Position numbers and translations under genes: made by a program. From contig NZ_CALMAT010000098.1 in NCBI RefSeq assembly GCF_937859865.1, forward strand, positions 1 to 46,118: 46,118 nucleotides of DNA, in the 5' to 3' direction. Below, piece by piece: positions 1 to 46,118 of the stretch; the first letter of the stretch is position 1, and each line of letters starts with the position of its first letter. The notes below the pieces were generated by a model, which saw only the letters and a program-made list of their open reading frames with translations, was not told the origin of the DNA and made no database searches. Source of the stretch: an uncultured Mucilaginibacter sp. (GTDB taxonomy: Bacteria > Bacteroidota > Bacteroidia > Sphingobacteriales > Sphingobacteriaceae).

Positions 1-100
1 TTTGGGTACTGTACCGATACAAAAAGTAAAATGGGCCAATGATTTTTATGCGGTAAAAGAAGCATAAAAAATACCTTGAACAAATTTTAAACAAGCTCTT
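1..100. repeat. Right part of a ~160-bp nested inverted-repeat element (type II), cut by window start
   Basis: The inner right arm ends in GGTAAAAGAAGCAT at about 52-64, followed by the outer arm TTGAACAAATTTTAAACAAGCTCT-like sequence ending near 98. The sequence closely follows the right half of the copy at 2725-2888, including the CCAATGATTTTTATGCGG stretch before the 12-mer. Confidence 0.85.
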
Positions 101-164
101 AAAAATAACAACTTTTTATGTTAAAAGTCCGTATTTATCCGATATTATTATTAGTGTTATTATT

Positions 165-1094
165 ATGCATAGCTTTTCCATTATACAACAACCACTGATA
201 TCAGTAATCGTGCCTTGTTACAATCATGGAGAATATTTAGAAACCGCAATTGAGAGTATTTTATTACAATCCTATAAAAATCATGAAATCATTGTGGTTG
301 ATGATGGCTCAACAGATAATACCAAGTTGGTTGCCAAAAAATATGCCGGAGTAAAATACGTCTATCAAACTAATCAAGGGCTTTCTGCAGCCCGAAACAA
401 AGGGATAGAAAAAAGTACAGGTAAATTTCTTGTATTTTTAGATGCGGACGATTGGCTCGTTCCTGATGCGCTTTTAACCAATTTAAAGCATTTTGAACAA
501 GATAATGAAGTTGCATTTGTAGCGGGGGCTTATGAGTTTTTTTATATGTGGAATAATGAAAAGTCACAAATTTGGCAAACCAATTTAATTGAAACGCCCT
601 ATTGCCATCTCCTGGAAAAAAATTTTATTGGAATGCATGCGTCTGTACTGTTTCAAAGGTGGGTATTTGAATTATTTAAATATGATACTAATTTAAAAAG
701 CTGCGAAGACTATGATTTATACCTCAAGATAACAAGAAAATTCAAAGTATCAGTTCATACAGAATTAATCGCTGTTTACCGCATCCACAGTAATAATATG
801 TCAAGCAATTTTGTATTGATGTTAGAAAGTGCTTTATTGGTATTAGAAAAGCAAAGAAAATTATTAAAAAATAAGACAGAAATAAAATGGTTTAAAAAAG
901 GCATTATTAGTTGGAAATCTTATTACTCTAAAAAAATTTATGAAAAGCTTTTAAACCATTTGTATGATGAAAACAAAAAAGTTATCAAAAAAGATATTGA
1001 AGATTTAAAGCGTTACGATACCTTTTCATATTTAAAGTATGTTTATTATGTTAATCTAAAATATAGAATCAAAAATTTAATAATTAAAAATTAG
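165..1094 (+). CDS. Glycosyltransferase family 2
   Basis: Predicted cytoplasmic GT-A glycosyltransferase that adds a sugar to the lipid-linked repeat unit of the surface polysaccharide. The N-terminal half carries the GT2 hallmarks: PLISVIVPCYNHGEYL at the start of the fold, the nucleotide-binding VVDDGSTDN at about residues 44-50, SAARNKGI before it turns to the metal-binding DADD at 93-96, and a CEDYDLYLK segment typical of the acceptor/base region. The 309-aa length is normal for a single-domain GT2. The C-terminal third is lysine-rich and AT-rich without a recognisable motif. It stands alone, with repeat elements on both sides. The donor and acceptor sugars cannot be read from sequence. 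Confidence 0.92.
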   Translation: MHSFSIIQQPLISVIVPCYNHGEYLETAIESILLQSYKNHEIIVVDDGSTDNTKLVAKKYAGVKYVYQTNQGLSAARNKGIEKSTGKFLVFLDADDWLVPDALLTNLKHFEQDNEVAFVAGAYEFFYMWNNEKSQIWQTNLIETPYCHLLEKNFIGMHASVLFQRWVFELFKYDTNLKSCEDYDLYLKITRKFKVSVHTELIAVYRIHSNNMSSNFVLMLESALLVLEKQRKLLKNKTEIKWFKKGIISWKSYYSKKIYEKLLNHLYDENKKVIKKDIEDLKRYDTFSYLKYVYYVNLKYRIKNLIIKN

Positions 1095-1214
1095 GTTTAA
1101 TTTGAACATGATAAGGAAGCACTGTTCTTTTTTATTTATAGATTACCAATAAGAAGTAAAAATGGGAATAAAACTTATCATACTGACTTTTCCAAAAAAT
1201 CCCCATTTACTAAA

Positions 1215-1395
1215 AGCCTGTTTAAAATTGCTTCAATCTATTTTCGATGCTTCTTTTATCTCCTAAAAACTGGTAAGCATTTGGTTTTTGCTTGGGTTAA
1301 ATTGATGCAAACACCAATTTTTATAGGGTAAAAGAAGCATTAACATCAATCCTCCTAAGCATATCGAAGGATCTTGAATAAATTTAAACAGGCTC
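1215..1395. repeat. ~160-bp nested inverted-repeat element (type I), with internal insertion
   Basis: The outer arms are AAGCCTGTTTAAAATTG (left) and AATTTAAACAGGCTC (right). The inner arms are ATGCTTCTTTTATC at about 1248 and GGGTAAAAGAAGCAT ending at 1340. Between the inner and outer right arms lies an extra CCTAAGCATATCGAAGGATC-like palindromic insert of about 20 bp. This copy is the reverse complement, with few changes, of the one at 6123-6284. It fills most of the 310-bp gap between the two convergent glycosyltransferase genes and could end both transcripts. Confidence 0.9.
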
Positions 1396-1404
1396 AAAGA
1401 GTTA

Positions 1405-2547
1405 TTAAATAATCTCCTTTATTAAACTAACAATGTCCCCTCCTGCTTTTTGCCAATTCAGTTTTGTTGAATACTGGTTGAAGGATGACAAGCAGAATCC
1501 TGAGTAATCTGTTGCGTTTTCCAGCTTTCCCTGTATGTATTCTGCATATTTAACGGGTTCATCCTGTAAAGTAAACATTTTACCATTTATATCATCCTCT
1601 ATTACACTGCTAATTCCTCCAACGTTAGTAGTAATACAAGGCAACCCGAATGAATTTGCTTCAGAAAATACTACAGGTGTACAATCTGCTTTGGATGGTA
1701 AAATCAAAAAATGACTTTCTGCAAAAAGTTGATCAATTTTTTGCTTCCCCGCAACATTTGCCTTGTTAATATAGCCATGATTAATTACATAATCAGGCAT
1801 AACCTCAAAAGGAAGTTCTTTTATACCAGCAATGTGCAATATGGTTTTTAAACCGTTAAGGTTAAGTAGCCGAGCTACTTCTAACGCTAAATCACCGCCT
1901 TTTCGGTTCCAATCTATACCTAAAAACAATAATTTACATACATTTTTAGAACGGCTGTTGATAATTGCTTTAATATCCTGCAAATTTCTGTTGCATTCAA
2001 TATTTGCTCCAAACGGAACAATCTTAACTTTATTTGGATTAATATGATAATCATTAATGGCAGATTGAGCTGCCCAACTGGAAGTATAAATGGCCAAACT
2101 GCAACTATCTAATGCTTCCTGCTCTATTTCGTTGCCTGTTTTTATTATTTCTGTATTTAAATCTGTATAATGATCATAAAAATTTATCAGTTTTGCAAAG
2201 GTTGCATCTGCATAAAAAACTTTAGGTTTATTACTTTTTACAAATGCTATATGCAGGTTTCCGGGAGAAAAAATCACATCCGAATCAGGTTTTATCCTAC
2301 ATTCTATTTGTTTTGCATAGTTTTTAGCAATATCAATACTTGGAACTAAATCAATGAGATAACTCTTGCCTATCATTCTATAAAATGCTTTTTTTAGCAG
2401 TAGTGCAGGCGTTAATTCTTTTGTTAAATTACCTACATAATCAACTTCTTCTCCCTGTTCTTTTAAAGATTTAGCAGCATAAAAACCAATCCCAGACCAG
2501 TTTTTAATATCGGCAGCATCATAGGTTGTTATGTAAGAAATCTTCAT
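1405..2547 (-). CDS. Glycosyltransferase family 4 (GT-B)
   Basis: Predicted retaining GT-B glycosyltransferase of the cytoplasmic repeat-unit assembly. The N-terminal domain begins MKISYITTYDAADIKNWSGIG, where the Gly-rich donor loop is expected. The C-terminal Rossmann domain shows KLLFLGIDWNRKGGDLAL at about residue 205, and then FLILPSKADCTPVVFSEANSFGLPCITTNVGG at about 285-315, which corresponds to the GT4 EX7E region (here xxPVVFSEAxSFGLPxI). The 380-aa length is usual. It is transcribed against the flanking genes and shares its upstream region (2548-2948) with the divergent export gene at 2949. The substrate is unknown. Confidence 0.9.
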   Translation of the reverse strand: MKISYITTYDAADIKNWSGIGFYAAKSLKEQGEEVDYVGNLTKELTPALLLKKAFYRMIGKSYLIDLVPSIDIAKNYAKQIECRIKPDSDVIFSPGNLHIAFVKSNKPKVFYADATFAKLINFYDHYTDLNTEIIKTGNEIEQEALDSCSLAIYTSSWAAQSAINDYHINPNKVKIVPFGANIECNRNLQDIKAIINSRSKNVCKLLFLGIDWNRKGGDLALEVARLLNLNGLKTILHIAGIKELPFEVMPDYVINHGYINKANVAGKQKIDQLFAESHFLILPSKADCTPVVFSEANSFGLPCITTNVGGISSVIEDDINGKMFTLQDEPVKYAEYIQGKLENATDYSGFCLSSFNQYSTKLNWQKAGGDIVSLIKEII

Positions 2548-2724
2548 ATTTTGTTATAAGTATTAGGTAAAGAGCGTTGAATTTTTTAAAATTGCAAAAA
2601 CGAAAACGTAACTAACATTGCTTGTTAAATAAAATTTTTAAATAAAACGATGAGGAAATCAACATAATTTACAATTATAGGTAATATTTTTTCTTATAAT
2701 ATATGTGCAACAGAATTTATATAT

Positions 2725-2888
2725 CAGCCTGCTTAAATTTCTATCAGAAAAATTTATAATGCTTCTTTTATGCCTGTAAATTTTGTTTTTAAAATATTGT
2801 TTTAATACAAAAAAGTACAATGTGCCAATGATTTTTATGCGGTAAAAGAAGCATTGAAAATATATTGAACAAATTTTAAACAGGCTTT
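2725..2888. repeat. ~160-bp nested inverted-repeat element (type II, reference copy)
   Basis: The outer arms are CAGCCTGCTTAAATTT and ATTGAACAAATTTTAAACAGGCTTT. The inner arms are ATGCTTCTTTTATGCC and GCGGTAAAAGAAGCAT. The copy at 28784-28946 is nearly its exact reverse complement, so the element occurs in both orientations. It lies in the 401-bp divergent region between the genes at 2547 (minus) and 2949 (plus). The rest of that region is AT-rich, with no further feature that I can support. Confidence 0.92.
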
Positions 2889-2948
2889 ATATCTTTTTAT
2901 ATATCTTTATAAGCCTTAATAATAAAATTTAAATCTTTAAAATTCTTT

Positions 2949-3716
2949 ATGAACAAAATAAATAATTTTTATTATATATTTTTAACACTACTTCTTAGTT
3001 CCTGCAGCTCTTATAAAAATATCCCCTATTTCCAGGACTTAAACCACACCAAACCCACTAAGGAACAAGTTGAAAACTACTCCCCGCTTACCATACAGCC
3101 AGCAGATGTTTTAAGCATCAATGTAAGTAGCAGAAATCCCGAATCTTCGGCTATATTTAGCAGTGTAAACGGGAATAATTCTAATAATTCACCAGATAAT
3201 CAAAGCATTGGGTATTTGGTGGATCAAAAAGGCAATATCCATTTGCCATTAATTGGAAATTTAAAGGTAGCGGGGCTAACTACTAACGAACTACGTGAAA
3301 AACTGAATCAAACTCTTCTTACCTATTATAAAGACCCGGTTGTAAACATTCGGCTACTTAACTTAAAAGTTTCTGTGTTCGGAGATGTATTGCGCCCTAA
3401 TATTTATACTTTACCCAATGAACGTACAACCCTTACGCAAGCACTAAGTTTAGCAGGGGATTTGAATATTACAGCCATGCGCAACAATATTATATTAATC
3501 AGGGAAGAGGACGGTAAACGGAATTATATACCCCTTGACCTAACTTCTAAAAAATTGTTTGAATCTCCGTACTATTATATAAAAAACAATGACGAAATTT
3601 ATGTACAACCAGACCGTACCAAATATGCTACTGTTGATCGTGGCAACCGTACTGCAACCTTTGTGCTTTCAGGTATTTCCGTCCTCGCCATTCTTCTTAC
3701 CTATTTACGTCGGTAA
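2949..3716 (+). CDS. Polysaccharide export outer-membrane lipoprotein (Wza/BexD-like)
   Basis: Outer-membrane polysaccharide export protein of the OPX family, expected to form the exit channel coupled to the Wzc-like protein encoded 10 bp downstream. A signal peptide ends in the lipobox LLLSSC with Cys19 as the lipidated residue. The poly-export domain follows (IQPADVLSINVSSRNPE at about 50-65, then GYLVDQKGNIHLPLIGNLKVAGLTTNEL at about 90-115). Next is an SLBB-type segment (LKVSVFGDVLRPNIYTLPNERTTLTQALSLAGDL, about 140-175). The C-terminus ends in one hydrophobic stretch (FVLSGISVLAILLTYL) followed by RR. The 255-aa length matches the short Bacteroidota OPX proteins rather than the roughly 380-aa enterobacterial Wza. 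Confidence 0.95.
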   Translation: MNKINNFYYIFLTLLLSSCSSYKNIPYFQDLNHTKPTKEQVENYSPLTIQPADVLSINVSSRNPESSAIFSSVNGNNSNNSPDNQSIGYLVDQKGNIHLPLIGNLKVAGLTTNELREKLNQTLLTYYKDPVVNIRLLNLKVSVFGDVLRPNIYTLPNERTTLTQALSLAGDLNITAMRNNIILIREEDGKRNYIPLDLTSKKLFESPYYYIKNNDEIYVQPDRTKYATVDRGNRTATFVLSGISVLAILLTYLRR

Positions 3717-3726
3717 TTTATAATAT

Positions 3727-6114
3727 ATGAATGTACAGCAAACGTCTTCCGCTACATCAACACCGCTTACTACGTTTACCAATCCTAATATTACCAGACA
3801 ATCTATAGATTTGAAAAGTATAATTACTAAATACCTTTATCATTGGCCCCTTTTTGTTGTTGGATTAATATTAGCCCTAACAGGAGCATTTATTTATGTT
3901 CAAATGGCCCAGCCTTATTACGAGATAAAGGCTACACTACTTATTAAAGATGATAAAAAAATGCCCGATCAGAAGTCGGCTTTAGATAAAATTGATCTTT
4001 TAAATTCAGCAAAAATAATAGAAAATGAAATTGAAATATTAAAATCAAAACAGCTTATCAGCCAGGTGGTGCAGGATTTGCAACTCTGGATTGTCTATCA
4101 AAAAAAAGACGGCTTATCTTATCAGGATTTGTATCAATCAAGCCCTGTTAAACTAACTTTAATAAATCCAACCGGAAATTTAAACCAAGCCACCGTCAAT
4201 CTTGTTATAAAAGATAATAATTCATTTTCCTTAATGCTGCCTAATGGTAAGTTAAAAGATTTTTCTTATACAAATACATTTAAAAACAGCTTTGGTACTT
4301 GGAAGTTGGAACCAACCAAAGCCTTGGCACAATATAAAGGCGCTACAATTAAAATTACACTTTTTGATCCCGATAAATTAGCACTAAACTATCAGAACGC
4401 CATTGATGCAAGCTTACCAAATAAGTTAACTACCGCTATTGTTTTATCTATTTGGGATGAAGTTCCGCAAAGAGGAAAAGATATTCTTAACCGCCTTATT
4501 TATAATTATAATTTAGCTGCCACCCAGGAAAAGAAACGCGAAACAAAAAGCACCCTTGATTTTATTGATCAAAGATTAGCTTCTTTAAATGGTGAATTAA
4601 CTACAGCGGAGAAAGGCATAGCAGGATTTAAAAGTAGCAGGGGCATTACAGATATCAGTGCTGATTCTAAAATTAGCTTAGAGAACCAGCAGGCAAATGA
4701 TGCCCGTTTAAATGAGGTAAATGTTCAGCTTAGCGTGATTGACGGAATTGAAAGGTATGTCAATTCTTCTCAAAATTCCGGAAAGGCACCGGCAACCCTT
4801 GGAATTACTGATCCTGCATTAAGCAGCTTGATTGAGAAATTATCAACTTTACAATTACAACGCGAACGACTGTTGGCTACTACACCGGAAACCAATCCGG
4901 ATTTTGAACCAATTAACAGGCAGATTGCAACTACCAGAGCAGCAATCAAAGAGAATGTTAGAAATATAAAGTCATCTTTATTAAATACGCAGGGTAAGCT
5001 TCAGTCCTTTAATTCCAGTTTTGAATCTTCCATCAGGAACATTCCAACTGAGGAGCGGCAGTATGTCAGCAAAAAAAGACAACAAGAGAGTAAAGAAAGC
5101 CTATACACTTACCTGCTACAAAAGCGGGAAGAAATGGCTGTAACTTATGCTTCTACATTAACCGATGACCGTGTAGTTGACCAGGCCTACGCCGGGCCAG
5201 CCAAAGACCAAAAAAAATCTTTAATTTATGCTGCGGCCATGCTTTTAGGCTTAGGATTACCCGCAGGGCTAATTTATGCCAGAAATAGTTTTAGCGATAA
5301 AATAACAACCTTACAAGAAATTAAAGATGCTGTAACCATTCCTGTTTTAAGTGAATTACCTTTTGAAGCATCTCAAAATTCAATTGTTATTAATGATACG
5401 AATACCAACGTACTTGGTGAACAGTTTAGGGCATTACGTACAAAATTATATTATTTGTTTGGAGAACGGGAGCATGGCCGGGTAACCTTATTAACTTCCA
5501 GCGTTGCCGGTGAAGGTAAAAGTTTTGTATGCACCAATTTAGCTACTTCACTTGCAAATGCAGATAGAAAAACAGTTATCCTGGAACTAGACTTGCGCAA
5601 ACCTAAAATTGCAGAAACGTTTAATCTATCAAAAGAACATGCAGGTATCAGTGATTTCCTAAAAGGAAACGCAACAATAACTGATATTGTACAAGCCTGC
5701 AGTATGGTACCAAACCTGGATATTATTAGTAGTGGAACAACAGTGCAAAATCCTTCGGAGTTGTTGGAGAAAAAACTATTAAAAGATTTAATTTTAAGTT
5801 TACGAAATAGTTACGACGATATCATTATTGATAGTCCTCCTGTACATTTGGTTCCTGATGCTTTGATTCTTTCCCGCTTAACAGATATTACTTTGTATGT
5901 GATCCGTCAGGGATTTACCGAAAAAGCAGAATTAAATTTTTTAAAGGAACTATATCAGCAAAAGCAACTACCTAATATCAATCTAGTTTTTAATGGTATC
6001 GAAAGAGCTAAATATGGTTATGGTTACCACTATAGTAATAACTACTATAATAATACTTATAAAAAAAGCAAAGGTGCCAATTCCATATTTAGTGATTTTT
6101 TAAATAGATTCTAA
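3727..6114 (+). CDS. Chain-length determinant / tyrosine autokinase (Wzc-like)
   Basis: Inner-membrane polysaccharide co-polymerase fused to a cytoplasmic BY-kinase. It controls chain length and links the polymerase to the export pore encoded just upstream (10-bp spacing, same operon). Order of parts: first membrane helix at about residues 35-60 (WPLFVVGLILALTGAFIYV), Wzz periplasmic domain with a long coiled coil, second membrane helix near 500 (LIYAAAMLLGLGLPAGLIYA), then the kinase. The kinase has Walker A VAGEGKS at about 593-599, Walker A' ILELDLRKPK near 618-627 and Walker B DDIIIDSPP near 698-706. The tail is rich in tyrosines (YGYGYHYSNNYYNNTY), the expected autophosphorylation cluster. 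The 795-aa length is typical of Bacteroidota fused Wzc. Confidence 0.96.
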   Translation: MNVQQTSSATSTPLTTFTNPNITRQSIDLKSIITKYLYHWPLFVVGLILALTGAFIYVQMAQPYYEIKATLLIKDDKKMPDQKSALDKIDLLNSAKIIENEIEILKSKQLISQVVQDLQLWIVYQKKDGLSYQDLYQSSPVKLTLINPTGNLNQATVNLVIKDNNSFSLMLPNGKLKDFSYTNTFKNSFGTWKLEPTKALAQYKGATIKITLFDPDKLALNYQNAIDASLPNKLTTAIVLSIWDEVPQRGKDILNRLIYNYNLAATQEKKRETKSTLDFIDQRLASLNGELTTAEKGIAGFKSSRGITDISADSKISLENQQANDARLNEVNVQLSVIDGIERYVNSSQNSGKAPATLGITDPALSSLIEKLSTLQLQRERLLATTPETNPDFEPINRQIATTRAAIKENVRNIKSSLLNTQGKLQSFNSSFESSIRNIPTEERQYVSKKRQQESKESLYTYLLQKREEMAVTYASTLTDDRVVDQAYAGPAKDQKKSLIYAAAMLLGLGLPAGLIYARNSFSDKITTLQEIKDAVTIPVLSELPFEASQNSIVINDTNTNVLGEQFRALRTKLYYLFGEREHGRVTLLTSSVAGEGKSFVCTNLATSLANADRKTVILELDLRKPKIAETFNLSKEHAGISDFLKGNATITDIVQACSMVPNLDIISSGTTVQNPSELLEKKLLKDLILSLRNSYDDIIIDSPPVHLVPDALILSRLTDITLYVIRQGFTEKAELNFLKELYQQKQLPNINLVFNGIERAKYGYGYHYSNNYYNNTYKKSKGANSIFSDFLNRF

Positions 6115-6122
6115 TTTATTTA

Positions 6123-6284
6123 GGGCCTGTTTAAACTTATACAAGAAGAAATGCTAATGCTTCTTTTACCCTATAAAAATTGGTGTTTGCATTAATTTAA
6201 ATAAAGCAAAAACCAAATGTTTGCCATTTTTTAGGCGATAAAAGAAGCATTGAAAATAGATTGAACCAATTTTAAACAGGCTCT
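6123..6284. repeat. ~160-bp nested inverted-repeat element (type I, reference copy)
   Basis: It begins GGGCCTGTTTAAAC and ends TTTAAACAGGCTCT. The inner arms are ATGCTTCTTTTACCC and GGCGATAAAAGAAGCAT, each followed inward by TAAAAATTGG-type sequence. It lies between the convergent wzc-like gene and the short beta-helix gene, whose stop codon is only 41 bp away. It is a plausible bidirectional terminator. Confidence 0.92.
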
Positions 6285-6325
6285 AAAGAAAAGTTTGATA
6301 ATAAGCTAGTTACTACTTAATACTA

Positions 6326-7819
6326 TTAGTTGCTAGCTTGTATAATCATCGGCTTATTAATAGGATCGCATAAATTTTCGTAAGCGCCCATATCAGGTGC
6401 TTTCCCGCTAAAAGTTAACCCAACGTTTTTGCCTGCATCAATACAGAGTGAAGTTTTCTGGAGGTGCAAATCATTTGTGCTTACAAAAAGTGGGTTTACA
6501 GATATAGAATGAAGCCCTTTTCCAGTTGCTGCTTTATACTGAGCCAAGCTCTTTTGATTACCGGTACTGTAATCTGAGTAGATGTCGCTTAATCCGTTAT
6601 TATAAAAACAATTGTAATCATCTTCTGCCAATACATTTTCATTTGTGCTAAAACTAATCATGGCATACCAAGAAGGGCTTTCTATGGTACTGAATACATT
6701 GTTTACCAGTCTGATCATTGGTACTTCTGACGCAGAGGCATAGTCCAGATTAAAAAAGCGGCTTTTAAAATCGTAAATAGAGTTGTTATAAACATTTATG
6801 CCACCAACTTTATAAATACCTATTGCCACACTTGTAAAATCTATCCCCCCTCCAATCATGATGTTTCCGGAAATGGTTGTATTTAACATTGCCCCAATAC
6901 CGTTTGTTGCCCCATGTCCATCCATCACCTCACACTGTTCATAGTTTATAGCATAAATATATGAATGTCCACCACTATACATGTAATTACCATTTATATT
7001 AGAATCAAAGGCATTTTCAAGCGCAATCGAATACTCTGGACAATTGTAGATTTTATTGTTTCTTATCGTATGGCCATAATCAACATGATAAGCCCCGTCT
7101 AGATCTATACCCGCCACTTGGCAATCATGGATAATGTTATTCTCAAAAATACAATCATGTGTATTAATCATCGTCCAAATCCCACGTACTGTAAAATTAC
7201 TTATGGTATTCCCTGTGTAAGTATTATGATGGCAAAACTTATGGTGCTCCCAAATGCCGTTGCCATTCCCATCATTAGTGCTTCCGTCAACAATATTATT
7301 CTCAAAAAAATTATAAGAACCAAGAAGTTGGACTCCACCATAAAAAACGCAATTTTTTATCCTGCAATTGCTCATTCCAATATCAGTGTCATTCCAAATA
7401 TTTCCTAATTGAACAACCATGCCCTTTGTGCCAGTCATTTTAAATGCTATTCCGTCAACTGTTTGATTGAGACTAAAATCCCTCGCAATGTTTATAGCTA
7501 CACCTGTACCGCCATCAATAACAGGCAATTCTCCACTTCCATAATTACCGAAAGTGATACCATTACACATAGTAGTAAGGGTAGCACCAGTCCAAACATC
7601 CCCTTTATTAAATAAAACAAAATCGCCTGGACGAATGCTGGCAGCGAAAGAATTTAGTTTATCTAAAGTTTTCCAGGGAGTTAATGAGTTTTTTGCCTGC
7701 TCACTACTTCTGCTATCATCACCAAACCTTGAGGAAAAGTAGTATGTGGAGGCCAAACAACACTGAGATAAGGCAATAAAAAATAAAACAAACAGTAGCT
7801 TCATAAAAGAGAAATTCAT
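6326..7819 (-). CDS. Right-handed parallel beta-helix protein, short paralogue
   Basis: Secreted right-handed beta-helix protein of the pectate-lyase/NosD-like fold. Such proteins often cleave or bind acidic polysaccharides, and a role on the locus's own polymer is inference. The better start is Met6 (codon 7804-7802): it gives MKLLFVLFFIALSQCCLAS, a clean signal peptide, and matches the start of the paralogue at 12765-15074. The body shows helix-coil repeats rich in N-N-x-I/V (NTYTGNTISNFTVRG, CIFENNIIHDCQVAG, TISGNIMIGGG). Protein similarity to the paralogue is very high up to about residue 475. Here it then stops at IIQASN, without the PA14 and T9SS sorting domains of the long copy. The export route and activity of the short form are unknown. 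Confidence 0.85.
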   Translation of the reverse strand: MNFSFMKLLFVLFFIALSQCCLASTYYFSSRFGDDSRSSEQAKNSLTPWKTLDKLNSFAASIRPGDFVLFNKGDVWTGATLTTMCNGITFGNYGSGELPVIDGGTGVAINIARDFSLNQTVDGIAFKMTGTKGMVVQLGNIWNDTDIGMSNCRIKNCVFYGGVQLLGSYNFFENNIVDGSTNDGNGNGIWEHHKFCHHNTYTGNTISNFTVRGIWTMINTHDCIFENNIIHDCQVAGIDLDGAYHVDYGHTIRNNKIYNCPEYSIALENAFDSNINGNYMYSGGHSYIYAINYEQCEVMDGHGATNGIGAMLNTTISGNIMIGGGIDFTSVAIGIYKVGGINVYNNSIYDFKSRFFNLDYASASEVPMIRLVNNVFSTIESPSWYAMISFSTNENVLAEDDYNCFYNNGLSDIYSDYSTGNQKSLAQYKAATGKGLHSISVNPLFVSTNDLHLQKTSLCIDAGKNVGLTFSGKAPDMGAYENLCDPINKPMIIQASN

Positions 7820-7892
7820 AAAAAACCATTTACTTATACCAATCTATCAATACTAAGTTGCAAAAATTTTAGAAAATTTAGCTTAATATTTT

Positions 7893-8055
7893 AGAGACTG
7901 TTTAAATTTTGTTATACGAAAAAATATTAATGCTTTTTTTATGCCGATAAATTTTGTCTTGCATAAAATTAAGATGTAAAAAGCATAAAAGTTGTTATTT
8001 TTCGGGTGATAAAAGAAGCATAAAAAACAAATTGAATAAAATTTAAACAGGCTCT
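7893..8055. repeat. ~160-bp nested inverted-repeat element (type II, diverged)
   Basis: The outer arms are AGAGACTGTTTAAATTTTG and AATTTAAACAGGCTCT. The inner arms are ATGCTTTTTTTATGCC (one change) and GTGATAAAAGAAGCAT. First of two elements in the 690-bp gap 7820-8509. Confidence 0.85.
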
Positions 8056-8205
8056 CATAATTAAGTGTGAAATTAAATTTACATTTAAAAAGCAGATGTA
8101 TATTTTTAACCTTAAAAAAGCATGTGTTTGTATTGTATTTATGTAAAAGAGAATAGGAAGATTAATCTTTATTATACGAATAAAATAAGCATAGAAACCA
8201 AATTT

Positions 8206-8367
8206 AGAGCATGTTTAAAATTTACTTAATTGGTTCTCAATACTTCTTTTATCGCATAAAAATTGGTAAACATGTGATCTTTAGTTTATTTAAATTGATG
8301 GAACTACCAATTTTACAGGGTAAAAGAAGCATTAGCATTTTTTCTTATATAAGTTTAAAAAGGCTCT
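8206..8367. repeat. ~160-bp nested inverted-repeat element (type I)
   Basis: The outer arms are AGAGCATGTTTAAAATT and AAGTTTAAAAAGGCTCT. The inner arms are TACTTCTTTTATCGC and AGGGTAAAAGAAGCAT. It has the same orientation as the copy at 1215. The stretch between this and the preceding element (8056-8205) is AT-rich with possible decayed arms only. Confidence 0.88.
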
Positions 8368-8473
8368 AAATAAACTTTAAACAAGCGCTAATAAACACTT
8401 TTATTAATCAACTCAATACATAAAATATGTTTTAAAAAATAATCGTTAAAATAAAAAGGGAACAGAAAAATAT

Positions 8474-8481
8474 TATATTTG
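8474..8481 (+). promoter_or_regulatory. Candidate Bacteroidota -7 box (TATATTTG)
   Basis: TATATTTG fits TAnnTTTG and lies 28 bp before the MBOAT start. The surrounding AATATTATATTTG is repeated in front of the acyltransferase gene at 11252. No convincing TTG -33 element is visible at the right spacing, so this rests on the -7 match and the shared context. Confidence 0.45.
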
Positions 8482-8509
8482 GAATTAGTTATTTTCCCAC
8501 AATACAAAT

Positions 8510-9943
8510 ATGATATTTAATTCTTTTGAATTTTTACTTTTTTTTCTTATAGTAACCAGCTTGTACTTCTTGCTTCCACACAAATTTAGATGGGTATTAT
8601 TGCTATTTGCAAGTTGTGTTTTCTACATGTTTTTTGTACCCATATATATATTCATTTTATTAATCACTATTTTAATTGATTATTTTGCTGCAATATATAT
8701 AAGTAAGTCTGAAGGCCGAAAGAAAAAACTGTATTTGCTTATTAGTATAGTCTCTACCTGTCTGGTACTTTTTATTTTTAAATACTTCAATTTTTTTAAT
8801 GATAACTTTAAACTATTAGCACAGTATGCACATTGGAAGTATCCTATTGGCGCATTAAAAATATTACTTCCCATAGGATTATCCTTTCATACTTTTCAAA
8901 GTCTTAGTTATGTAATTGAAGTCTATCGCGGCAATCAAAAACCAGAAACGCACTTTGGTATTTATGCGCTTTATGTCATGTTTTATCCACAATTAGTTGC
9001 CGGTCCAATTGAACGTCCGCAGAATATACTTTATCAATTTTACGAAAAACATAATTTTAATTATGATAATGTTACTTATGGTTTAAAATTAATGTTATGG
9101 GGTTATTTCAAGAAAGTAGTTATTGCTGATCGTCTTTCTATATATGTAAATACTATATATAACAATCATCAACATCATAACGGAACAAGTTTATTGTTGG
9201 CCACTGTTTTTTTTGCTTTCCAAATCTATTGTGATTTTTCCGGTTATTCTGATATTGCAATTGGCAGTGCCCGTGTAATGGGTTTTAAACTCATGACCAA
9301 TTTTAACAGGCCTTATTTTGCAAAATCTATATCTGAATTTTGGAAAAGATGGCATATCTCCTTATCAACCTGGTTTAAAGATTATGTATATATACCCATG
9401 GGAGGCAACAGGGTTATTAAACCGTTAGTTTTATTTAATTTATTGGTTACGTTTTTATTAAGTGGTTTTTGGCATGGTGCAAACTGGACCTATATAATTT
9501 GGGGTGGATTAAATGGATTATATTTAGCAATTGGCGTGCTGCTTTATAACACAAAATCGAAGATAAACCACAAATTTGATAAAGGTTATTCAAGCTTTTT
9601 TAATCAATTAATAAACATCATTTTTACTTTCTTTTTAATAGCATTTTCATGGATATTTTTTAGGGCGAATTCCCTTCATGATGCTGTAAACATTATTCAC
9701 AAAATACTTTTTGAAAAAGGTAAATTATTTATTGGGGATAATAAGAGTATGGCTTATTCAATTTGTTTTCTAACTATATTATTAATAACAGAAGCAATTG
9801 AGGAATATAAACTATTCAACAAATTTAGTCTATACAATAATAGCAGTAAATTGGTGAGGCATTTAACTTATTACTCCTTAATTATCATCATCATGCTATT
9901 TGGTGTATTTGATTCCAGTCAGTTTATTTATTTCCAATTTTAA
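8510..9943 (+). CDS. MBOAT family O-acyltransferase (AlgI-like)
   Basis: Multi-pass inner-membrane O-acyltransferase expected to move acetyl (or another acyl) groups across the membrane for polysaccharide decoration, as AlgI does for alginate. Family signatures are clear: LLPIGLSFHTFQSLSYVIEVYRG at about residue 125-145, QLVAGPIERP near 165, KLMLWGYFKKVVIADR near 195, FQIYCDFSGYSDIAIG near 240, the invariant FWKRWHISLSTWFKDYVYIP with His near 282, and the catalytic-site GFWHGANWT with His near 322. There are about ten hydrophobic segments. The 477-aa length is standard. The partner gene starts 6 bp downstream, so the two are cotranscribed. Confidence 0.95.
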   Translation: MIFNSFEFLLFFLIVTSLYFLLPHKFRWVLLLFASCVFYMFFVPIYIFILLITILIDYFAAIYISKSEGRKKKLYLLISIVSTCLVLFIFKYFNFFNDNFKLLAQYAHWKYPIGALKILLPIGLSFHTFQSLSYVIEVYRGNQKPETHFGIYALYVMFYPQLVAGPIERPQNILYQFYEKHNFNYDNVTYGLKLMLWGYFKKVVIADRLSIYVNTIYNNHQHHNGTSLLLATVFFAFQIYCDFSGYSDIAIGSARVMGFKLMTNFNRPYFAKSISEFWKRWHISLSTWFKDYVYIPMGGNRVIKPLVLFNLLVTFLLSGFWHGANWTYIIWGGLNGLYLAIGVLLYNTKSKINHKFDKGYSSFFNQLINIIFTFFLIAFSWIFFRANSLHDAVNIIHKILFEKGKLFIGDNKSMAYSICFLTILLITEAIEEYKLFNKFSLYNNSSKLVRHLTYYSLIIIIMLFGVFDSSQFIYFQF

Positions 9944-9949
9944 TTTTAA

Positions 9950-10864
9950 ATGGATAACAACAATGATTTAAAAAGATTTTTAAATAAATTTCCACTATTC
10001 GTTATTATATTAATAACACTAGATTTTTTAATTGGAGGAATATTCAAATATTACTATTTTAAACAAAGATCAGGAATACTTTATCGTACTACATACACAA
10101 TTGATAGTACTAAGGCAAACCTTTTAGTTTTTGGTTCATCACGGGCAACTCACCATTATGTACCGTCAATATTTGAAAGTAAACTACATACTACTTTTTA
10201 CAATGCCGGCCGCGATGGCTGCAATTTAATCTATTATTCAGCTGTTATTTCAGCTGTTTTAGAAAGATATACTCCTAAACATATAATTATTGATTTAACA
10301 CCTAATGAATTAGATTTTTCTGAAGAAGGAAGGTTATCACCATTACTTCCATATTATAAAAACCCTGTTGTTTACAATTATATTAAATACAACAGTAAAT
10401 TTGAGAATTGGAAGTTACTGTCAAAAATGTACCCTTTTAACTCAATATTTACGACTATTATTATTGGTAATTTAGCCACCAATAAATCGCAGATTTTAGA
10501 AGATAAAGGTTATATAAAACTTGAAAACACAATGCCTTTTCATCCAATAAAAACATTTAAGCATGATCAAATAATTGATAAGAGGGTTAAAATTTTAAAT
10601 GAACTTTTAGCAAAATTAAATAAAAAACATATTGCTGTAACTCTTGTAGTTTCGCCCTCCTATTTCTTATATAGAAAAAATGATCCAGTAATTGTAGCCA
10701 TCCAAAAGTTAGTAGCTAAACATGACAACATTAATTTTTTTAATTATGAAAATGATCCTGCTTTTGCAAAATATCAATTATACAGTGATGATGACCATTT
10801 AAATGAGTGGGGAGCACAAAAATTTTCGCAAGATTTAACCACTAAATTAATTAATACGAATTAA
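9950..10864 (+). CDS. Membrane-anchored SGNH/DltD-like companion of the MBOAT protein
   Basis: Predicted to be anchored by one N-terminal helix (FPLFVIILITLDFLIGGIFKYYYF) with the rest periplasmic. Two short motifs suggest an SGNH-hydrolase-like fold: LLVFGSSRATHHY at about residue 58-70 (block I, catalytic Ser candidate) and SDDDHLNEWGAQKF near 278-291 (Asp/His block). The segment HIIIDLTPNELDF at about 105-117 may correspond to another block. MBOAT proteins are often paired with such proteins (AlgX/AlgJ, DltD), which receive or transfer the acyl group outside the membrane. Placement 6 bp after the MBOAT gene supports that reading. The fold assignment is from short motifs only. Confidence 0.75.
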   Translation: MDNNNDLKRFLNKFPLFVIILITLDFLIGGIFKYYYFKQRSGILYRTTYTIDSTKANLLVFGSSRATHHYVPSIFESKLHTTFYNAGRDGCNLIYYSAVISAVLERYTPKHIIIDLTPNELDFSEEGRLSPLLPYYKNPVVYNYIKYNSKFENWKLLSKMYPFNSIFTTIIIGNLATNKSQILEDKGYIKLENTMPFHPIKTFKHDQIIDKRVKILNELLAKLNKKHIAVTLVVSPSYFLYRKNDPVIVAIQKLVAKHDNINFFNYENDPAFAKYQLYSDDDHLNEWGAQKFSQDLTTKLINTN

Positions 10865-11251
10865 AATACTTTTATAAATTTTCAGATAAGTGATTTTATA
10901 GGCTGTGATAACATTTTCTCAACTGCTTTACAACACCTTTTGCCTTACAATTTTATTTTCAAAAAATAATTCTCTTTTTCCTCCATGTTACAAATGCTCC
11001 TTTAACGGTTTGTTTAAACGTTATTTATAAGTAACTAATATCTGAAGTAAAATTTTAAAAAGATTATTTTTTATTGATTTTGCTATTTAATAATATATAA
11101 AAAAAGAAAAATTAATATTATCAGGAAGACTAAATTCCAGTTAGTTTTTTTTAAGGCATAACCTTCAAAGGCAACAAAATATATTGTTATAATTCTATTA
11201 TATTTTAGTTTATAATAATATTATATTTGAAACGTAAAACCCTTTGAAACA
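10865..11251. other. AT-rich intergenic region without a clear repeat element
   Basis: 387 bp with no credible reading frame. It is one of the few long gaps in the locus that lacks a recognisable 160-bp element. ATGCTCCTTTAA near 10993 followed by GTTTGTTTAAAC is at best a decayed arm. A candidate promoter lies at its right end (11222-11229). Confidence 0.4.
11222..11229 (+). promoter_or_regulatory. Candidate Bacteroidota -7 box (TATATTTG)
   Basis: TATATTTG lies 22 bp before the acyltransferase start, inside the same AATATTATATTTG context that precedes the MBOAT gene at 8510. The two acyl-transfer genes may therefore share a promoter type. A matching -33 TTG was not found. Confidence 0.45.
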
Positions 11252-12352
11252 ATGAAGTATAGATTTGAAATTTTAGATATATTTAGAGGATTGTTTGCAT
11301 TCATTGTTGTTTTGTATCACCTTAAAACAGTTTTCCCTAACTCTATTTCTTTAAATAATGAATTTATATCTAATGGGTATATGTTTGTTGATTTCTTTTT
11401 TGTACTAAGCGGGTTTGTTATTGCTTATAATTATGAATCAAAAATTTCTAATTACATAGAATTTAAGCAATTCATGGTAAAAAGATTATTTAGAGTGTAT
11501 CCCCTACATTTAGTAATGCTTATGATTGCATTAATGTATGTCGTTTTTAGAATTATTATTGGTTTTCATTTTAAACCTGATGCTATCAAACTTTATACTG
11601 TCGAAACATTTTTTACAAACTTATTTTTATTAAATTCTATAAAGTTTCCTAACACAAATGATTTATCGTGGAATTACCCATCATGGTCTATAAGTGCCGA
11701 AGTTATTTCTTATATGGTGTTTGCAGCATTTACATTAACTATAAAAAAATTAAATTTAAGCTATCTTAGAACTATTGTATGGCTACTTGTATTAGGAATT
11801 TCCATTTACTGGATACATTCTTTATCTAATAACTATTTCATATTTCTCACTTATAATAATGGTTTCATCAGAGGTTTAATTGGTTTTTTTTCGGGCGTTA
11901 TTTGCCAACAAGTATTTCAAAAATTAACAGGAAAGATAAACGGCAACTTTTTAATAACGTTTACTATTTTAGAAGTTACAGCTATTTTACTCATTATATA
12001 TTTTGTTACATCAGGCAATCTATTCAAAAGCTTTGGTTTAATATATGACTTTGTTTTTTTACTTTCTATATTAATATTTTCATTTGAAAAAGGTTTATTA
12101 TCAGAAAAAATAAAAAAGATAAGACTTTTAAAAGAGATAGGAAAATTCTCTTATTCTATTTACATGACTCATGCATTAATCATCATTTTTGCATCTATTG
12201 TATTAAAAAAAATCATTAATAAAAACTATATTTTAGATACTATAATTGAATGTTGCTTATTACTGGTTATCTATTATACTTCAAAATGGACTTATAAAAA
12301 TATAGAATTAAGGTTTTATAACATAAGTCATAAACCTAAAATTAAAAACTAA
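11252..12352 (+). CDS. Acyltransferase family 3 (OafA/YrhL type)
   Basis: Integral membrane acyltransferase expected to O-acetylate or otherwise acylate a sugar of the surface polymer. The N-terminus has the family motif: RFEILDIFRGLFAFIVVLYHL (the R-G-x-A-x-x-x-V-x-x-x-H pattern, His near 22), followed by FVDFFFVLSGFVIAYNY. Loop residues RLFRVYPLHL at about 85 correspond to the conserved RxxR-P motif, and SWSISAEVISY near 150 to the WSxxxE motif. There are ten or so hydrophobic helices. The 366-aa length fits the membrane-only form without a C-terminal SGNH domain. It is monocistronic, with its own candidate promoter. Confidence 0.93.
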   Translation: MKYRFEILDIFRGLFAFIVVLYHLKTVFPNSISLNNEFISNGYMFVDFFFVLSGFVIAYNYESKISNYIEFKQFMVKRLFRVYPLHLVMLMIALMYVVFRIIIGFHFKPDAIKLYTVETFFTNLFLLNSIKFPNTNDLSWNYPSWSISAEVISYMVFAAFTLTIKKLNLSYLRTIVWLLVLGISIYWIHSLSNNYFIFLTYNNGFIRGLIGFFSGVICQQVFQKLTGKINGNFLITFTILEVTAILLIIYFVTSGNLFKSFGLIYDFVFLLSILIFSFEKGLLSEKIKKIRLLKEIGKFSYSIYMTHALIIIFASIVLKKIINKNYILDTIIECCLLLVIYYTSKWTYKNIELRFYNISHKPKIKN

Positions 12353-12385
12353 ACTAAAAGTGATGTAACTAAAAAATCTATATAT

Positions 12386-12557
12386 AGAACTTGTTAAACT
12401 TATTCTTTTGTATTTTACACCATGCTTCTTTTATCGCCTAAAAATTGGCCTTGCCTGGTTTTATAAGTTTGTTTAGGCAGGTACAGGCACCAATTTTTAT
12501 AGGGTAAAAGAAGTATCAACTAAAAAAGAGGGCCAGAAAAAAAGTTTAAACAACTTT
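12386..12557. repeat. ~160-bp nested inverted-repeat element (type I)
   Basis: The outer arms are AGAACTTGTTAAACTT and AGTTTAAACAACTTT. The inner arms are ATGCTTCTTTTATCGCC (12422) and AGGGTAAAAGAAGTAT (one change). Between them TAAAAATTGG and CACCAATTTTTA face each other, so the inner hairpin extends well beyond the 12-mer. It has the orientation of the 1215 copy. Confidence 0.88.
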
Positions 12558-12574
12558 ATAATATAAAACCATGA

Positions 12575-12720
12575 TTTAGAACAATCAACTAAAACATTAA
12601 ATTCTGGTAAAAATATTTTTGTATTACATTATTTAGGCGCCTTTATCTCATCAAAAAACCAAAATTTATTGGCATAAAAGAAGCATTATCATTTCCAAAC
12701 AAATCATTTAAACAGGTTTT
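12575..12720. repeat. Decayed nested inverted-repeat element (type II, reverse)
   Basis: The right half is clear (AAAATTTATTGGCATAAAAGAAGCAT, split across 12660-12686, then ATTTAAACAGG), but the left inner arm is lost. The right end is 45 bp from the stop codon of the long beta-helix gene. Confidence 0.65.
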
Positions 12721-12764
12721 TACCTTTTTAAATGATTTATGCTGATAACATTTTTACCTAAATT

Positions 12765-15074
12765 TTATTTCATTACAATAACCTTCTTTGTCAAGTTATT
12801 TTTTCCGCTTTTTAAATGAAGAATGTAAACACCGTTCTGTAAACTTTCTGCGCTAAGTATCAAGTCCTGCTTAACATTTGCTTCTGTTGTTCCGGTAAAT
12901 AATTTGCTAATTAACTGTCCTTTTGTATTATACAAAGCAACATCTGTTTGTCCTGCTTCCGGCAAAGCAAACTCTACAGTTGTTTGCTGTGAAACGGGAT
13001 TTGGATAAACATACAACCCTGGTTTCACAGTTGCCGATATTTGTTCAGTTGCTGTTGCAGAGAATGGCAAAGTACTTCCGGTTCCGAAGTTTGCACTTAA
13101 AGAAGATGTATTCATTTGTTCTGCAACATAAGGCGACAAATGGCTTCCTGCAATTGGTGTTTCCATCGTTGCATCCGGAAGCCGCCATTGAACTGTTAAA
13201 TTATTCCAGCCGCCACCGTCTTTTTGTAAGGCTTCTACATAATATTTCTTCCCTGCCTGTAAGGTTATTACAGCAGATTGTTGCGAAGGATATTTATTCC
13301 ATTCCCGGTAATTTGTCCAACCACTTACGTTAGCAATCCTTACTTTATTTACAGGTTGATCATCTGTTGAAAGCCATAGTTCACCGTCATCATCTGTTGC
13401 AATCCAAAAAGTGTAACTCCCAGTTTGGGGCGGACAAATATAACCCCGAATACGTGAGCCATATTTATCTGCTATGTTTAACGGCCCTTCAAAAGAAGTT
13501 AGCTGACTGGTAGACGTGGGCGTAGTTTGAAGTGGAATATTGGAAATATTGTTGCCGGAAATATTATCCCATTCCTCTCGCAAAATGGTACCTGTGGCAG
13601 AACAAGCAGTAGTGGTTATCGCAGAATTAACAGGATCATTTAAATATTCATAAGCACCCATATCTGGTGCTTTCCCGCTAAAAGTTAACCCAACGTTTTT
13701 GCCTGCATCAATACAAGGTGAAGCCTTTTGCAGGTGCAAATCATTTTTATCTACAAAAAGTGGGTTTACAGATATGGAATGAAGCCCTTTTCCAGTAGCA
13801 GCCTTATATTGACTTAGGCTTTTTTGATTACCGGTACTTCTATCCGTATAGATGTCGTTCAGGCCGTTGTTATAAAAACAGTTGTAATCATCTTCTGCCA
13901 ATACATTTTCGTTAGTGCTGAAGTTAACCATGGCGTACCAGGAGGGGCTTTCTATGGTACTAAATACATTGTTTACCAGTTTGATCATTGGGACTTCTGA
14001 TGCAGAGGTATAGTCCAGATTAAAAAAACGGCTTTTAAAATTGTAAATAGAGTTATTATAAACATTTACGCCACCAGCTTTATAAATGTTTATTGCCACA
14101 CTTGTAAAATCTATCCCCCCTCCGATCATGATGTTTCCGGAAATAGTTGTATTTAATATTGCTCCAATACCGTTTGTTGCCCCATGCCCATTCATTACCT
14201 CACATCGTTCATAATTTATAACAGAAATATAAGAATGCACAGCGCTATACATATAATTGCCTTGTATAGTACAATCAAAAGCATTTTCAACTGCCATTGC
14301 ATTAAGGTTGCAATTGTAAATTTTGTTGTTCCTTACCAAATGGCCATAGACAACATAATAAGCGCCGTCTAAATCTATACCAGCCACCTGGCAATCATGG
14401 ATAATGTTATCCTCAAAAATACAATCGTGCGTGTCAGTCATCGTCCAAATTCCACGGACTGTAAAGTTACTTATGGTATTCCCTGTGTAAGTATTATGAT
14501 GACAAAATTTATGGTGTTCCCATATCCCGTTCCCATTTCCGTCGTTAGTAGTCCCGTCAACAATGTTACTTTCAAAAAAATTATAAGAGCCCAGAAGCAG
14601 GACTTCACCAAAAAAATTACAGTTTCTTATCTTGCAATTGGTCATGCCAAGATCGGTATCGGTCCAAATATTTCCTAATTGAGCAACAATATCTTTTGCC
14701 CAGCTTCTTTTAAAAGCTATCCCGTCAATAGTTTGACCGAGGCTGAAATCCCTTGAAATGTTTATGGCTACATTTGCACCGCCATCAATAACAGGCAGGT
14801 CTCCATTCCCATAATTACCAAAGGTTATACCATTGCACATAGTTGTAAGTGTGGTGCCTGTCCAAACATCCCCTTTATTAAATAAAATAAAATCACCCGG
14901 ACGGATGCTGGCAGAAAAAGAGTTTAATTTTTCTAAAGTTTTCCAGGGTGTTGAAGGGTTTTTTGCCTGCTCACTGCTTCTGTTGTCATCGCCAAGGCTG
15001 GATGAAAAATAATAAGTGGAAGCAAAAGAACATTTGCATAAGGCAATAAAAAACAAAATAAAAAGTAACTTCAT
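12765..15074 (-). CDS. Beta-helix / PA14 protein with type IX secretion domain
   Basis: Cell-surface or secreted protein with four parts. The signal peptide is MKLLFILFFIALCKCSFAS. A right-handed beta-helix domain covers about residues 25-480, with repeated N-N-x-I turns. A PA14-type carbohydrate-binding domain covers about 495-640 (GTILREEWDNISG, YICPPQTGSYTFWIATDDDGELWLSTDD, AGKKYYVEALQKDGGGWNNLTVQW). The T9SS type A C-terminal sorting domain covers about 690-769 (LYVYPNPVSQQTTVEF, DVALYNTKGQLI, LQNGVYILHLKSGKNNLTKKVIV). The C-terminal domain implies export by type IX secretion. Location in a polysaccharide locus suggests a lyase, epimerase or binding role on the polymer; the catalytic residues cannot be assigned. 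The gene at 6326-7819 is a truncated paralogue. Confidence 0.92.
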   Translation of the reverse strand: MKLLFILFFIALCKCSFASTYYFSSSLGDDNRSSEQAKNPSTPWKTLEKLNSFSASIRPGDFILFNKGDVWTGTTLTTMCNGITFGNYGNGDLPVIDGGANVAINISRDFSLGQTIDGIAFKRSWAKDIVAQLGNIWTDTDLGMTNCKIRNCNFFGEVLLLGSYNFFESNIVDGTTNDGNGNGIWEHHKFCHHNTYTGNTISNFTVRGIWTMTDTHDCIFEDNIIHDCQVAGIDLDGAYYVVYGHLVRNNKIYNCNLNAMAVENAFDCTIQGNYMYSAVHSYISVINYERCEVMNGHGATNGIGAILNTTISGNIMIGGGIDFTSVAINIYKAGGVNVYNNSIYNFKSRFFNLDYTSASEVPMIKLVNNVFSTIESPSWYAMVNFSTNENVLAEDDYNCFYNNGLNDIYTDRSTGNQKSLSQYKAATGKGLHSISVNPLFVDKNDLHLQKASPCIDAGKNVGLTFSGKAPDMGAYEYLNDPVNSAITTTACSATGTILREEWDNISGNNISNIPLQTTPTSTSQLTSFEGPLNIADKYGSRIRGYICPPQTGSYTFWIATDDDGELWLSTDDQPVNKVRIANVSGWTNYREWNKYPSQQSAVITLQAGKKYYVEALQKDGGGWNNLTVQWRLPDATMETPIAGSHLSPYVAEQMNTSSLSANFGTGSTLPFSATATEQISATVKPGLYVYPNPVSQQTTVEFALPEAGQTDVALYNTKGQLISKLFTGTTEANVKQDLILSAESLQNGVYILHLKSGKNNLTKKVIVMK

Positions 15075-15323
15075 GTAAATATAAAGTAAGAGAGCATATA
15101 AAGTAAAAAGCCAAGTGCTCGTTTAAGCAAAACAATTATTTTTTTACTTTTTGCAATGTTAAAAATATAAAACCGTGCTTTTCTTTGCTTATTTAACAAG
15201 TAAATGCAATTATATGAAAAATATTTAATAATATAGATAATGATACTGATAATATTTATAATAAATATACTTTAACGAAAGGAATTTGTAAATATTTTAT
15301 AGGGTTACCTAAAATAACATGTT

Positions 15324-15422
15324 AGAACCTGTTTACAAATTAAATAAAGCATGGGTAGTTGATAGTTTTTAGGTAGTAAAAGAAGCATAAAAAATAAATC
15401 GAACAAAGTTTATACAAGCTAT
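15324..15422. repeat. Internally deleted nested inverted-repeat element (type I)
   Basis: The outer left arm AGAACCTGTTTACAAATT joins almost directly to the right inner half (TAGTTTTTAGGTAGTAAAAGAAGCAT region) and the outer right arm. The left inner arm is missing, giving about 99 bp. It abuts the next element. The 724-bp gap 15075-15798 holds three copies in a row; 15075-15323 before them is AT-rich with nothing else that I can support. Confidence 0.78.
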
Positions 15423-15423
15423 T

Positions 15424-15582
15424 AGAGCATTTTTAAATTTGCAAAAAAAACGGCCATGCTTTTTTTACCCTATACAAATTGGCGTTTACATCAACCTAAA
15501 TAAATCAAAAACTAAATGTTCATGATTTTTTAGGTGATAAAAAAAACATAGGAAAATATATTGAACAGGTTTTAAACAATTT
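15424..15582. repeat. Nested inverted-repeat element (type I, diverged)
   Basis: It begins AGAGCATTTTTAAATTTG. The inner arms are ATGCTTTTTTTACCC and GTGATAAAAAAAACAT (mutated). The outer right arm is TTGAACAGGTTTTAAACAAT. It has the same orientation as the 6123 copy. Confidence 0.78.
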
Positions 15583-15631
15583 AAAAATCTCTGAACAAAT
15601 GCAAGAAAAGTAGTTTTTTATTCTTTAAATG

Positions 15632-15765
15632 ATTGTTAAACTTGTTCCAAAGTTTTGCATGCTTCTTTTATCCATATAAATGCTATTCCTATCTTTGTCT
15701 TTCTATAACAGATTCATAAATAATATAGCCAAAAGAAGTAAGTTTTGATATGAATTTAATCAATT
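15632..15765. repeat. Nested inverted-repeat element (degenerate)
   Basis: The left outer arm is ATTGTTAAACTTGTTCCAA and the left inner arm ATGCTTCTTTTATCC (15659). The right inner arm is CCAAAAGAAGTA (about 15729), with a poorly kept outer right arm. It is the third copy in a row and lies 34 bp before the polymerase gene. Confidence 0.65.
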
Positions 15766-15798
15766 TCTAAAATATTACCAAGTTCGCGCTTTCATTTT

Positions 15799-17136
15799 AT
15801 GTTAAAACAAAATCTTGCTTATATCCTGACTGTAATCGTGTTATTATTTTTTTTTATAGTATTTAATAAAAAAAGTACATCAAAGTCTTTTTTGACTTTT
15901 GTACTTTATATGCTTCCATTTTTGGATTTTAGGGTTATACCGGAGGCTTGGAGTGGATTAAATATATTAGATTTAACTACACTTTATAGTTTTTTTTTTC
16001 TATTTAAAGAATTTTTTTCAGTAGGCACAATTAAATCAAATAATTTTTATTTTTTTCTATTCCTACTATTTGCAATAATAACTCTTTTTGGAAGCTTGAG
16101 TTCCGAATTTCCTAAAAATTCATTGATTCATTTTGTTAAAATTTTCCCGATTTTTATCTATGCCAGGTTTTTATTGGTTGAATGTTTATATGATAAATCA
16201 TTTCATAAGGAAGTTATCAAAATTTTAAAGAATGTATATATTATCTCATTGATTTTTCTGTTGATACAGGTAATAGTAGGTTTAAGTTTTACTTTCTATC
16301 CTACTTTAAATGGTAATACCTATGATATTAATACTGGTCTTACAAGGTATCCAGGATATTTTTTTGAATCACAAGTTCATGGACAATATCTTGCTATGGG
16401 TAGTTTTCTTTTTTTCCTTACCAATGATAGTATGAACAAAAAGGAAATATTGATACATTATTTTATATTAGCAGCAGCACTTTTTGCAATTATAGCAGCA
16501 GGAAGCAGGGGAGCTTTGGGAGGATACTGCTTTGGAATGATAGTGTCTTTTTTTTTAGCAGGTAAACGTTATCGTATTGGTTTATTAGCCTTAATAGTTT
16601 TATCAGTTTCATATTATGTTGTGTTTTCTCCGCGTTATGGTGTTTTTAATCGTGCAGAAGGCTTAAATGATGATTTAGCTTTTAGACAATCATTATGGAA
16701 AGGAGCTTTTGAAATATCAAAAAATAATCCATTATTAGGAATCGGAAACAATAATTACCTTGAGTATGTTAAAATTCATGCAAAAGATCAGTATTTAGAG
16801 GTTGAAGGCGGTGAATTGATATATTTTAATCAACCAGAAAATGGTTATTTGAAAATTTTAGTAGAGTTTGGCTATTTTGGTTTTGGTATTTTTGTTTTAT
16901 TTATTGTGGCCCCTTTAGTTAATGGGGTTAGTTTATTTATGAAGAATATTTATGATTATAAAGTTACTTTTTTAATTGGCTCTGTTTTAAGCTGGATTAT
17001 AGGTTTTAATTCTGATTATTCATTTGCTGATACAAGAATACTTTTTATGGTTACTACTCTTTTAGTATTAATACTATCTTATCCTCGTTCAGATGAAATT
17101 TCTTATGAGGAGCCTTATTACAATAAGTTATTATAA
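15799..17136 (+). CDS. O-antigen polymerase / ligase family (Wzy-like)
   Basis: Polytopic membrane protein of the Wzy/WaaL family, the probable repeat-unit polymerase acting on the periplasmic side after flipping. About eleven hydrophobic segments span the protein. The large periplasmic loop follows GLNDDLAFRQSLWKGAFEISKNNPLLGIGNNNYLEYV at about residues 290-330, the usual xxxRxxxW..A...i..nPl.GxGxxxf signature. FNQPENGYLKILVEFGYFGF near 345-365 is the conserved H/E-N-x-x-L-x-x-x-x-E-x-G-xx-G motif. The 445-aa length is typical. As the only such protein in the window it is best assigned to Wzy, although a ligase cannot be excluded from sequence. Confidence 0.88.
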   Translation: MLKQNLAYILTVIVLLFFFIVFNKKSTSKSFLTFVLYMLPFLDFRVIPEAWSGLNILDLTTLYSFFFLFKEFFSVGTIKSNNFYFFLFLLFAIITLFGSLSSEFPKNSLIHFVKIFPIFIYARFLLVECLYDKSFHKEVIKILKNVYIISLIFLLIQVIVGLSFTFYPTLNGNTYDINTGLTRYPGYFFESQVHGQYLAMGSFLFFLTNDSMNKKEILIHYFILAAALFAIIAAGSRGALGGYCFGMIVSFFLAGKRYRIGLLALIVLSVSYYVVFSPRYGVFNRAEGLNDDLAFRQSLWKGAFEISKNNPLLGIGNNNYLEYVKIHAKDQYLEVEGGELIYFNQPENGYLKILVEFGYFGFGIFVLFIVAPLVNGVSLFMKNIYDYKVTFLIGSVLSWIIGFNSDYSFADTRILFMVTTLLVLILSYPRSDEISYEEPYYNKLL

Positions 17137-17187
17137 GGCTAATATATTAGTTGATGAAAACGGTTCAAAATATTAATATAAAAGTTA

Positions 17188-17352
17188 AGAGTATGTTTAA
17201 ATTTATATCATAAAATTTTACAATGCTTCTTTTATGCCTATAAATTTGGTGTGCTTAAATATTTTAATATTACAAAAACCACAAAAATTCAATGATTTTT
17301 ATGTGCTAAAAGAAGCATGGCAAATAAGTTTAACAAAATTTAAACAGGTTCT
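17188..17352. repeat. ~160-bp nested inverted-repeat element (type II)
   Basis: The outer arms are AGAGTATGTTTAAATTT and AAATTTAAACAGGTTCT. The inner arms are ATGCTTCTTTTATGCC (17223) and GTGCTAAAAGAAGCAT. It has the orientation of the 2725 copy. The remainder of the 444-bp gap (17353-17580) is AT-rich with no further feature. Confidence 0.9.
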
Positions 17353-17580
17353 AAGAGAAGTAAAAAAGTAAGAGGTTGTTAAATAAGAAAAAGGTAAGTT
17401 TTAACTACTAAACTATAATAGTAATATTCCAATGGTTCGAGTAAATTTAATTGCACTTATAACTTGTTTTGAGGAAAAAAGTTCAGAAAGCAGGTTATTC
17501 ATTTTTAAGTTATAAGCATAATAATATTATAAAAAACCAAACCCGTTACTAATACACTTTTATCTTAAAATAACTAATAT

Positions 17581-18702
17581 ATGATAAAAAAAATAATAGC
17601 TCAGCTTAAATATGGAGCAAAGAAATACATTACTTATATCCCACGAATTTTCAATGTAAATTTATTGGATAAAGAAAAAACCTTAGAAAAACTGGAAAAA
17701 TCAAAGATTTATTTTTCAGAAGAGGAGGTGGTTGAGTTGTCGCCCGTACAGGTATATGGCGAATCTTCGGTTGATTATCAAACCGTTCAAATTGTGAAAT
17801 CTTCGCCGTCTATTGTTTATGAATTAAAGCCAAGTAAAAAAGTAACGGTATTAGCATTTGGAGGAGTAAAACTTGATAATACGATACTTAATTTAGACTT
17901 TGGTTCTGCAGAATACATAAGAAGCCTATTTAAACGAGGTAAACGTAGTAAAATTCATACGGAAATCTGCATACCTTTATGGTCCCACTATTGGGGGGGA
18001 GGATATTATGATTATATAATGTTTATTTATTTAAAGATTTTATTAATAAAATCTGTTTTAAATGAATCAGATTTCAAAATAGCGAAATTTGTTTATCCTG
18101 TATTTGGTACTCCATTTGAACGAGATTTGTTTGAACTTGCCGGGTTATCTAATGAACAAGTAATTAATTCCAGGCTTTATGATGTAAAGGCAGATAAATA
18201 TTATGTAGTACCTAATGTTACTTGGTGCTATCCTAATAAAAAGAATATTTTGTTACTTAAACAATTATCCCTTTCCTTAAATATACCCAAACACCAAGAT
18301 CAAGAATTAATTTTTATATCTAGAAAAGTACGCAGACGTCTTTCAAACGAAGTGGAAATCGTAGAAATTTTAAAAGAGCATAACTTTACATTTATAGAAG
18401 ACAAACCCAGATCAGTTGCTGACCAAATTTCATTATACAAAAACGCAAAGGTAATCATCGGGCCACATGGAGCTTCTTTTTCAAATATAATTTGGTGTGA
18501 CCCAGGAACAAAACTAGTAGAGCTTTTTTCTAACGGATATGATTCCCCTAATTTCAGATATTTAACAAAAATACTTGAACTTAAGTATTATGCAATTTTT
18601 GAAAATGGCGTTAAAGAAACCCACTACACTAACTTATATAATGATTCCTATATAGAACCTAATAATTTTAAAATAGCTCTTTCCAGTATATTAAATGATT
18701 AA
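17581..18702 (+). CDS. Glycosyltransferase family 61 (DUF563)
   Basis: GT61-type glycosyltransferase. The C-terminal half carries the family core: FISRKVRRRLSNEVEIVEIL at about residue 240-260, FIEDKPRSVADQISLYKNAKVIIGPHGASFSNIIWCDPGTKLVELF at about 270-315, with the signature His near 296 in GPHGAS. VPNVTWCYPNKKNILLLKQLS near 210 is the usual upstream segment. The first 70 residues are basic and variable, as is common. The 373-aa length fits. GT61 members transfer xylose or N-acetylglucosamine in eukaryotes, but bacterial members have varied donors, so the substrate is open. It is separated by 218 bp from the flippase gene, with no repeat element between them. Confidence 0.87.
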   Translation: MIKKIIAQLKYGAKKYITYIPRIFNVNLLDKEKTLEKLEKSKIYFSEEEVVELSPVQVYGESSVDYQTVQIVKSSPSIVYELKPSKKVTVLAFGGVKLDNTILNLDFGSAEYIRSLFKRGKRSKIHTEICIPLWSHYWGGGYYDYIMFIYLKILLIKSVLNESDFKIAKFVYPVFGTPFERDLFELAGLSNEQVINSRLYDVKADKYYVVPNVTWCYPNKKNILLLKQLSLSLNIPKHQDQELIFISRKVRRRLSNEVEIVEILKEHNFTFIEDKPRSVADQISLYKNAKVIIGPHGASFSNIIWCDPGTKLVELFSNGYDSPNFRYLTKILELKYYAIFENGVKETHYTNLYNDSYIEPNNFKIALSSILND

Positions 18703-18920
18703 TCTGACCTACATCTTTCAGCTTAACAAAGGCAACAGGATCAAAAAGAAAGTTGTTAAACGAAAATTGTAAAGTTTTAATTATAAAAAAGAACTGTATT
18801 TTATTGGTATACGATTTTTTTATAATAAAAATTACTGTAATTTATTGCCTTTTTACACTATCTTTATTGACTTTGATTTTAGTTAAAGTTTTTTTATAGC
18901 ATAATTCTATATATCAATTA

Positions 18921-20345
18921 ATGAGTTTAAAAAAAAATGTGATAAGTAACTTTATTCTTACTGCATCTACATTCATTTTCCCTTTAATATCATTACCATA
19001 CATTACAAGAACCCTGTCTACTGCCAGTATTGGACAGTTTTTTTATATAGATTCTTTTACTCAATATTTTATTTTATTTTCTGCAATAGGTATACCTTAT
19101 TACGGAGTAAGAGAGGTTGCAAAACTGAAATTTGACAGACAGAGAATATCACAATTTGTCATAGAATTGGTTATTATTCAATTTGCCTTGTCATTCATCT
19201 TTTGTGGCCTGTTTCTAACTTTTCCTTTTTTTATAAAAACGCTCCGTGCTAGTTCAGACCTAATCAGAATTGGGTGTATTACTATTGTTTCAAATGCATT
19301 TCTAATTGAATGGTTTTACCAAGGAATTGAAAATTTTTCCTACATAACTGTTAGGTCTATTGTAATTAAGTCACTAAGTGTAATTATGATTTTATTTTTG
19401 GTAGTTAACAAAAATGATTCTAATATATACTATTTAATTCTTGCCCTAACTGTTTTAGCGAATGCTGTTTTAAATTTTGGAAACTTCATTGGTAAACATT
19501 ATGCTAATTTTAAATTTGAATCTAAAATATTTTGGCATTTACGTCCTCTGTGGATATTATTTAGCATTAATATCTCTGTTAGTCTTTATACCCTGATGGA
19601 TACGATTATTTTGGGCTCTATGACTAATCCTGTGCAAGTAAGTTATTATAATATACCACTGAAAATAGTAAAGCTTTTTTTTAGTGTTATGGGTGGCATA
19701 GGATTAGTTTTTATACCAAGAATGTCTAGTTTTTTTGTTGATAATGATATAAAAGGTATTCAAAATCTTATGACAAAGTCAATTAGTATAGTCCTACTAT
19801 TAGGAATTCCTTTCTTTTTGGTTGGGTTTTTTTTTCCGGAAGAGATTCTATTTGTTGTATCTGGTAAGCAATATATACATGCTAAAGTTGCTTTACAAAT
19901 CTTAGCTATAGTTCCTTTGATTATTGGCTTAAATAATGTTTTTGGAACTCAGTATCTTTTAGCTATTGGCAGGGAAAAAAAAATTTTGTATGCTACTATT
20001 TTTGGTTTTTTTGGAAGTTTAATCTTAAACATTTGTCTTATACCACACTACGGATTTGTTGGGTCTTCAATAGCATGTGTTTTGGCAGAATTAATAGTTT
20101 GTATAATAATTTTTAAATCAGCAAAGGATACAATAAAAATTAACGTAGATTTTAATCTTCTATTTTTAATAATTGTAAGTTCAATCTTTGCTTTAGTTTT
20201 TTTACTAATTTTTAAGAATATTTCAAATCAAATTCTTTTAATGATTTTTACAGGTTTATGCTACGTATGCTCATTTGGATTATTCCAAATTTTTATTTTT
20301 AAAAATGGTTTCATTAATTCTATAATTAAGTTTCGATCTCGTTAA
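18921..20345 (+). CDS. Polysaccharide repeat-unit flippase (Wzx)
   Basis: MOP/MATE-superfamily lipid-linked oligosaccharide flippase with about 12-14 hydrophobic helices in 474 aa. The N-terminus NVISNFILTASTFIFPLISLPYITRTLS matches the conserved first helix of the Polysacc_synt family. FFYIDSFTQYFILFSAIGIPYYGVREVAK follows in the usual position, and YNIPLKIVKLFFSVMGGIGLVFIPRMS near 240-265 is the family's mid-protein motif. Together with the Wzy-like protein, Wza and Wzc it completes a Wzx/Wzy-dependent assembly system. The gene is preceded by 218 bp of AT-rich DNA with no element. Confidence 0.94.
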   Translation: MSLKKNVISNFILTASTFIFPLISLPYITRTLSTASIGQFFYIDSFTQYFILFSAIGIPYYGVREVAKLKFDRQRISQFVIELVIIQFALSFIFCGLFLTFPFFIKTLRASSDLIRIGCITIVSNAFLIEWFYQGIENFSYITVRSIVIKSLSVIMILFLVVNKNDSNIYYLILALTVLANAVLNFGNFIGKHYANFKFESKIFWHLRPLWILFSINISVSLYTLMDTIILGSMTNPVQVSYYNIPLKIVKLFFSVMGGIGLVFIPRMSSFFVDNDIKGIQNLMTKSISIVLLLGIPFFLVGFFFPEEILFVVSGKQYIHAKVALQILAIVPLIIGLNNVFGTQYLLAIGREKKILYATIFGFFGSLILNICLIPHYGFVGSSIACVLAELIVCIIIFKSAKDTIKINVDFNLLFLIIVSSIFALVFLLIFKNISNQILLMIFTGLCYVCSFGLFQIFIFKNGFINSIIKFRSR

Positions 20346-20363
20346 ATAATTGCTATATTAATA

Positions 20364-20480
20364 ATGAAAATAGTTTATTACTACTATGCAAAATTGGATT
20401 ATTTCCAAAATAAATGTACGTCTTGCCGTATGATAGATGCTTTTAATATGGTTATTTATGATTTTTTAAAAATTTCATAA
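20364..20480 (+). pseudogene. Possible remnant of a glycosyltransferase N-terminus
   Basis: A 38-codon frame begins 18 bp after the flippase stop with MKIVYYYYAKLDYFQNKC and continues to a TAA at 20478-20480. The opening (short beta strand, then aromatic residues) resembles the first strand and loop of GT4-type enzymes, but no further domain follows. The frame ends 63 bp before a repeat element. It may be a truncated gene left by a rearrangement, or chance. The rest of the 474-bp gap holds only the element. Confidence 0.3.
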
Positions 20481-20542
20481 TATTCAATTTAGTCATTTTT
20501 CATGGGAATACTCCCTTAGTTTTTATTCAAATAATGTTTTAA

Positions 20543-20703
20543 AAGCCCTTTTAAGTTTTACCCAATTTATTTTTTATGCTTCTTTTATCGCCTAAAAAAC
20601 AGCAGATTTTATTACCTTTTTGGATTTATGTAGCTTTGTTCGCAATAATTACAAGTATAAAAGAAGCATTATCAATTTTTCAGATAAAAATTTAAATAGT
20701 ATT
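20543..20703. repeat. ~160-bp nested inverted-repeat element (diverged)
   Basis: The left outer arm is AAGCCCTTTTAAGTTTT and the left inner arm ATGCTTCTTTTATCGCC (20577). The right inner arm is AGTATAAAAGAAGCAT, and the outer right arm is decayed (AAATTTAAATAGTATT). Confidence 0.82.
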
Positions 20704-20819
20704 AATTTATTATTTTATCATAGGCTGTTTTATCCTTTTGTAACATCTAATAAAGATTTAAAATAAACCTATAAATAAAATAAATAGGACTTAGATAAAA
20801 ACTTTCTTTAATTCATAAA

Positions 20820-21797
20820 ATGGCATTTCTTTCGATTATTGTTCCTGTATTTAACAAAGAGAAGTACATCGACAATTGCATTCAATCGATACTATCACAA
20901 ACATTTAAGGATTTTGAGCTTATTTTAGTAAACGATGGCTCTACTGATAGCAGTGGTTTTAAATGTGATTGTTATAAAAATATGGACAACAGAATTATTG
21001 TTTTTCATCAGGAGAATCAGGGAGTATCTTCTGCCAGAAACAAGGGAATTTCAATAGCAACAGGTGATTACATTGGTTTTGTAGATGCTGATGACACAAT
21101 TGATGTTAATATGTATGAGACACTCATTGATAATGCCACAAGCAATAACGCAGATATTGCTATTTGTAGATTAAACACTTCTGAGAAACCAACAATACAT
21201 TTAAATAGAAAAAATATTGAAGTTTTTAATCGAAATGAAGGGTTATCTGCTTTTTTTAAAGGAGAATTAGATTATGGTGCTTATAACAAGGTATACAAAA
21301 AAACAATTGTAAAAAACCTTCAGTTTGAAGGCAGAATGTTTGAAGATGTATTTTATACTTTTCGAGCATTATTATTATCAAACAAAGCTGTGTTAAATCA
21401 AAATAAAATGTATAATTATTTTATAAGAGATAATTCAGTAAGTATATCAAAGTTTAGCCTAAAATATTTAGATCTTGTTTATGTTACTAAAAAAATAGTA
21501 AATATTGTATTAGAAAAAATGCCTGCACATGTGGAAGCAGCAAAAGTTTTCGACTTTGTTACAAACATGTTTCTTTTAAACAAAATTCTATTAGCAGGTG
21601 AAAAATACTATATGAATGAATATAAGATGATTGTTGAACGTCTTAACGGATATTCGGTATTTTTAAATGAAACAAAAGCTATAAACAAAAAACATCGAAT
21701 TGCCTATCACCTATTTACTAATAACCCCAAAGCATATTTAGTAATTTTAAAAATTTATTGTTTTATTTTTCCATCTCATGCTAGTGGGAAGGCTTAA
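20820..21797 (+). CDS. Glycosyltransferase family 2
   Basis: Cytoplasmic GT-A enzyme of repeat-unit assembly. It starts MAFLSIIVPVFNKEKYIDNCI, with the nucleotide-binding VNDGSTDSS near residues 37-45, the NQGVSSARNKGI motif near 68-79 and the metal-binding DADD near 89-92. The acceptor-side segment FEGRMFEDVFYTFRALL near 168-184 contains the ED typical of capsule/EPS GT2 enzymes. The 325-aa length is usual for a single-domain member with a helical tail. It lies between two repeat elements and appears monocistronic. Sugar specificity cannot be inferred. Confidence 0.93.
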   Translation: MAFLSIIVPVFNKEKYIDNCIQSILSQTFKDFELILVNDGSTDSSGFKCDCYKNMDNRIIVFHQENQGVSSARNKGISIATGDYIGFVDADDTIDVNMYETLIDNATSNNADIAICRLNTSEKPTIHLNRKNIEVFNRNEGLSAFFKGELDYGAYNKVYKKTIVKNLQFEGRMFEDVFYTFRALLLSNKAVLNQNKMYNYFIRDNSVSISKFSLKYLDLVYVTKKIVNIVLEKMPAHVEAAKVFDFVTNMFLLNKILLAGEKYYMNEYKMIVERLNGYSVFLNETKAINKKHRIAYHLFTNNPKAYLVILKIYCFIFPSHASGKA

Positions 21798-21877
21798 AAT
21801 ATTTTCATTCGTCTTTTATCCTATTAAAATAGGAATATTTTAGAAATCCTAATATTGAATATGTTTTTTAATAATGA

Positions 21878-22036
21878 AGTTGTTTAAACTTTTTTTCCGG
21901 CTTATTTTTGGAGCTGATGCTTCTTTTACCCTATAAAAATTGGTGCTTAAACAAACCAAAAATTAGGCAACGCTAATTTTTAGGTGGTAAAAGAAGCATG
22001 ATATAAAGCATAAAAGAATAAGTTTAAACAAGTTCT
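21878..22036. repeat. ~160-bp nested inverted-repeat element (type I)
   Basis: The outer arms are AAGTTGTTTAAACTTTT and AAGTTTAAACAAGTTCT. The inner arms are ATGCTTCTTTTACCC (21917) and GGTGGTAAAAGAAGCAT. It has the orientation of the 6123 copy and sits in the 413-bp gap 21798-22210, whose remainder shows nothing else. Confidence 0.9.
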
Positions 22037-22210
22037 ATAAAAGTAGTATAATATTTTTTTAGATTTAACCTTTAAAAATTATTCTAAAATATATTTAGAA
22101 CACAAGTGTACTTATAGCAATTTTTATTTACTATAAATTATGGATTACTTGCGGAATAATAAATTGACCTATGAAGATATATTTTAGAAATAGTTATAAA
22201 TTGAATAATC

Positions 22211-22726
22211 ATGAGTTTTTTTAAATTTATCCTTCAGGATTGGAAGGCTAATAAAGGAAATATTAAAGGAAGGCTCATACTTTTTCTTTTCCGTGTAGCT
22301 AACTTTTGTTCTATGCGAAAAGTTTATTACTACATTGGCCTTCCATACCTGTTATTTTACAAAATACTAGTAGAATGGATTTTCTGCATTGAAATTCCAT
22401 GGAATATAACAGCAGGAAAAAACCTTGTTATATATCACGGACAGTGTTTGGTAATAAGCAGAGGTGTAATTATTGGAGATAACTGTATTCTCCGGCATTG
22501 TACTACTATTGGCAACAAACAAATGAAAGGAGGAACATTTAGTTCTTCACCGGTTATTGGTAATAATGTGGATATCGGAAGCAATGTATGCATTATCGGA
22601 GGTATATCTATAAATGATAATGTGAAGATAGGTAGTGGTGCTGTTGTTGTTAAAAACGTTTCGGGCAACTGTATAGTAGTAGGAAATCCGGGAATTGAAA
22701 AGAAAACAGATTTACTTGCACAATAA
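22211..22726 (+). CDS. Left-handed beta-helix acetyltransferase (CysE/WcaB-like)
   Basis: Hexapeptide-repeat acetyltransferase, probably O-acetylating a sugar in the pathway with acetyl-CoA. The N-terminal 70 residues form helices (ILQDWKANKGNIKGRLILFLFRVANF), as in serine-acetyltransferase-type and colanic-acid WcaB-type proteins. Left-handed beta-helix repeats follow (LVISRGVIIGDNCILRHCTTIGN, PVIGNNVDIGSNVCIIGGISINDNVKIGSGAVVVKNV). The catalytic His candidate is in YHGQC, near residue 77. It ends in the usual VVGNPG loop. The 171-aa length is short for CysE and fits the polysaccharide-locus relatives. The next gene follows after 102 bp with no element, so the two may be cotranscribed. Confidence 0.88.
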   Translation: MSFFKFILQDWKANKGNIKGRLILFLFRVANFCSMRKVYYYIGLPYLLFYKILVEWIFCIEIPWNITAGKNLVIYHGQCLVISRGVIIGDNCILRHCTTIGNKQMKGGTFSSSPVIGNNVDIGSNVCIIGGISINDNVKIGSGAVVVKNVSGNCIVVGNPGIEKKTDLLAQ

Positions 22727-22828
22727 AAAATACATAATTCCTACTAACTATCGTAATGGCTATAATTGCAAGCTTCCTATGCTAATTAAAATCCATTACT
22801 ATTAATAAAAATATTTCTTAAAACTATT

Positions 22829-24088
22829 ATGGTTGAAAAAAAGAAACTTAACATATTGTTGTCTGCCTTTCGTTGCGAACCTGGCAAAGGTGGCGAACCC
22901 GGAGTTGGCTGGAACTTTGCAAAAAACATGGCCGATTATCATTATGTTTGGGTACTAACCCGGAGAAGCCATAAAAAGTTAATTGACGAAGCGTTACTAA
23001 AAAACCCAATTAAAAACTTATTCTTTATTTATTATGATATTCCACAAAGTGCTTTAATAGATGAGAAAAAATTAGGAGAACAAGCCTACTATATATTATG
23101 GCAAATATTTGCAATTACAGCTTATAGAAAAGCATCAAAAAAAGTTAATTTTGATTTAATACATCATGTAACCTTTAATCAATACCGCTCGCCTTCTATC
23201 GGTTTTTTTATAAAAAAACCATTTGTAATGGGGCCTATAGGTGGCGCAGAAACGATTAACTCTGTTTTTTTTCAGGATTTAGAATTTAAAGGTAAGTTAA
23301 AAGAAGTATGGCGCAATATAGGTTTAGATATATTTCTGTTCAGATTATTATGTAAAATAAGAAATAATCCAAAAACTGTTGTTTTTTCTTCTGTACAAAA
23401 TTTACAAAAATTAGGAAAACATCTTGGCAAAAAAGATAAATCGGCAGTAATTCCGGCAATTGCAATAGACAAGGAAGATTTTATTAAATATATTGACAAA
23501 AAAAGTATCGAAACAAACAAGCCTTTTACAATTATTTATTCTGGGACGGCAAAAGATTGGAAAGGACTTTTATTATTACTACGTGCAATTAAAAATGCTT
23601 TTAACAACGAAAGTAATATTTTAGTTAAATTGATTGGTATTAGAAATGAAGCGGAACACCAAAAAGTTTCAAAATGGCTTGTTGATTTTGAAATAGCAAA
23701 CAAAGTTCAGTTGATTAATTTTTTGCCAAGAGAACAAGTAATCGAAGAATTAAAGAACGCAGATATATCTGTTTATCCGGCCTTTAGAGATTCTGGTTCG
23801 ATGTCAGTGTTAGAGGCATGTGCTCTTGGTTGCACTGTCCTTTGTTTTGATGCTGGCGGACAAGATGCTTTTCCTGATCACATTTTATTAAAGATTCCGG
23901 TTTCTGATATTTCTTATCAGGCAAATCTTAACAATCTGTCAGAGAAGCTTAAGTGGTCTTATAACCATCCAACCGAAATTAGTAAAATAGGGGAAACAGC
24001 AAGGAATTATGTATTTGAGAATTATACCTGGCAAAAGAAAGTGATTACTTTTAGTCAATTATATGAAGATATTTTAATAAAAAATTAA
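22829..24088 (+). CDS. Glycosyltransferase family 4
   Basis: GT-B retaining glycosyltransferase. The N-terminal motif LLSAFRCEPGKGGEPGVGWNFAKNM (residues about 10-35) contains the Gly-rich donor/acceptor loop seen in a polysaccharide-locus GT4 subgroup. YDLIHHVTFNQYRSP-like residues near 110-120 and FVMGPIGGAE near 130 are further marks of this subgroup. The C-terminal domain has IIYSGTAKDWKGLLLLLRAI near 235-255 and ADISVYPAFRDSGSMSVLEACALGCTVLCFDAGGQ near 310-345, with the EX7E-type glutamate in VLEACALG. The 419-aa length is normal. The substrate is unknown. Confidence 0.92.
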   Translation: MVEKKKLNILLSAFRCEPGKGGEPGVGWNFAKNMADYHYVWVLTRRSHKKLIDEALLKNPIKNLFFIYYDIPQSALIDEKKLGEQAYYILWQIFAITAYRKASKKVNFDLIHHVTFNQYRSPSIGFFIKKPFVMGPIGGAETINSVFFQDLEFKGKLKEVWRNIGLDIFLFRLLCKIRNNPKTVVFSSVQNLQKLGKHLGKKDKSAVIPAIAIDKEDFIKYIDKKSIETNKPFTIIYSGTAKDWKGLLLLLRAIKNAFNNESNILVKLIGIRNEAEHQKVSKWLVDFEIANKVQLINFLPREQVIEELKNADISVYPAFRDSGSMSVLEACALGCTVLCFDAGGQDAFPDHILLKIPVSDISYQANLNNLSEKLKWSYNHPTEISKIGETARNYVFENYTWQKKVITFSQLYEDILIKN

Positions 24089-24185
24089 TTTACAAGCTGT
24101 GCCTAATTGCGTAATAAAAATATTTAATTTTTAACTTTATCTCTCCGCTGCTTATAACTTATAAAAATAAAAACAGATTAAACTT

Positions 24186-24346
24186 AGAGTCTGTTTAAGA
24201 TTCATTTAAGATTTTTCTATACTTCTTTTATCACCTAAATTTTTATGTTTTCTATATTTTTTTCTGAAAGCATCAATTACAAAAACAAAATTTATAGGCA
24301 TAAAAGAAGCATTATACATTTTGCTAAAGAAATTTAAACAAAGTCT
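24186..24346. repeat. ~160-bp nested inverted-repeat element (type II, reverse)
   Basis: The outer arms are AGAGTCTGTTTAAGATT and AAATTTAAACAAAGTCT. The inner arms are TACTTCTTTTATCACC and AGGCATAAAAGAAGCAT. It runs in the orientation of the 28784 and 30219 copies. Confidence 0.88.
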
Positions 24347-24363
24347 GTACACAGCAATCAAGA

Positions 24364-24386
24364 ATAATATTTTATAAAAATATTAT
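24364..24386. repeat. AT-only perfect hairpin
   Basis: ATAATATTTT and AAAATATTAT form a 10-bp perfect stem around a 3-nt loop (ATA). It lies just after the preceding element and is not part of it. It could form a weak hairpin or a protein-binding palindrome. Confidence 0.6.
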
Positions 24387-24391
24387 CATCG

Positions 24392-24447
24392 TACGTTTAA
24401 AATTATGTTTAGCGTATTTTTACTTCTTTTATCCCACAAAATTCTTT
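24392..24447. repeat. Left half of a nested inverted-repeat element
   Basis: CGTTTAAAATTATG followed by TACTTCTTTTATCCCAC at about 24420 matches an outer plus inner left arm. No right arm follows before the gene at 24476. Confidence 0.6.
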
Positions 24448-24475
24448 ATCGTGCTTGTACCCTTAATTAATAAAA

Positions 24476-25573
24476 ATGAATAAAAAAATATTAATAGGCG
24501 CTCCTCCTAAACATCATGTTCTTTTAGCTATGGACGAAATGCACGGATTAGAGGACATTGGTTATACCTGTAAAGTAATTACTTATGGGCGGAATGATCA
24601 ATCTATCAGTAACTTAAATAAATTATTTGGTGTTGTTGGTAATGCATTTAATATTGTTTTTACGCTTTACAAGTTTTCGCCTGATTTATTGTATCTCAAC
24701 TCACGCTTTGAGCCTGTCGCTACTTCCAGAGACTTTTTAACGCTATTGATAGTCAAAACCTTTTATTTAAAAAAGATTAAGGTTGCAATAAAAACCCATG
24801 GATCAGATCCTTCCATCTTGGAAAAAAAATCTTTCTTGTATAAAAATTGTATAGTTCCTTTTGTACTTAAACATGTTGATATCTGGTTTTTTCTATCTAA
24901 AGATGAAAAGAATATTATTGAGGGCTATTACCCTAATATTGCTGATAAAATTTTTACTACTTGTAATATAATTGACCCGGCCCGATCTGTTGCTTCTTTA
25001 GAATTTAGAAAGCGTTATGGATTGGAAGAAAATAAATTTAAAATTTTATTTGTTGGACGCATCGTAAAAGAAAAAGGTGTTTTTAGCTTGCTTAAAAGTA
25101 TCCCCAATCTTGATTTTCGAAGTAATTGCACTTTTATTTTTGTTGGGGATGGTCCGGATTTAGAAGGGCTTAAATCTTTAGCATTAACATTAAATGTGTC
25201 TGAATATGTGCGTTTTTTAGGGTTTATACCAGATGCCGAATGCGATAATTTTTACGCGAATGCTGATCTGCTTGTTTTTCCTACTTATTATAACGAAGGT
25301 TTTCCAATGGCATTATTCAAATCTATATCTGCAGGTTTACCCGTTATAACTACAAAAATCCGCGCTGCAAAAGATCATTTAAATTCTCCTGATAATGTTT
25401 TATGGGTGGAAAAAGATTCTGCAGAAAGTGTGGCAGCTGCTATTACAAAGCTGTATTTAAATGAGAATCTTAGAAATACGATGACTAAGAACAACAAAGC
25501 ATTAGGGAAAGAATTTTCTAAATCCGAAGTATGTTTAAAAATGAGTGAAGCTCTTGATTCAATTCAGGTTTAA
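24476..25573 (+). CDS. Glycosyltransferase family 4
   Basis: GT-B retaining glycosyltransferase of the repeat-unit pathway. The N-terminal domain runs to about residue 170 (KILIGAPPKHHVLLAMDEMHGLEDIGY at the start, FYLKKIKVAIKTHGSDPS near 105). The C-terminal domain shows KILFVGRIVKEKGVFSLLKSI near 195-215, FIFVGDGPDLEGLKSLA near 225-241, VRFLGFIPDAECDNFYANADLLVFPTYYNEGFPMALFKSISAGLPVITTKI near 250-300. The GT4 signature E-G-F-P-x-x-x-x-K/E is complete. The 365-aa length is usual. Only a half element and 28 bp precede the start codon. Confidence 0.93.
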   Translation: MNKKILIGAPPKHHVLLAMDEMHGLEDIGYTCKVITYGRNDQSISNLNKLFGVVGNAFNIVFTLYKFSPDLLYLNSRFEPVATSRDFLTLLIVKTFYLKKIKVAIKTHGSDPSILEKKSFLYKNCIVPFVLKHVDIWFFLSKDEKNIIEGYYPNIADKIFTTCNIIDPARSVASLEFRKRYGLEENKFKILFVGRIVKEKGVFSLLKSIPNLDFRSNCTFIFVGDGPDLEGLKSLALTLNVSEYVRFLGFIPDAECDNFYANADLLVFPTYYNEGFPMALFKSISAGLPVITTKIRAAKDHLNSPDNVLWVEKDSAESVAAAITKLYLNENLRNTMTKNNKALGKEFSKSEVCLKMSEALDSIQV

Positions 25574-25600
25574 TATTTTTGTTGAAAGTATTGAGGTATG

Positions 25601-25764
25601 AAGGCTTGTTTAATTTAAATCCGAAAAAATTACTGTGCTTCTTTTAGCCATTAAAAATTCGTTTTTATTTCTTTTATTTTTTACAAAAAGCATAAAAATC
25701 ACCTGTTTTTTTATGTGCTAAAAGAAGCATAGAAACCTGTTCAATAAAATTTTCAAACCAACTC
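25601..25764. repeat. ~160-bp nested inverted-repeat element (type II)
   Basis: The left outer arm is AAGGCTTGTTTAATTT and the left inner arm GTGCTTCTTTTAGCC. The right inner arm is GTGCTAAAAGAAGCAT, and the right outer arm AATTTTCAAACCAACTC is diverged. The rest of the 335-bp gap 25574-25908 shows no further feature. Confidence 0.82.
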
Positions 25765-25908
25765 GATTCACATTTTAGAAATTGTATTTCTGTAAATTAG
25801 CCATTCAATAAGCTAATTAGTGTTTAACCAAATAAGCATATTAGGTTTTGCATAAGAAAATATGGGAGAAACTATATACTTGTTTGTAATGTTAAAGGAA
25901 TTTATACT

Positions 25909-28521
25909 ATGGCTTGCATCTCTTCTCAAAAAACACTACTGGTTATATTAATGGTATTGTTTTTGGGTAATGTTATTGCTCAGGTGCCTAATATTAGCTA
26001 TCCAACTCCTCAAAGCTATACAATCAATACTGCTGTTACTCCTCTATTGCCAGCTAATACAGGCGGTGCTGTACCAAACAGGGCTTATGGCCAGGTTTCT
26101 ACCTTAACTGGTAATGGTTACGGAAATGCCGTTGGTAGCTTAGCATCAGCAAGATTTGCTTCTCCAACAGGGGTAGCATTAGACCTACAGGGCAACATTT
26201 ACATAGCTGATCGTGAAAATAATATTATAAAGAAGATTTCCTCTGCTGGTATAGTTAGTGTTTTTGCGGGAAGCGGTGCAGAAGGCTCTGCCGATGGAAT
26301 TGGCCCGGCAGCTACCTTTTATTCGCCTGTAAGTTTAACTACAGATGTTGCAGGTAATATTTATGTTGCAGATTATGGCAGTAGTTTAATCAGGAAGATA
26401 ACACCTACCGGAGTAGTAACTACCCTGGCCGGAAGCACACCAGGGTTTGCTAATGGAACAGGGACAGCAGCAAAATTTGGTTCGCCAAGTGGTATAACTG
26501 TAGATAAATCAGGTAATGTTTTTGTAGGAGACAGAGATAATAATTTAATAAGAAAAATTACTCCCGCTGGAGTAGTTACTACTTTTGCAGGTAGCGGAAC
26601 TGTTGGAGCTGTAAACGGGACAGGTACAGCAGCAAGCTTTCAACATCCGCAATGTTTAACTTTTGATAATAATGAAAACCTCTATGTTACGGATTTTAAT
26701 AGTATCATAAGAAAAATAACGCCAGCAGGTGTGGTAACTACTTTTGCTGGTAGTGGAGTTACAGGTTCAACTGATGGTGTTGGTACTGCTGCAAGCTTTA
26801 ATTTGCCAGTAGGCATTACAGCTGATCATTTAAGTAATATATACGTAGCAGATGCCGGAAATCTTTTGATTCGGAAGATAACCCCGGCAGGTGTAGTAAC
26901 TACGTTAGCAGGAACTGGTTCAGTTGGCTTTGTAAACGGTATTGGTAAAGCTGCCAGTTTTTCAGGTTTATATGACCTAACTATTGATACTGAAGGAAAT
27001 GTATATGCGGCAGATGCTTATCACAACGGCGCGATAAGAAAGATTTCAACTACGGGTTATACAATTGATAAAACTCTGCCTGCGGGTTTGATTTTTGATT
27101 CAGCAACTGGAACTATCAACGGTACTCCAATTGTTTTATCTCCTGCTACTGATTACACCATCACAGCGTATAATACAAGCGGCAGTAGTACTACGGTTGT
27201 AAATATTAAAGTAGAAAATCCGGCACCCCTCGCTTTTGCAACCCTTCCATCTAAAAATATTTGTGATACCGATTTTGATCCTGCTGCCACAAGTGGCATC
27301 GGAACAATAACATACATCAGTAGCAATTCTGCTGTAGCAACTATTATAAACAATAAAATACATGTTACCGGACCAGGCGTTACATTAATCACAGCTACTG
27401 ACGGAAGTACATCTGCTCAACAAAATTTAACAGTAATTTCACCGGTTCTTCCTGTAGTTAACATCACTTCGGATCATAACAACATCTGCATTGGTATGCC
27501 CGTTACCTTTACTGCAACTGTAAAGAATGCTGGCAGTAATCCAACTTATCAATGGCAAGTTAATGGCATAAAGGTTGGTATTAACAGTCCAACTTTTACC
27601 ACTTCCAATATTTCCCCAACAGATGTTGTTCAGTGTGAAGTAACTAATAATGATTCCTGTCCGGTCAGTAGTTCATCTAATAAGATAACCGGTATAAATG
27701 CCGACCCTTATGTTACGCCTACAGTTTCCATAATATCATCAGCTACCGGGCCTGTTTGCAGCGGAACTGAAATAACTTTTACCGCAACTTCAACTAATGG
27801 TGGTACAAATCCAACTTATCAATGGCAGGTTAATGGTGTAAACTCAGGAAGCAATAATCCAGTATTTACTAATAGTAATTTTGTAAATGGAGATATAGTT
27901 ACTTGTATGCTTACCAATAATACAGGTAAATGTGTTGCACCTCCGATGGTTTTATCCAACACCATAAAAGTAAATTTGATTCAGCCTTCTAATACCAGCC
28001 TTTCCGTTATTGCATCGGCCAATCAGGTTTATACAGGTACAACTGTTACTTTTACTGCTTTACCAGTTAGCATAGCATTGGTTACCTCTTACCAGTGGCA
28101 GATTAACGGGATAGATACTGGTACAAATAGTGCTACTTTTACCAGTAAAACCTTAAAAACCAACGATCAAATTATTTGTACCATTACAGTAAATGATGGG
28201 TGTACTATCACAACTGTCAGTAGTTTGCCAATATCCGTAAACATTCTTCCATCACCTACCTTAAATATCCCTAATACCTTTACCCCTAATGGAGATGGCA
28301 TTAATGACTACTGGAATATTACAGCCCTGGTTTATTACCCAAACTGTTTGGTAAGCATTTATAACCGTTACGGCTCCTTAGTTTACCAATCAAAAGGATA
28401 TAGCAAAGCATGGGATGGTTCAATAAATGGCAGTCCGCTTTCTGTTGGAACTTATTATTATGTAATTAGTTTAGGTAGCAGTAGTAAGAAAATAAGCGGC
28501 GGCGTTACTATTATTAGATAA
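25909..28521 (+). CDS. NHL-repeat / Ig-like surface protein with gliding-motility-type C-terminal domain
   Basis: Large secreted or surface protein. The signal peptide is MACISSQKTLLVILMVLFLGNVIA. A He_PIG-like segment (NISYPTPQSYTINTAVTPLLPANTGG) comes first. About six NHL beta-propeller repeats follow at about residues 65-380 (each with G-I-T-V-D-x-x-G-N-V-x-V-x-D, I-R-K-I-T-P-A-G-V-V-T-T and F-A-G-S-G). A second He_PIG segment (GLIFDSATGTINGTPI) leads into three Ig-like modules, each with PTYQWQVNG or SYQWQINGI. The end is a CHU_C/T9SS type B C-terminal domain (IPNTFTPNGDGINDYWNI, VSIYNRYGSLVYQS, WDGSINGSPLSVGTYYYVI). The terminal domain predicts type IX secretion. It probably acts in adhesion or binding; the ligand is unknown. 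Confidence 0.92.
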   Translation: MACISSQKTLLVILMVLFLGNVIAQVPNISYPTPQSYTINTAVTPLLPANTGGAVPNRAYGQVSTLTGNGYGNAVGSLASARFASPTGVALDLQGNIYIADRENNIIKKISSAGIVSVFAGSGAEGSADGIGPAATFYSPVSLTTDVAGNIYVADYGSSLIRKITPTGVVTTLAGSTPGFANGTGTAAKFGSPSGITVDKSGNVFVGDRDNNLIRKITPAGVVTTFAGSGTVGAVNGTGTAASFQHPQCLTFDNNENLYVTDFNSIIRKITPAGVVTTFAGSGVTGSTDGVGTAASFNLPVGITADHLSNIYVADAGNLLIRKITPAGVVTTLAGTGSVGFVNGIGKAASFSGLYDLTIDTEGNVYAADAYHNGAIRKISTTGYTIDKTLPAGLIFDSATGTINGTPIVLSPATDYTITAYNTSGSSTTVVNIKVENPAPLAFATLPSKNICDTDFDPAATSGIGTITYISSNSAVATIINNKIHVTGPGVTLITATDGSTSAQQNLTVISPVLPVVNITSDHNNICIGMPVTFTATVKNAGSNPTYQWQVNGIKVGINSPTFTTSNISPTDVVQCEVTNNDSCPVSSSSNKITGINADPYVTPTVSIISSATGPVCSGTEITFTATSTNGGTNPTYQWQVNGVNSGSNNPVFTNSNFVNGDIVTCMLTNNTGKCVAPPMVLSNTIKVNLIQPSNTSLSVIASANQVYTGTTVTFTALPVSIALVTSYQWQINGIDTGTNSATFTSKTLKTNDQIICTITVNDGCTITTVSSLPISVNILPSPTLNIPNTFTPNGDGINDYWNITALVYYPNCLVSIYNRYGSLVYQSKGYSKAWDGSINGSPLSVGTYYYVISLGSSSKKISGGVTIIR

Positions 28522-28599
28522 TTTGGGTTTTACTACGCGGTAAGTAAAAGTCTATAAACTTTACTTGTTCAAAGTACAATGGTTTGACGTTTGATTATA

Positions 28600-28645
28600 A
28601 GAGATTGTATAAATTTATATCAGAAAAATTTATAATGATTTTTTA
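28600..28645. repeat. Left-arm remnant of a nested inverted-repeat element
   Basis: AGAGATTGTATAAATTTATATC, written here in parts as AGAGATTGTATAAATTT and ATATCAGAAAAATTTATAAT, matches the left end of the 2725 copy up to a mutated inner arm (ATGATTTTTTAG). No right arm follows. Confidence 0.6.
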
Positions 28646-28783
28646 GTACTGTTTCTGATTATAAGATGACTATAAAAACCGATACATTCTTATAAATATT
28701 AAGCTGCAGTTAGCTATAAAAAATGAAAATATTCATTCTGATTTATCTGCTTTTTCTACTAAACTAAAGCCATTATACATTTA

Positions 28784-28946
28784 AAGCCTGTTTAAAATTT
28801 GTTCAATAATTTCTTATATACTTCTTTTACCGCATAAAAATCATTGGCACAATGTACTTTTTGTATTGGAACAATATTTAAAAACAAAATTTATAGGCAT
28901 AAAAGAAGCATTATAAATTTTTATGATAGAAATTTAAACAGGCTCT
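28784..28946. repeat. ~160-bp nested inverted-repeat element (type II, reverse orientation)
   Basis: The outer arms are AAGCCTGTTTAAAATTTG and AAATTTAAACAGGCTCT. The inner arms are TACTTCTTTTACCGC and AGGCATAAAAGAAGCAT. Its reverse complement aligns along the full length with the copy at 2725-2888 with only scattered differences. Confidence 0.92.
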
Positions 28947-29429
28947 AATGGAGAGAAAATTGAGCTTGTATAACAAAAACAAGATTAATTATTGATAGAA
29001 ACGTAGTTAAAAGACAACTTTTGCTACTAAACATCATTCACCGTTTTGTTTAAAGAACTTCCCTGCCTAACATCTTAATCCTTAAAAAATTAATTAGTAC
29101 TGTTATTAATTGTTTAAAAACATAAATTGTTTATTTAAATTTTTAATCATAGCTTTAAAAAATTATTCTTTTTGTTTTTTTAAGAAAACATTTATATATT
29201 TTTTATACCAATTATTATATTATTAACTTAAAATTGCGAGTATATATCTGGTTTATATAGATATTATCACTTTTAAGTTCAAAATTTGACCAATTATATT
29301 TTTACAATTTGTATATTTTTTAATCTATTAATTTGGTTATTGTTGTATATAAATTATTTAAGCATTACAGAAAAGAATTATTTTTTAGTATTTTTTTAAT
29401 TAATAATTGTATAAACTTACATTCTAAAA
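28947..29429. other. Very AT-rich intergenic stretch
   Basis: About 480 bp with long A/T runs between the last element and the GT26 gene. I see no reading frame, RNA gene or clear promoter match in it. Confidence 0.4.
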
Positions 29430-30155
29430 ATGAGTGAAAATTTAAGTAATTATGCGGGCTATAACCTGTTTACCAAATCACTTGACGATTTGCCACAGGC
29501 ACCAAAAATAGTGATTAATACAATTAACCAATATTCTTTTTGCATGGCAGAAAAAGAGGCTGAGTTTAAAAATGCTTTATTAGAATCAGAAGTATTATTG
29601 CCTGATGGTGTTGGAATTGTAGCTGCTGTTAGGTTACAAAACGGTGATAAAATAAATAAAATTTCAGGCTCAGACCTTCATTATCATTTATTAAATAAAT
29701 TGAACCAAGAATATGGCAGTTGTTTTTATTTAGGCTCTACGGAAACAACATTAAAAAAAATTAAAGAAAAAATAGCACTCGAATATCCTAATATTAGAGT
29801 AAGCTATTATTCTCCTCCTTTTAAAGCTACCTTTTCTGATGAGGACAATGCTAATATGGTTTTTCAAGTCAATCAATTTAAACCTGATGCATTATTTGTT
29901 GGAATGACTGCTCCTAAACAGGAAAAATGGGCCATTGCACATAAACAACAATTAGATGCAAAAGTAATAGGTTCTATAGGTGCAGTATTTGATTTTTACG
30001 CAGGAACTGTAAACCGCCCGGCCAATTTTTGGGTAAACTTGCGTTGCGAGTGGTTTGGCCGATTGCTCAATGAGCCACAACGCATGTGGAAAAGATACTT
30101 GTATTATGGACCTATCTTCGTTTATACTTTACTTAAATACAAAATTAAATATTGA
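29430..30155 (+). CDS. WecG/TagA/CpsF family glycosyltransferase (GT26)
   Basis: GT26 glycosyltransferase, a family that commonly adds the second sugar (for example ManNAc or ManNAcA) to an undecaprenyl-diphosphate-linked primer on the inner face of the membrane. Diagnostic segments are present in order: INTINQYSFCMAEKEAEF near residues 27-45, LLPDGVGIVAAVRLQNG near 57-73, KISGSDLHYHLL near 79-90, GSCFYLGSTETTLKKIKEKI near 97-116, and FVGMTAPKQEKWAIAHK near 155-171. VIGSIGAVFDFYAGTVNRPANFWVNLRCEWFGRLLNEPQRMWKRYL at about 180-225 completes the set. The 241-aa length is standard. It implies a priming transferase, which is not found in the window. Confidence 0.94.
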   Translation: MSENLSNYAGYNLFTKSLDDLPQAPKIVINTINQYSFCMAEKEAEFKNALLESEVLLPDGVGIVAAVRLQNGDKINKISGSDLHYHLLNKLNQEYGSCFYLGSTETTLKKIKEKIALEYPNIRVSYYSPPFKATFSDEDNANMVFQVNQFKPDALFVGMTAPKQEKWAIAHKQQLDAKVIGSIGAVFDFYAGTVNRPANFWVNLRCEWFGRLLNEPQRMWKRYLYYGPIFVYTLLKYKIKY

Positions 30156-30218
30156 TAATTTATACCTAAATGCCTTTTTAAGTAAAAGAGTACATTATAA
30201 AACATTTCTTTTTTACTT

Positions 30219-30402
30219 AGAGCCTGCTTAAATTTTGTTCAATTTATTTTCTATACTTCTTTTATCACCTAAAAAACATAAAAAGCTTCCATGCTTTTTG
30301 TATCAGCATAGAATATAAACACAAAATTTATAGGCATAAAAGAAGCATCATAATTATTAATCCTGAGCTTATTGAAGGATATGCTATAAATTAAACAGGC
30401 TT
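30219..30402. repeat. ~160-bp nested inverted-repeat element (type II, reverse) with internal insertion
   Basis: The left outer arm is AGAGCCTGCTTAAATTTTG. The inner arms are TACTTCTTTTATCACC and AGGCATAAAAGAAGCAT, and the right end is AATTAAACAGGCTTT. An extra CCTGAGCTTATTGAAGGAT lies between the inner and outer right arms, at the same place as the related insert in the 1215 copy. The following 350 bp up to 30752 are AT-rich with no feature that I can support. Confidence 0.88.
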
Positions 30403-30752
30403 TTAAATTACTTTAGTGCATTTTTTATTAGTTGCAATAAATTTTAATTAATGCTTGTTTATTGTTTCTTTCACTTATATAAAGGTTTGTTAAAATTAAC
30501 AGGATACTTACACAATTTAAAATAAATTGTAATATACAAGTTTTTTTTTAATAAAAATATATCAGCATTTTCTGTTATTCTTTTACAAATTGTATAAGAT
30601 AAATCAATAACATAGTTTATAATTTTTAAAGCTTAAGTTATATAAATTTTACAAAGTCAATTAAAATTTTTTTACTAAAAACACTAAAAAAGAAACCGGT
30701 AATACTCCTACTATCTTGACTAATAAATAAAATTAAAAAAAGAAAAAATGTT

Positions 30753-31331
30753 ATGGCAATAGTTGCTTTTTTAAAAAAAGCCAGGAACTTATTTTTAAGA
30801 AAAGTTATATATAGAAACTATCAAATAGATAAAGGTTTCCATTCGGGTGCAAGAGTTAGGATATGGGCAAAAAATAAAATCAAGATTGGTAAAAACTTTT
30901 ACATTGGCAGGGATTCTTTTATTGAAACTGATGTTAATATTGGAAATGATGTAATATTTGGAAACAGCGTTGCAATTATAGGCCGTTACGACCATTGCTA
31001 TCAGCAAATTGGGACACCAATAAGGTTTGCTGTGCAAATTCGAGATAAAGATTATAACTGGAAAGGGTTAAATTTAATAACGACTATCGAAGATGATGTA
31101 TGGGTAGGATATGGTGCCACCATATTAGGAGGTGTAAAAATAGGTGAGGGAAGTATAATTGGTGCAGGCTCGTTGGTTATTAAAGATGTAGAGCCTTATT
31201 CTATTTATGCTGGTACTCCTGCAAAAAAAATAAGAGGTAGATTTGAAAGCTTTGAAGATTTACAAAAGCATTTATATTTAGTAAAATCAAAATATTACAA
31301 ATCCAACAAAGTAGAGGATACCCAATATTAA
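30753..31331 (+). CDS. Left-handed beta-helix acetyltransferase (WcaF/maltose-acetyltransferase type)
   Basis: Hexapeptide-repeat O-acetyltransferase, probably decorating a sugar of the polymer from acetyl-CoA. Hexapeptide repeats are clear: IGKNFYIGRDSFIETDVNIGNDVIFGNSVAIIGRYDH near residues 47-83, then TTIEDDVWVGYGATILGGVKIGEGSIIGAGSLVIKDVEPYSIYAGTPAKKIRGRF near 110-165, ending in the family's AGxPAKxI loop. Its 192-aa length matches the WcaF/Maa group. An upstream ATG at 30748 is out of frame. It is the last gene of the polysaccharide locus before the tRNA gene. Confidence 0.92.
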   Translation: MAIVAFLKKARNLFLRKVIYRNYQIDKGFHSGARVRIWAKNKIKIGKNFYIGRDSFIETDVNIGNDVIFGNSVAIIGRYDHCYQQIGTPIRFAVQIRDKDYNWKGLNLITTIEDDVWVGYGATILGGVKIGEGSIIGAGSLVIKDVEPYSIYAGTPAKKIRGRFESFEDLQKHLYLVKSKYYKSNKVEDTQY

Positions 31332-31518
31332 ATATGTGTATGTTTTACTAGTTGCGTTTTCAATAACATTATAGTTTATATTATTTTCTAATAGTTATTG
31401 ATGGCATATTTTGCAATTAAAGAAACCATATTTTATCTACTTTTAAGGTGTAGAAAAATAAAATAAAATTAATAGCTCTGTGCAAAGCAACACGATAGAA
31501 ATATTAATTTTTAACAAG

Positions 31519-31530
31519 TAAAAGAAGCAT
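31519..31530 (+). repeat. Solitary TAAAAGAAGCAT site
   Basis: Exact 12-mer preceded by TTAATTTTTAACAAG, the decayed inner half of a 29-bp unit. No outer arms are clear. It lies 46 bp from the tRNA gene. Confidence 0.7.
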
Positions 31531-31576
31531 AAAATATTTTTAATGACGTTGGCCTAAAACGTATTGGCCTAATCAT

Positions 31577-31666
31577 TGGCGGAGAAGGTGGGATTCGAAC
31601 CCACGATACCCTTGCGAGTATACAAACTTTCCAGGCTTGCTCTTTCGACCACTCAGACACCTCTCC
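31577..31666 (-). tRNA. tRNA-Ser (anticodon GGA), CCA encoded
   Basis: Read on the minus strand, GGAGAGG (31666-31660) pairs with CCTTCTCC at the 3' end. The D-arm has GAGTGGTCGAAAGAG. The anticodon stem CAAGC/GUUUG encloses the loop CUGGAAA, so the anticodon is GGA, reading UCU and UCC. A long variable arm (ACTCGCAAGGGT) marks a class II tRNA. The T-arm is GTGGGTTCGAATCCCAC. The discriminator G (31580) is followed by genomic CCA (31579-31577). The gene lies at the change from AT-rich polysaccharide locus to higher-GC DNA, with its 3' end facing the polysaccharide locus. Confidence 0.97.
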
Positions 31667-31681
31667 GTGTTTTTCGGACTG

Positions 31682-31689
31682 CAAAGTTA
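31682..31689 (-). promoter_or_regulatory. Candidate -7 box of the tRNA-Ser gene (TAACTTTG)
   Basis: On the minus strand TAACTTTG fits TAnnTTTG and ends 15 bp before the first base of the tRNA, a usual distance for a Bacteroidota tRNA promoter. The -33 element is not clear. Confidence 0.55.
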
Positions 31690-31725
31690 AAATTTTCCAG
31701 TGGTTACGCTAATTTAATTTTTGCC

Positions 31726-31754
31726 CACCAATTTTATGCCGGTAAAAGAAGCAT
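31726..31754 (+). repeat. Solitary 29-bp repeat unit
   Basis: CACCAATTTTATGCC followed by GGTAAAAGAAGCAT. Its reverse complement differs at one of 29 positions from the two identical units at 45808-45836 and 45881-45909. It lies between the tRNA gene and argB. Confidence 0.9.
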
Positions 31755-31837
31755 CGCACCGGAATTTTGGCAATTGTCGTTAAATCCGCAGCTTCCAACA
31801 AAATCATTCCTTATTTTCGGCAACAAAAAAACATGGG

Positions 31838-31849
31838 CAAAAGAAGCAT
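31838..31849 (+). repeat. 12-mer variant that contains the argB start codon
   Basis: CAAAAGAAGCAT (11 of 12 matches). The final AT plus the next G form the ATG of argB at 31848. The AAGAAG just upstream may serve as a purine-rich initiation region. Confidence 0.6.
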
Positions 31850-32636
31850 GAAGCTTTATGTAGTTAAAATTGGTGGCAACGTGATAGACAATTCCGAAAA
31901 CCTACACCATTTTTTGAAAGATTTTGCCGCGCTTGATGGGCTGAAAATATTAGTGCACGGCGGCGGAAAAGTGGCCACGCAAATCTCTTCTTCGCTGGGG
32001 GTTGAAACGCAACTGGTGGATGGCCGCCGCATTACCGATATCGAAACCTTGCGCGTGGTTACCATGGTTTATGCCGGGCTGATCAACAAAAACATGGTGG
32101 CGCAATTGCAGCGTTACCACAACAACGCCATTGGTTTAACCGGTGCCGATGGTAATTTTATCCGTGCAAAAAAGCGCCCGGTCAAAACGATTGATTATGG
32201 TTTTGTGGGAGATTTGGACGAGCACTCGATCTCCGCAGAAAACATCGCCAAATTGTTGGATGCTTCTTTTACACCTGTTTTTTGTGCGTTGACACATGAC
32301 GGCGAAGGGCAGCTTTTGAACACCAATGCCGATACCATTGCTTCTGCCCTCGCCGTTGCTTTGGCTAAAATTTACGAAACGACCTTAATTTATTGCTTTG
32401 AGAAAAAAGGTGTTTTGCAGGATATCAACGATGATGAATCACTGATTCGCGACATCAACCCCGAACGTTACGAACAATTGAAATTAGAAAAAATAGTTTC
32501 CGAAGGGATGCTGCCGAAACTGGACAATGCTTTTGCCGCGATAAAAAGTGGTGTAAAAGAAGTAATTCTTGGCCAGGCCGATGAACTGCATTATTTGAAT
32601 AAAGGAAATAGTTTTGGAACGATTTTGAGGAGTTAG
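31848..32636 (+). CDS. argB: Acetylglutamate kinase
   Basis: Phosphorylates N-acetyl-L-glutamate (or N-succinylglutamate, as in some Bacteroidota) in arginine biosynthesis; cytoplasmic. Amino-acid-kinase fold: MKLYVVKIGGNVID at the N-terminus (phosphate-binding K-x-G-G), KILVHGGGKVATQISS near residues 37-52, substrate-binding GRRITDIETLRVVTMVYAG near 63-81, LTHDGEGQLLNTNADTIASALA near 153-174, and the GMLPKLDNAFAAIKSG motif near 226-241. A frame without stops extends up to 31767, but Met at 31848 gives 262 aa, the family's usual length, and starts directly at the conserved beta strand. Its ATG overlaps a copy of the dispersed 12-mer. Followed by proC. Confidence 0.95.
   Translation: MKLYVVKIGGNVIDNSENLHHFLKDFAALDGLKILVHGGGKVATQISSSLGVETQLVDGRRITDIETLRVVTMVYAGLINKNMVAQLQRYHNNAIGLTGADGNFIRAKKRPVKTIDYGFVGDLDEHSISAENIAKLLDASFTPVFCALTHDGEGQLLNTNADTIASALAVALAKIYETTLIYCFEKKGVLQDINDDESLIRDINPERYEQLKLEKIVSEGMLPKLDNAFAAIKSGVKEVILGQADELHYLNKGNSFGTILRS
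32260..32271 (-). repeat. ATGCTTCTTTTA inside argB
   Basis: Exact 12-mer in coding DNA, read in the frame that gives Asp-Ala-Ser-Phe (DASFTPVF). It is followed by CACCTG and T-rich sequence, a partial 29-bp unit. Confidence 0.75.
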
Positions 32637-32733
32637 GAGTTGTGTGTTGCCAGTTCTCGATTTACAACTTAAACCTTACAAATCTCAACCCAAAACCGAC
32701 AACAGGAAACGTACAACTGACAACTGGAAAAAA
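32637..32733. repeat. Low-complexity CAACTG-type repeat region between argB and proC
   Basis: It begins AGGAGTTGTGTGTTGCCAGTT and ends ACAACTGACAACTGG, so CCAGTT-type and AACTGG-type motifs face each other across about 80 bp. Short degenerate repeats of this kind are common between genes in Sphingobacteriaceae. It can be read in frame with proC but is not conserved-looking protein. Confidence 0.55.
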
Positions 32734-33546
32734 ATGATTGACAAAAAAATAGCCATACTTGGCAGCGGCAACATTGGTTTATCATTGGCCAAAGGTTTGG
32801 TAAAAGCCGGGATTTGCGAAGCCGGACAAATTACGTTAACGCGAAGAAACATAGCGGCTTTACAAGCACAAACGGAAGCCGGATTTGTAGTTTCCAACAA
32901 CAATTTTAAGGCGGTAAAAGAAGCATCTATTGTGATCATTGCCGTTTTGCCGCAGCAATTGAACAAGCTGCTGGACGAGATTAGACCGGGCATTGATGTG
33001 GAAAACCAATTGTTTATTTCGGTGATTTCAGGTGTGAGTTGTGCCGATATTAAAAAACACTTGCAGGCCGAAGTGCAAGTGGTGCGCGCGATGCCGAATA
33101 CGGCCATTGCGATTGGCCATTCCATGACTTGTTTGGCTACCGATAATGCTTCCGTAGAAAACCTGAATCTGGTAAAATCCCTGTTCAACACGGTTGGTTT
33201 AAGCATCGAAATTAACGAAGAACTGATGACGGCAGCAACGGCTTTGTGTGCCTGCGGCATTGCCTTCTTTTTGCGTTCGATACGTGCGGCATCGCAAGGC
33301 GGAACGGAAATTGGTTTCCATGCGCACGATGCTTTAAAAATGGCCGCGCAAACCGCAAAAGGCGCGGCCGATTTGTTGCTGCAACTGGCTTCTCACCCCG
33401 AACAGGAAATTGACAAAGTTACCTCGCCCAAAGGCTGCACCATTGCCGGCCTCAACGAAATGGAGCACAATGGTTTTAGTTCGGCCATGATCAAAGGCAT
33501 TAAAACTTCGGCCGTAAAAGCAGGGGAATTGTACAAAGAGGATTAG
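32734..33546 (+). CDS. proC: Pyrroline-5-carboxylate reductase
   Basis: NAD(P)H-dependent reductase for the last step of proline synthesis; cytoplasmic. The Rossmann motif KIAILGSGNIGLSLAKGL opens the protein. Next come IVIIAVLPQQL near residue 67-77, the conserved VVRAMPNTAIAIGHSMTCLA near 115-135, and a helical C-terminal domain with LCACGIAFFLRSIRAASQGGTEIG. The family signature VTSPKGCTIAGLNEMEHNGF is near 230-249. Met at 32734 gives 270 aa, the normal length; an upstream Met at 32644 would add 30 residues encoded by an intergenic repeat and is rejected. A complete unit of the dispersed repeat lies inside the gene. Confidence 0.95.
   Translation: MIDKKIAILGSGNIGLSLAKGLVKAGICEAGQITLTRRNIAALQAQTEAGFVVSNNNFKAVKEASIVIIAVLPQQLNKLLDEIRPGIDVENQLFISVISGVSCADIKKHLQAEVQVVRAMPNTAIAIGHSMTCLATDNASVENLNLVKSLFNTVGLSIEINEELMTAATALCACGIAFFLRSIRAASQGGTEIGFHAHDALKMAAQTAKGAADLLLQLASHPEQEIDKVTSPKGCTIAGLNEMEHNGFSSAMIKGIKTSAVKAGELYKED
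32901..32926 (+). repeat. 29-bp-type repeat unit inside proC
   Basis: CAATTTTAAGGCGG followed by TAAAAGAAGCAT at 32915-32926. Not just the 12-mer but also the flanking CAATTTT..GGCGG matches the intergenic units. It is translated as NFKAVKEAS. Confidence 0.8.
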
Positions 33547-33550
33547 CAAA

Positions 33551-33594
33551 ATGCTTCTTTTATCAGCCTAAATTTAGTGCGATAAAAGAAGCAT
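33551..33594. terminator. Hairpin of two facing repeat arms, probable bidirectional terminator
   Basis: ATGCTTCTTTTAT (33551) and ATAAAAGAAGCAT (ending 33594) form a perfect outer stem, and CTAAATTTAG in the centre is itself palindromic. It sits 4 bp after the proC stop and 9 bp from the end of the convergent gene 33604-33942, exactly where a shared terminator is needed. Confidence 0.75.
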
Positions 33595-33603
33595 TGCCCC
33601 ATT

Positions 33604-33942
33604 TTAAATTTGCCACATATTGGGCGTGTCGCGGTACTCGCTAATCTGTTCGATAATCTCTTCCACTTCATCGCTTGACAGTTCAGTCGCGCCATCAGCC
33701 GTGTAAGTGAACAGGCGGCCTGGCTGCTCAAACGTGATGTAGCCCATGTAATCCGGGTCGTTGTTTTTTTCTAAATGCAGGTTGGTTTCCTTCTCAAAAA
33801 ACTGGTTTTTATCGCCGTTTTTCTGATCGCGGTAAATGCTGTACGTGTACGTTAAAACCGGGTGGTTATCTGCATGTGCCTGGCTGTCTGGTATGATAAT
33901 CAAAGGGCGTTTTTTTGCGATGGTAATATGAATGGGTTTCAT
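33604..33942 (-). CDS. Small hypothetical protein
   Basis: 112 aa, not recognised. It starts MKPIHITIAKKRPLIIIPDS and is rich in charged and polar residues (DQKNGDKNQFFEKETNLHLEKNNDPDYMGYITFEQ), with an acidic C-terminal helix (SSDEVEEIIEQISEYRDTP). No signal peptide or membrane segment is visible, so it is probably cytoplasmic. The aromatic-polar pattern (TYTYSIY, GYITFEQPGRLFTYTAD) suggests a small beta-sheet domain. It is convergent with proC through the hairpin at 33551-33594, and a copy of the 12-mer lies 5 bp upstream of its ATG. I consider it real because its base composition matches its neighbours and the frame fills the gap. Confidence 0.7.
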   Translation of the reverse strand: MKPIHITIAKKRPLIIIPDSQAHADNHPVLTYTYSIYRDQKNGDKNQFFEKETNLHLEKNNDPDYMGYITFEQPGRLFTYTADGATELSSDEVEEIIEQISEYRDTPNMWQI

Positions 33943-33946
33943 AAAA

Positions 33947-33958
33947 ATGCTTCTTTTA
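33947..33958 (-). repeat. 12-mer just upstream of the 33604-33942 gene
   Basis: Exact ATGCTTCTTTTA. On the gene's strand this is TAAAAGAAGCAT followed by TTTT and the ATG. Confidence 0.75.
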
Positions 33959-34063
33959 ATTGTGCTTTAATTAATATAGACAGTTAAAAAAAACATTAGG
34001 TTTTTGAAAATTTATCTCTGCAAAAAACAGGTTTGATCCACCAAGGCCATAACCTAAAACAAC

Positions 34064-34217
34064 ATACTGTTTTTACCCATACTTTTTAAGTGCTTTGATA
34101 TTCCGTACAAAAACCAGTGCTTTGCGCCATCCATTTTTTAAAAAGCATAAGAAGTTTGAAGTTTTTAATGGGATAAAAGAAGCATCAAAACCAGGCTAAA
34201 CTATATTTAAACAAGCT
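34064..34217. repeat. Nested repeat element with mixed arms
   Basis: The left inner arm is the second 12-mer family (ATACTGTTTTTA at 34064-34075, then CCCAT). The right inner arm is the first family (ATGGGA then TAAAAGAAGCAT at 34174-34185). It ends with the outer arm ATATTTAAACAAGCTTCT. The CCCAT/ATGGG pairs extend the stem. It is in the 492-bp gap 33943-34434 together with the next element. Confidence 0.65.
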
Positions 34218-34280
34218 TCTGGTACAAATAAATTAAAGAAAAATTTACGTGGTTAAAATGAATGGCTTAAATTTATGATC

Positions 34281-34430
34281 TAAACCTGTCTGAATACCGT
34301 CCAATATTTGCCATGCTTATTTTACCGCATAAAAATCATTGGCTCGTTTTACTTATTGTACCATACCAGCACCGAAAACAGGGTTGACAGGCATAAAAGA
34401 AGCATAGAAAGATAAAATTTAAGCAGACCT
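34281..34430. repeat. ~150-bp nested inverted-repeat element (type II, reverse)
   Basis: TAAACCTGTCTGAATA on the left; inner arms ATGCTTATTTTACCGC and AGGCATAAAAGAAGCAT; right outer arm AAATTTAAGCAGACCTT. It has the orientation and interior of the 28784 copy, so the family continues beyond the polysaccharide locus. It ends 4 bp before the next start codon. Confidence 0.85.
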
Positions 34431-34434
34431 TGCC

Positions 34435-37266
34435 ATGAGAAATAAGTTTAGCAAATCCATTTTCATGGCCTGTGTTTGTGCTTTCTGCTTATTATCATGT
34501 GCCACGTTCGGCCAAACTATAACCAATAAATTTTTAAAAGACAATGTAACCGCAATAAAGGCTATGGGCGAACGGCTACCGGTGGAAAAGCTTTACCTGC
34601 AAACCGACAAGCCTTATTACAGCAGCGGCGATACGATCCGTTTCAAGGCTTACCTCTTGGATGCCGATTTCCTTCTCCCCTCGGCCCGGAGCGGGCTGCT
34701 TTATGTGGAACTGGACGACATGGCCGGCACCGCCATTAAACGGGTGATGGTGCCTGTTAATTCCGGACTGTCATGGGGCGATATAACCTTGAACGAAAAA
34801 GAGGTTCACGAAGGAAGTTTTGTTTTGCGTGCCTACACCAACTGGATGCGCAATTTCGGGGAAGGCTACGTTTTTAAAAAGAACATCTATGTTTCTGCAA
34901 CAAGCGGCCCCACTACCTTGGTTAGGGCCATATTTAGGACGGACAGCGCGGCAGGCAAAAACAAGGTAGAGGCCAATTTACAGCTTACCTCGACCGGCAA
35001 TATTCCCGTGGCACTGAAAGACATGAAACTGCTTGTAACGGACGGAAAGCATACGTTAGCCCGGGACAAAGTTACGACCGGCATAGACGGAAGCCTGAAG
35101 TTTGGCTTTGGCCTGGCCGACAAAACAGCCCTCAAAAACCTAACGATAAAAGCGCAGCAGACCGGCAACGGTGCAGATACCGCCACTTTGGCCATTCCGG
35201 TAAACATCAACCGGCCCGAAAAAACCGACCTGCAGTTTATGCCCGAAGGCGGCAATTTAGTAGCAGGCATATCTACAAAAGTTGGTTTTAAAGCGGTAAG
35301 CGAAGATGGCAAAGGTATGGCCTTGGCAGGGAAAATCTACAACGGCAAAGGGCAGGAAATAACCAGTTTCAAAACCGCCCACGCCGGCATGGGCAGTTTT
35401 GGGCTTGCGCCACAGGCAGGGGAAAGCTATTATGCCAAAATAACGCTGCCCAAAGGAATCACGAAAGAATATCCTTTGCCTTTGGCCAGCCTTTCGGGCA
35501 CCTCGTTGTCCGTAAAACCGCTGGGCAACGATACGTTGGTGCTGACGGTTAACGCCACAGCAGATTTAACAAACAAACCTATAACTTATTGCCTAATCGG
35601 CCAGTCGCGCGGCGTGGTGTGCTATGCGCAGGCCCTTGGCTTCGGCAATAATTTACCGGTAAAAGCAGCATTGCCCAGCTCGCTTTTCCCGACGGGCATT
35701 GCCAGGTTTACCTTGTTGGACCAAGGCCACCTGCCGCTAAACGAGCGGCAGGTATTTATTAATCATCATGATGAATTGCAGATTAGTGTCAGTACCGATA
35801 AACAAAACTATAAAACCCGCGACAGCATTGCCCTGGCCATCGAGGTAAAGGACAAAGACGGCAGGCCCGTGCAGGGCAGTTTCTCTTTGGCGGTAACGGA
35901 CGACAGCCAGGTAAAAATAGATAGTTCAGGTAGTAACATCCTCAACAACCTACTGCTTACTTCCGATTTGAAAGGCAATATCGAAGCGCCCGGCTATTAT
36001 TTTACAGGCGATAAAGCCGAAGAGCTGGACAACCTGATGCTTACACAGGGATGGGTTGGGTACAGTTGGAAAGAGGTTTTTAACCCGGTTAAAACACCAA
36101 TCGCCTACCCGGCCGAAAAAGAGTTCGTGGTTCAGGGAAAAGTAACCAACGCGTTTAACAAGCCGGTTGTGGCCTCAAAAGTTATACTCATTTCTAATAA
36201 CCCGCCGATATTTAAAGACACGGTTACCAATACTGAGGGCCGTTTTTATTTTAAAGGTTTGGTGCCTGTAGATACAGCGCTGTTTAAAATACAAGCAAGG
36301 ACCAAAAAGGGAAGCAGCTTTAACGTGAACATCAACGGGGAAGAATTTAAACCACCTGTGTTTGGGCCATCGGCACCAATATCCCCATGGTACGTAAACC
36401 CTGATACCATTGTAGTGGCGAACGTAAACACAAAGGCAGCGCAGTTAAAGGCAGTGGATGATTTGATGGGAAAAGGCCTCCGCTTGAAGGAAGTAACCAT
36501 CAAAGCTAAAAAAATCATTCCCGGTTCCAAGAACCTGAACGGCCCGGGCGAATATGATGAAGCGTTTGACGAAAAAGATTTTAAAAATGCCAATAAAATG
36601 ACTTTGGGGGATTTCCTGGAAAAAAATATCCGAGGGTATGTTGTTAACGGAATTTGGGGAAAGGACCGTTGGTATTATGTACTAAAAGGAAAAAGAATAC
36701 ATTTTATAATCGACGGGATGGACCTGGAATACGGTTACAGTTTCGGCAGTTCAGGAGGCGAAAGCTATGAAGACGAACGCTACCATTTTATAAAAAATTA
36801 CCTTGGTTATTTTACCGCAGAGGATATTACGGGCATTGAAGTTATGTATAATACAGGCCACATCGGAAGCTACGGCGTACAATATGCACCTATCGGAAAG
36901 TCTCCAAATGGCGATGAACATGCCTACTTAGAGATCACCACCAGGGCAAAGAAAGGGCCGTTTATGAGGGTAACGCCAGGCACTTACCTGTACAAAACTT
37001 TGCCTTTTGCCCTTTACAAAGAATTCTACCGCCCCAAATATAATGCAAACAACAGAAACATTGCCATAGGAACAGACCTGCGCTCCACCATCCATTGGGC
37101 ACCAAATGTAACAACCGATGCCGAAGGCAAAGCCAGGCTCTCGTTTTACAGTGCCGACAAGCCCAGCATTTACACCGTTACCGTAGAAGGGACAGATTTA
37201 CAAGGCCAGATCGGCTACCGCAAGCAAAAGATAAATGCAGCAACACCACCATCTTCCCATAAATGA
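34435..37266 (+). CDS. MG2-domain / TonB-plug-like envelope protein
   Basis: 943-aa exported protein of a Bacteroidota family annotated as carboxypeptidase-regulatory-like or plug-domain protein; its precise role is not established. The signal peptide is MRNKFSKSIFMACVCAFCLLSCATFGQ. An alpha-2-macroglobulin MG2-type domain follows at about residues 50-160 (PVEKLYLQTDKPYYSSGDTIRFKAYLLDAD, GSFVLRAYTNWMRNFGEGYVFKK). More beta-sandwich segments come next, then a carboxypeptidase-regulatory-like domain near 560-640 (VQGKVTNAFNKPVVASKVILIS). A plug-like segment lies near 720-850 (LGDFLEKNIRGYVVNG, IHFIIDGMDLE, EDITGIEVMYNTGHIGSYG). A final beta-sandwich follows (WAPNVTTDAEGKARLSFYSADKPSIYTVTVEG). 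No outer-membrane barrel follows the plug. Confidence 0.82.
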   Translation: MRNKFSKSIFMACVCAFCLLSCATFGQTITNKFLKDNVTAIKAMGERLPVEKLYLQTDKPYYSSGDTIRFKAYLLDADFLLPSARSGLLYVELDDMAGTAIKRVMVPVNSGLSWGDITLNEKEVHEGSFVLRAYTNWMRNFGEGYVFKKNIYVSATSGPTTLVRAIFRTDSAAGKNKVEANLQLTSTGNIPVALKDMKLLVTDGKHTLARDKVTTGIDGSLKFGFGLADKTALKNLTIKAQQTGNGADTATLAIPVNINRPEKTDLQFMPEGGNLVAGISTKVGFKAVSEDGKGMALAGKIYNGKGQEITSFKTAHAGMGSFGLAPQAGESYYAKITLPKGITKEYPLPLASLSGTSLSVKPLGNDTLVLTVNATADLTNKPITYCLIGQSRGVVCYAQALGFGNNLPVKAALPSSLFPTGIARFTLLDQGHLPLNERQVFINHHDELQISVSTDKQNYKTRDSIALAIEVKDKDGRPVQGSFSLAVTDDSQVKIDSSGSNILNNLLLTSDLKGNIEAPGYYFTGDKAEELDNLMLTQGWVGYSWKEVFNPVKTPIAYPAEKEFVVQGKVTNAFNKPVVASKVILISNNPPIFKDTVTNTEGRFYFKGLVPVDTALFKIQARTKKGSSFNVNINGEEFKPPVFGPSAPISPWYVNPDTIVVANVNTKAAQLKAVDDLMGKGLRLKEVTIKAKKIIPGSKNLNGPGEYDEAFDEKDFKNANKMTLGDFLEKNIRGYVVNGIWGKDRWYYVLKGKRIHFIIDGMDLEYGYSFGSSGGESYEDERYHFIKNYLGYFTAEDITGIEVMYNTGHIGSYGVQYAPIGKSPNGDEHAYLEITTRAKKGPFMRVTPGTYLYKTLPFALYKEFYRPKYNANNRNIAIGTDLRSTIHWAPNVTTDAEGKARLSFYSADKPSIYTVTVEGTDLQGQIGYRKQKINAATPPSSHK

Positions 37267-37310
37267 AGAAACTTCACCCCAAAAAATATGGCTTACCTAA
37301 AAAGTAGTGC

Positions 37311-37322
37311 TAAAAGAAGCAT
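37311..37322 (+). repeat. Solitary TAAAAGAAGCAT between convergent genes
   Basis: Exact 12-mer in the 76-bp gap between the genes ending at 37266 and 37343. No facing arm was found. Confidence 0.75.
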
Positions 37323-37342
37323 CGGCAAAAACTGAAACAGAA

Positions 37343-38665
37343 TTACTGCTCCAGTTTCAGTTTGCCCAGCATATACTCGCTTACTTTTTTGCCTTGTTCT
37401 GCGCCAACATCCACACTGTTGCGGTAGTGGATGCCGCCATAAAACCGGCTGATCGAAGCTTCATCTGCAGCTTGTACAAAAGATTTAAAGTTCCGTTTCA
37501 TGCCGATGTATTTCAAATCGCTGGTATCTTGGAAATTGAAATTATCGCCAAACAAATGCGTTAACATCACGGCTGCCGAACGCGTAATGGTGCTGTGCCC
37601 ACTTGGATATTCAGGAAAAGGCGGCGTTTGCAGCATCGGTTCCCAAGAGCGGTCAATCTTATCATTAATCACCGTAACCGGCCGGATGTAGGCACTTTTG
37701 TATTTTTCCTGCCAGCAACACGTAAAAGCATCAAACATGGCAACCGAAGTCAACGCATAAGCTTGGGCAGTTTTCAAGGCATCGGCATGTGTTTTTTTAC
37801 AGGCAATTTCGGTGATGCCAATCCAATGGCCGCCGGGCGTGATCTTTTTGTTGGCAAAAATCATGTGGCCGGAATGCTGCAGCACAAAAGGGTTATCGTC
37901 CCAATATTTGGCAATGTCTTTTTGGTCCTGCGTTAAATTTTTGGTTTGGTTGTAAACGTCCAGGTTTTGCTTAAAGTAGATACTGTTTTTATCGGTACTA
38001 AATTTGGGCGGCGGCGGAGGCGCAAACTGCTCCGAATTGTCCAGCACAAAAGTGTGCATCGTTCCCCAGCAATATTCTACGCCGTCTAAATAATCCGGTG
38101 GCGTTGGGTGCCATTTTCCGGGATCGTTGCTGCCCAAAAACTTTGGCTTGCCGCGCGTTTGCAAATAATTATCGGCGTTGGCACGTTTCAAAACCACTTT
38201 GGCCACTTGTTCGCCATAAGCTACAGAACGTGCATAAGTAGAATCATCCATCTGATCTTTGAAAGAAGCATAAACGCGGTCTTCGTAATTTTTAAGCGAA
38301 TCCACCGAAAAAGTAACCTTGCGCACTACTGTAAAAAAAGCTTTGGTAGCAGCCAGCGTATAATTATATTTTTTGCCTTTTTGCGGTTCTGGCGAAGCAT
38401 CAAAACCGTTTAACTGCTGGGTCAGCGAAACATATTTTGGGTTTTGATGACGCAAAGCCTCATAAGAAGCCAGCGAAGCATACGCATAAATACGGCAGGC
38501 AACCGGCGGCGTAAACACATCGTAAATGATGAGCTTGGTCAACTGGTCTTCATTTTGATGCAATATTTCCGTCTCGCTCATCCCGGCTACTTTTGCTTTC
38601 TTGCAACTTGAAAAGAACAGGGCCGAAAAGAACAATAAAGCTATGAGATGTTGTAACCTCGTCAT
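37343..38665 (-). CDS. Vanadium-dependent haloperoxidase / PAP2-like lipoprotein
   Basis: 440-aa exported lipoprotein of the vanadium chloroperoxidase/PAP2 superfamily. A signal peptide ends in a lipobox (LIALLFFSALFFSSC, Cys near 21). The phosphate/vanadate-binding core is clear: YKSAYIRPVTVIND near residue 315-328 (Arg of block I), PPFPEYPSGHSTITRSAAVML near 347-367 with His near 357 (block II), and ISRFYGGIHYRNSVDVGAEQGKKV near 405-428 with the R-x-x-x-G-x-H motif (block III). The family covers haloperoxidases and acid phosphatases; which applies cannot be decided here. The length is typical of Bacteroidota members. It is convergent with the preceding gene and divergent from the hexosaminidase operon. 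Confidence 0.9.
   Translation of the reverse strand: MTRLQHLIALLFFSALFFSSCKKAKVAGMSETEILHQNEDQLTKLIIYDVFTPPVACRIYAYASLASYEALRHQNPKYVSLTQQLNGFDASPEPQKGKKYNYTLAATKAFFTVVRKVTFSVDSLKNYEDRVYASFKDQMDDSTYARSVAYGEQVAKVVLKRANADNYLQTRGKPKFLGSNDPGKWHPTPPDYLDGVEYCWGTMHTFVLDNSEQFAPPPPPKFSTDKNSIYFKQNLDVYNQTKNLTQDQKDIAKYWDDNPFVLQHSGHMIFANKKITPGGHWIGITEIACKKTHADALKTAQAYALTSVAMFDAFTCCWQEKYKSAYIRPVTVINDKIDRSWEPMLQTPPFPEYPSGHSTITRSAAVMLTHLFGDNFNFQDTSDLKYIGMKRNFKSFVQAADEASISRFYGGIHYRNSVDVGAEQGKKVSEYMLGKLKLEQ
37980..37991 (-). repeat. ATACTGTTTTTA (second family) inside the haloperoxidase gene
   Basis: Exact match, followed by TCGGTA. On the coding strand it is GATAAAAACAGTATC, translated Asp-Lys-Asn-Ser-Ile. 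Confidence 0.75.
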
Positions 38666-38684
38666 TTTTAAATTTTTGGTGCGG

Positions 38685-38692
38685 CAAATTTA
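38685..38692 (-). promoter_or_regulatory. Candidate -7 box of the haloperoxidase gene (TAAATTTG)
   Basis: TAAATTTG on the minus strand fits TAnnTTTG and lies 19 bp before the start codon. No good -33 TTG is visible at the usual spacing. Confidence 0.45.
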
Positions 38693-38804
38693 CTTTTATC
38701 GGCCGAAGTTAAAAAAGGTGAAACCGGAATATAATGTTAACTGATTAAACGGATGTATATTTTAGAAACCCAAATTTCAAAAGAAATAATTAAGTTGCAG
38801 CCAA

Positions 38805-41123
38805 ATGGATTTCCGCCGCTTGTTTTACCGCTTTCCAAAACCGTTGGTTTCAATATTTATCATTGGGTTTTTTGTGGCGGACGCTTCTTTTGCACAACAA
38901 AAATCAGTGTTAAAAGAAGCTGCCATCATCCCGAAACCGGTTCAATACGAACTGCAGAAAGGAAGCTTCAAACTTAACAATGCCACCTCTCTAAACGCTG
39001 CGCCTGCGATAAACCCAACTACCGTTTTACTTTTTAAACAAGCTGTTTTTTCTTTCGCGCATACTGTTTTTACCCACCAAAAAAGTAGTGGTAAAAACAG
39101 TATTGCCTTGACAATAGATTCGGTTTTGGTGCCGCAAAAAGAAGGCTATCAATTGAGCATCGGCCAAAACCAGATCAAAATAATCGGGCACGATGATGCA
39201 GGCGTTTTTTACGGAACGCAAACTTTGCTGCAATTAATTTCTCACGATAAACCCGGAAACTACAGCATCAACAATTGTAAAATTAACGACTATCCAAGGT
39301 TTGGCTACCGCGGGATGGAACTGGATGTAAGCCGACATCTTTTCCCGGTTTCGGCCATCAAAAAATGGATCAATATTTTGGCTTTTTACAAGATCAACAC
39401 GTTTCACTGGCATTTGACAGACGACCAGGGCTGGCGCATCGAAATCAAAAAATACCCGAAATTGCAATCGGCTGCTGCATATCGGAACGAAACTTTGATC
39501 GGCCATAAAAAAGAAATGCCGCACCAATTTGATGGCCGGCGTTACGGCGGTTTTTATTCGCAACAAGAAGTAAAAGATATCGTCAAGTTTGCTGCGGAGA
39601 GGCACATCAGCATTATCCCCGAAATTGAAATGCCTGGCCATGCGTTGGCTGCTTTGTCGGCTTATCCCGCTTTGGGCTGCACTGGTGGCCCATATCAAAC
39701 TGCTACTTTTTGGGGCGTTTTTGATGATGTTTATTGCGCCGGAAACGAGGAAACTTTCCATTTTTTGGAAAATGTTTTGGATGAAGTGATTACGCTTTTT
39801 CCTTCAAATTACATCCATATTGGCGGTGATGAATGCCCAAAAACGAAATGGAAAACCTGTCCGAAATGCCAGAAACGCATTGCCGATGAACATTTGAAAG
39901 ACGAGCAGCAACTGCAAACTTATTTTATGGGCCGGATTGAAAAATACCTCAAAAACAAGAACAAAAAAGTGATTGGCTGGGACGAGATTTTGGAAGGCGG
40001 CCTAACACCAGATGCAACCGTAATGAGCTGGCGCGGCGAAGAAGGCGGAATTGCGGCTGCCCATTTGCAGCACGAAGTGGTAATGACGCCCGAAAAATTT
40101 GTGTATTTGGATTACTACCAATCGCTTAACCCGAACGAACCAATTGCTGCCGGCGGATACACGCCTTTGAGTAAAATTTATGGTTATGAACCTGTTCCGG
40201 CTGCTTTAAAACCGGAAGAAACCAAGTACATAAAAGGCGTGCAGGCCAATGTTTGGAGCGAATATTTAACCAGCGAAGAAAAGGCTGAATACATGGTTTT
40301 TCCGCGGGTTTTTGCTTTAGCCGAAATTGCCTGGAGCAGTAAAGCCGACCGGAATTATGCTGATTTTTTAAACCGTTTACGTTTGCAAAAACCGATGATC
40401 CAACAACTGAAAATTAATGCGGCTGAGGTTTTTGATGAGATAACAGACACGGTTTCAGTACAAAAAAACAGTGTTTTAGTCAGTTTGAAAAGCACAAAAC
40501 CAAACGCAGAAATCCGCTACACCACAAACGGAAAAATACCCGATAAAAACAGTATCGCTTATCAAAAGCCGGTTTCAATTTTCAAACCCGGAACGTTAAA
40601 AGCAGCTTTGTTTACCCATGGAAAATTATGTGGACGCGTTTTTGAACAAAGTTTTAACATTAGCAAATCTACCGGCCAGAAAGTAAGTTTGAAGTATTCC
40701 CCGCAGGGAAATTTTAACCCCGGCAACAACAATGTTTTGGTGAATGGTTTGAGCGGAAGCAACCGCTACAATGATAACCAGTGGTTGGGTTTTGCAGGAG
40801 AAGATTTGGAAGCAGTGATTGATTTGGAATCCGTCCAACAAATTTCTGAAATCGGCACCCATATTTTAAAATATCACTGGCAAAAAATGTGGGAGCCGAA
40901 ACAGTTGACTTTTGAAATCTCTACCGATGGTGTTACATTCAGCGAAGTTTATCGCCAGCAAAGTTTTCCGGCAAACGGCATCAATACCGTTCATGCTGTT
41001 TTTATGCCGGTAAAAGCCCGATACATCAAAATCAAAGCAGAAAACAAAGGGCTTATCCCGCAGGGAGAATATGGTGCCGGTGGAAAAGTCTGGCTTTTAA
41101 CAGATGAATTTACAGTAAATTAA
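38805..41123 (+). CDS. Beta-N-acetylhexosaminidase (GH20)
   Basis: Exported exo-acting hexosaminidase removing terminal GlcNAc or GalNAc from glycans, chitin fragments or peptidoglycan pieces by substrate-assisted catalysis. The signal peptide is about residues 1-30 (VSIFIIGFFVADASFA). A GH20 N-terminal domain follows (IPKPVQYELQKGSFKLN, QLSIGQNQIKIIGHDDAGVFYGTQTLLQL), then the catalytic barrel with YRGMELDVSRHLFPV, FHWHLTDDQGWRIEIKKYPKL and HIGGDECPKTKW with the catalytic Asp342-Glu343 pair. IGWDEILEGGL, MSWRGEEGGI and ANVWSEYL follow. The C-terminus has a chitobiase-type segment (AEIRYTTNGKIPDKNS) and an F5/8-type carbohydrate-binding domain. 772 aa is standard. It is first of a close-packed run, with 10 bp to the next gene. 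Confidence 0.95.
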   Translation: MDFRRLFYRFPKPLVSIFIIGFFVADASFAQQKSVLKEAAIIPKPVQYELQKGSFKLNNATSLNAAPAINPTTVLLFKQAVFSFAHTVFTHQKSSGKNSIALTIDSVLVPQKEGYQLSIGQNQIKIIGHDDAGVFYGTQTLLQLISHDKPGNYSINNCKINDYPRFGYRGMELDVSRHLFPVSAIKKWINILAFYKINTFHWHLTDDQGWRIEIKKYPKLQSAAAYRNETLIGHKKEMPHQFDGRRYGGFYSQQEVKDIVKFAAERHISIIPEIEMPGHALAALSAYPALGCTGGPYQTATFWGVFDDVYCAGNEETFHFLENVLDEVITLFPSNYIHIGGDECPKTKWKTCPKCQKRIADEHLKDEQQLQTYFMGRIEKYLKNKNKKVIGWDEILEGGLTPDATVMSWRGEEGGIAAAHLQHEVVMTPEKFVYLDYYQSLNPNEPIAAGGYTPLSKIYGYEPVPAALKPEETKYIKGVQANVWSEYLTSEEKAEYMVFPRVFALAEIAWSSKADRNYADFLNRLRLQKPMIQQLKINAAEVFDEITDTVSVQKNSVLVSLKSTKPNAEIRYTTNGKIPDKNSIAYQKPVSIFKPGTLKAALFTHGKLCGRVFEQSFNISKSTGQKVSLKYSPQGNFNPGNNNVLVNGLSGSNRYNDNQWLGFAGEDLEAVIDLESVQQISEIGTHILKYHWQKMWEPKQLTFEISTDGVTFSEVYRQQSFPANGINTVHAVFMPVKARYIKIKAENKGLIPQGEYGAGGKVWLLTDEFTVN
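39061..39103. repeat. Facing pair of second-family arms inside the hexosaminidase gene
   Basis: ATACTGTTTTTACC (39061) and GGTAAAAACAGTAT (ending 39103) make a 14-bp perfect stem around about 15 nt within coding DNA (HTVFTHQKSSGKNSI). Confidence 0.85.
40544..40555 (+). repeat. TAAAAACAGTAT inside the hexosaminidase gene
   Basis: Exact match preceded by ATACCCGA. It is translated Asp-Lys-Asn-Ser-Ile, as at 37980. Confidence 0.75.
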
Positions 41124-41133
41124 TTTCGGGCAA

Positions 41134-42447
41134 ATGACTTTTTTGATTATCATCGGCTGCATTGCAGGTTTAATTTTACTCATCAGCGCAGCTAAAGTGC
41201 ACCCGTTCCTGGCTTTTTTGCTGATCTCGTTGGCGGCAGGCTTGTTGCTTGGTCTTCCACTGGATAAAATTGCAGGCTCGATAGAAAAAGGCATCGGCGA
41301 TATTTTATCCTCGCTCGTCATCCTGATTACGTTGGGTGCGATGTTTGGCAAATTGGTTGCCGTTAGCGGTGCCGCTCAACGCATTGCGGCCGTCATCGTA
41401 AATGCCGCTGGCAAAAAAAATATCCAATGGGCGATGATGACGATTGGTTTTATCATCGGCATCCCGCTTTTTTACGGAATTGGTTTTGTACTGATGGTGC
41501 CGCTGATCTTCTCGGTGGTTTACAAATACAAATTACCGGCCGTTGCCATCGGCTTGCCCATGCTGGCCGCGCTTTCGGTAACGCATGGTTTTTTGCCGCC
41601 GCACCCCTCGCCTTCGGCTTTGGTTACGCAGTTTCATGCCAACATGGGTCTCACCTTATTCTACGGGATTTTGCTGGCTGTTCCCGCGATCATTATTGCC
41701 GGTCCGGTTTTTTCGAGTACGTTAAAAAAAATGCCTTCGCAGCCCTTGAAATCTTTTGTGGCCGATGAACTGCCCGAAGATAAACTGCCGGGTTCGTTCA
41801 ACAGTTTTTTCACGGCCGTTTTGCCCGTTTTATTATTGATGGCAACTACAATTGCTTCGTTTGCTTTTCCGGCCACTTCGCCGTTGCATCCGCTTATTGC
41901 TCTGTTGGCCGCGCCTTCCATCGTGCTGATGATCGCCATTACTTACGCCACGTTTTCATTAGGAATTTTTCAGGGCAAAAACATGCCGCAAGTGATGGGT
42001 TTTTATGTAGATGCCGTAAAAGATATTGCTTCTATCCTGCTCATTATTGCCGGTTCGGGCGCGCTGAAACAAGTGCTGACCGATACCGGCGTAAACGCGC
42101 AATTTGCCGGATTGCTACAAAACCTGCACATGCAGCCGCTGGTTTTAGGCTGGCTGATTGCCGCCATTATCCGCATTTGTGTAGGTTCGGCAACGGTTGC
42201 CGGCTTAACTACGGTTGGTATTATTTTACCGATTATGGTAGCCTCGCACACCAATCCAAATTTGATGGTGCTTGCCGTTGGCGCCGGAAGTTTGGCTTTT
42301 TCGCACGTTAACGATTCGGGTTTCTGGCTTTTTAAAGAGTACTTCAACCTCAGCGTAAAAAACACATTTTTGTCCTGGTCGGTCATGGAATCCATTGTGG
42401 CTTTTGTGGGATTGGCCGGCGTATTAATCCTCAATTCAATTTTATAA
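41134..42447 (+). CDS. GntP family permease (gluconate / D-serine type)
   Basis: Polytopic inner-membrane H+ symporter of the GntP family, which includes gluconate transporters and the D-serine transporter DsdX. About twelve hydrophobic segments lie in 437 aa, the usual size. Family marks include KVHPFLAFLLISLAAGLLLGLP near residue 20-42, IGDILSSLVILITLGAMFGKLVAVSGAAQRIA near 50-85, and GIPLFYGIGFVLMVPLIFSV near 108-127. GFLPPHPSPSALVTQFHANMG near 150-170 (the P-P-H-P signature) and LAFSHVNDSGFWLFKEYFNLS near 385-405 complete the set. It lies 10 bp after the hexosaminidase gene and 13 bp before ridA. Given the downstream enzymes, a D-amino-acid substrate is more likely than gluconate; this is inference from context. 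Confidence 0.93.
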   Translation: MTFLIIIGCIAGLILLISAAKVHPFLAFLLISLAAGLLLGLPLDKIAGSIEKGIGDILSSLVILITLGAMFGKLVAVSGAAQRIAAVIVNAAGKKNIQWAMMTIGFIIGIPLFYGIGFVLMVPLIFSVVYKYKLPAVAIGLPMLAALSVTHGFLPPHPSPSALVTQFHANMGLTLFYGILLAVPAIIIAGPVFSSTLKKMPSQPLKSFVADELPEDKLPGSFNSFFTAVLPVLLLMATTIASFAFPATSPLHPLIALLAAPSIVLMIAITYATFSLGIFQGKNMPQVMGFYVDAVKDIASILLIIAGSGALKQVLTDTGVNAQFAGLLQNLHMQPLVLGWLIAAIIRICVGSATVAGLTTVGIILPIMVASHTNPNLMVLAVGAGSLAFSHVNDSGFWLFKEYFNLSVKNTFLSWSVMESIVAFVGLAGVLILNSIL

Positions 42448-42450
42448 CGA

Positions 42451-42462
42451 TAAAAACAGTAT
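42451..42462 (+). repeat. TAAAAACAGTAT supplying the ridA start codon
   Basis: Exact second-family 12-mer directly after the GntP gene. Its final AT plus the next G form the ATG at 42461. Confidence 0.8.
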
Positions 42463-42931
42463 GAAAATTTTAACTGCAGACCAATGTTTCGAACAATTAG
42501 GCTTCACCCTTCCGCCCGCGCCAAAACCATTGGGCGTGTACAAACCTTATTTGATTGACGGCAAATACTTATACATCTCTGGCCACGGCCCGGTTCAAAA
42601 CGATAAAAGTTTGATTATTGGCCGTATCGGCGATACCATTTCTCAAGAAGATGGCAAACTGGCCGCGCGACAGGTTGGCCTGACGATCCTATCTACCATC
42701 AAAACCAACCTGGGAAGTTTGGATAAAGTAAAACGCGTGATCAAAGTTTTGGGTATGGTTAATTGTATGCCCGATTTTGAAAAACACCCTTTCATTATCA
42801 ACGGTTGCAGCGAACTTTTTGCACAAATTTGGGGCGAAGAAAACGGCATCGGCACACGCAGCGCAGTTGGTTTTGGTTCTTTGCCGGATAATATCCCGGT
42901 AGAAATCGAAGCGCTAATGGAATTATGGTAA
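42461..42931 (+). CDS. RidA/YjgF family enamine/imine deaminase
   Basis: Small trimeric cytoplasmic protein that hydrolyses reactive 2-aminoacrylate-type enamines formed by PLP-dependent dehydratases. It shows LGFTLPPAPKPLGVYKPYLIDGKYLYISGHGPV at residues about 12-45. GDTISQEDGKLAARQVGLTILSTIKTNLGSLDKVKRVIKVLGMVN at about 63-108 follows. The active-site Arg is in GTRSAVGFGSLPDNIPVEIEAL near 131-152, where the usual R-x-x-V-x-x-x-x-L-P-xxxxVEIE pattern is kept. 156 aa is longer than the 128-aa canonical RidA and fits the YjgF-like subgroup found beside D-amino-acid genes. Association with the PLP enzyme at 43618 is functionally coherent if that enzyme is a dehydratase. Confidence 0.92.
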   Translation: MKILTADQCFEQLGFTLPPAPKPLGVYKPYLIDGKYLYISGHGPVQNDKSLIIGRIGDTISQEDGKLAARQVGLTILSTIKTNLGSLDKVKRVIKVLGMVNCMPDFEKHPFIINGCSELFAQIWGEENGIGTRSAVGFGSLPDNIPVEIEALMELW

Positions 42932-42960
42932 CACCAATTTTTAGCCGATAAAAGAAGCAT
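42931..42960 (+). repeat. Left direct repeat flanking the toxin-antitoxin pair
   Basis: ACACCAATTTTTAGCC followed by GATAAAAGAAGCAT. It differs at two of 30 positions from the copy at 43590-43619. Its first base is the last base of the ridA stop codon. Confidence 0.9.
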
Positions 42961-42982
42961 CTATCCTTGATGATAAATTTAG

Positions 42983-42990
42983 TAAATTTG
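42983..42990 (+). promoter_or_regulatory. Candidate -7 box of the toxin-antitoxin pair (TAAATTTG)
   Basis: TAAATTTG fits TAnnTTTG and ends 4 bp before the antitoxin ATG, so the message would have little or no leader. A TTG at 42967 is too close to be a standard -33 element. Confidence 0.45.
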
Positions 42991-42994
42991 AGTT

Positions 42995-43201
42995 ATGGAA
43001 AAGCTGATCATTTACGTACCGGAAAGAAAAAGTGCTTTGGTAAAAGAATTACTAAAGGAATTGGGCGTAACTATTGAAAAAGAAAAAATGGATATGGAAG
43101 CTCATTTAAAAGAGATTGCCAATATGCCTGTTTGGACTGATGAAGATTTGAAACCAATTGAAGAAGCCAGAGAAGCCTTTAACAGTTTAAAACCAGCTTA
43201 A
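42995..43201 (+). CDS. Antitoxin of a PIN-domain toxin pair
   Basis: 68-aa protein starting MEKLIIYVPERKSALVKELLKELGVTIEKEK, then an acidic helix and DEDLKPIEEAREAFNSLKP. Its stop codon overlaps the ATG of the PIN-domain gene (TAATG), the usual antitoxin-toxin arrangement, so it is assigned mainly by context. The N-terminal strand plus helix could be a small DNA-binding fold, and the C-terminal acidic tail the toxin-wrapping part, but no named antitoxin family is recognised with certainty. The pair sits between two nearly identical 30-bp repeats inside an otherwise metabolic operon. Confidence 0.8.
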   Translation: MEKLIIYVPERKSALVKELLKELGVTIEKEKMDMEAHLKEIANMPVWTDEDLKPIEEAREAFNSLKPA

Positions 43202-43575
43202 TGGTAATTGATTCGAATATTTTAATTGAGCATTTACGGACTAAAGACAAACTATCTACCAAGTTCTACAAGCTTTTGCAAGGAAATGAAAAGCTTTTTA
43301 TATCTGCTGTTTCTGTATATGAAATTTATTGTGGGGCAGCTACAAAAGACAAAGAGAAGAATATCAAATTATTGATTAAGGACATAACAATTCTCCCGTT
43401 TGACTTTGAAGCTTCACTCAAAGCAGCTGAAATCTTTCGTCAACTTAAAGCAAAGAACCAGTTAATCGAGTTCCGCGATATTTTTATTGCCGCCACTTGC
43501 ATCATCGAAAACCTGCCTATTTCAACATTGAACAGAAAGCACTTTGAGCGGATTGAAGGACTAAAAATCGCTTAA
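43201..43575 (+). CDS. PIN-domain ribonuclease toxin (VapC-like)
   Basis: 124-aa PIN-domain endoribonuclease expected to cleave tRNA or rRNA when freed from its antitoxin. The four acidic positions of the PIN active site can be placed: Asp4 in MVIDSNILIEHL, Glu41 in SAVSVYEIYCG, Asp93 in EFRDIFIAATCI and a further acidic residue near it; Asn/Ser6 and Thr-type residues are also in place (STLNRKHFERIEGL at the end is typical of VapC). The ATG overlaps the antitoxin stop by one base, so translation is coupled. Length is typical. It is followed by 42 bp and a repeat unit, then the PLP-enzyme gene. Confidence 0.93.
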   Translation: MVIDSNILIEHLRTKDKLSTKFYKLLQGNEKLFISAVSVYEIYCGAATKDKEKNIKLLIKDITILPFDFEASLKAAEIFRQLKAKNQLIEFRDIFIAATCIIENLPISTLNRKHFERIEGLKIA

Positions 43576-43589
43576 TATTTTCTCCCTTA

Positions 43590-43619
43590 ACACCAATTTT
43601 TACCCGGTAAAAGAAGCAT
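43590..43619 (+). repeat. Right direct repeat flanking the toxin-antitoxin pair; supplies the next start codon
   Basis: ACACCAATTTTTACCC followed by GGTAAAAGAAGCAT. The last two bases plus the next G are the ATG of the PLP-enzyme gene at 43618. Confidence 0.9.
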
Positions 43620-44730
43620 GCAAACCAAACCTTGGTATTGGATAGAAAATACCGAAACCCTAAACACGCCGGCGTTGGCAATTTACCCGGATCGTGTAAA
43701 ACACAATATCAATTTGTTGATCAGTTCGATCGGTAATGTTTCCCAGCTTCGACCGCATATAAAAACATGCAAAGCGATCGAACCAATTTTGCTGATGTTG
43801 GAAGCAGGAATTACCAAGTTCAAATGCGCTACCATTGCCGAAGCAGAAATGCTGGCGATGGCAAAAGCACCGAACGTGTTGCTGGCTTACCCGATTGTTG
43901 GCGCTTCAGTCGGCCGTTTTTTAAAACTGGTCAAAACTTTTCCTGAAACAATTTTTTCGTGTTTGGTAGATCATCCGGAATCGGCACAAATTTTAAACGA
44001 TGCCGCTTTCAGCCAAAACCTTAAAGTTCCGGTTTATATTGATTTGAACATCGGGATGGACCGAACCGGCATCAACCCAAATAAAGCAGCAGATTTGTAT
44101 CAATTTTGTGCCATAAAAGAAGCATTAGTTCCAATAGGTTTGCATGCTTATGACGGCCACATCCACGAACCGGATCTGGAAACCCGCCGAAAAGAATGGC
44201 ATACTGTTTTTATGCAGGTAAAAACAGTATCAGAAGAATTGGTTGAAAAAGGATTTGATCAACCAACGATTATTGCCGGAGGAACGCCGACTTTTCCGTT
44301 TTATGCTTTGGAAAAAAACGTAGAATGCAGCCCCGGCACGTTTATTTACTGGGACGAAGGCTACCGGCAGCATTTTACCGAACAGGCTTTTTTGCCGGCA
44401 GCTTTGGTAGTTTCGCGTGTTGTTTCTTTGCCGGATGAAACGAAGATTTGTATTGATCTCGGCCATAAAGCTGTTGCTTCCGAAAGCAGCTTTGATAAAC
44501 GGATCCATTTTTTAAATGCGCCTGATCTTAAATTAATTAGCCACAGCGAAGAACATTTGGTGGCCGATGCAGGCGAAAACCACACTGTTAAAATTGGCGA
44601 TGTTTTGTACGGATTGCCTTGGCACATTTGCCCAACCGTTGCTTTGCACCAATTTGCCGTAACTATAAAAACCCATCAAATAACCGGAAGCTGGGAAACC
44701 ATCGCCCGAAACCGCAAAATTACCTTGTAA
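43618..44730 (+). CDS. D-threonine aldolase / D-serine dehydratase-type PLP enzyme
   Basis: Fold-type III PLP enzyme of the DSD1/D-TA family (alanine-racemase N-terminal domain plus a metal-binding C-terminal domain). Family members cleave D-threonine to glycine and acetaldehyde, or dehydrate D-serine to pyruvate and ammonia. Visible features: NTPALAIYPDRVKHNI near residues 16-31, the PLP-lysine motif RPHIKTCK with Lys49, and VYIDLNIGMDRTGI near 141-154. IGLHAYDGHIHEPD near 178-191 and IIAGGTPTFPFY near 220-231 follow. The C-terminal metal ligands are in LPWHICPTVAL (His336, Cys338). 370 aa is normal. The start codon is provided by the 30-bp repeat. RidA next door would remove the aminoacrylate formed by a dehydratase, which favours that activity. 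Confidence 0.92.
   Translation: MQTKPWYWIENTETLNTPALAIYPDRVKHNINLLISSIGNVSQLRPHIKTCKAIEPILLMLEAGITKFKCATIAEAEMLAMAKAPNVLLAYPIVGASVGRFLKLVKTFPETIFSCLVDHPESAQILNDAAFSQNLKVPVYIDLNIGMDRTGINPNKAADLYQFCAIKEALVPIGLHAYDGHIHEPDLETRRKEWHTVFMQVKTVSEELVEKGFDQPTIIAGGTPTFPFYALEKNVECSPGTFIYWDEGYRQHFTEQAFLPAALVVSRVVSLPDETKICIDLGHKAVASESSFDKRIHFLNAPDLKLISHSEEHLVADAGENHTVKIGDVLYGLPWHICPTVALHQFAVTIKTHQITGSWETIARNRKITL
44101..44125 (+). repeat. 29-bp-type repeat unit inside the PLP-enzyme gene
   Basis: CAATTTTGTGCCA followed by TAAAAGAAGCAT (44114-44125). The flank as well as the 12-mer matches the intergenic units. It is translated as QFCAIKEAL. Confidence 0.8.
44201..44230. repeat. Perfect second-family palindrome inside the PLP-enzyme gene
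   Basis: ATACTGTTTTTA (44201-44212), 6-nt loop TGCAGG, TAAAAACAGTAT (44219-44230): a 12-bp perfect stem in coding DNA (HTVFMQVKTVS). Confidence 0.9.
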
Positions 44731-44739
44731 AAACAGTAT
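44728..44739 (+). repeat. TAAAAACAGTAT carrying both a stop and a start codon
   Basis: The first three bases are the TAA stop of the PLP-enzyme gene, and the last two plus G are the ATG of the dipeptidase gene. Confidence 0.85.
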
Positions 44740-45805
44740 GTTTATTGTTGATGCCCACCTCGACCTAAGTATGAACGCGCTGGAATGGAACCGCGATTTG
44801 ACCCAAACGGTTGCCAAAATCAATGCACGCGAAAAAGGCCTGAACGATAAACCAGACCGCGGAAATGCCGTCGTTGCTTTGCCCGAACTGAGGCGCGGAA
44901 ACGTTGGTTTGGTGGTGGCCACGCAAATTGCCCGTTATGTTGCGCCTGGCAATCCGCTTCCAGGCTGGCATTCGCCGGAGCAGGCCTGGGCGCAAACGCA
45001 AGGCCAGTTGGCCTGGTACAAAGCGATGGAATATGCCGGGGAAATGGTGCAGGTTAATGATTTGGATTCGTTAAACAGGCATTTGGATTTATGGGAAACC
45101 GCTTCCACAGAAAAAAAGCCCATCGGTTATATTTTAAGTTTGGAAGGCGCAGATTCTATCCTTTCCATGCAGCATTTGGATCAAGCTTATGAAGACGGTT
45201 TGCGCGCTGTTGGCCCTGCCCATTATGGCCCGGGCCGATACGCACAAGGCACGGATGCCACTGGTTTTATGGGAGAAAAAGGCCATGAACTGTTGCGCCA
45301 GATGGAAAAACTGAACATCATTTTGGATGCCACGCATTTATGTGATGACAGTTTTTGGGAAGCTTTAAACCATTTTAACGGCGCGGTTTGGGCCAGCCAC
45401 AACAACTGCCGCGCTTTGGTGAACCACAACCGGCAATACAGCGACGAACAGATTAAGGTATTGATAGAACGCGGTGCCGTTATTGGTGCTGCCATGGATG
45501 CCTGGATGCTGATTCCAAATTGGGAACGCGGCAAATCCGACCCGAAAGGTATGCACTGCGATTTGAATGTTGTAATTGATCATATAGACCATATTTGCCA
45601 GATTGCCGGCAATTGTTTACATGTTGGCATTGGTTCTGATTTGGATGGCGCTTTTGGCCGCGAGCAATGCCCGTACGATCTGGAAACCATTGCCAATCTG
45701 CAAAAGCTGGACGGTTTATTGGCTTTGCGCGGTTATTCGGCTACCGATATTGAAAATATTTTGCATCGGAATTGGATACGGTTTTTGAGGAATACCTGGA
45801 AATAG
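44738..45805 (+). CDS. Membrane dipeptidase-type peptidase (M19 / renal dipeptidase family)
   Basis: Binuclear-zinc dipeptidase of family M19. Members hydrolyse dipeptides and often accept D-residues at the C-terminal position. Zinc-ligand motifs are in order: MFIVDAHLDLS (His7, Asp9), YILSLEGADSI with the bridging Glu near 136, LDATHLCDDSFWEAL near 192-206, VWASHNNCRALVNHNRQYSDEQI near 213-235, and HVGIGSDLDGAFG near 290-302 with the active-site Asp. No signal peptide is seen, so it is probably cytoplasmic. 355 aa is usual. It starts 8 bp after the PLP-enzyme gene, so dipeptide cleavage and D-amino-acid breakdown are linked in one transcript. It ends the operon before two direct repeat units. 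Confidence 0.94.
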   Translation: MFIVDAHLDLSMNALEWNRDLTQTVAKINAREKGLNDKPDRGNAVVALPELRRGNVGLVVATQIARYVAPGNPLPGWHSPEQAWAQTQGQLAWYKAMEYAGEMVQVNDLDSLNRHLDLWETASTEKKPIGYILSLEGADSILSMQHLDQAYEDGLRAVGPAHYGPGRYAQGTDATGFMGEKGHELLRQMEKLNIILDATHLCDDSFWEALNHFNGAVWASHNNCRALVNHNRQYSDEQIKVLIERGAVIGAAMDAWMLIPNWERGKSDPKGMHCDLNVVIDHIDHICQIAGNCLHVGIGSDLDGAFGREQCPYDLETIANLQKLDGLLALRGYSATDIENILHRNWIRFLRNTWK

Positions 45806-45807
45806 AG

Positions 45808-45836
45808 ATGCTTCTTTTATCGGCATAAAATTGGTG
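45808..45836 (-). repeat. 29-bp repeat unit, first of an identical tandem pair
   Basis: ATGCTTCTTTTATCGG followed by CATAAAATTGGTG. It is identical over 29 bp to 45881-45909, with a 73-bp period. Confidence 0.92.
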
Positions 45837-45843
45837 GTTTTAT

Positions 45844-45869
45844 CATTTCGACCGAAGGAGGAAATCCTC
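45844..45869. repeat. ATTTCGACCGAAGG-type dispersed repeat
   Basis: CATTTCGACCGAAGGAGG followed by AAATCCTC. It resembles a short intergenic repeat often seen in Bacteroidota genomes (ATTTCGAC...GGAGAAATC) and fills most of the 44-bp spacer between the two 29-bp units. Confidence 0.6.
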
Positions 45870-45880
45870 TTTCAACTTAC

Positions 45881-45909
45881 ATGCTTCTTTTATCGGCATA
45901 AAATTGGTG
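45881..45909 (-). repeat. 29-bp repeat unit, second of an identical tandem pair
   Basis: Same 29 bp as 45808-45836. Neither unit has a facing arm, so this is a direct, not inverted, arrangement. The following 150 bp to 46059 show no further feature. Confidence 0.92.
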
Positions 45910-46059
45910 TAATGCCTGCTTGCCCAAAGATTTTATGTTTCGTTTGCTGCCGCAGCTTTCATTTTCCGAAGCAGTGTTTATCTTAGCGAAATGATCGGTG
46001 TTTGGCAATTAGCTAAACGCAAATGGTCAGCCTAAATTCTAAATTATCACCCCAAACTT

Positions 46060-46118
46060 ATGGCTTCTTCCCGCAAAGCAGCACTCGGTTTTATTTTTGT
46101 AACCCTGCTGATTGATGT
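46060..46118 (+). CDS. MFS transporter, Tet/TCR type (5' end only)
   Basis: The ATG at 46060 opens a frame that runs to the window end with the sequence ALGFIFVTLLIDV after a short basic start. This is the conserved first helix of tetracycline-resistance-type major facilitator proteins (usually continuing into I-G-F-G-I-I-I-P). Only 19 codons are visible, so substrate and integrity cannot be judged. Confidence 0.7.
   Translation, partial: MASSRKAALGFIFVTLLID

Follow-up and report, generated by a model that had tools for sequence, protein, structure and literature searches.

A clade-restricted 12-bp word resembling a DNA uptake signal in Mucilaginibacter, and a short mobile element that carries it in inverted pairs

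Introduction

Why should a nested inverted repeat of about 160 bp recur in most gaps between the genes of a polysaccharide locus? The question is raised by a stretch of 46,118 nucleotides (the whole of which is referred to below as the window) that forms part of contig C98 of a Mucilaginibacter genome. The host is a soil bacterium of the Sphingobacteriaceae with a genome of 3.98 Mb, and its nearest relatives by ArgB are Mucilaginibacter arboris HMF7410 (86%) and a genome from a lichen metagenome (88%; the lichen MAG). A preliminary description of the window proposed that each repeat bounds an exchangeable gene cassette, somewhat as attC sites do in integrons. Here we consider the outer and inner parts of the repeat separately, within a genus set of three genomes: the window's own, M. 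arboris and the lichen MAG. The latter two were matched to genomes G001 and G002 by their identical motif counts across the whole genome. Element and gap statistics for the window's own genome were drawn from 820 kb of its 3.98 Mb, with genes taken as simple longest-ORF calls.

Results and discussion

Nested elements in the window

The outer arm AGAGCCTGTTTAAA, with up to two mismatches allowed, is matched 23 times in the window, where shuffles lead one to expect 1.03. A profile of 172 positions, built from complete copies by aligning 33 elements, recovers 14 complete or near-complete elements of about 160 bp within positions 1–30402, several fragments, and one complete copy beyond. Homologous nested copies in most gaps, as first described, are thus confirmed, and most of the twenty positions originally assigned to them are recovered by the profile; those at 24392 and 28600 have no profile match, and 28600 shows likeness to the first part of the element only. 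The profile matches are as follows.

7-101: element fragment, truncated where the contig begins
1211..1398 (+): MITE-like element, near-complete, whose inner motifs form an inverted pair (1247/1329)
2725..2888 (-): near-complete element, inner pair at 2759/2843
6119..6286 (-): near-complete element, inner pair at 6157/6239; inverted, 92% identical to 1211-1398 over 132 nt
7891..8057 (-): near-complete element
8204..8369 (+): near-complete element, with an alternative right arm ending at 8390
12386..12553 (+): near-complete element, outer arms degenerate
12647..12721 (+): partial element (right half)
15350..15420 (-): partial element
15422..15578 (-): near-complete element
15636-15762: weak element fragment
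17186..17355 (-): near-complete element
20541..20699 (+): near-complete element
21880..22037 (-): near-complete element
24183..24347 (+): near-complete element
25599..25758 (-): near-complete element
28781..28948 (+): near-complete element; inverted, 91% identical to 2725-2888
30216..30405 (+): near-complete element
34283..34431 (+): near-complete element, outside the polysaccharide locus and outside the range first described

The inner arm is a genome-wide, clade-restricted word

The inner 12-mer TAAAAGAAGCAT occurs in 2114 exact copies in the 3.98-Mb genome, 1059 on one strand and 1055 on the other; its reversed control occurs twice. A 446-kb sample holds 249 copies, against an average of 0.135 for anagram 12-mers, and the commonest 12-mers in that sample are TAAAAGAAGCAT itself, its shifts and three related spellings, which share the joint core TAAAA(GA/AC)AG(C/T)AT. 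The degenerate form TAAAARMAGYAT is found 3710, 3246 and 2655 times in the three genus members and about 4–90 times, near the reversed control, in 397 other genomes of the order; by this order-wide count the word is abundant in exactly three genomes, the window's own, M. arboris and the lichen MAG. The core is preceded directly by GSYGR, and an A/T (W) tract lies at -7 to -12 in both intragenic and intergenic copies of two species, with a C at -15 in the window's own genome that is weaker in M. arboris. The flank C.(A)A-W5-GSYGR is common to intragenic copies in unrelated genes. Several copies in the window stand free of the outer arms.

31743..31754 (+): solo motif, lying upstream of argB
32260..32271 (-): solo motif within argB that arose by substitution and is common to all three species
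32915..32926 (+): solo motif inside proC
33551..33594: inverted motif pair, spacing 32 nt, directly after the proC stop codon and lacking outer arms
42949..42960 (+): solo motif with the full upstream flank CACCAATTTTTAGCCGA
44114..44125 (+): solo motif within a gene of D-serine-dehydratase-like type
45808..45892 (-): directly oriented motifs at 45808 and 45881, following a peptidase gene

The earlier remark that no copy lies inside a gene therefore suits the element, since only 1 of 95 near-full copies in the 820 kb has its midpoint within an ORF call, but not the inner arm, which lies within genes at 32260, 32915 and 44114.

The word arose by substitution and is conserved

The origin of the in-gene copies was examined as Redfield and colleagues had done for USS, by means of a gap test (PMC1626085). 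Among 30 in-gene copies aligned to motif-free outgroups, a gap falls in the motif codons of one (3.3%; control 3.5%), and amino-acid identity is 40% across the motif codons compared with 56% in the flanks. Together, these results indicate that substitutions turned existing sequence into the word, to the detriment of the proteins; on such alignments, insertion can be excluded as the general origin of the in-gene copies. In argB, the word replaces with serine a glycine that is kept in nearly all of about 40 relatives shown, and nearly all of these align across the site codon for codon, with no gap and no word.

Orthologous blocks that are 79.5% identical contain 28 word sites, of which 13 are identical, where 6% would be expected, and 8 more show another accepted spelling; in the comEC region of the three species, identity holds in 22 of 39 comparisons (5% expected) and 6 more give another spelling. 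The site upstream of argB reads GAAGC, ACAGC and ACAGT in the three species, the orthologous sites being TAAAAACAGCAT in M. arboris and TAAAAACAGTAT in the lichen MAG. By these comparisons, evolution has maintained the word while treating its spellings as equivalent.

A putative signal for DNA uptake

Over-representation on both strands, restriction to a clade and an origin by point mutation are all features of the uptake sequences USS and DUS, an A/T flank at helical spacing is a feature of USS, and all are found here. In Haemophilus and Neisseria, the build-up of such words is attributed to biased uptake with subsequent recombination. Because substitutions likewise built up the present word in a single clade, in spite of protein constraint, we infer that it is probably an uptake signal, read as DNA is taken up. 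This reading also agrees with the lack of strand bias in every long contig, the enrichment of the word in convergent gaps and its scarcity in the genes of the AT-rich polysaccharide locus. Most likely, a DNA uptake system would prefer fragments carrying the word, as with USS and DUS, and the three species of the genus would have accumulated it by point mutation under that preference.

Several observations count against this reading. A profile search of the three genomes returned nothing above cut-off for the type IV pilus/T2SS ATPase (PF00437), which powers uptake in Neisseria and Haemophilus, and a type IV pilus was accordingly rejected as the reader of the word. Copies are mostly intergenic (186 of 249 in the 446 kb), whereas 65% of H. 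influenzae USS lie inside genes (PMC1626085). Evenness of spacing is marginal in the window's own genome (CV 0.76 against a null of 0.84 +/- 0.04) and not significant in genome G001. In favor of the reading, genes for ComEC, DprA, an HHH protein and NamZ/DUF1343 are present, and open or intact, in the genus; in Riemerella, another member of the Bacteroidota, these families are, with others, essential for transformation (PMC8459023). No pilus genes were among the essential genes found in that screen (PMC8459023), which suggests that a pilus may not be a general requirement. The competence families also occur in motif-free relatives and so are not diagnostic, permitting rather than proving competence, and the neighbors of comEC here are genes other than Riemerella RA0C_RS04915/04920. 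A literature search found no uptake experiment for the genus.

A different kind of reader could be an abundant chromosome-organizing, repair or modification protein for which the word is the binding site, selected at each position in the manner of HIP1, matS or Chi. The abundance, conservation, substitution origin and interchangeable spellings of the word would fit any strongly read site, this one included. However, a cellular role does not readily predict a cost in amino acids across many genes, nor restriction to one genus, and polar systems of the Chi/KOPS type need a strand bias, none of which is seen in any long contig (61/51 in C130 and 125/137 in G1C1). A Chi/KOPS-like polar site was rejected on that ground, and we regard the wider binding-site explanation as unlikely.

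Inverted pairs of the word could also be transcription terminators or stabilizers of mRNA 3' ends, forming hairpins at gene ends. Such a role would agree with the strong predicted folds of the inverted arms (z -6.0 and -8.2) and with the presence of the word in 79% of convergent but 53% of divergent gaps; it sits poorly with the copies in tandem gaps, which lie in both orientations relative to the genes (137 same, 125 opposite), with the many copies inside genes, again in both orientations, and with the strict elements, which are commoner in divergent than in convergent gaps (12.4 versus 4.4 per 100 gaps). As an account of the inverted pairs it is very unlikely, and termination can be envisaged as a possible secondary use, as for USS and DUS pairs.

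The outer element is a MITE

Near-full elements number 95 in 820 kb of the window's own genome, 7 in 455 kb of M. arboris and 3 in 180 kb of the lichen MAG; the 400 kb of outgroup examined held none. They form a family of about 163 bp, with copies some 70–92% alike over their whole length and present in both orientations. The terminal inverted repeats are GAGCCTGTTTAAA, with ends reading GAGCCTGTTTAAATTT, and there is a modest signal of a TNA target duplication (3-mer match in 14 of 34, 6.8 expected). Strict outer-arm pairs that face each other enclose both inner arms in 35 of 37 cases. At C92:37262, the orthologous site in M. arboris lacks the element between the same two conserved flanks; this one case of an empty site indicates a simple insertion. 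The genome encodes one IS5-type transposase (DUF4096), lying between ends GAGGTTGTTTAAACTT that are similar, not identical, to GAGCCTGTTTAAA. Facing arms 2.2 kb apart in contig C152 were considered as a possible autonomous element and rejected, as by inspection they enclose an ordinary transporter gene and no transposase. These sequence features identify the outer part as a short MITE, non-autonomous and, to judge from its ends, of IS5 type; the transposase between the GAGGTTGTTTAAACTT ends is a candidate for its mobilization.

It might then be supposed that every copy of the word, solo copies included, is the remains of a copy-and-paste element, either this MITE or a REP with its RAYT. The dispersed 163-bp family, the IS5-type relative in the genome and the empty site would all be expected of such an element. 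Yet strict elements hold just 63 of the 743 motif copies in the sample, too few for the element to account for the word, and in-gene copies align gaplessly to motif-free outgroups. The window's own genome has a single Y1_Tnp match, and many motif-free relatives have as many or more; with no RAYT association, a REP/RAYT origin was rejected. As a general account, copy-and-paste is extremely unlikely: for the solo and in-gene copies it is already contradicted, and it holds for the outer element only.

The polysaccharide locus

Turning to the locus itself, its genes have a GC content of 32.6%, compared with 44.7% for those on its right-hand side, and contain one in-gene word where 7.2 would be expected (P 0.006). 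AT-rich, word-poor genes are as expected for recent acquisition, and the locus was probably acquired. Its words lie almost entirely in gaps, mostly inside elements, and strict elements are about 7-fold enriched per gap, with 10 copies in 14 gaps longer than 150 bp, while the 223 gaps elsewhere hold 24. The first impression of a feature of the polysaccharide locus thus holds for density; in distribution, the elements extend throughout the chromosome. The boundary of the locus is the 3' end of a tRNA-Ser gene (31577-31666); leftward of it, the three species are completely different from one another.

These data also bear on the proposal that the element bounds exchangeable, attC-like gene cassettes. 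In its favor, most gaps of the locus contain elements, which are enriched there, and a simple motif hairpin coincides with one breakpoint in gene content (33584, after proC). Against it, elements occur chromosome-wide, the word of the inner arm exists independently in more than 2000 copies, the empty site reflects simple insertion, and no integrase or cassette array is found among the Pfam-annotated genes of the window, leaving the proposal with scarcely any probability. Breakpoints at the elements were likewise not upheld, the one comparable boundary falling at the tRNA-Ser 3' end (31577) and not at an element. A probably acquired locus with words and elements in its gaps and a boundary at tRNA-Ser explains the appearance of cassettes with no attC-like mechanism. 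Homologous recombination between element copies may occur.

Returning to the uptake reading, we propose that a non-autonomous IS5-type MITE came to carry an inverted pair of the words and spread into gaps, and that this spread was densest in the AT-rich, probably acquired polysaccharide locus. The MITE would presumably gain from carrying the word.

Significance

Only the Neisseriaceae and the Pasteurellaceae are, by one published account, known for sequence-specific DNA uptake, and both families use type IV pili (PMC12616744). In the open-access literature, we found no uptake sequence described for Bacteroidota, though a paywalled or preprint description is possible; searches there for the word itself, and for Mucilaginibacter with natural competence, returned unrelated papers only. 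The Bacteroidota member R. columbina reportedly favors its own DNA, but counts of k-mers of 10 bp or shorter yielded nothing beyond A/T-rich words, whose relevance is unknown (PMC7965970). We give even chances to the broader proposition that the word represents a third, independent origin of self-specific uptake sequences, in Bacteroidota, without a type IV pilus and with two interchangeable core spellings, accompanied by a mini-transposon whose inverted word pair would label itself and the surrounding foreign polysaccharide genes for uptake by kin. If true, this third case, in a distant phylum and without the pilus ATPase, would let the general evolution of such words by uptake bias be tested, would indicate a new kind of receptor in Bacteroidota, and would make the MITE a mobile element that carries its host's uptake word.

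Comparison with known systems

Integron attC sites are likewise imperfect inverted repeats between genes of variable content; the present repeats differ in being genome-wide, with no tyrosine recombinase seen and no cassette array. REP sequences resemble them as short intergenic inverted repeats in hundreds of copies, but here there is no association with a RAYT, and in-gene copies were made by substitution.

The closest likenesses of the word are to the uptake sequences. The USS of Pasteurellaceae (Hin-USS AAGTGCGGT and Apl-USS ACAAGCGGT) share with it thousands of copies on both strands, family-restricted dialects, an origin by substitution and a core with A/T tracts at helical-turn spacing. 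The USS layout of a core and an A/T tract one helical turn away (PMC12616744) is mirrored here, where the tract lies upstream as written. The word, a putative uptake signal, differs further in being unrelated in sequence, belonging to the phylum Bacteroidota and lying mostly between genes, in genomes where no type IV pilus ATPase was found. The DUS of Neisseriaceae are, like it, contiguous 12-bp words with interchangeable or dialect spellings and a comparable genome density; their sequence is unrelated, and the word here has an extended A/T flank. Finally, the outer element matches IS5-group MITEs in being short, non-coding and dispersed, with terminal inverted repeats, a modest signal of 3-bp TNA duplication and an empty site, and it differs from them in carrying an inverted pair of a genome-wide word.

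Gene content around tRNA-Ser and proC

Window 31577–31666: tRNA-Ser(GGA), boundary

Among the window, M. arboris and a lichen MAG of the same genus, gene content is wholly different to the left of this tRNA gene, and synteny is kept to its right; the tRNA gene is likely the insertion point of an island. Within the polysaccharide locus to the left, the beta-helix genes at 6326–7819 and 12765–15074 have two 300-nt stretches in common (85–86% identity), and are probably a recent duplication. Further right, a 12.5-kb block running from proC to the next shared stretch (33584–46058) is missing at that place in both relatives. Its left edge coincides with the motif hairpin after proC, and part of the block (34475–37254) has a match elsewhere in the lichen MAG.

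Mini-element and motif

L199 56–988, contig C174: IS5-type insertion sequence, ends GAGGTTGTTTAAACTT

This insertion sequence is a possible transposase source for the mini-element. Turning to the uptake-signal-like 12-mer that the mini-element carries as an inverted pair, core positions 6–7 read GA (304) or AC (111) in a 446-kb sample of the window's genome; because intermediates are scarce there (AA 19, GC 12), the counts suggest that a putative reader accepts these two dinucleotides.

Competence-type genes

L206 9717–11837: comEC, with neighbouring genes
L209 6803–7723, contig C77: protein of ~306 aa with repeated helix-hairpin-helix motifs

The comEC gene contains several copies of the 12-mer or its accepted variants, two of which are kept in all three species. 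The ~306-aa protein resembles the helix-hairpin-helix protein of Riemerella, where it is essential for transformation.
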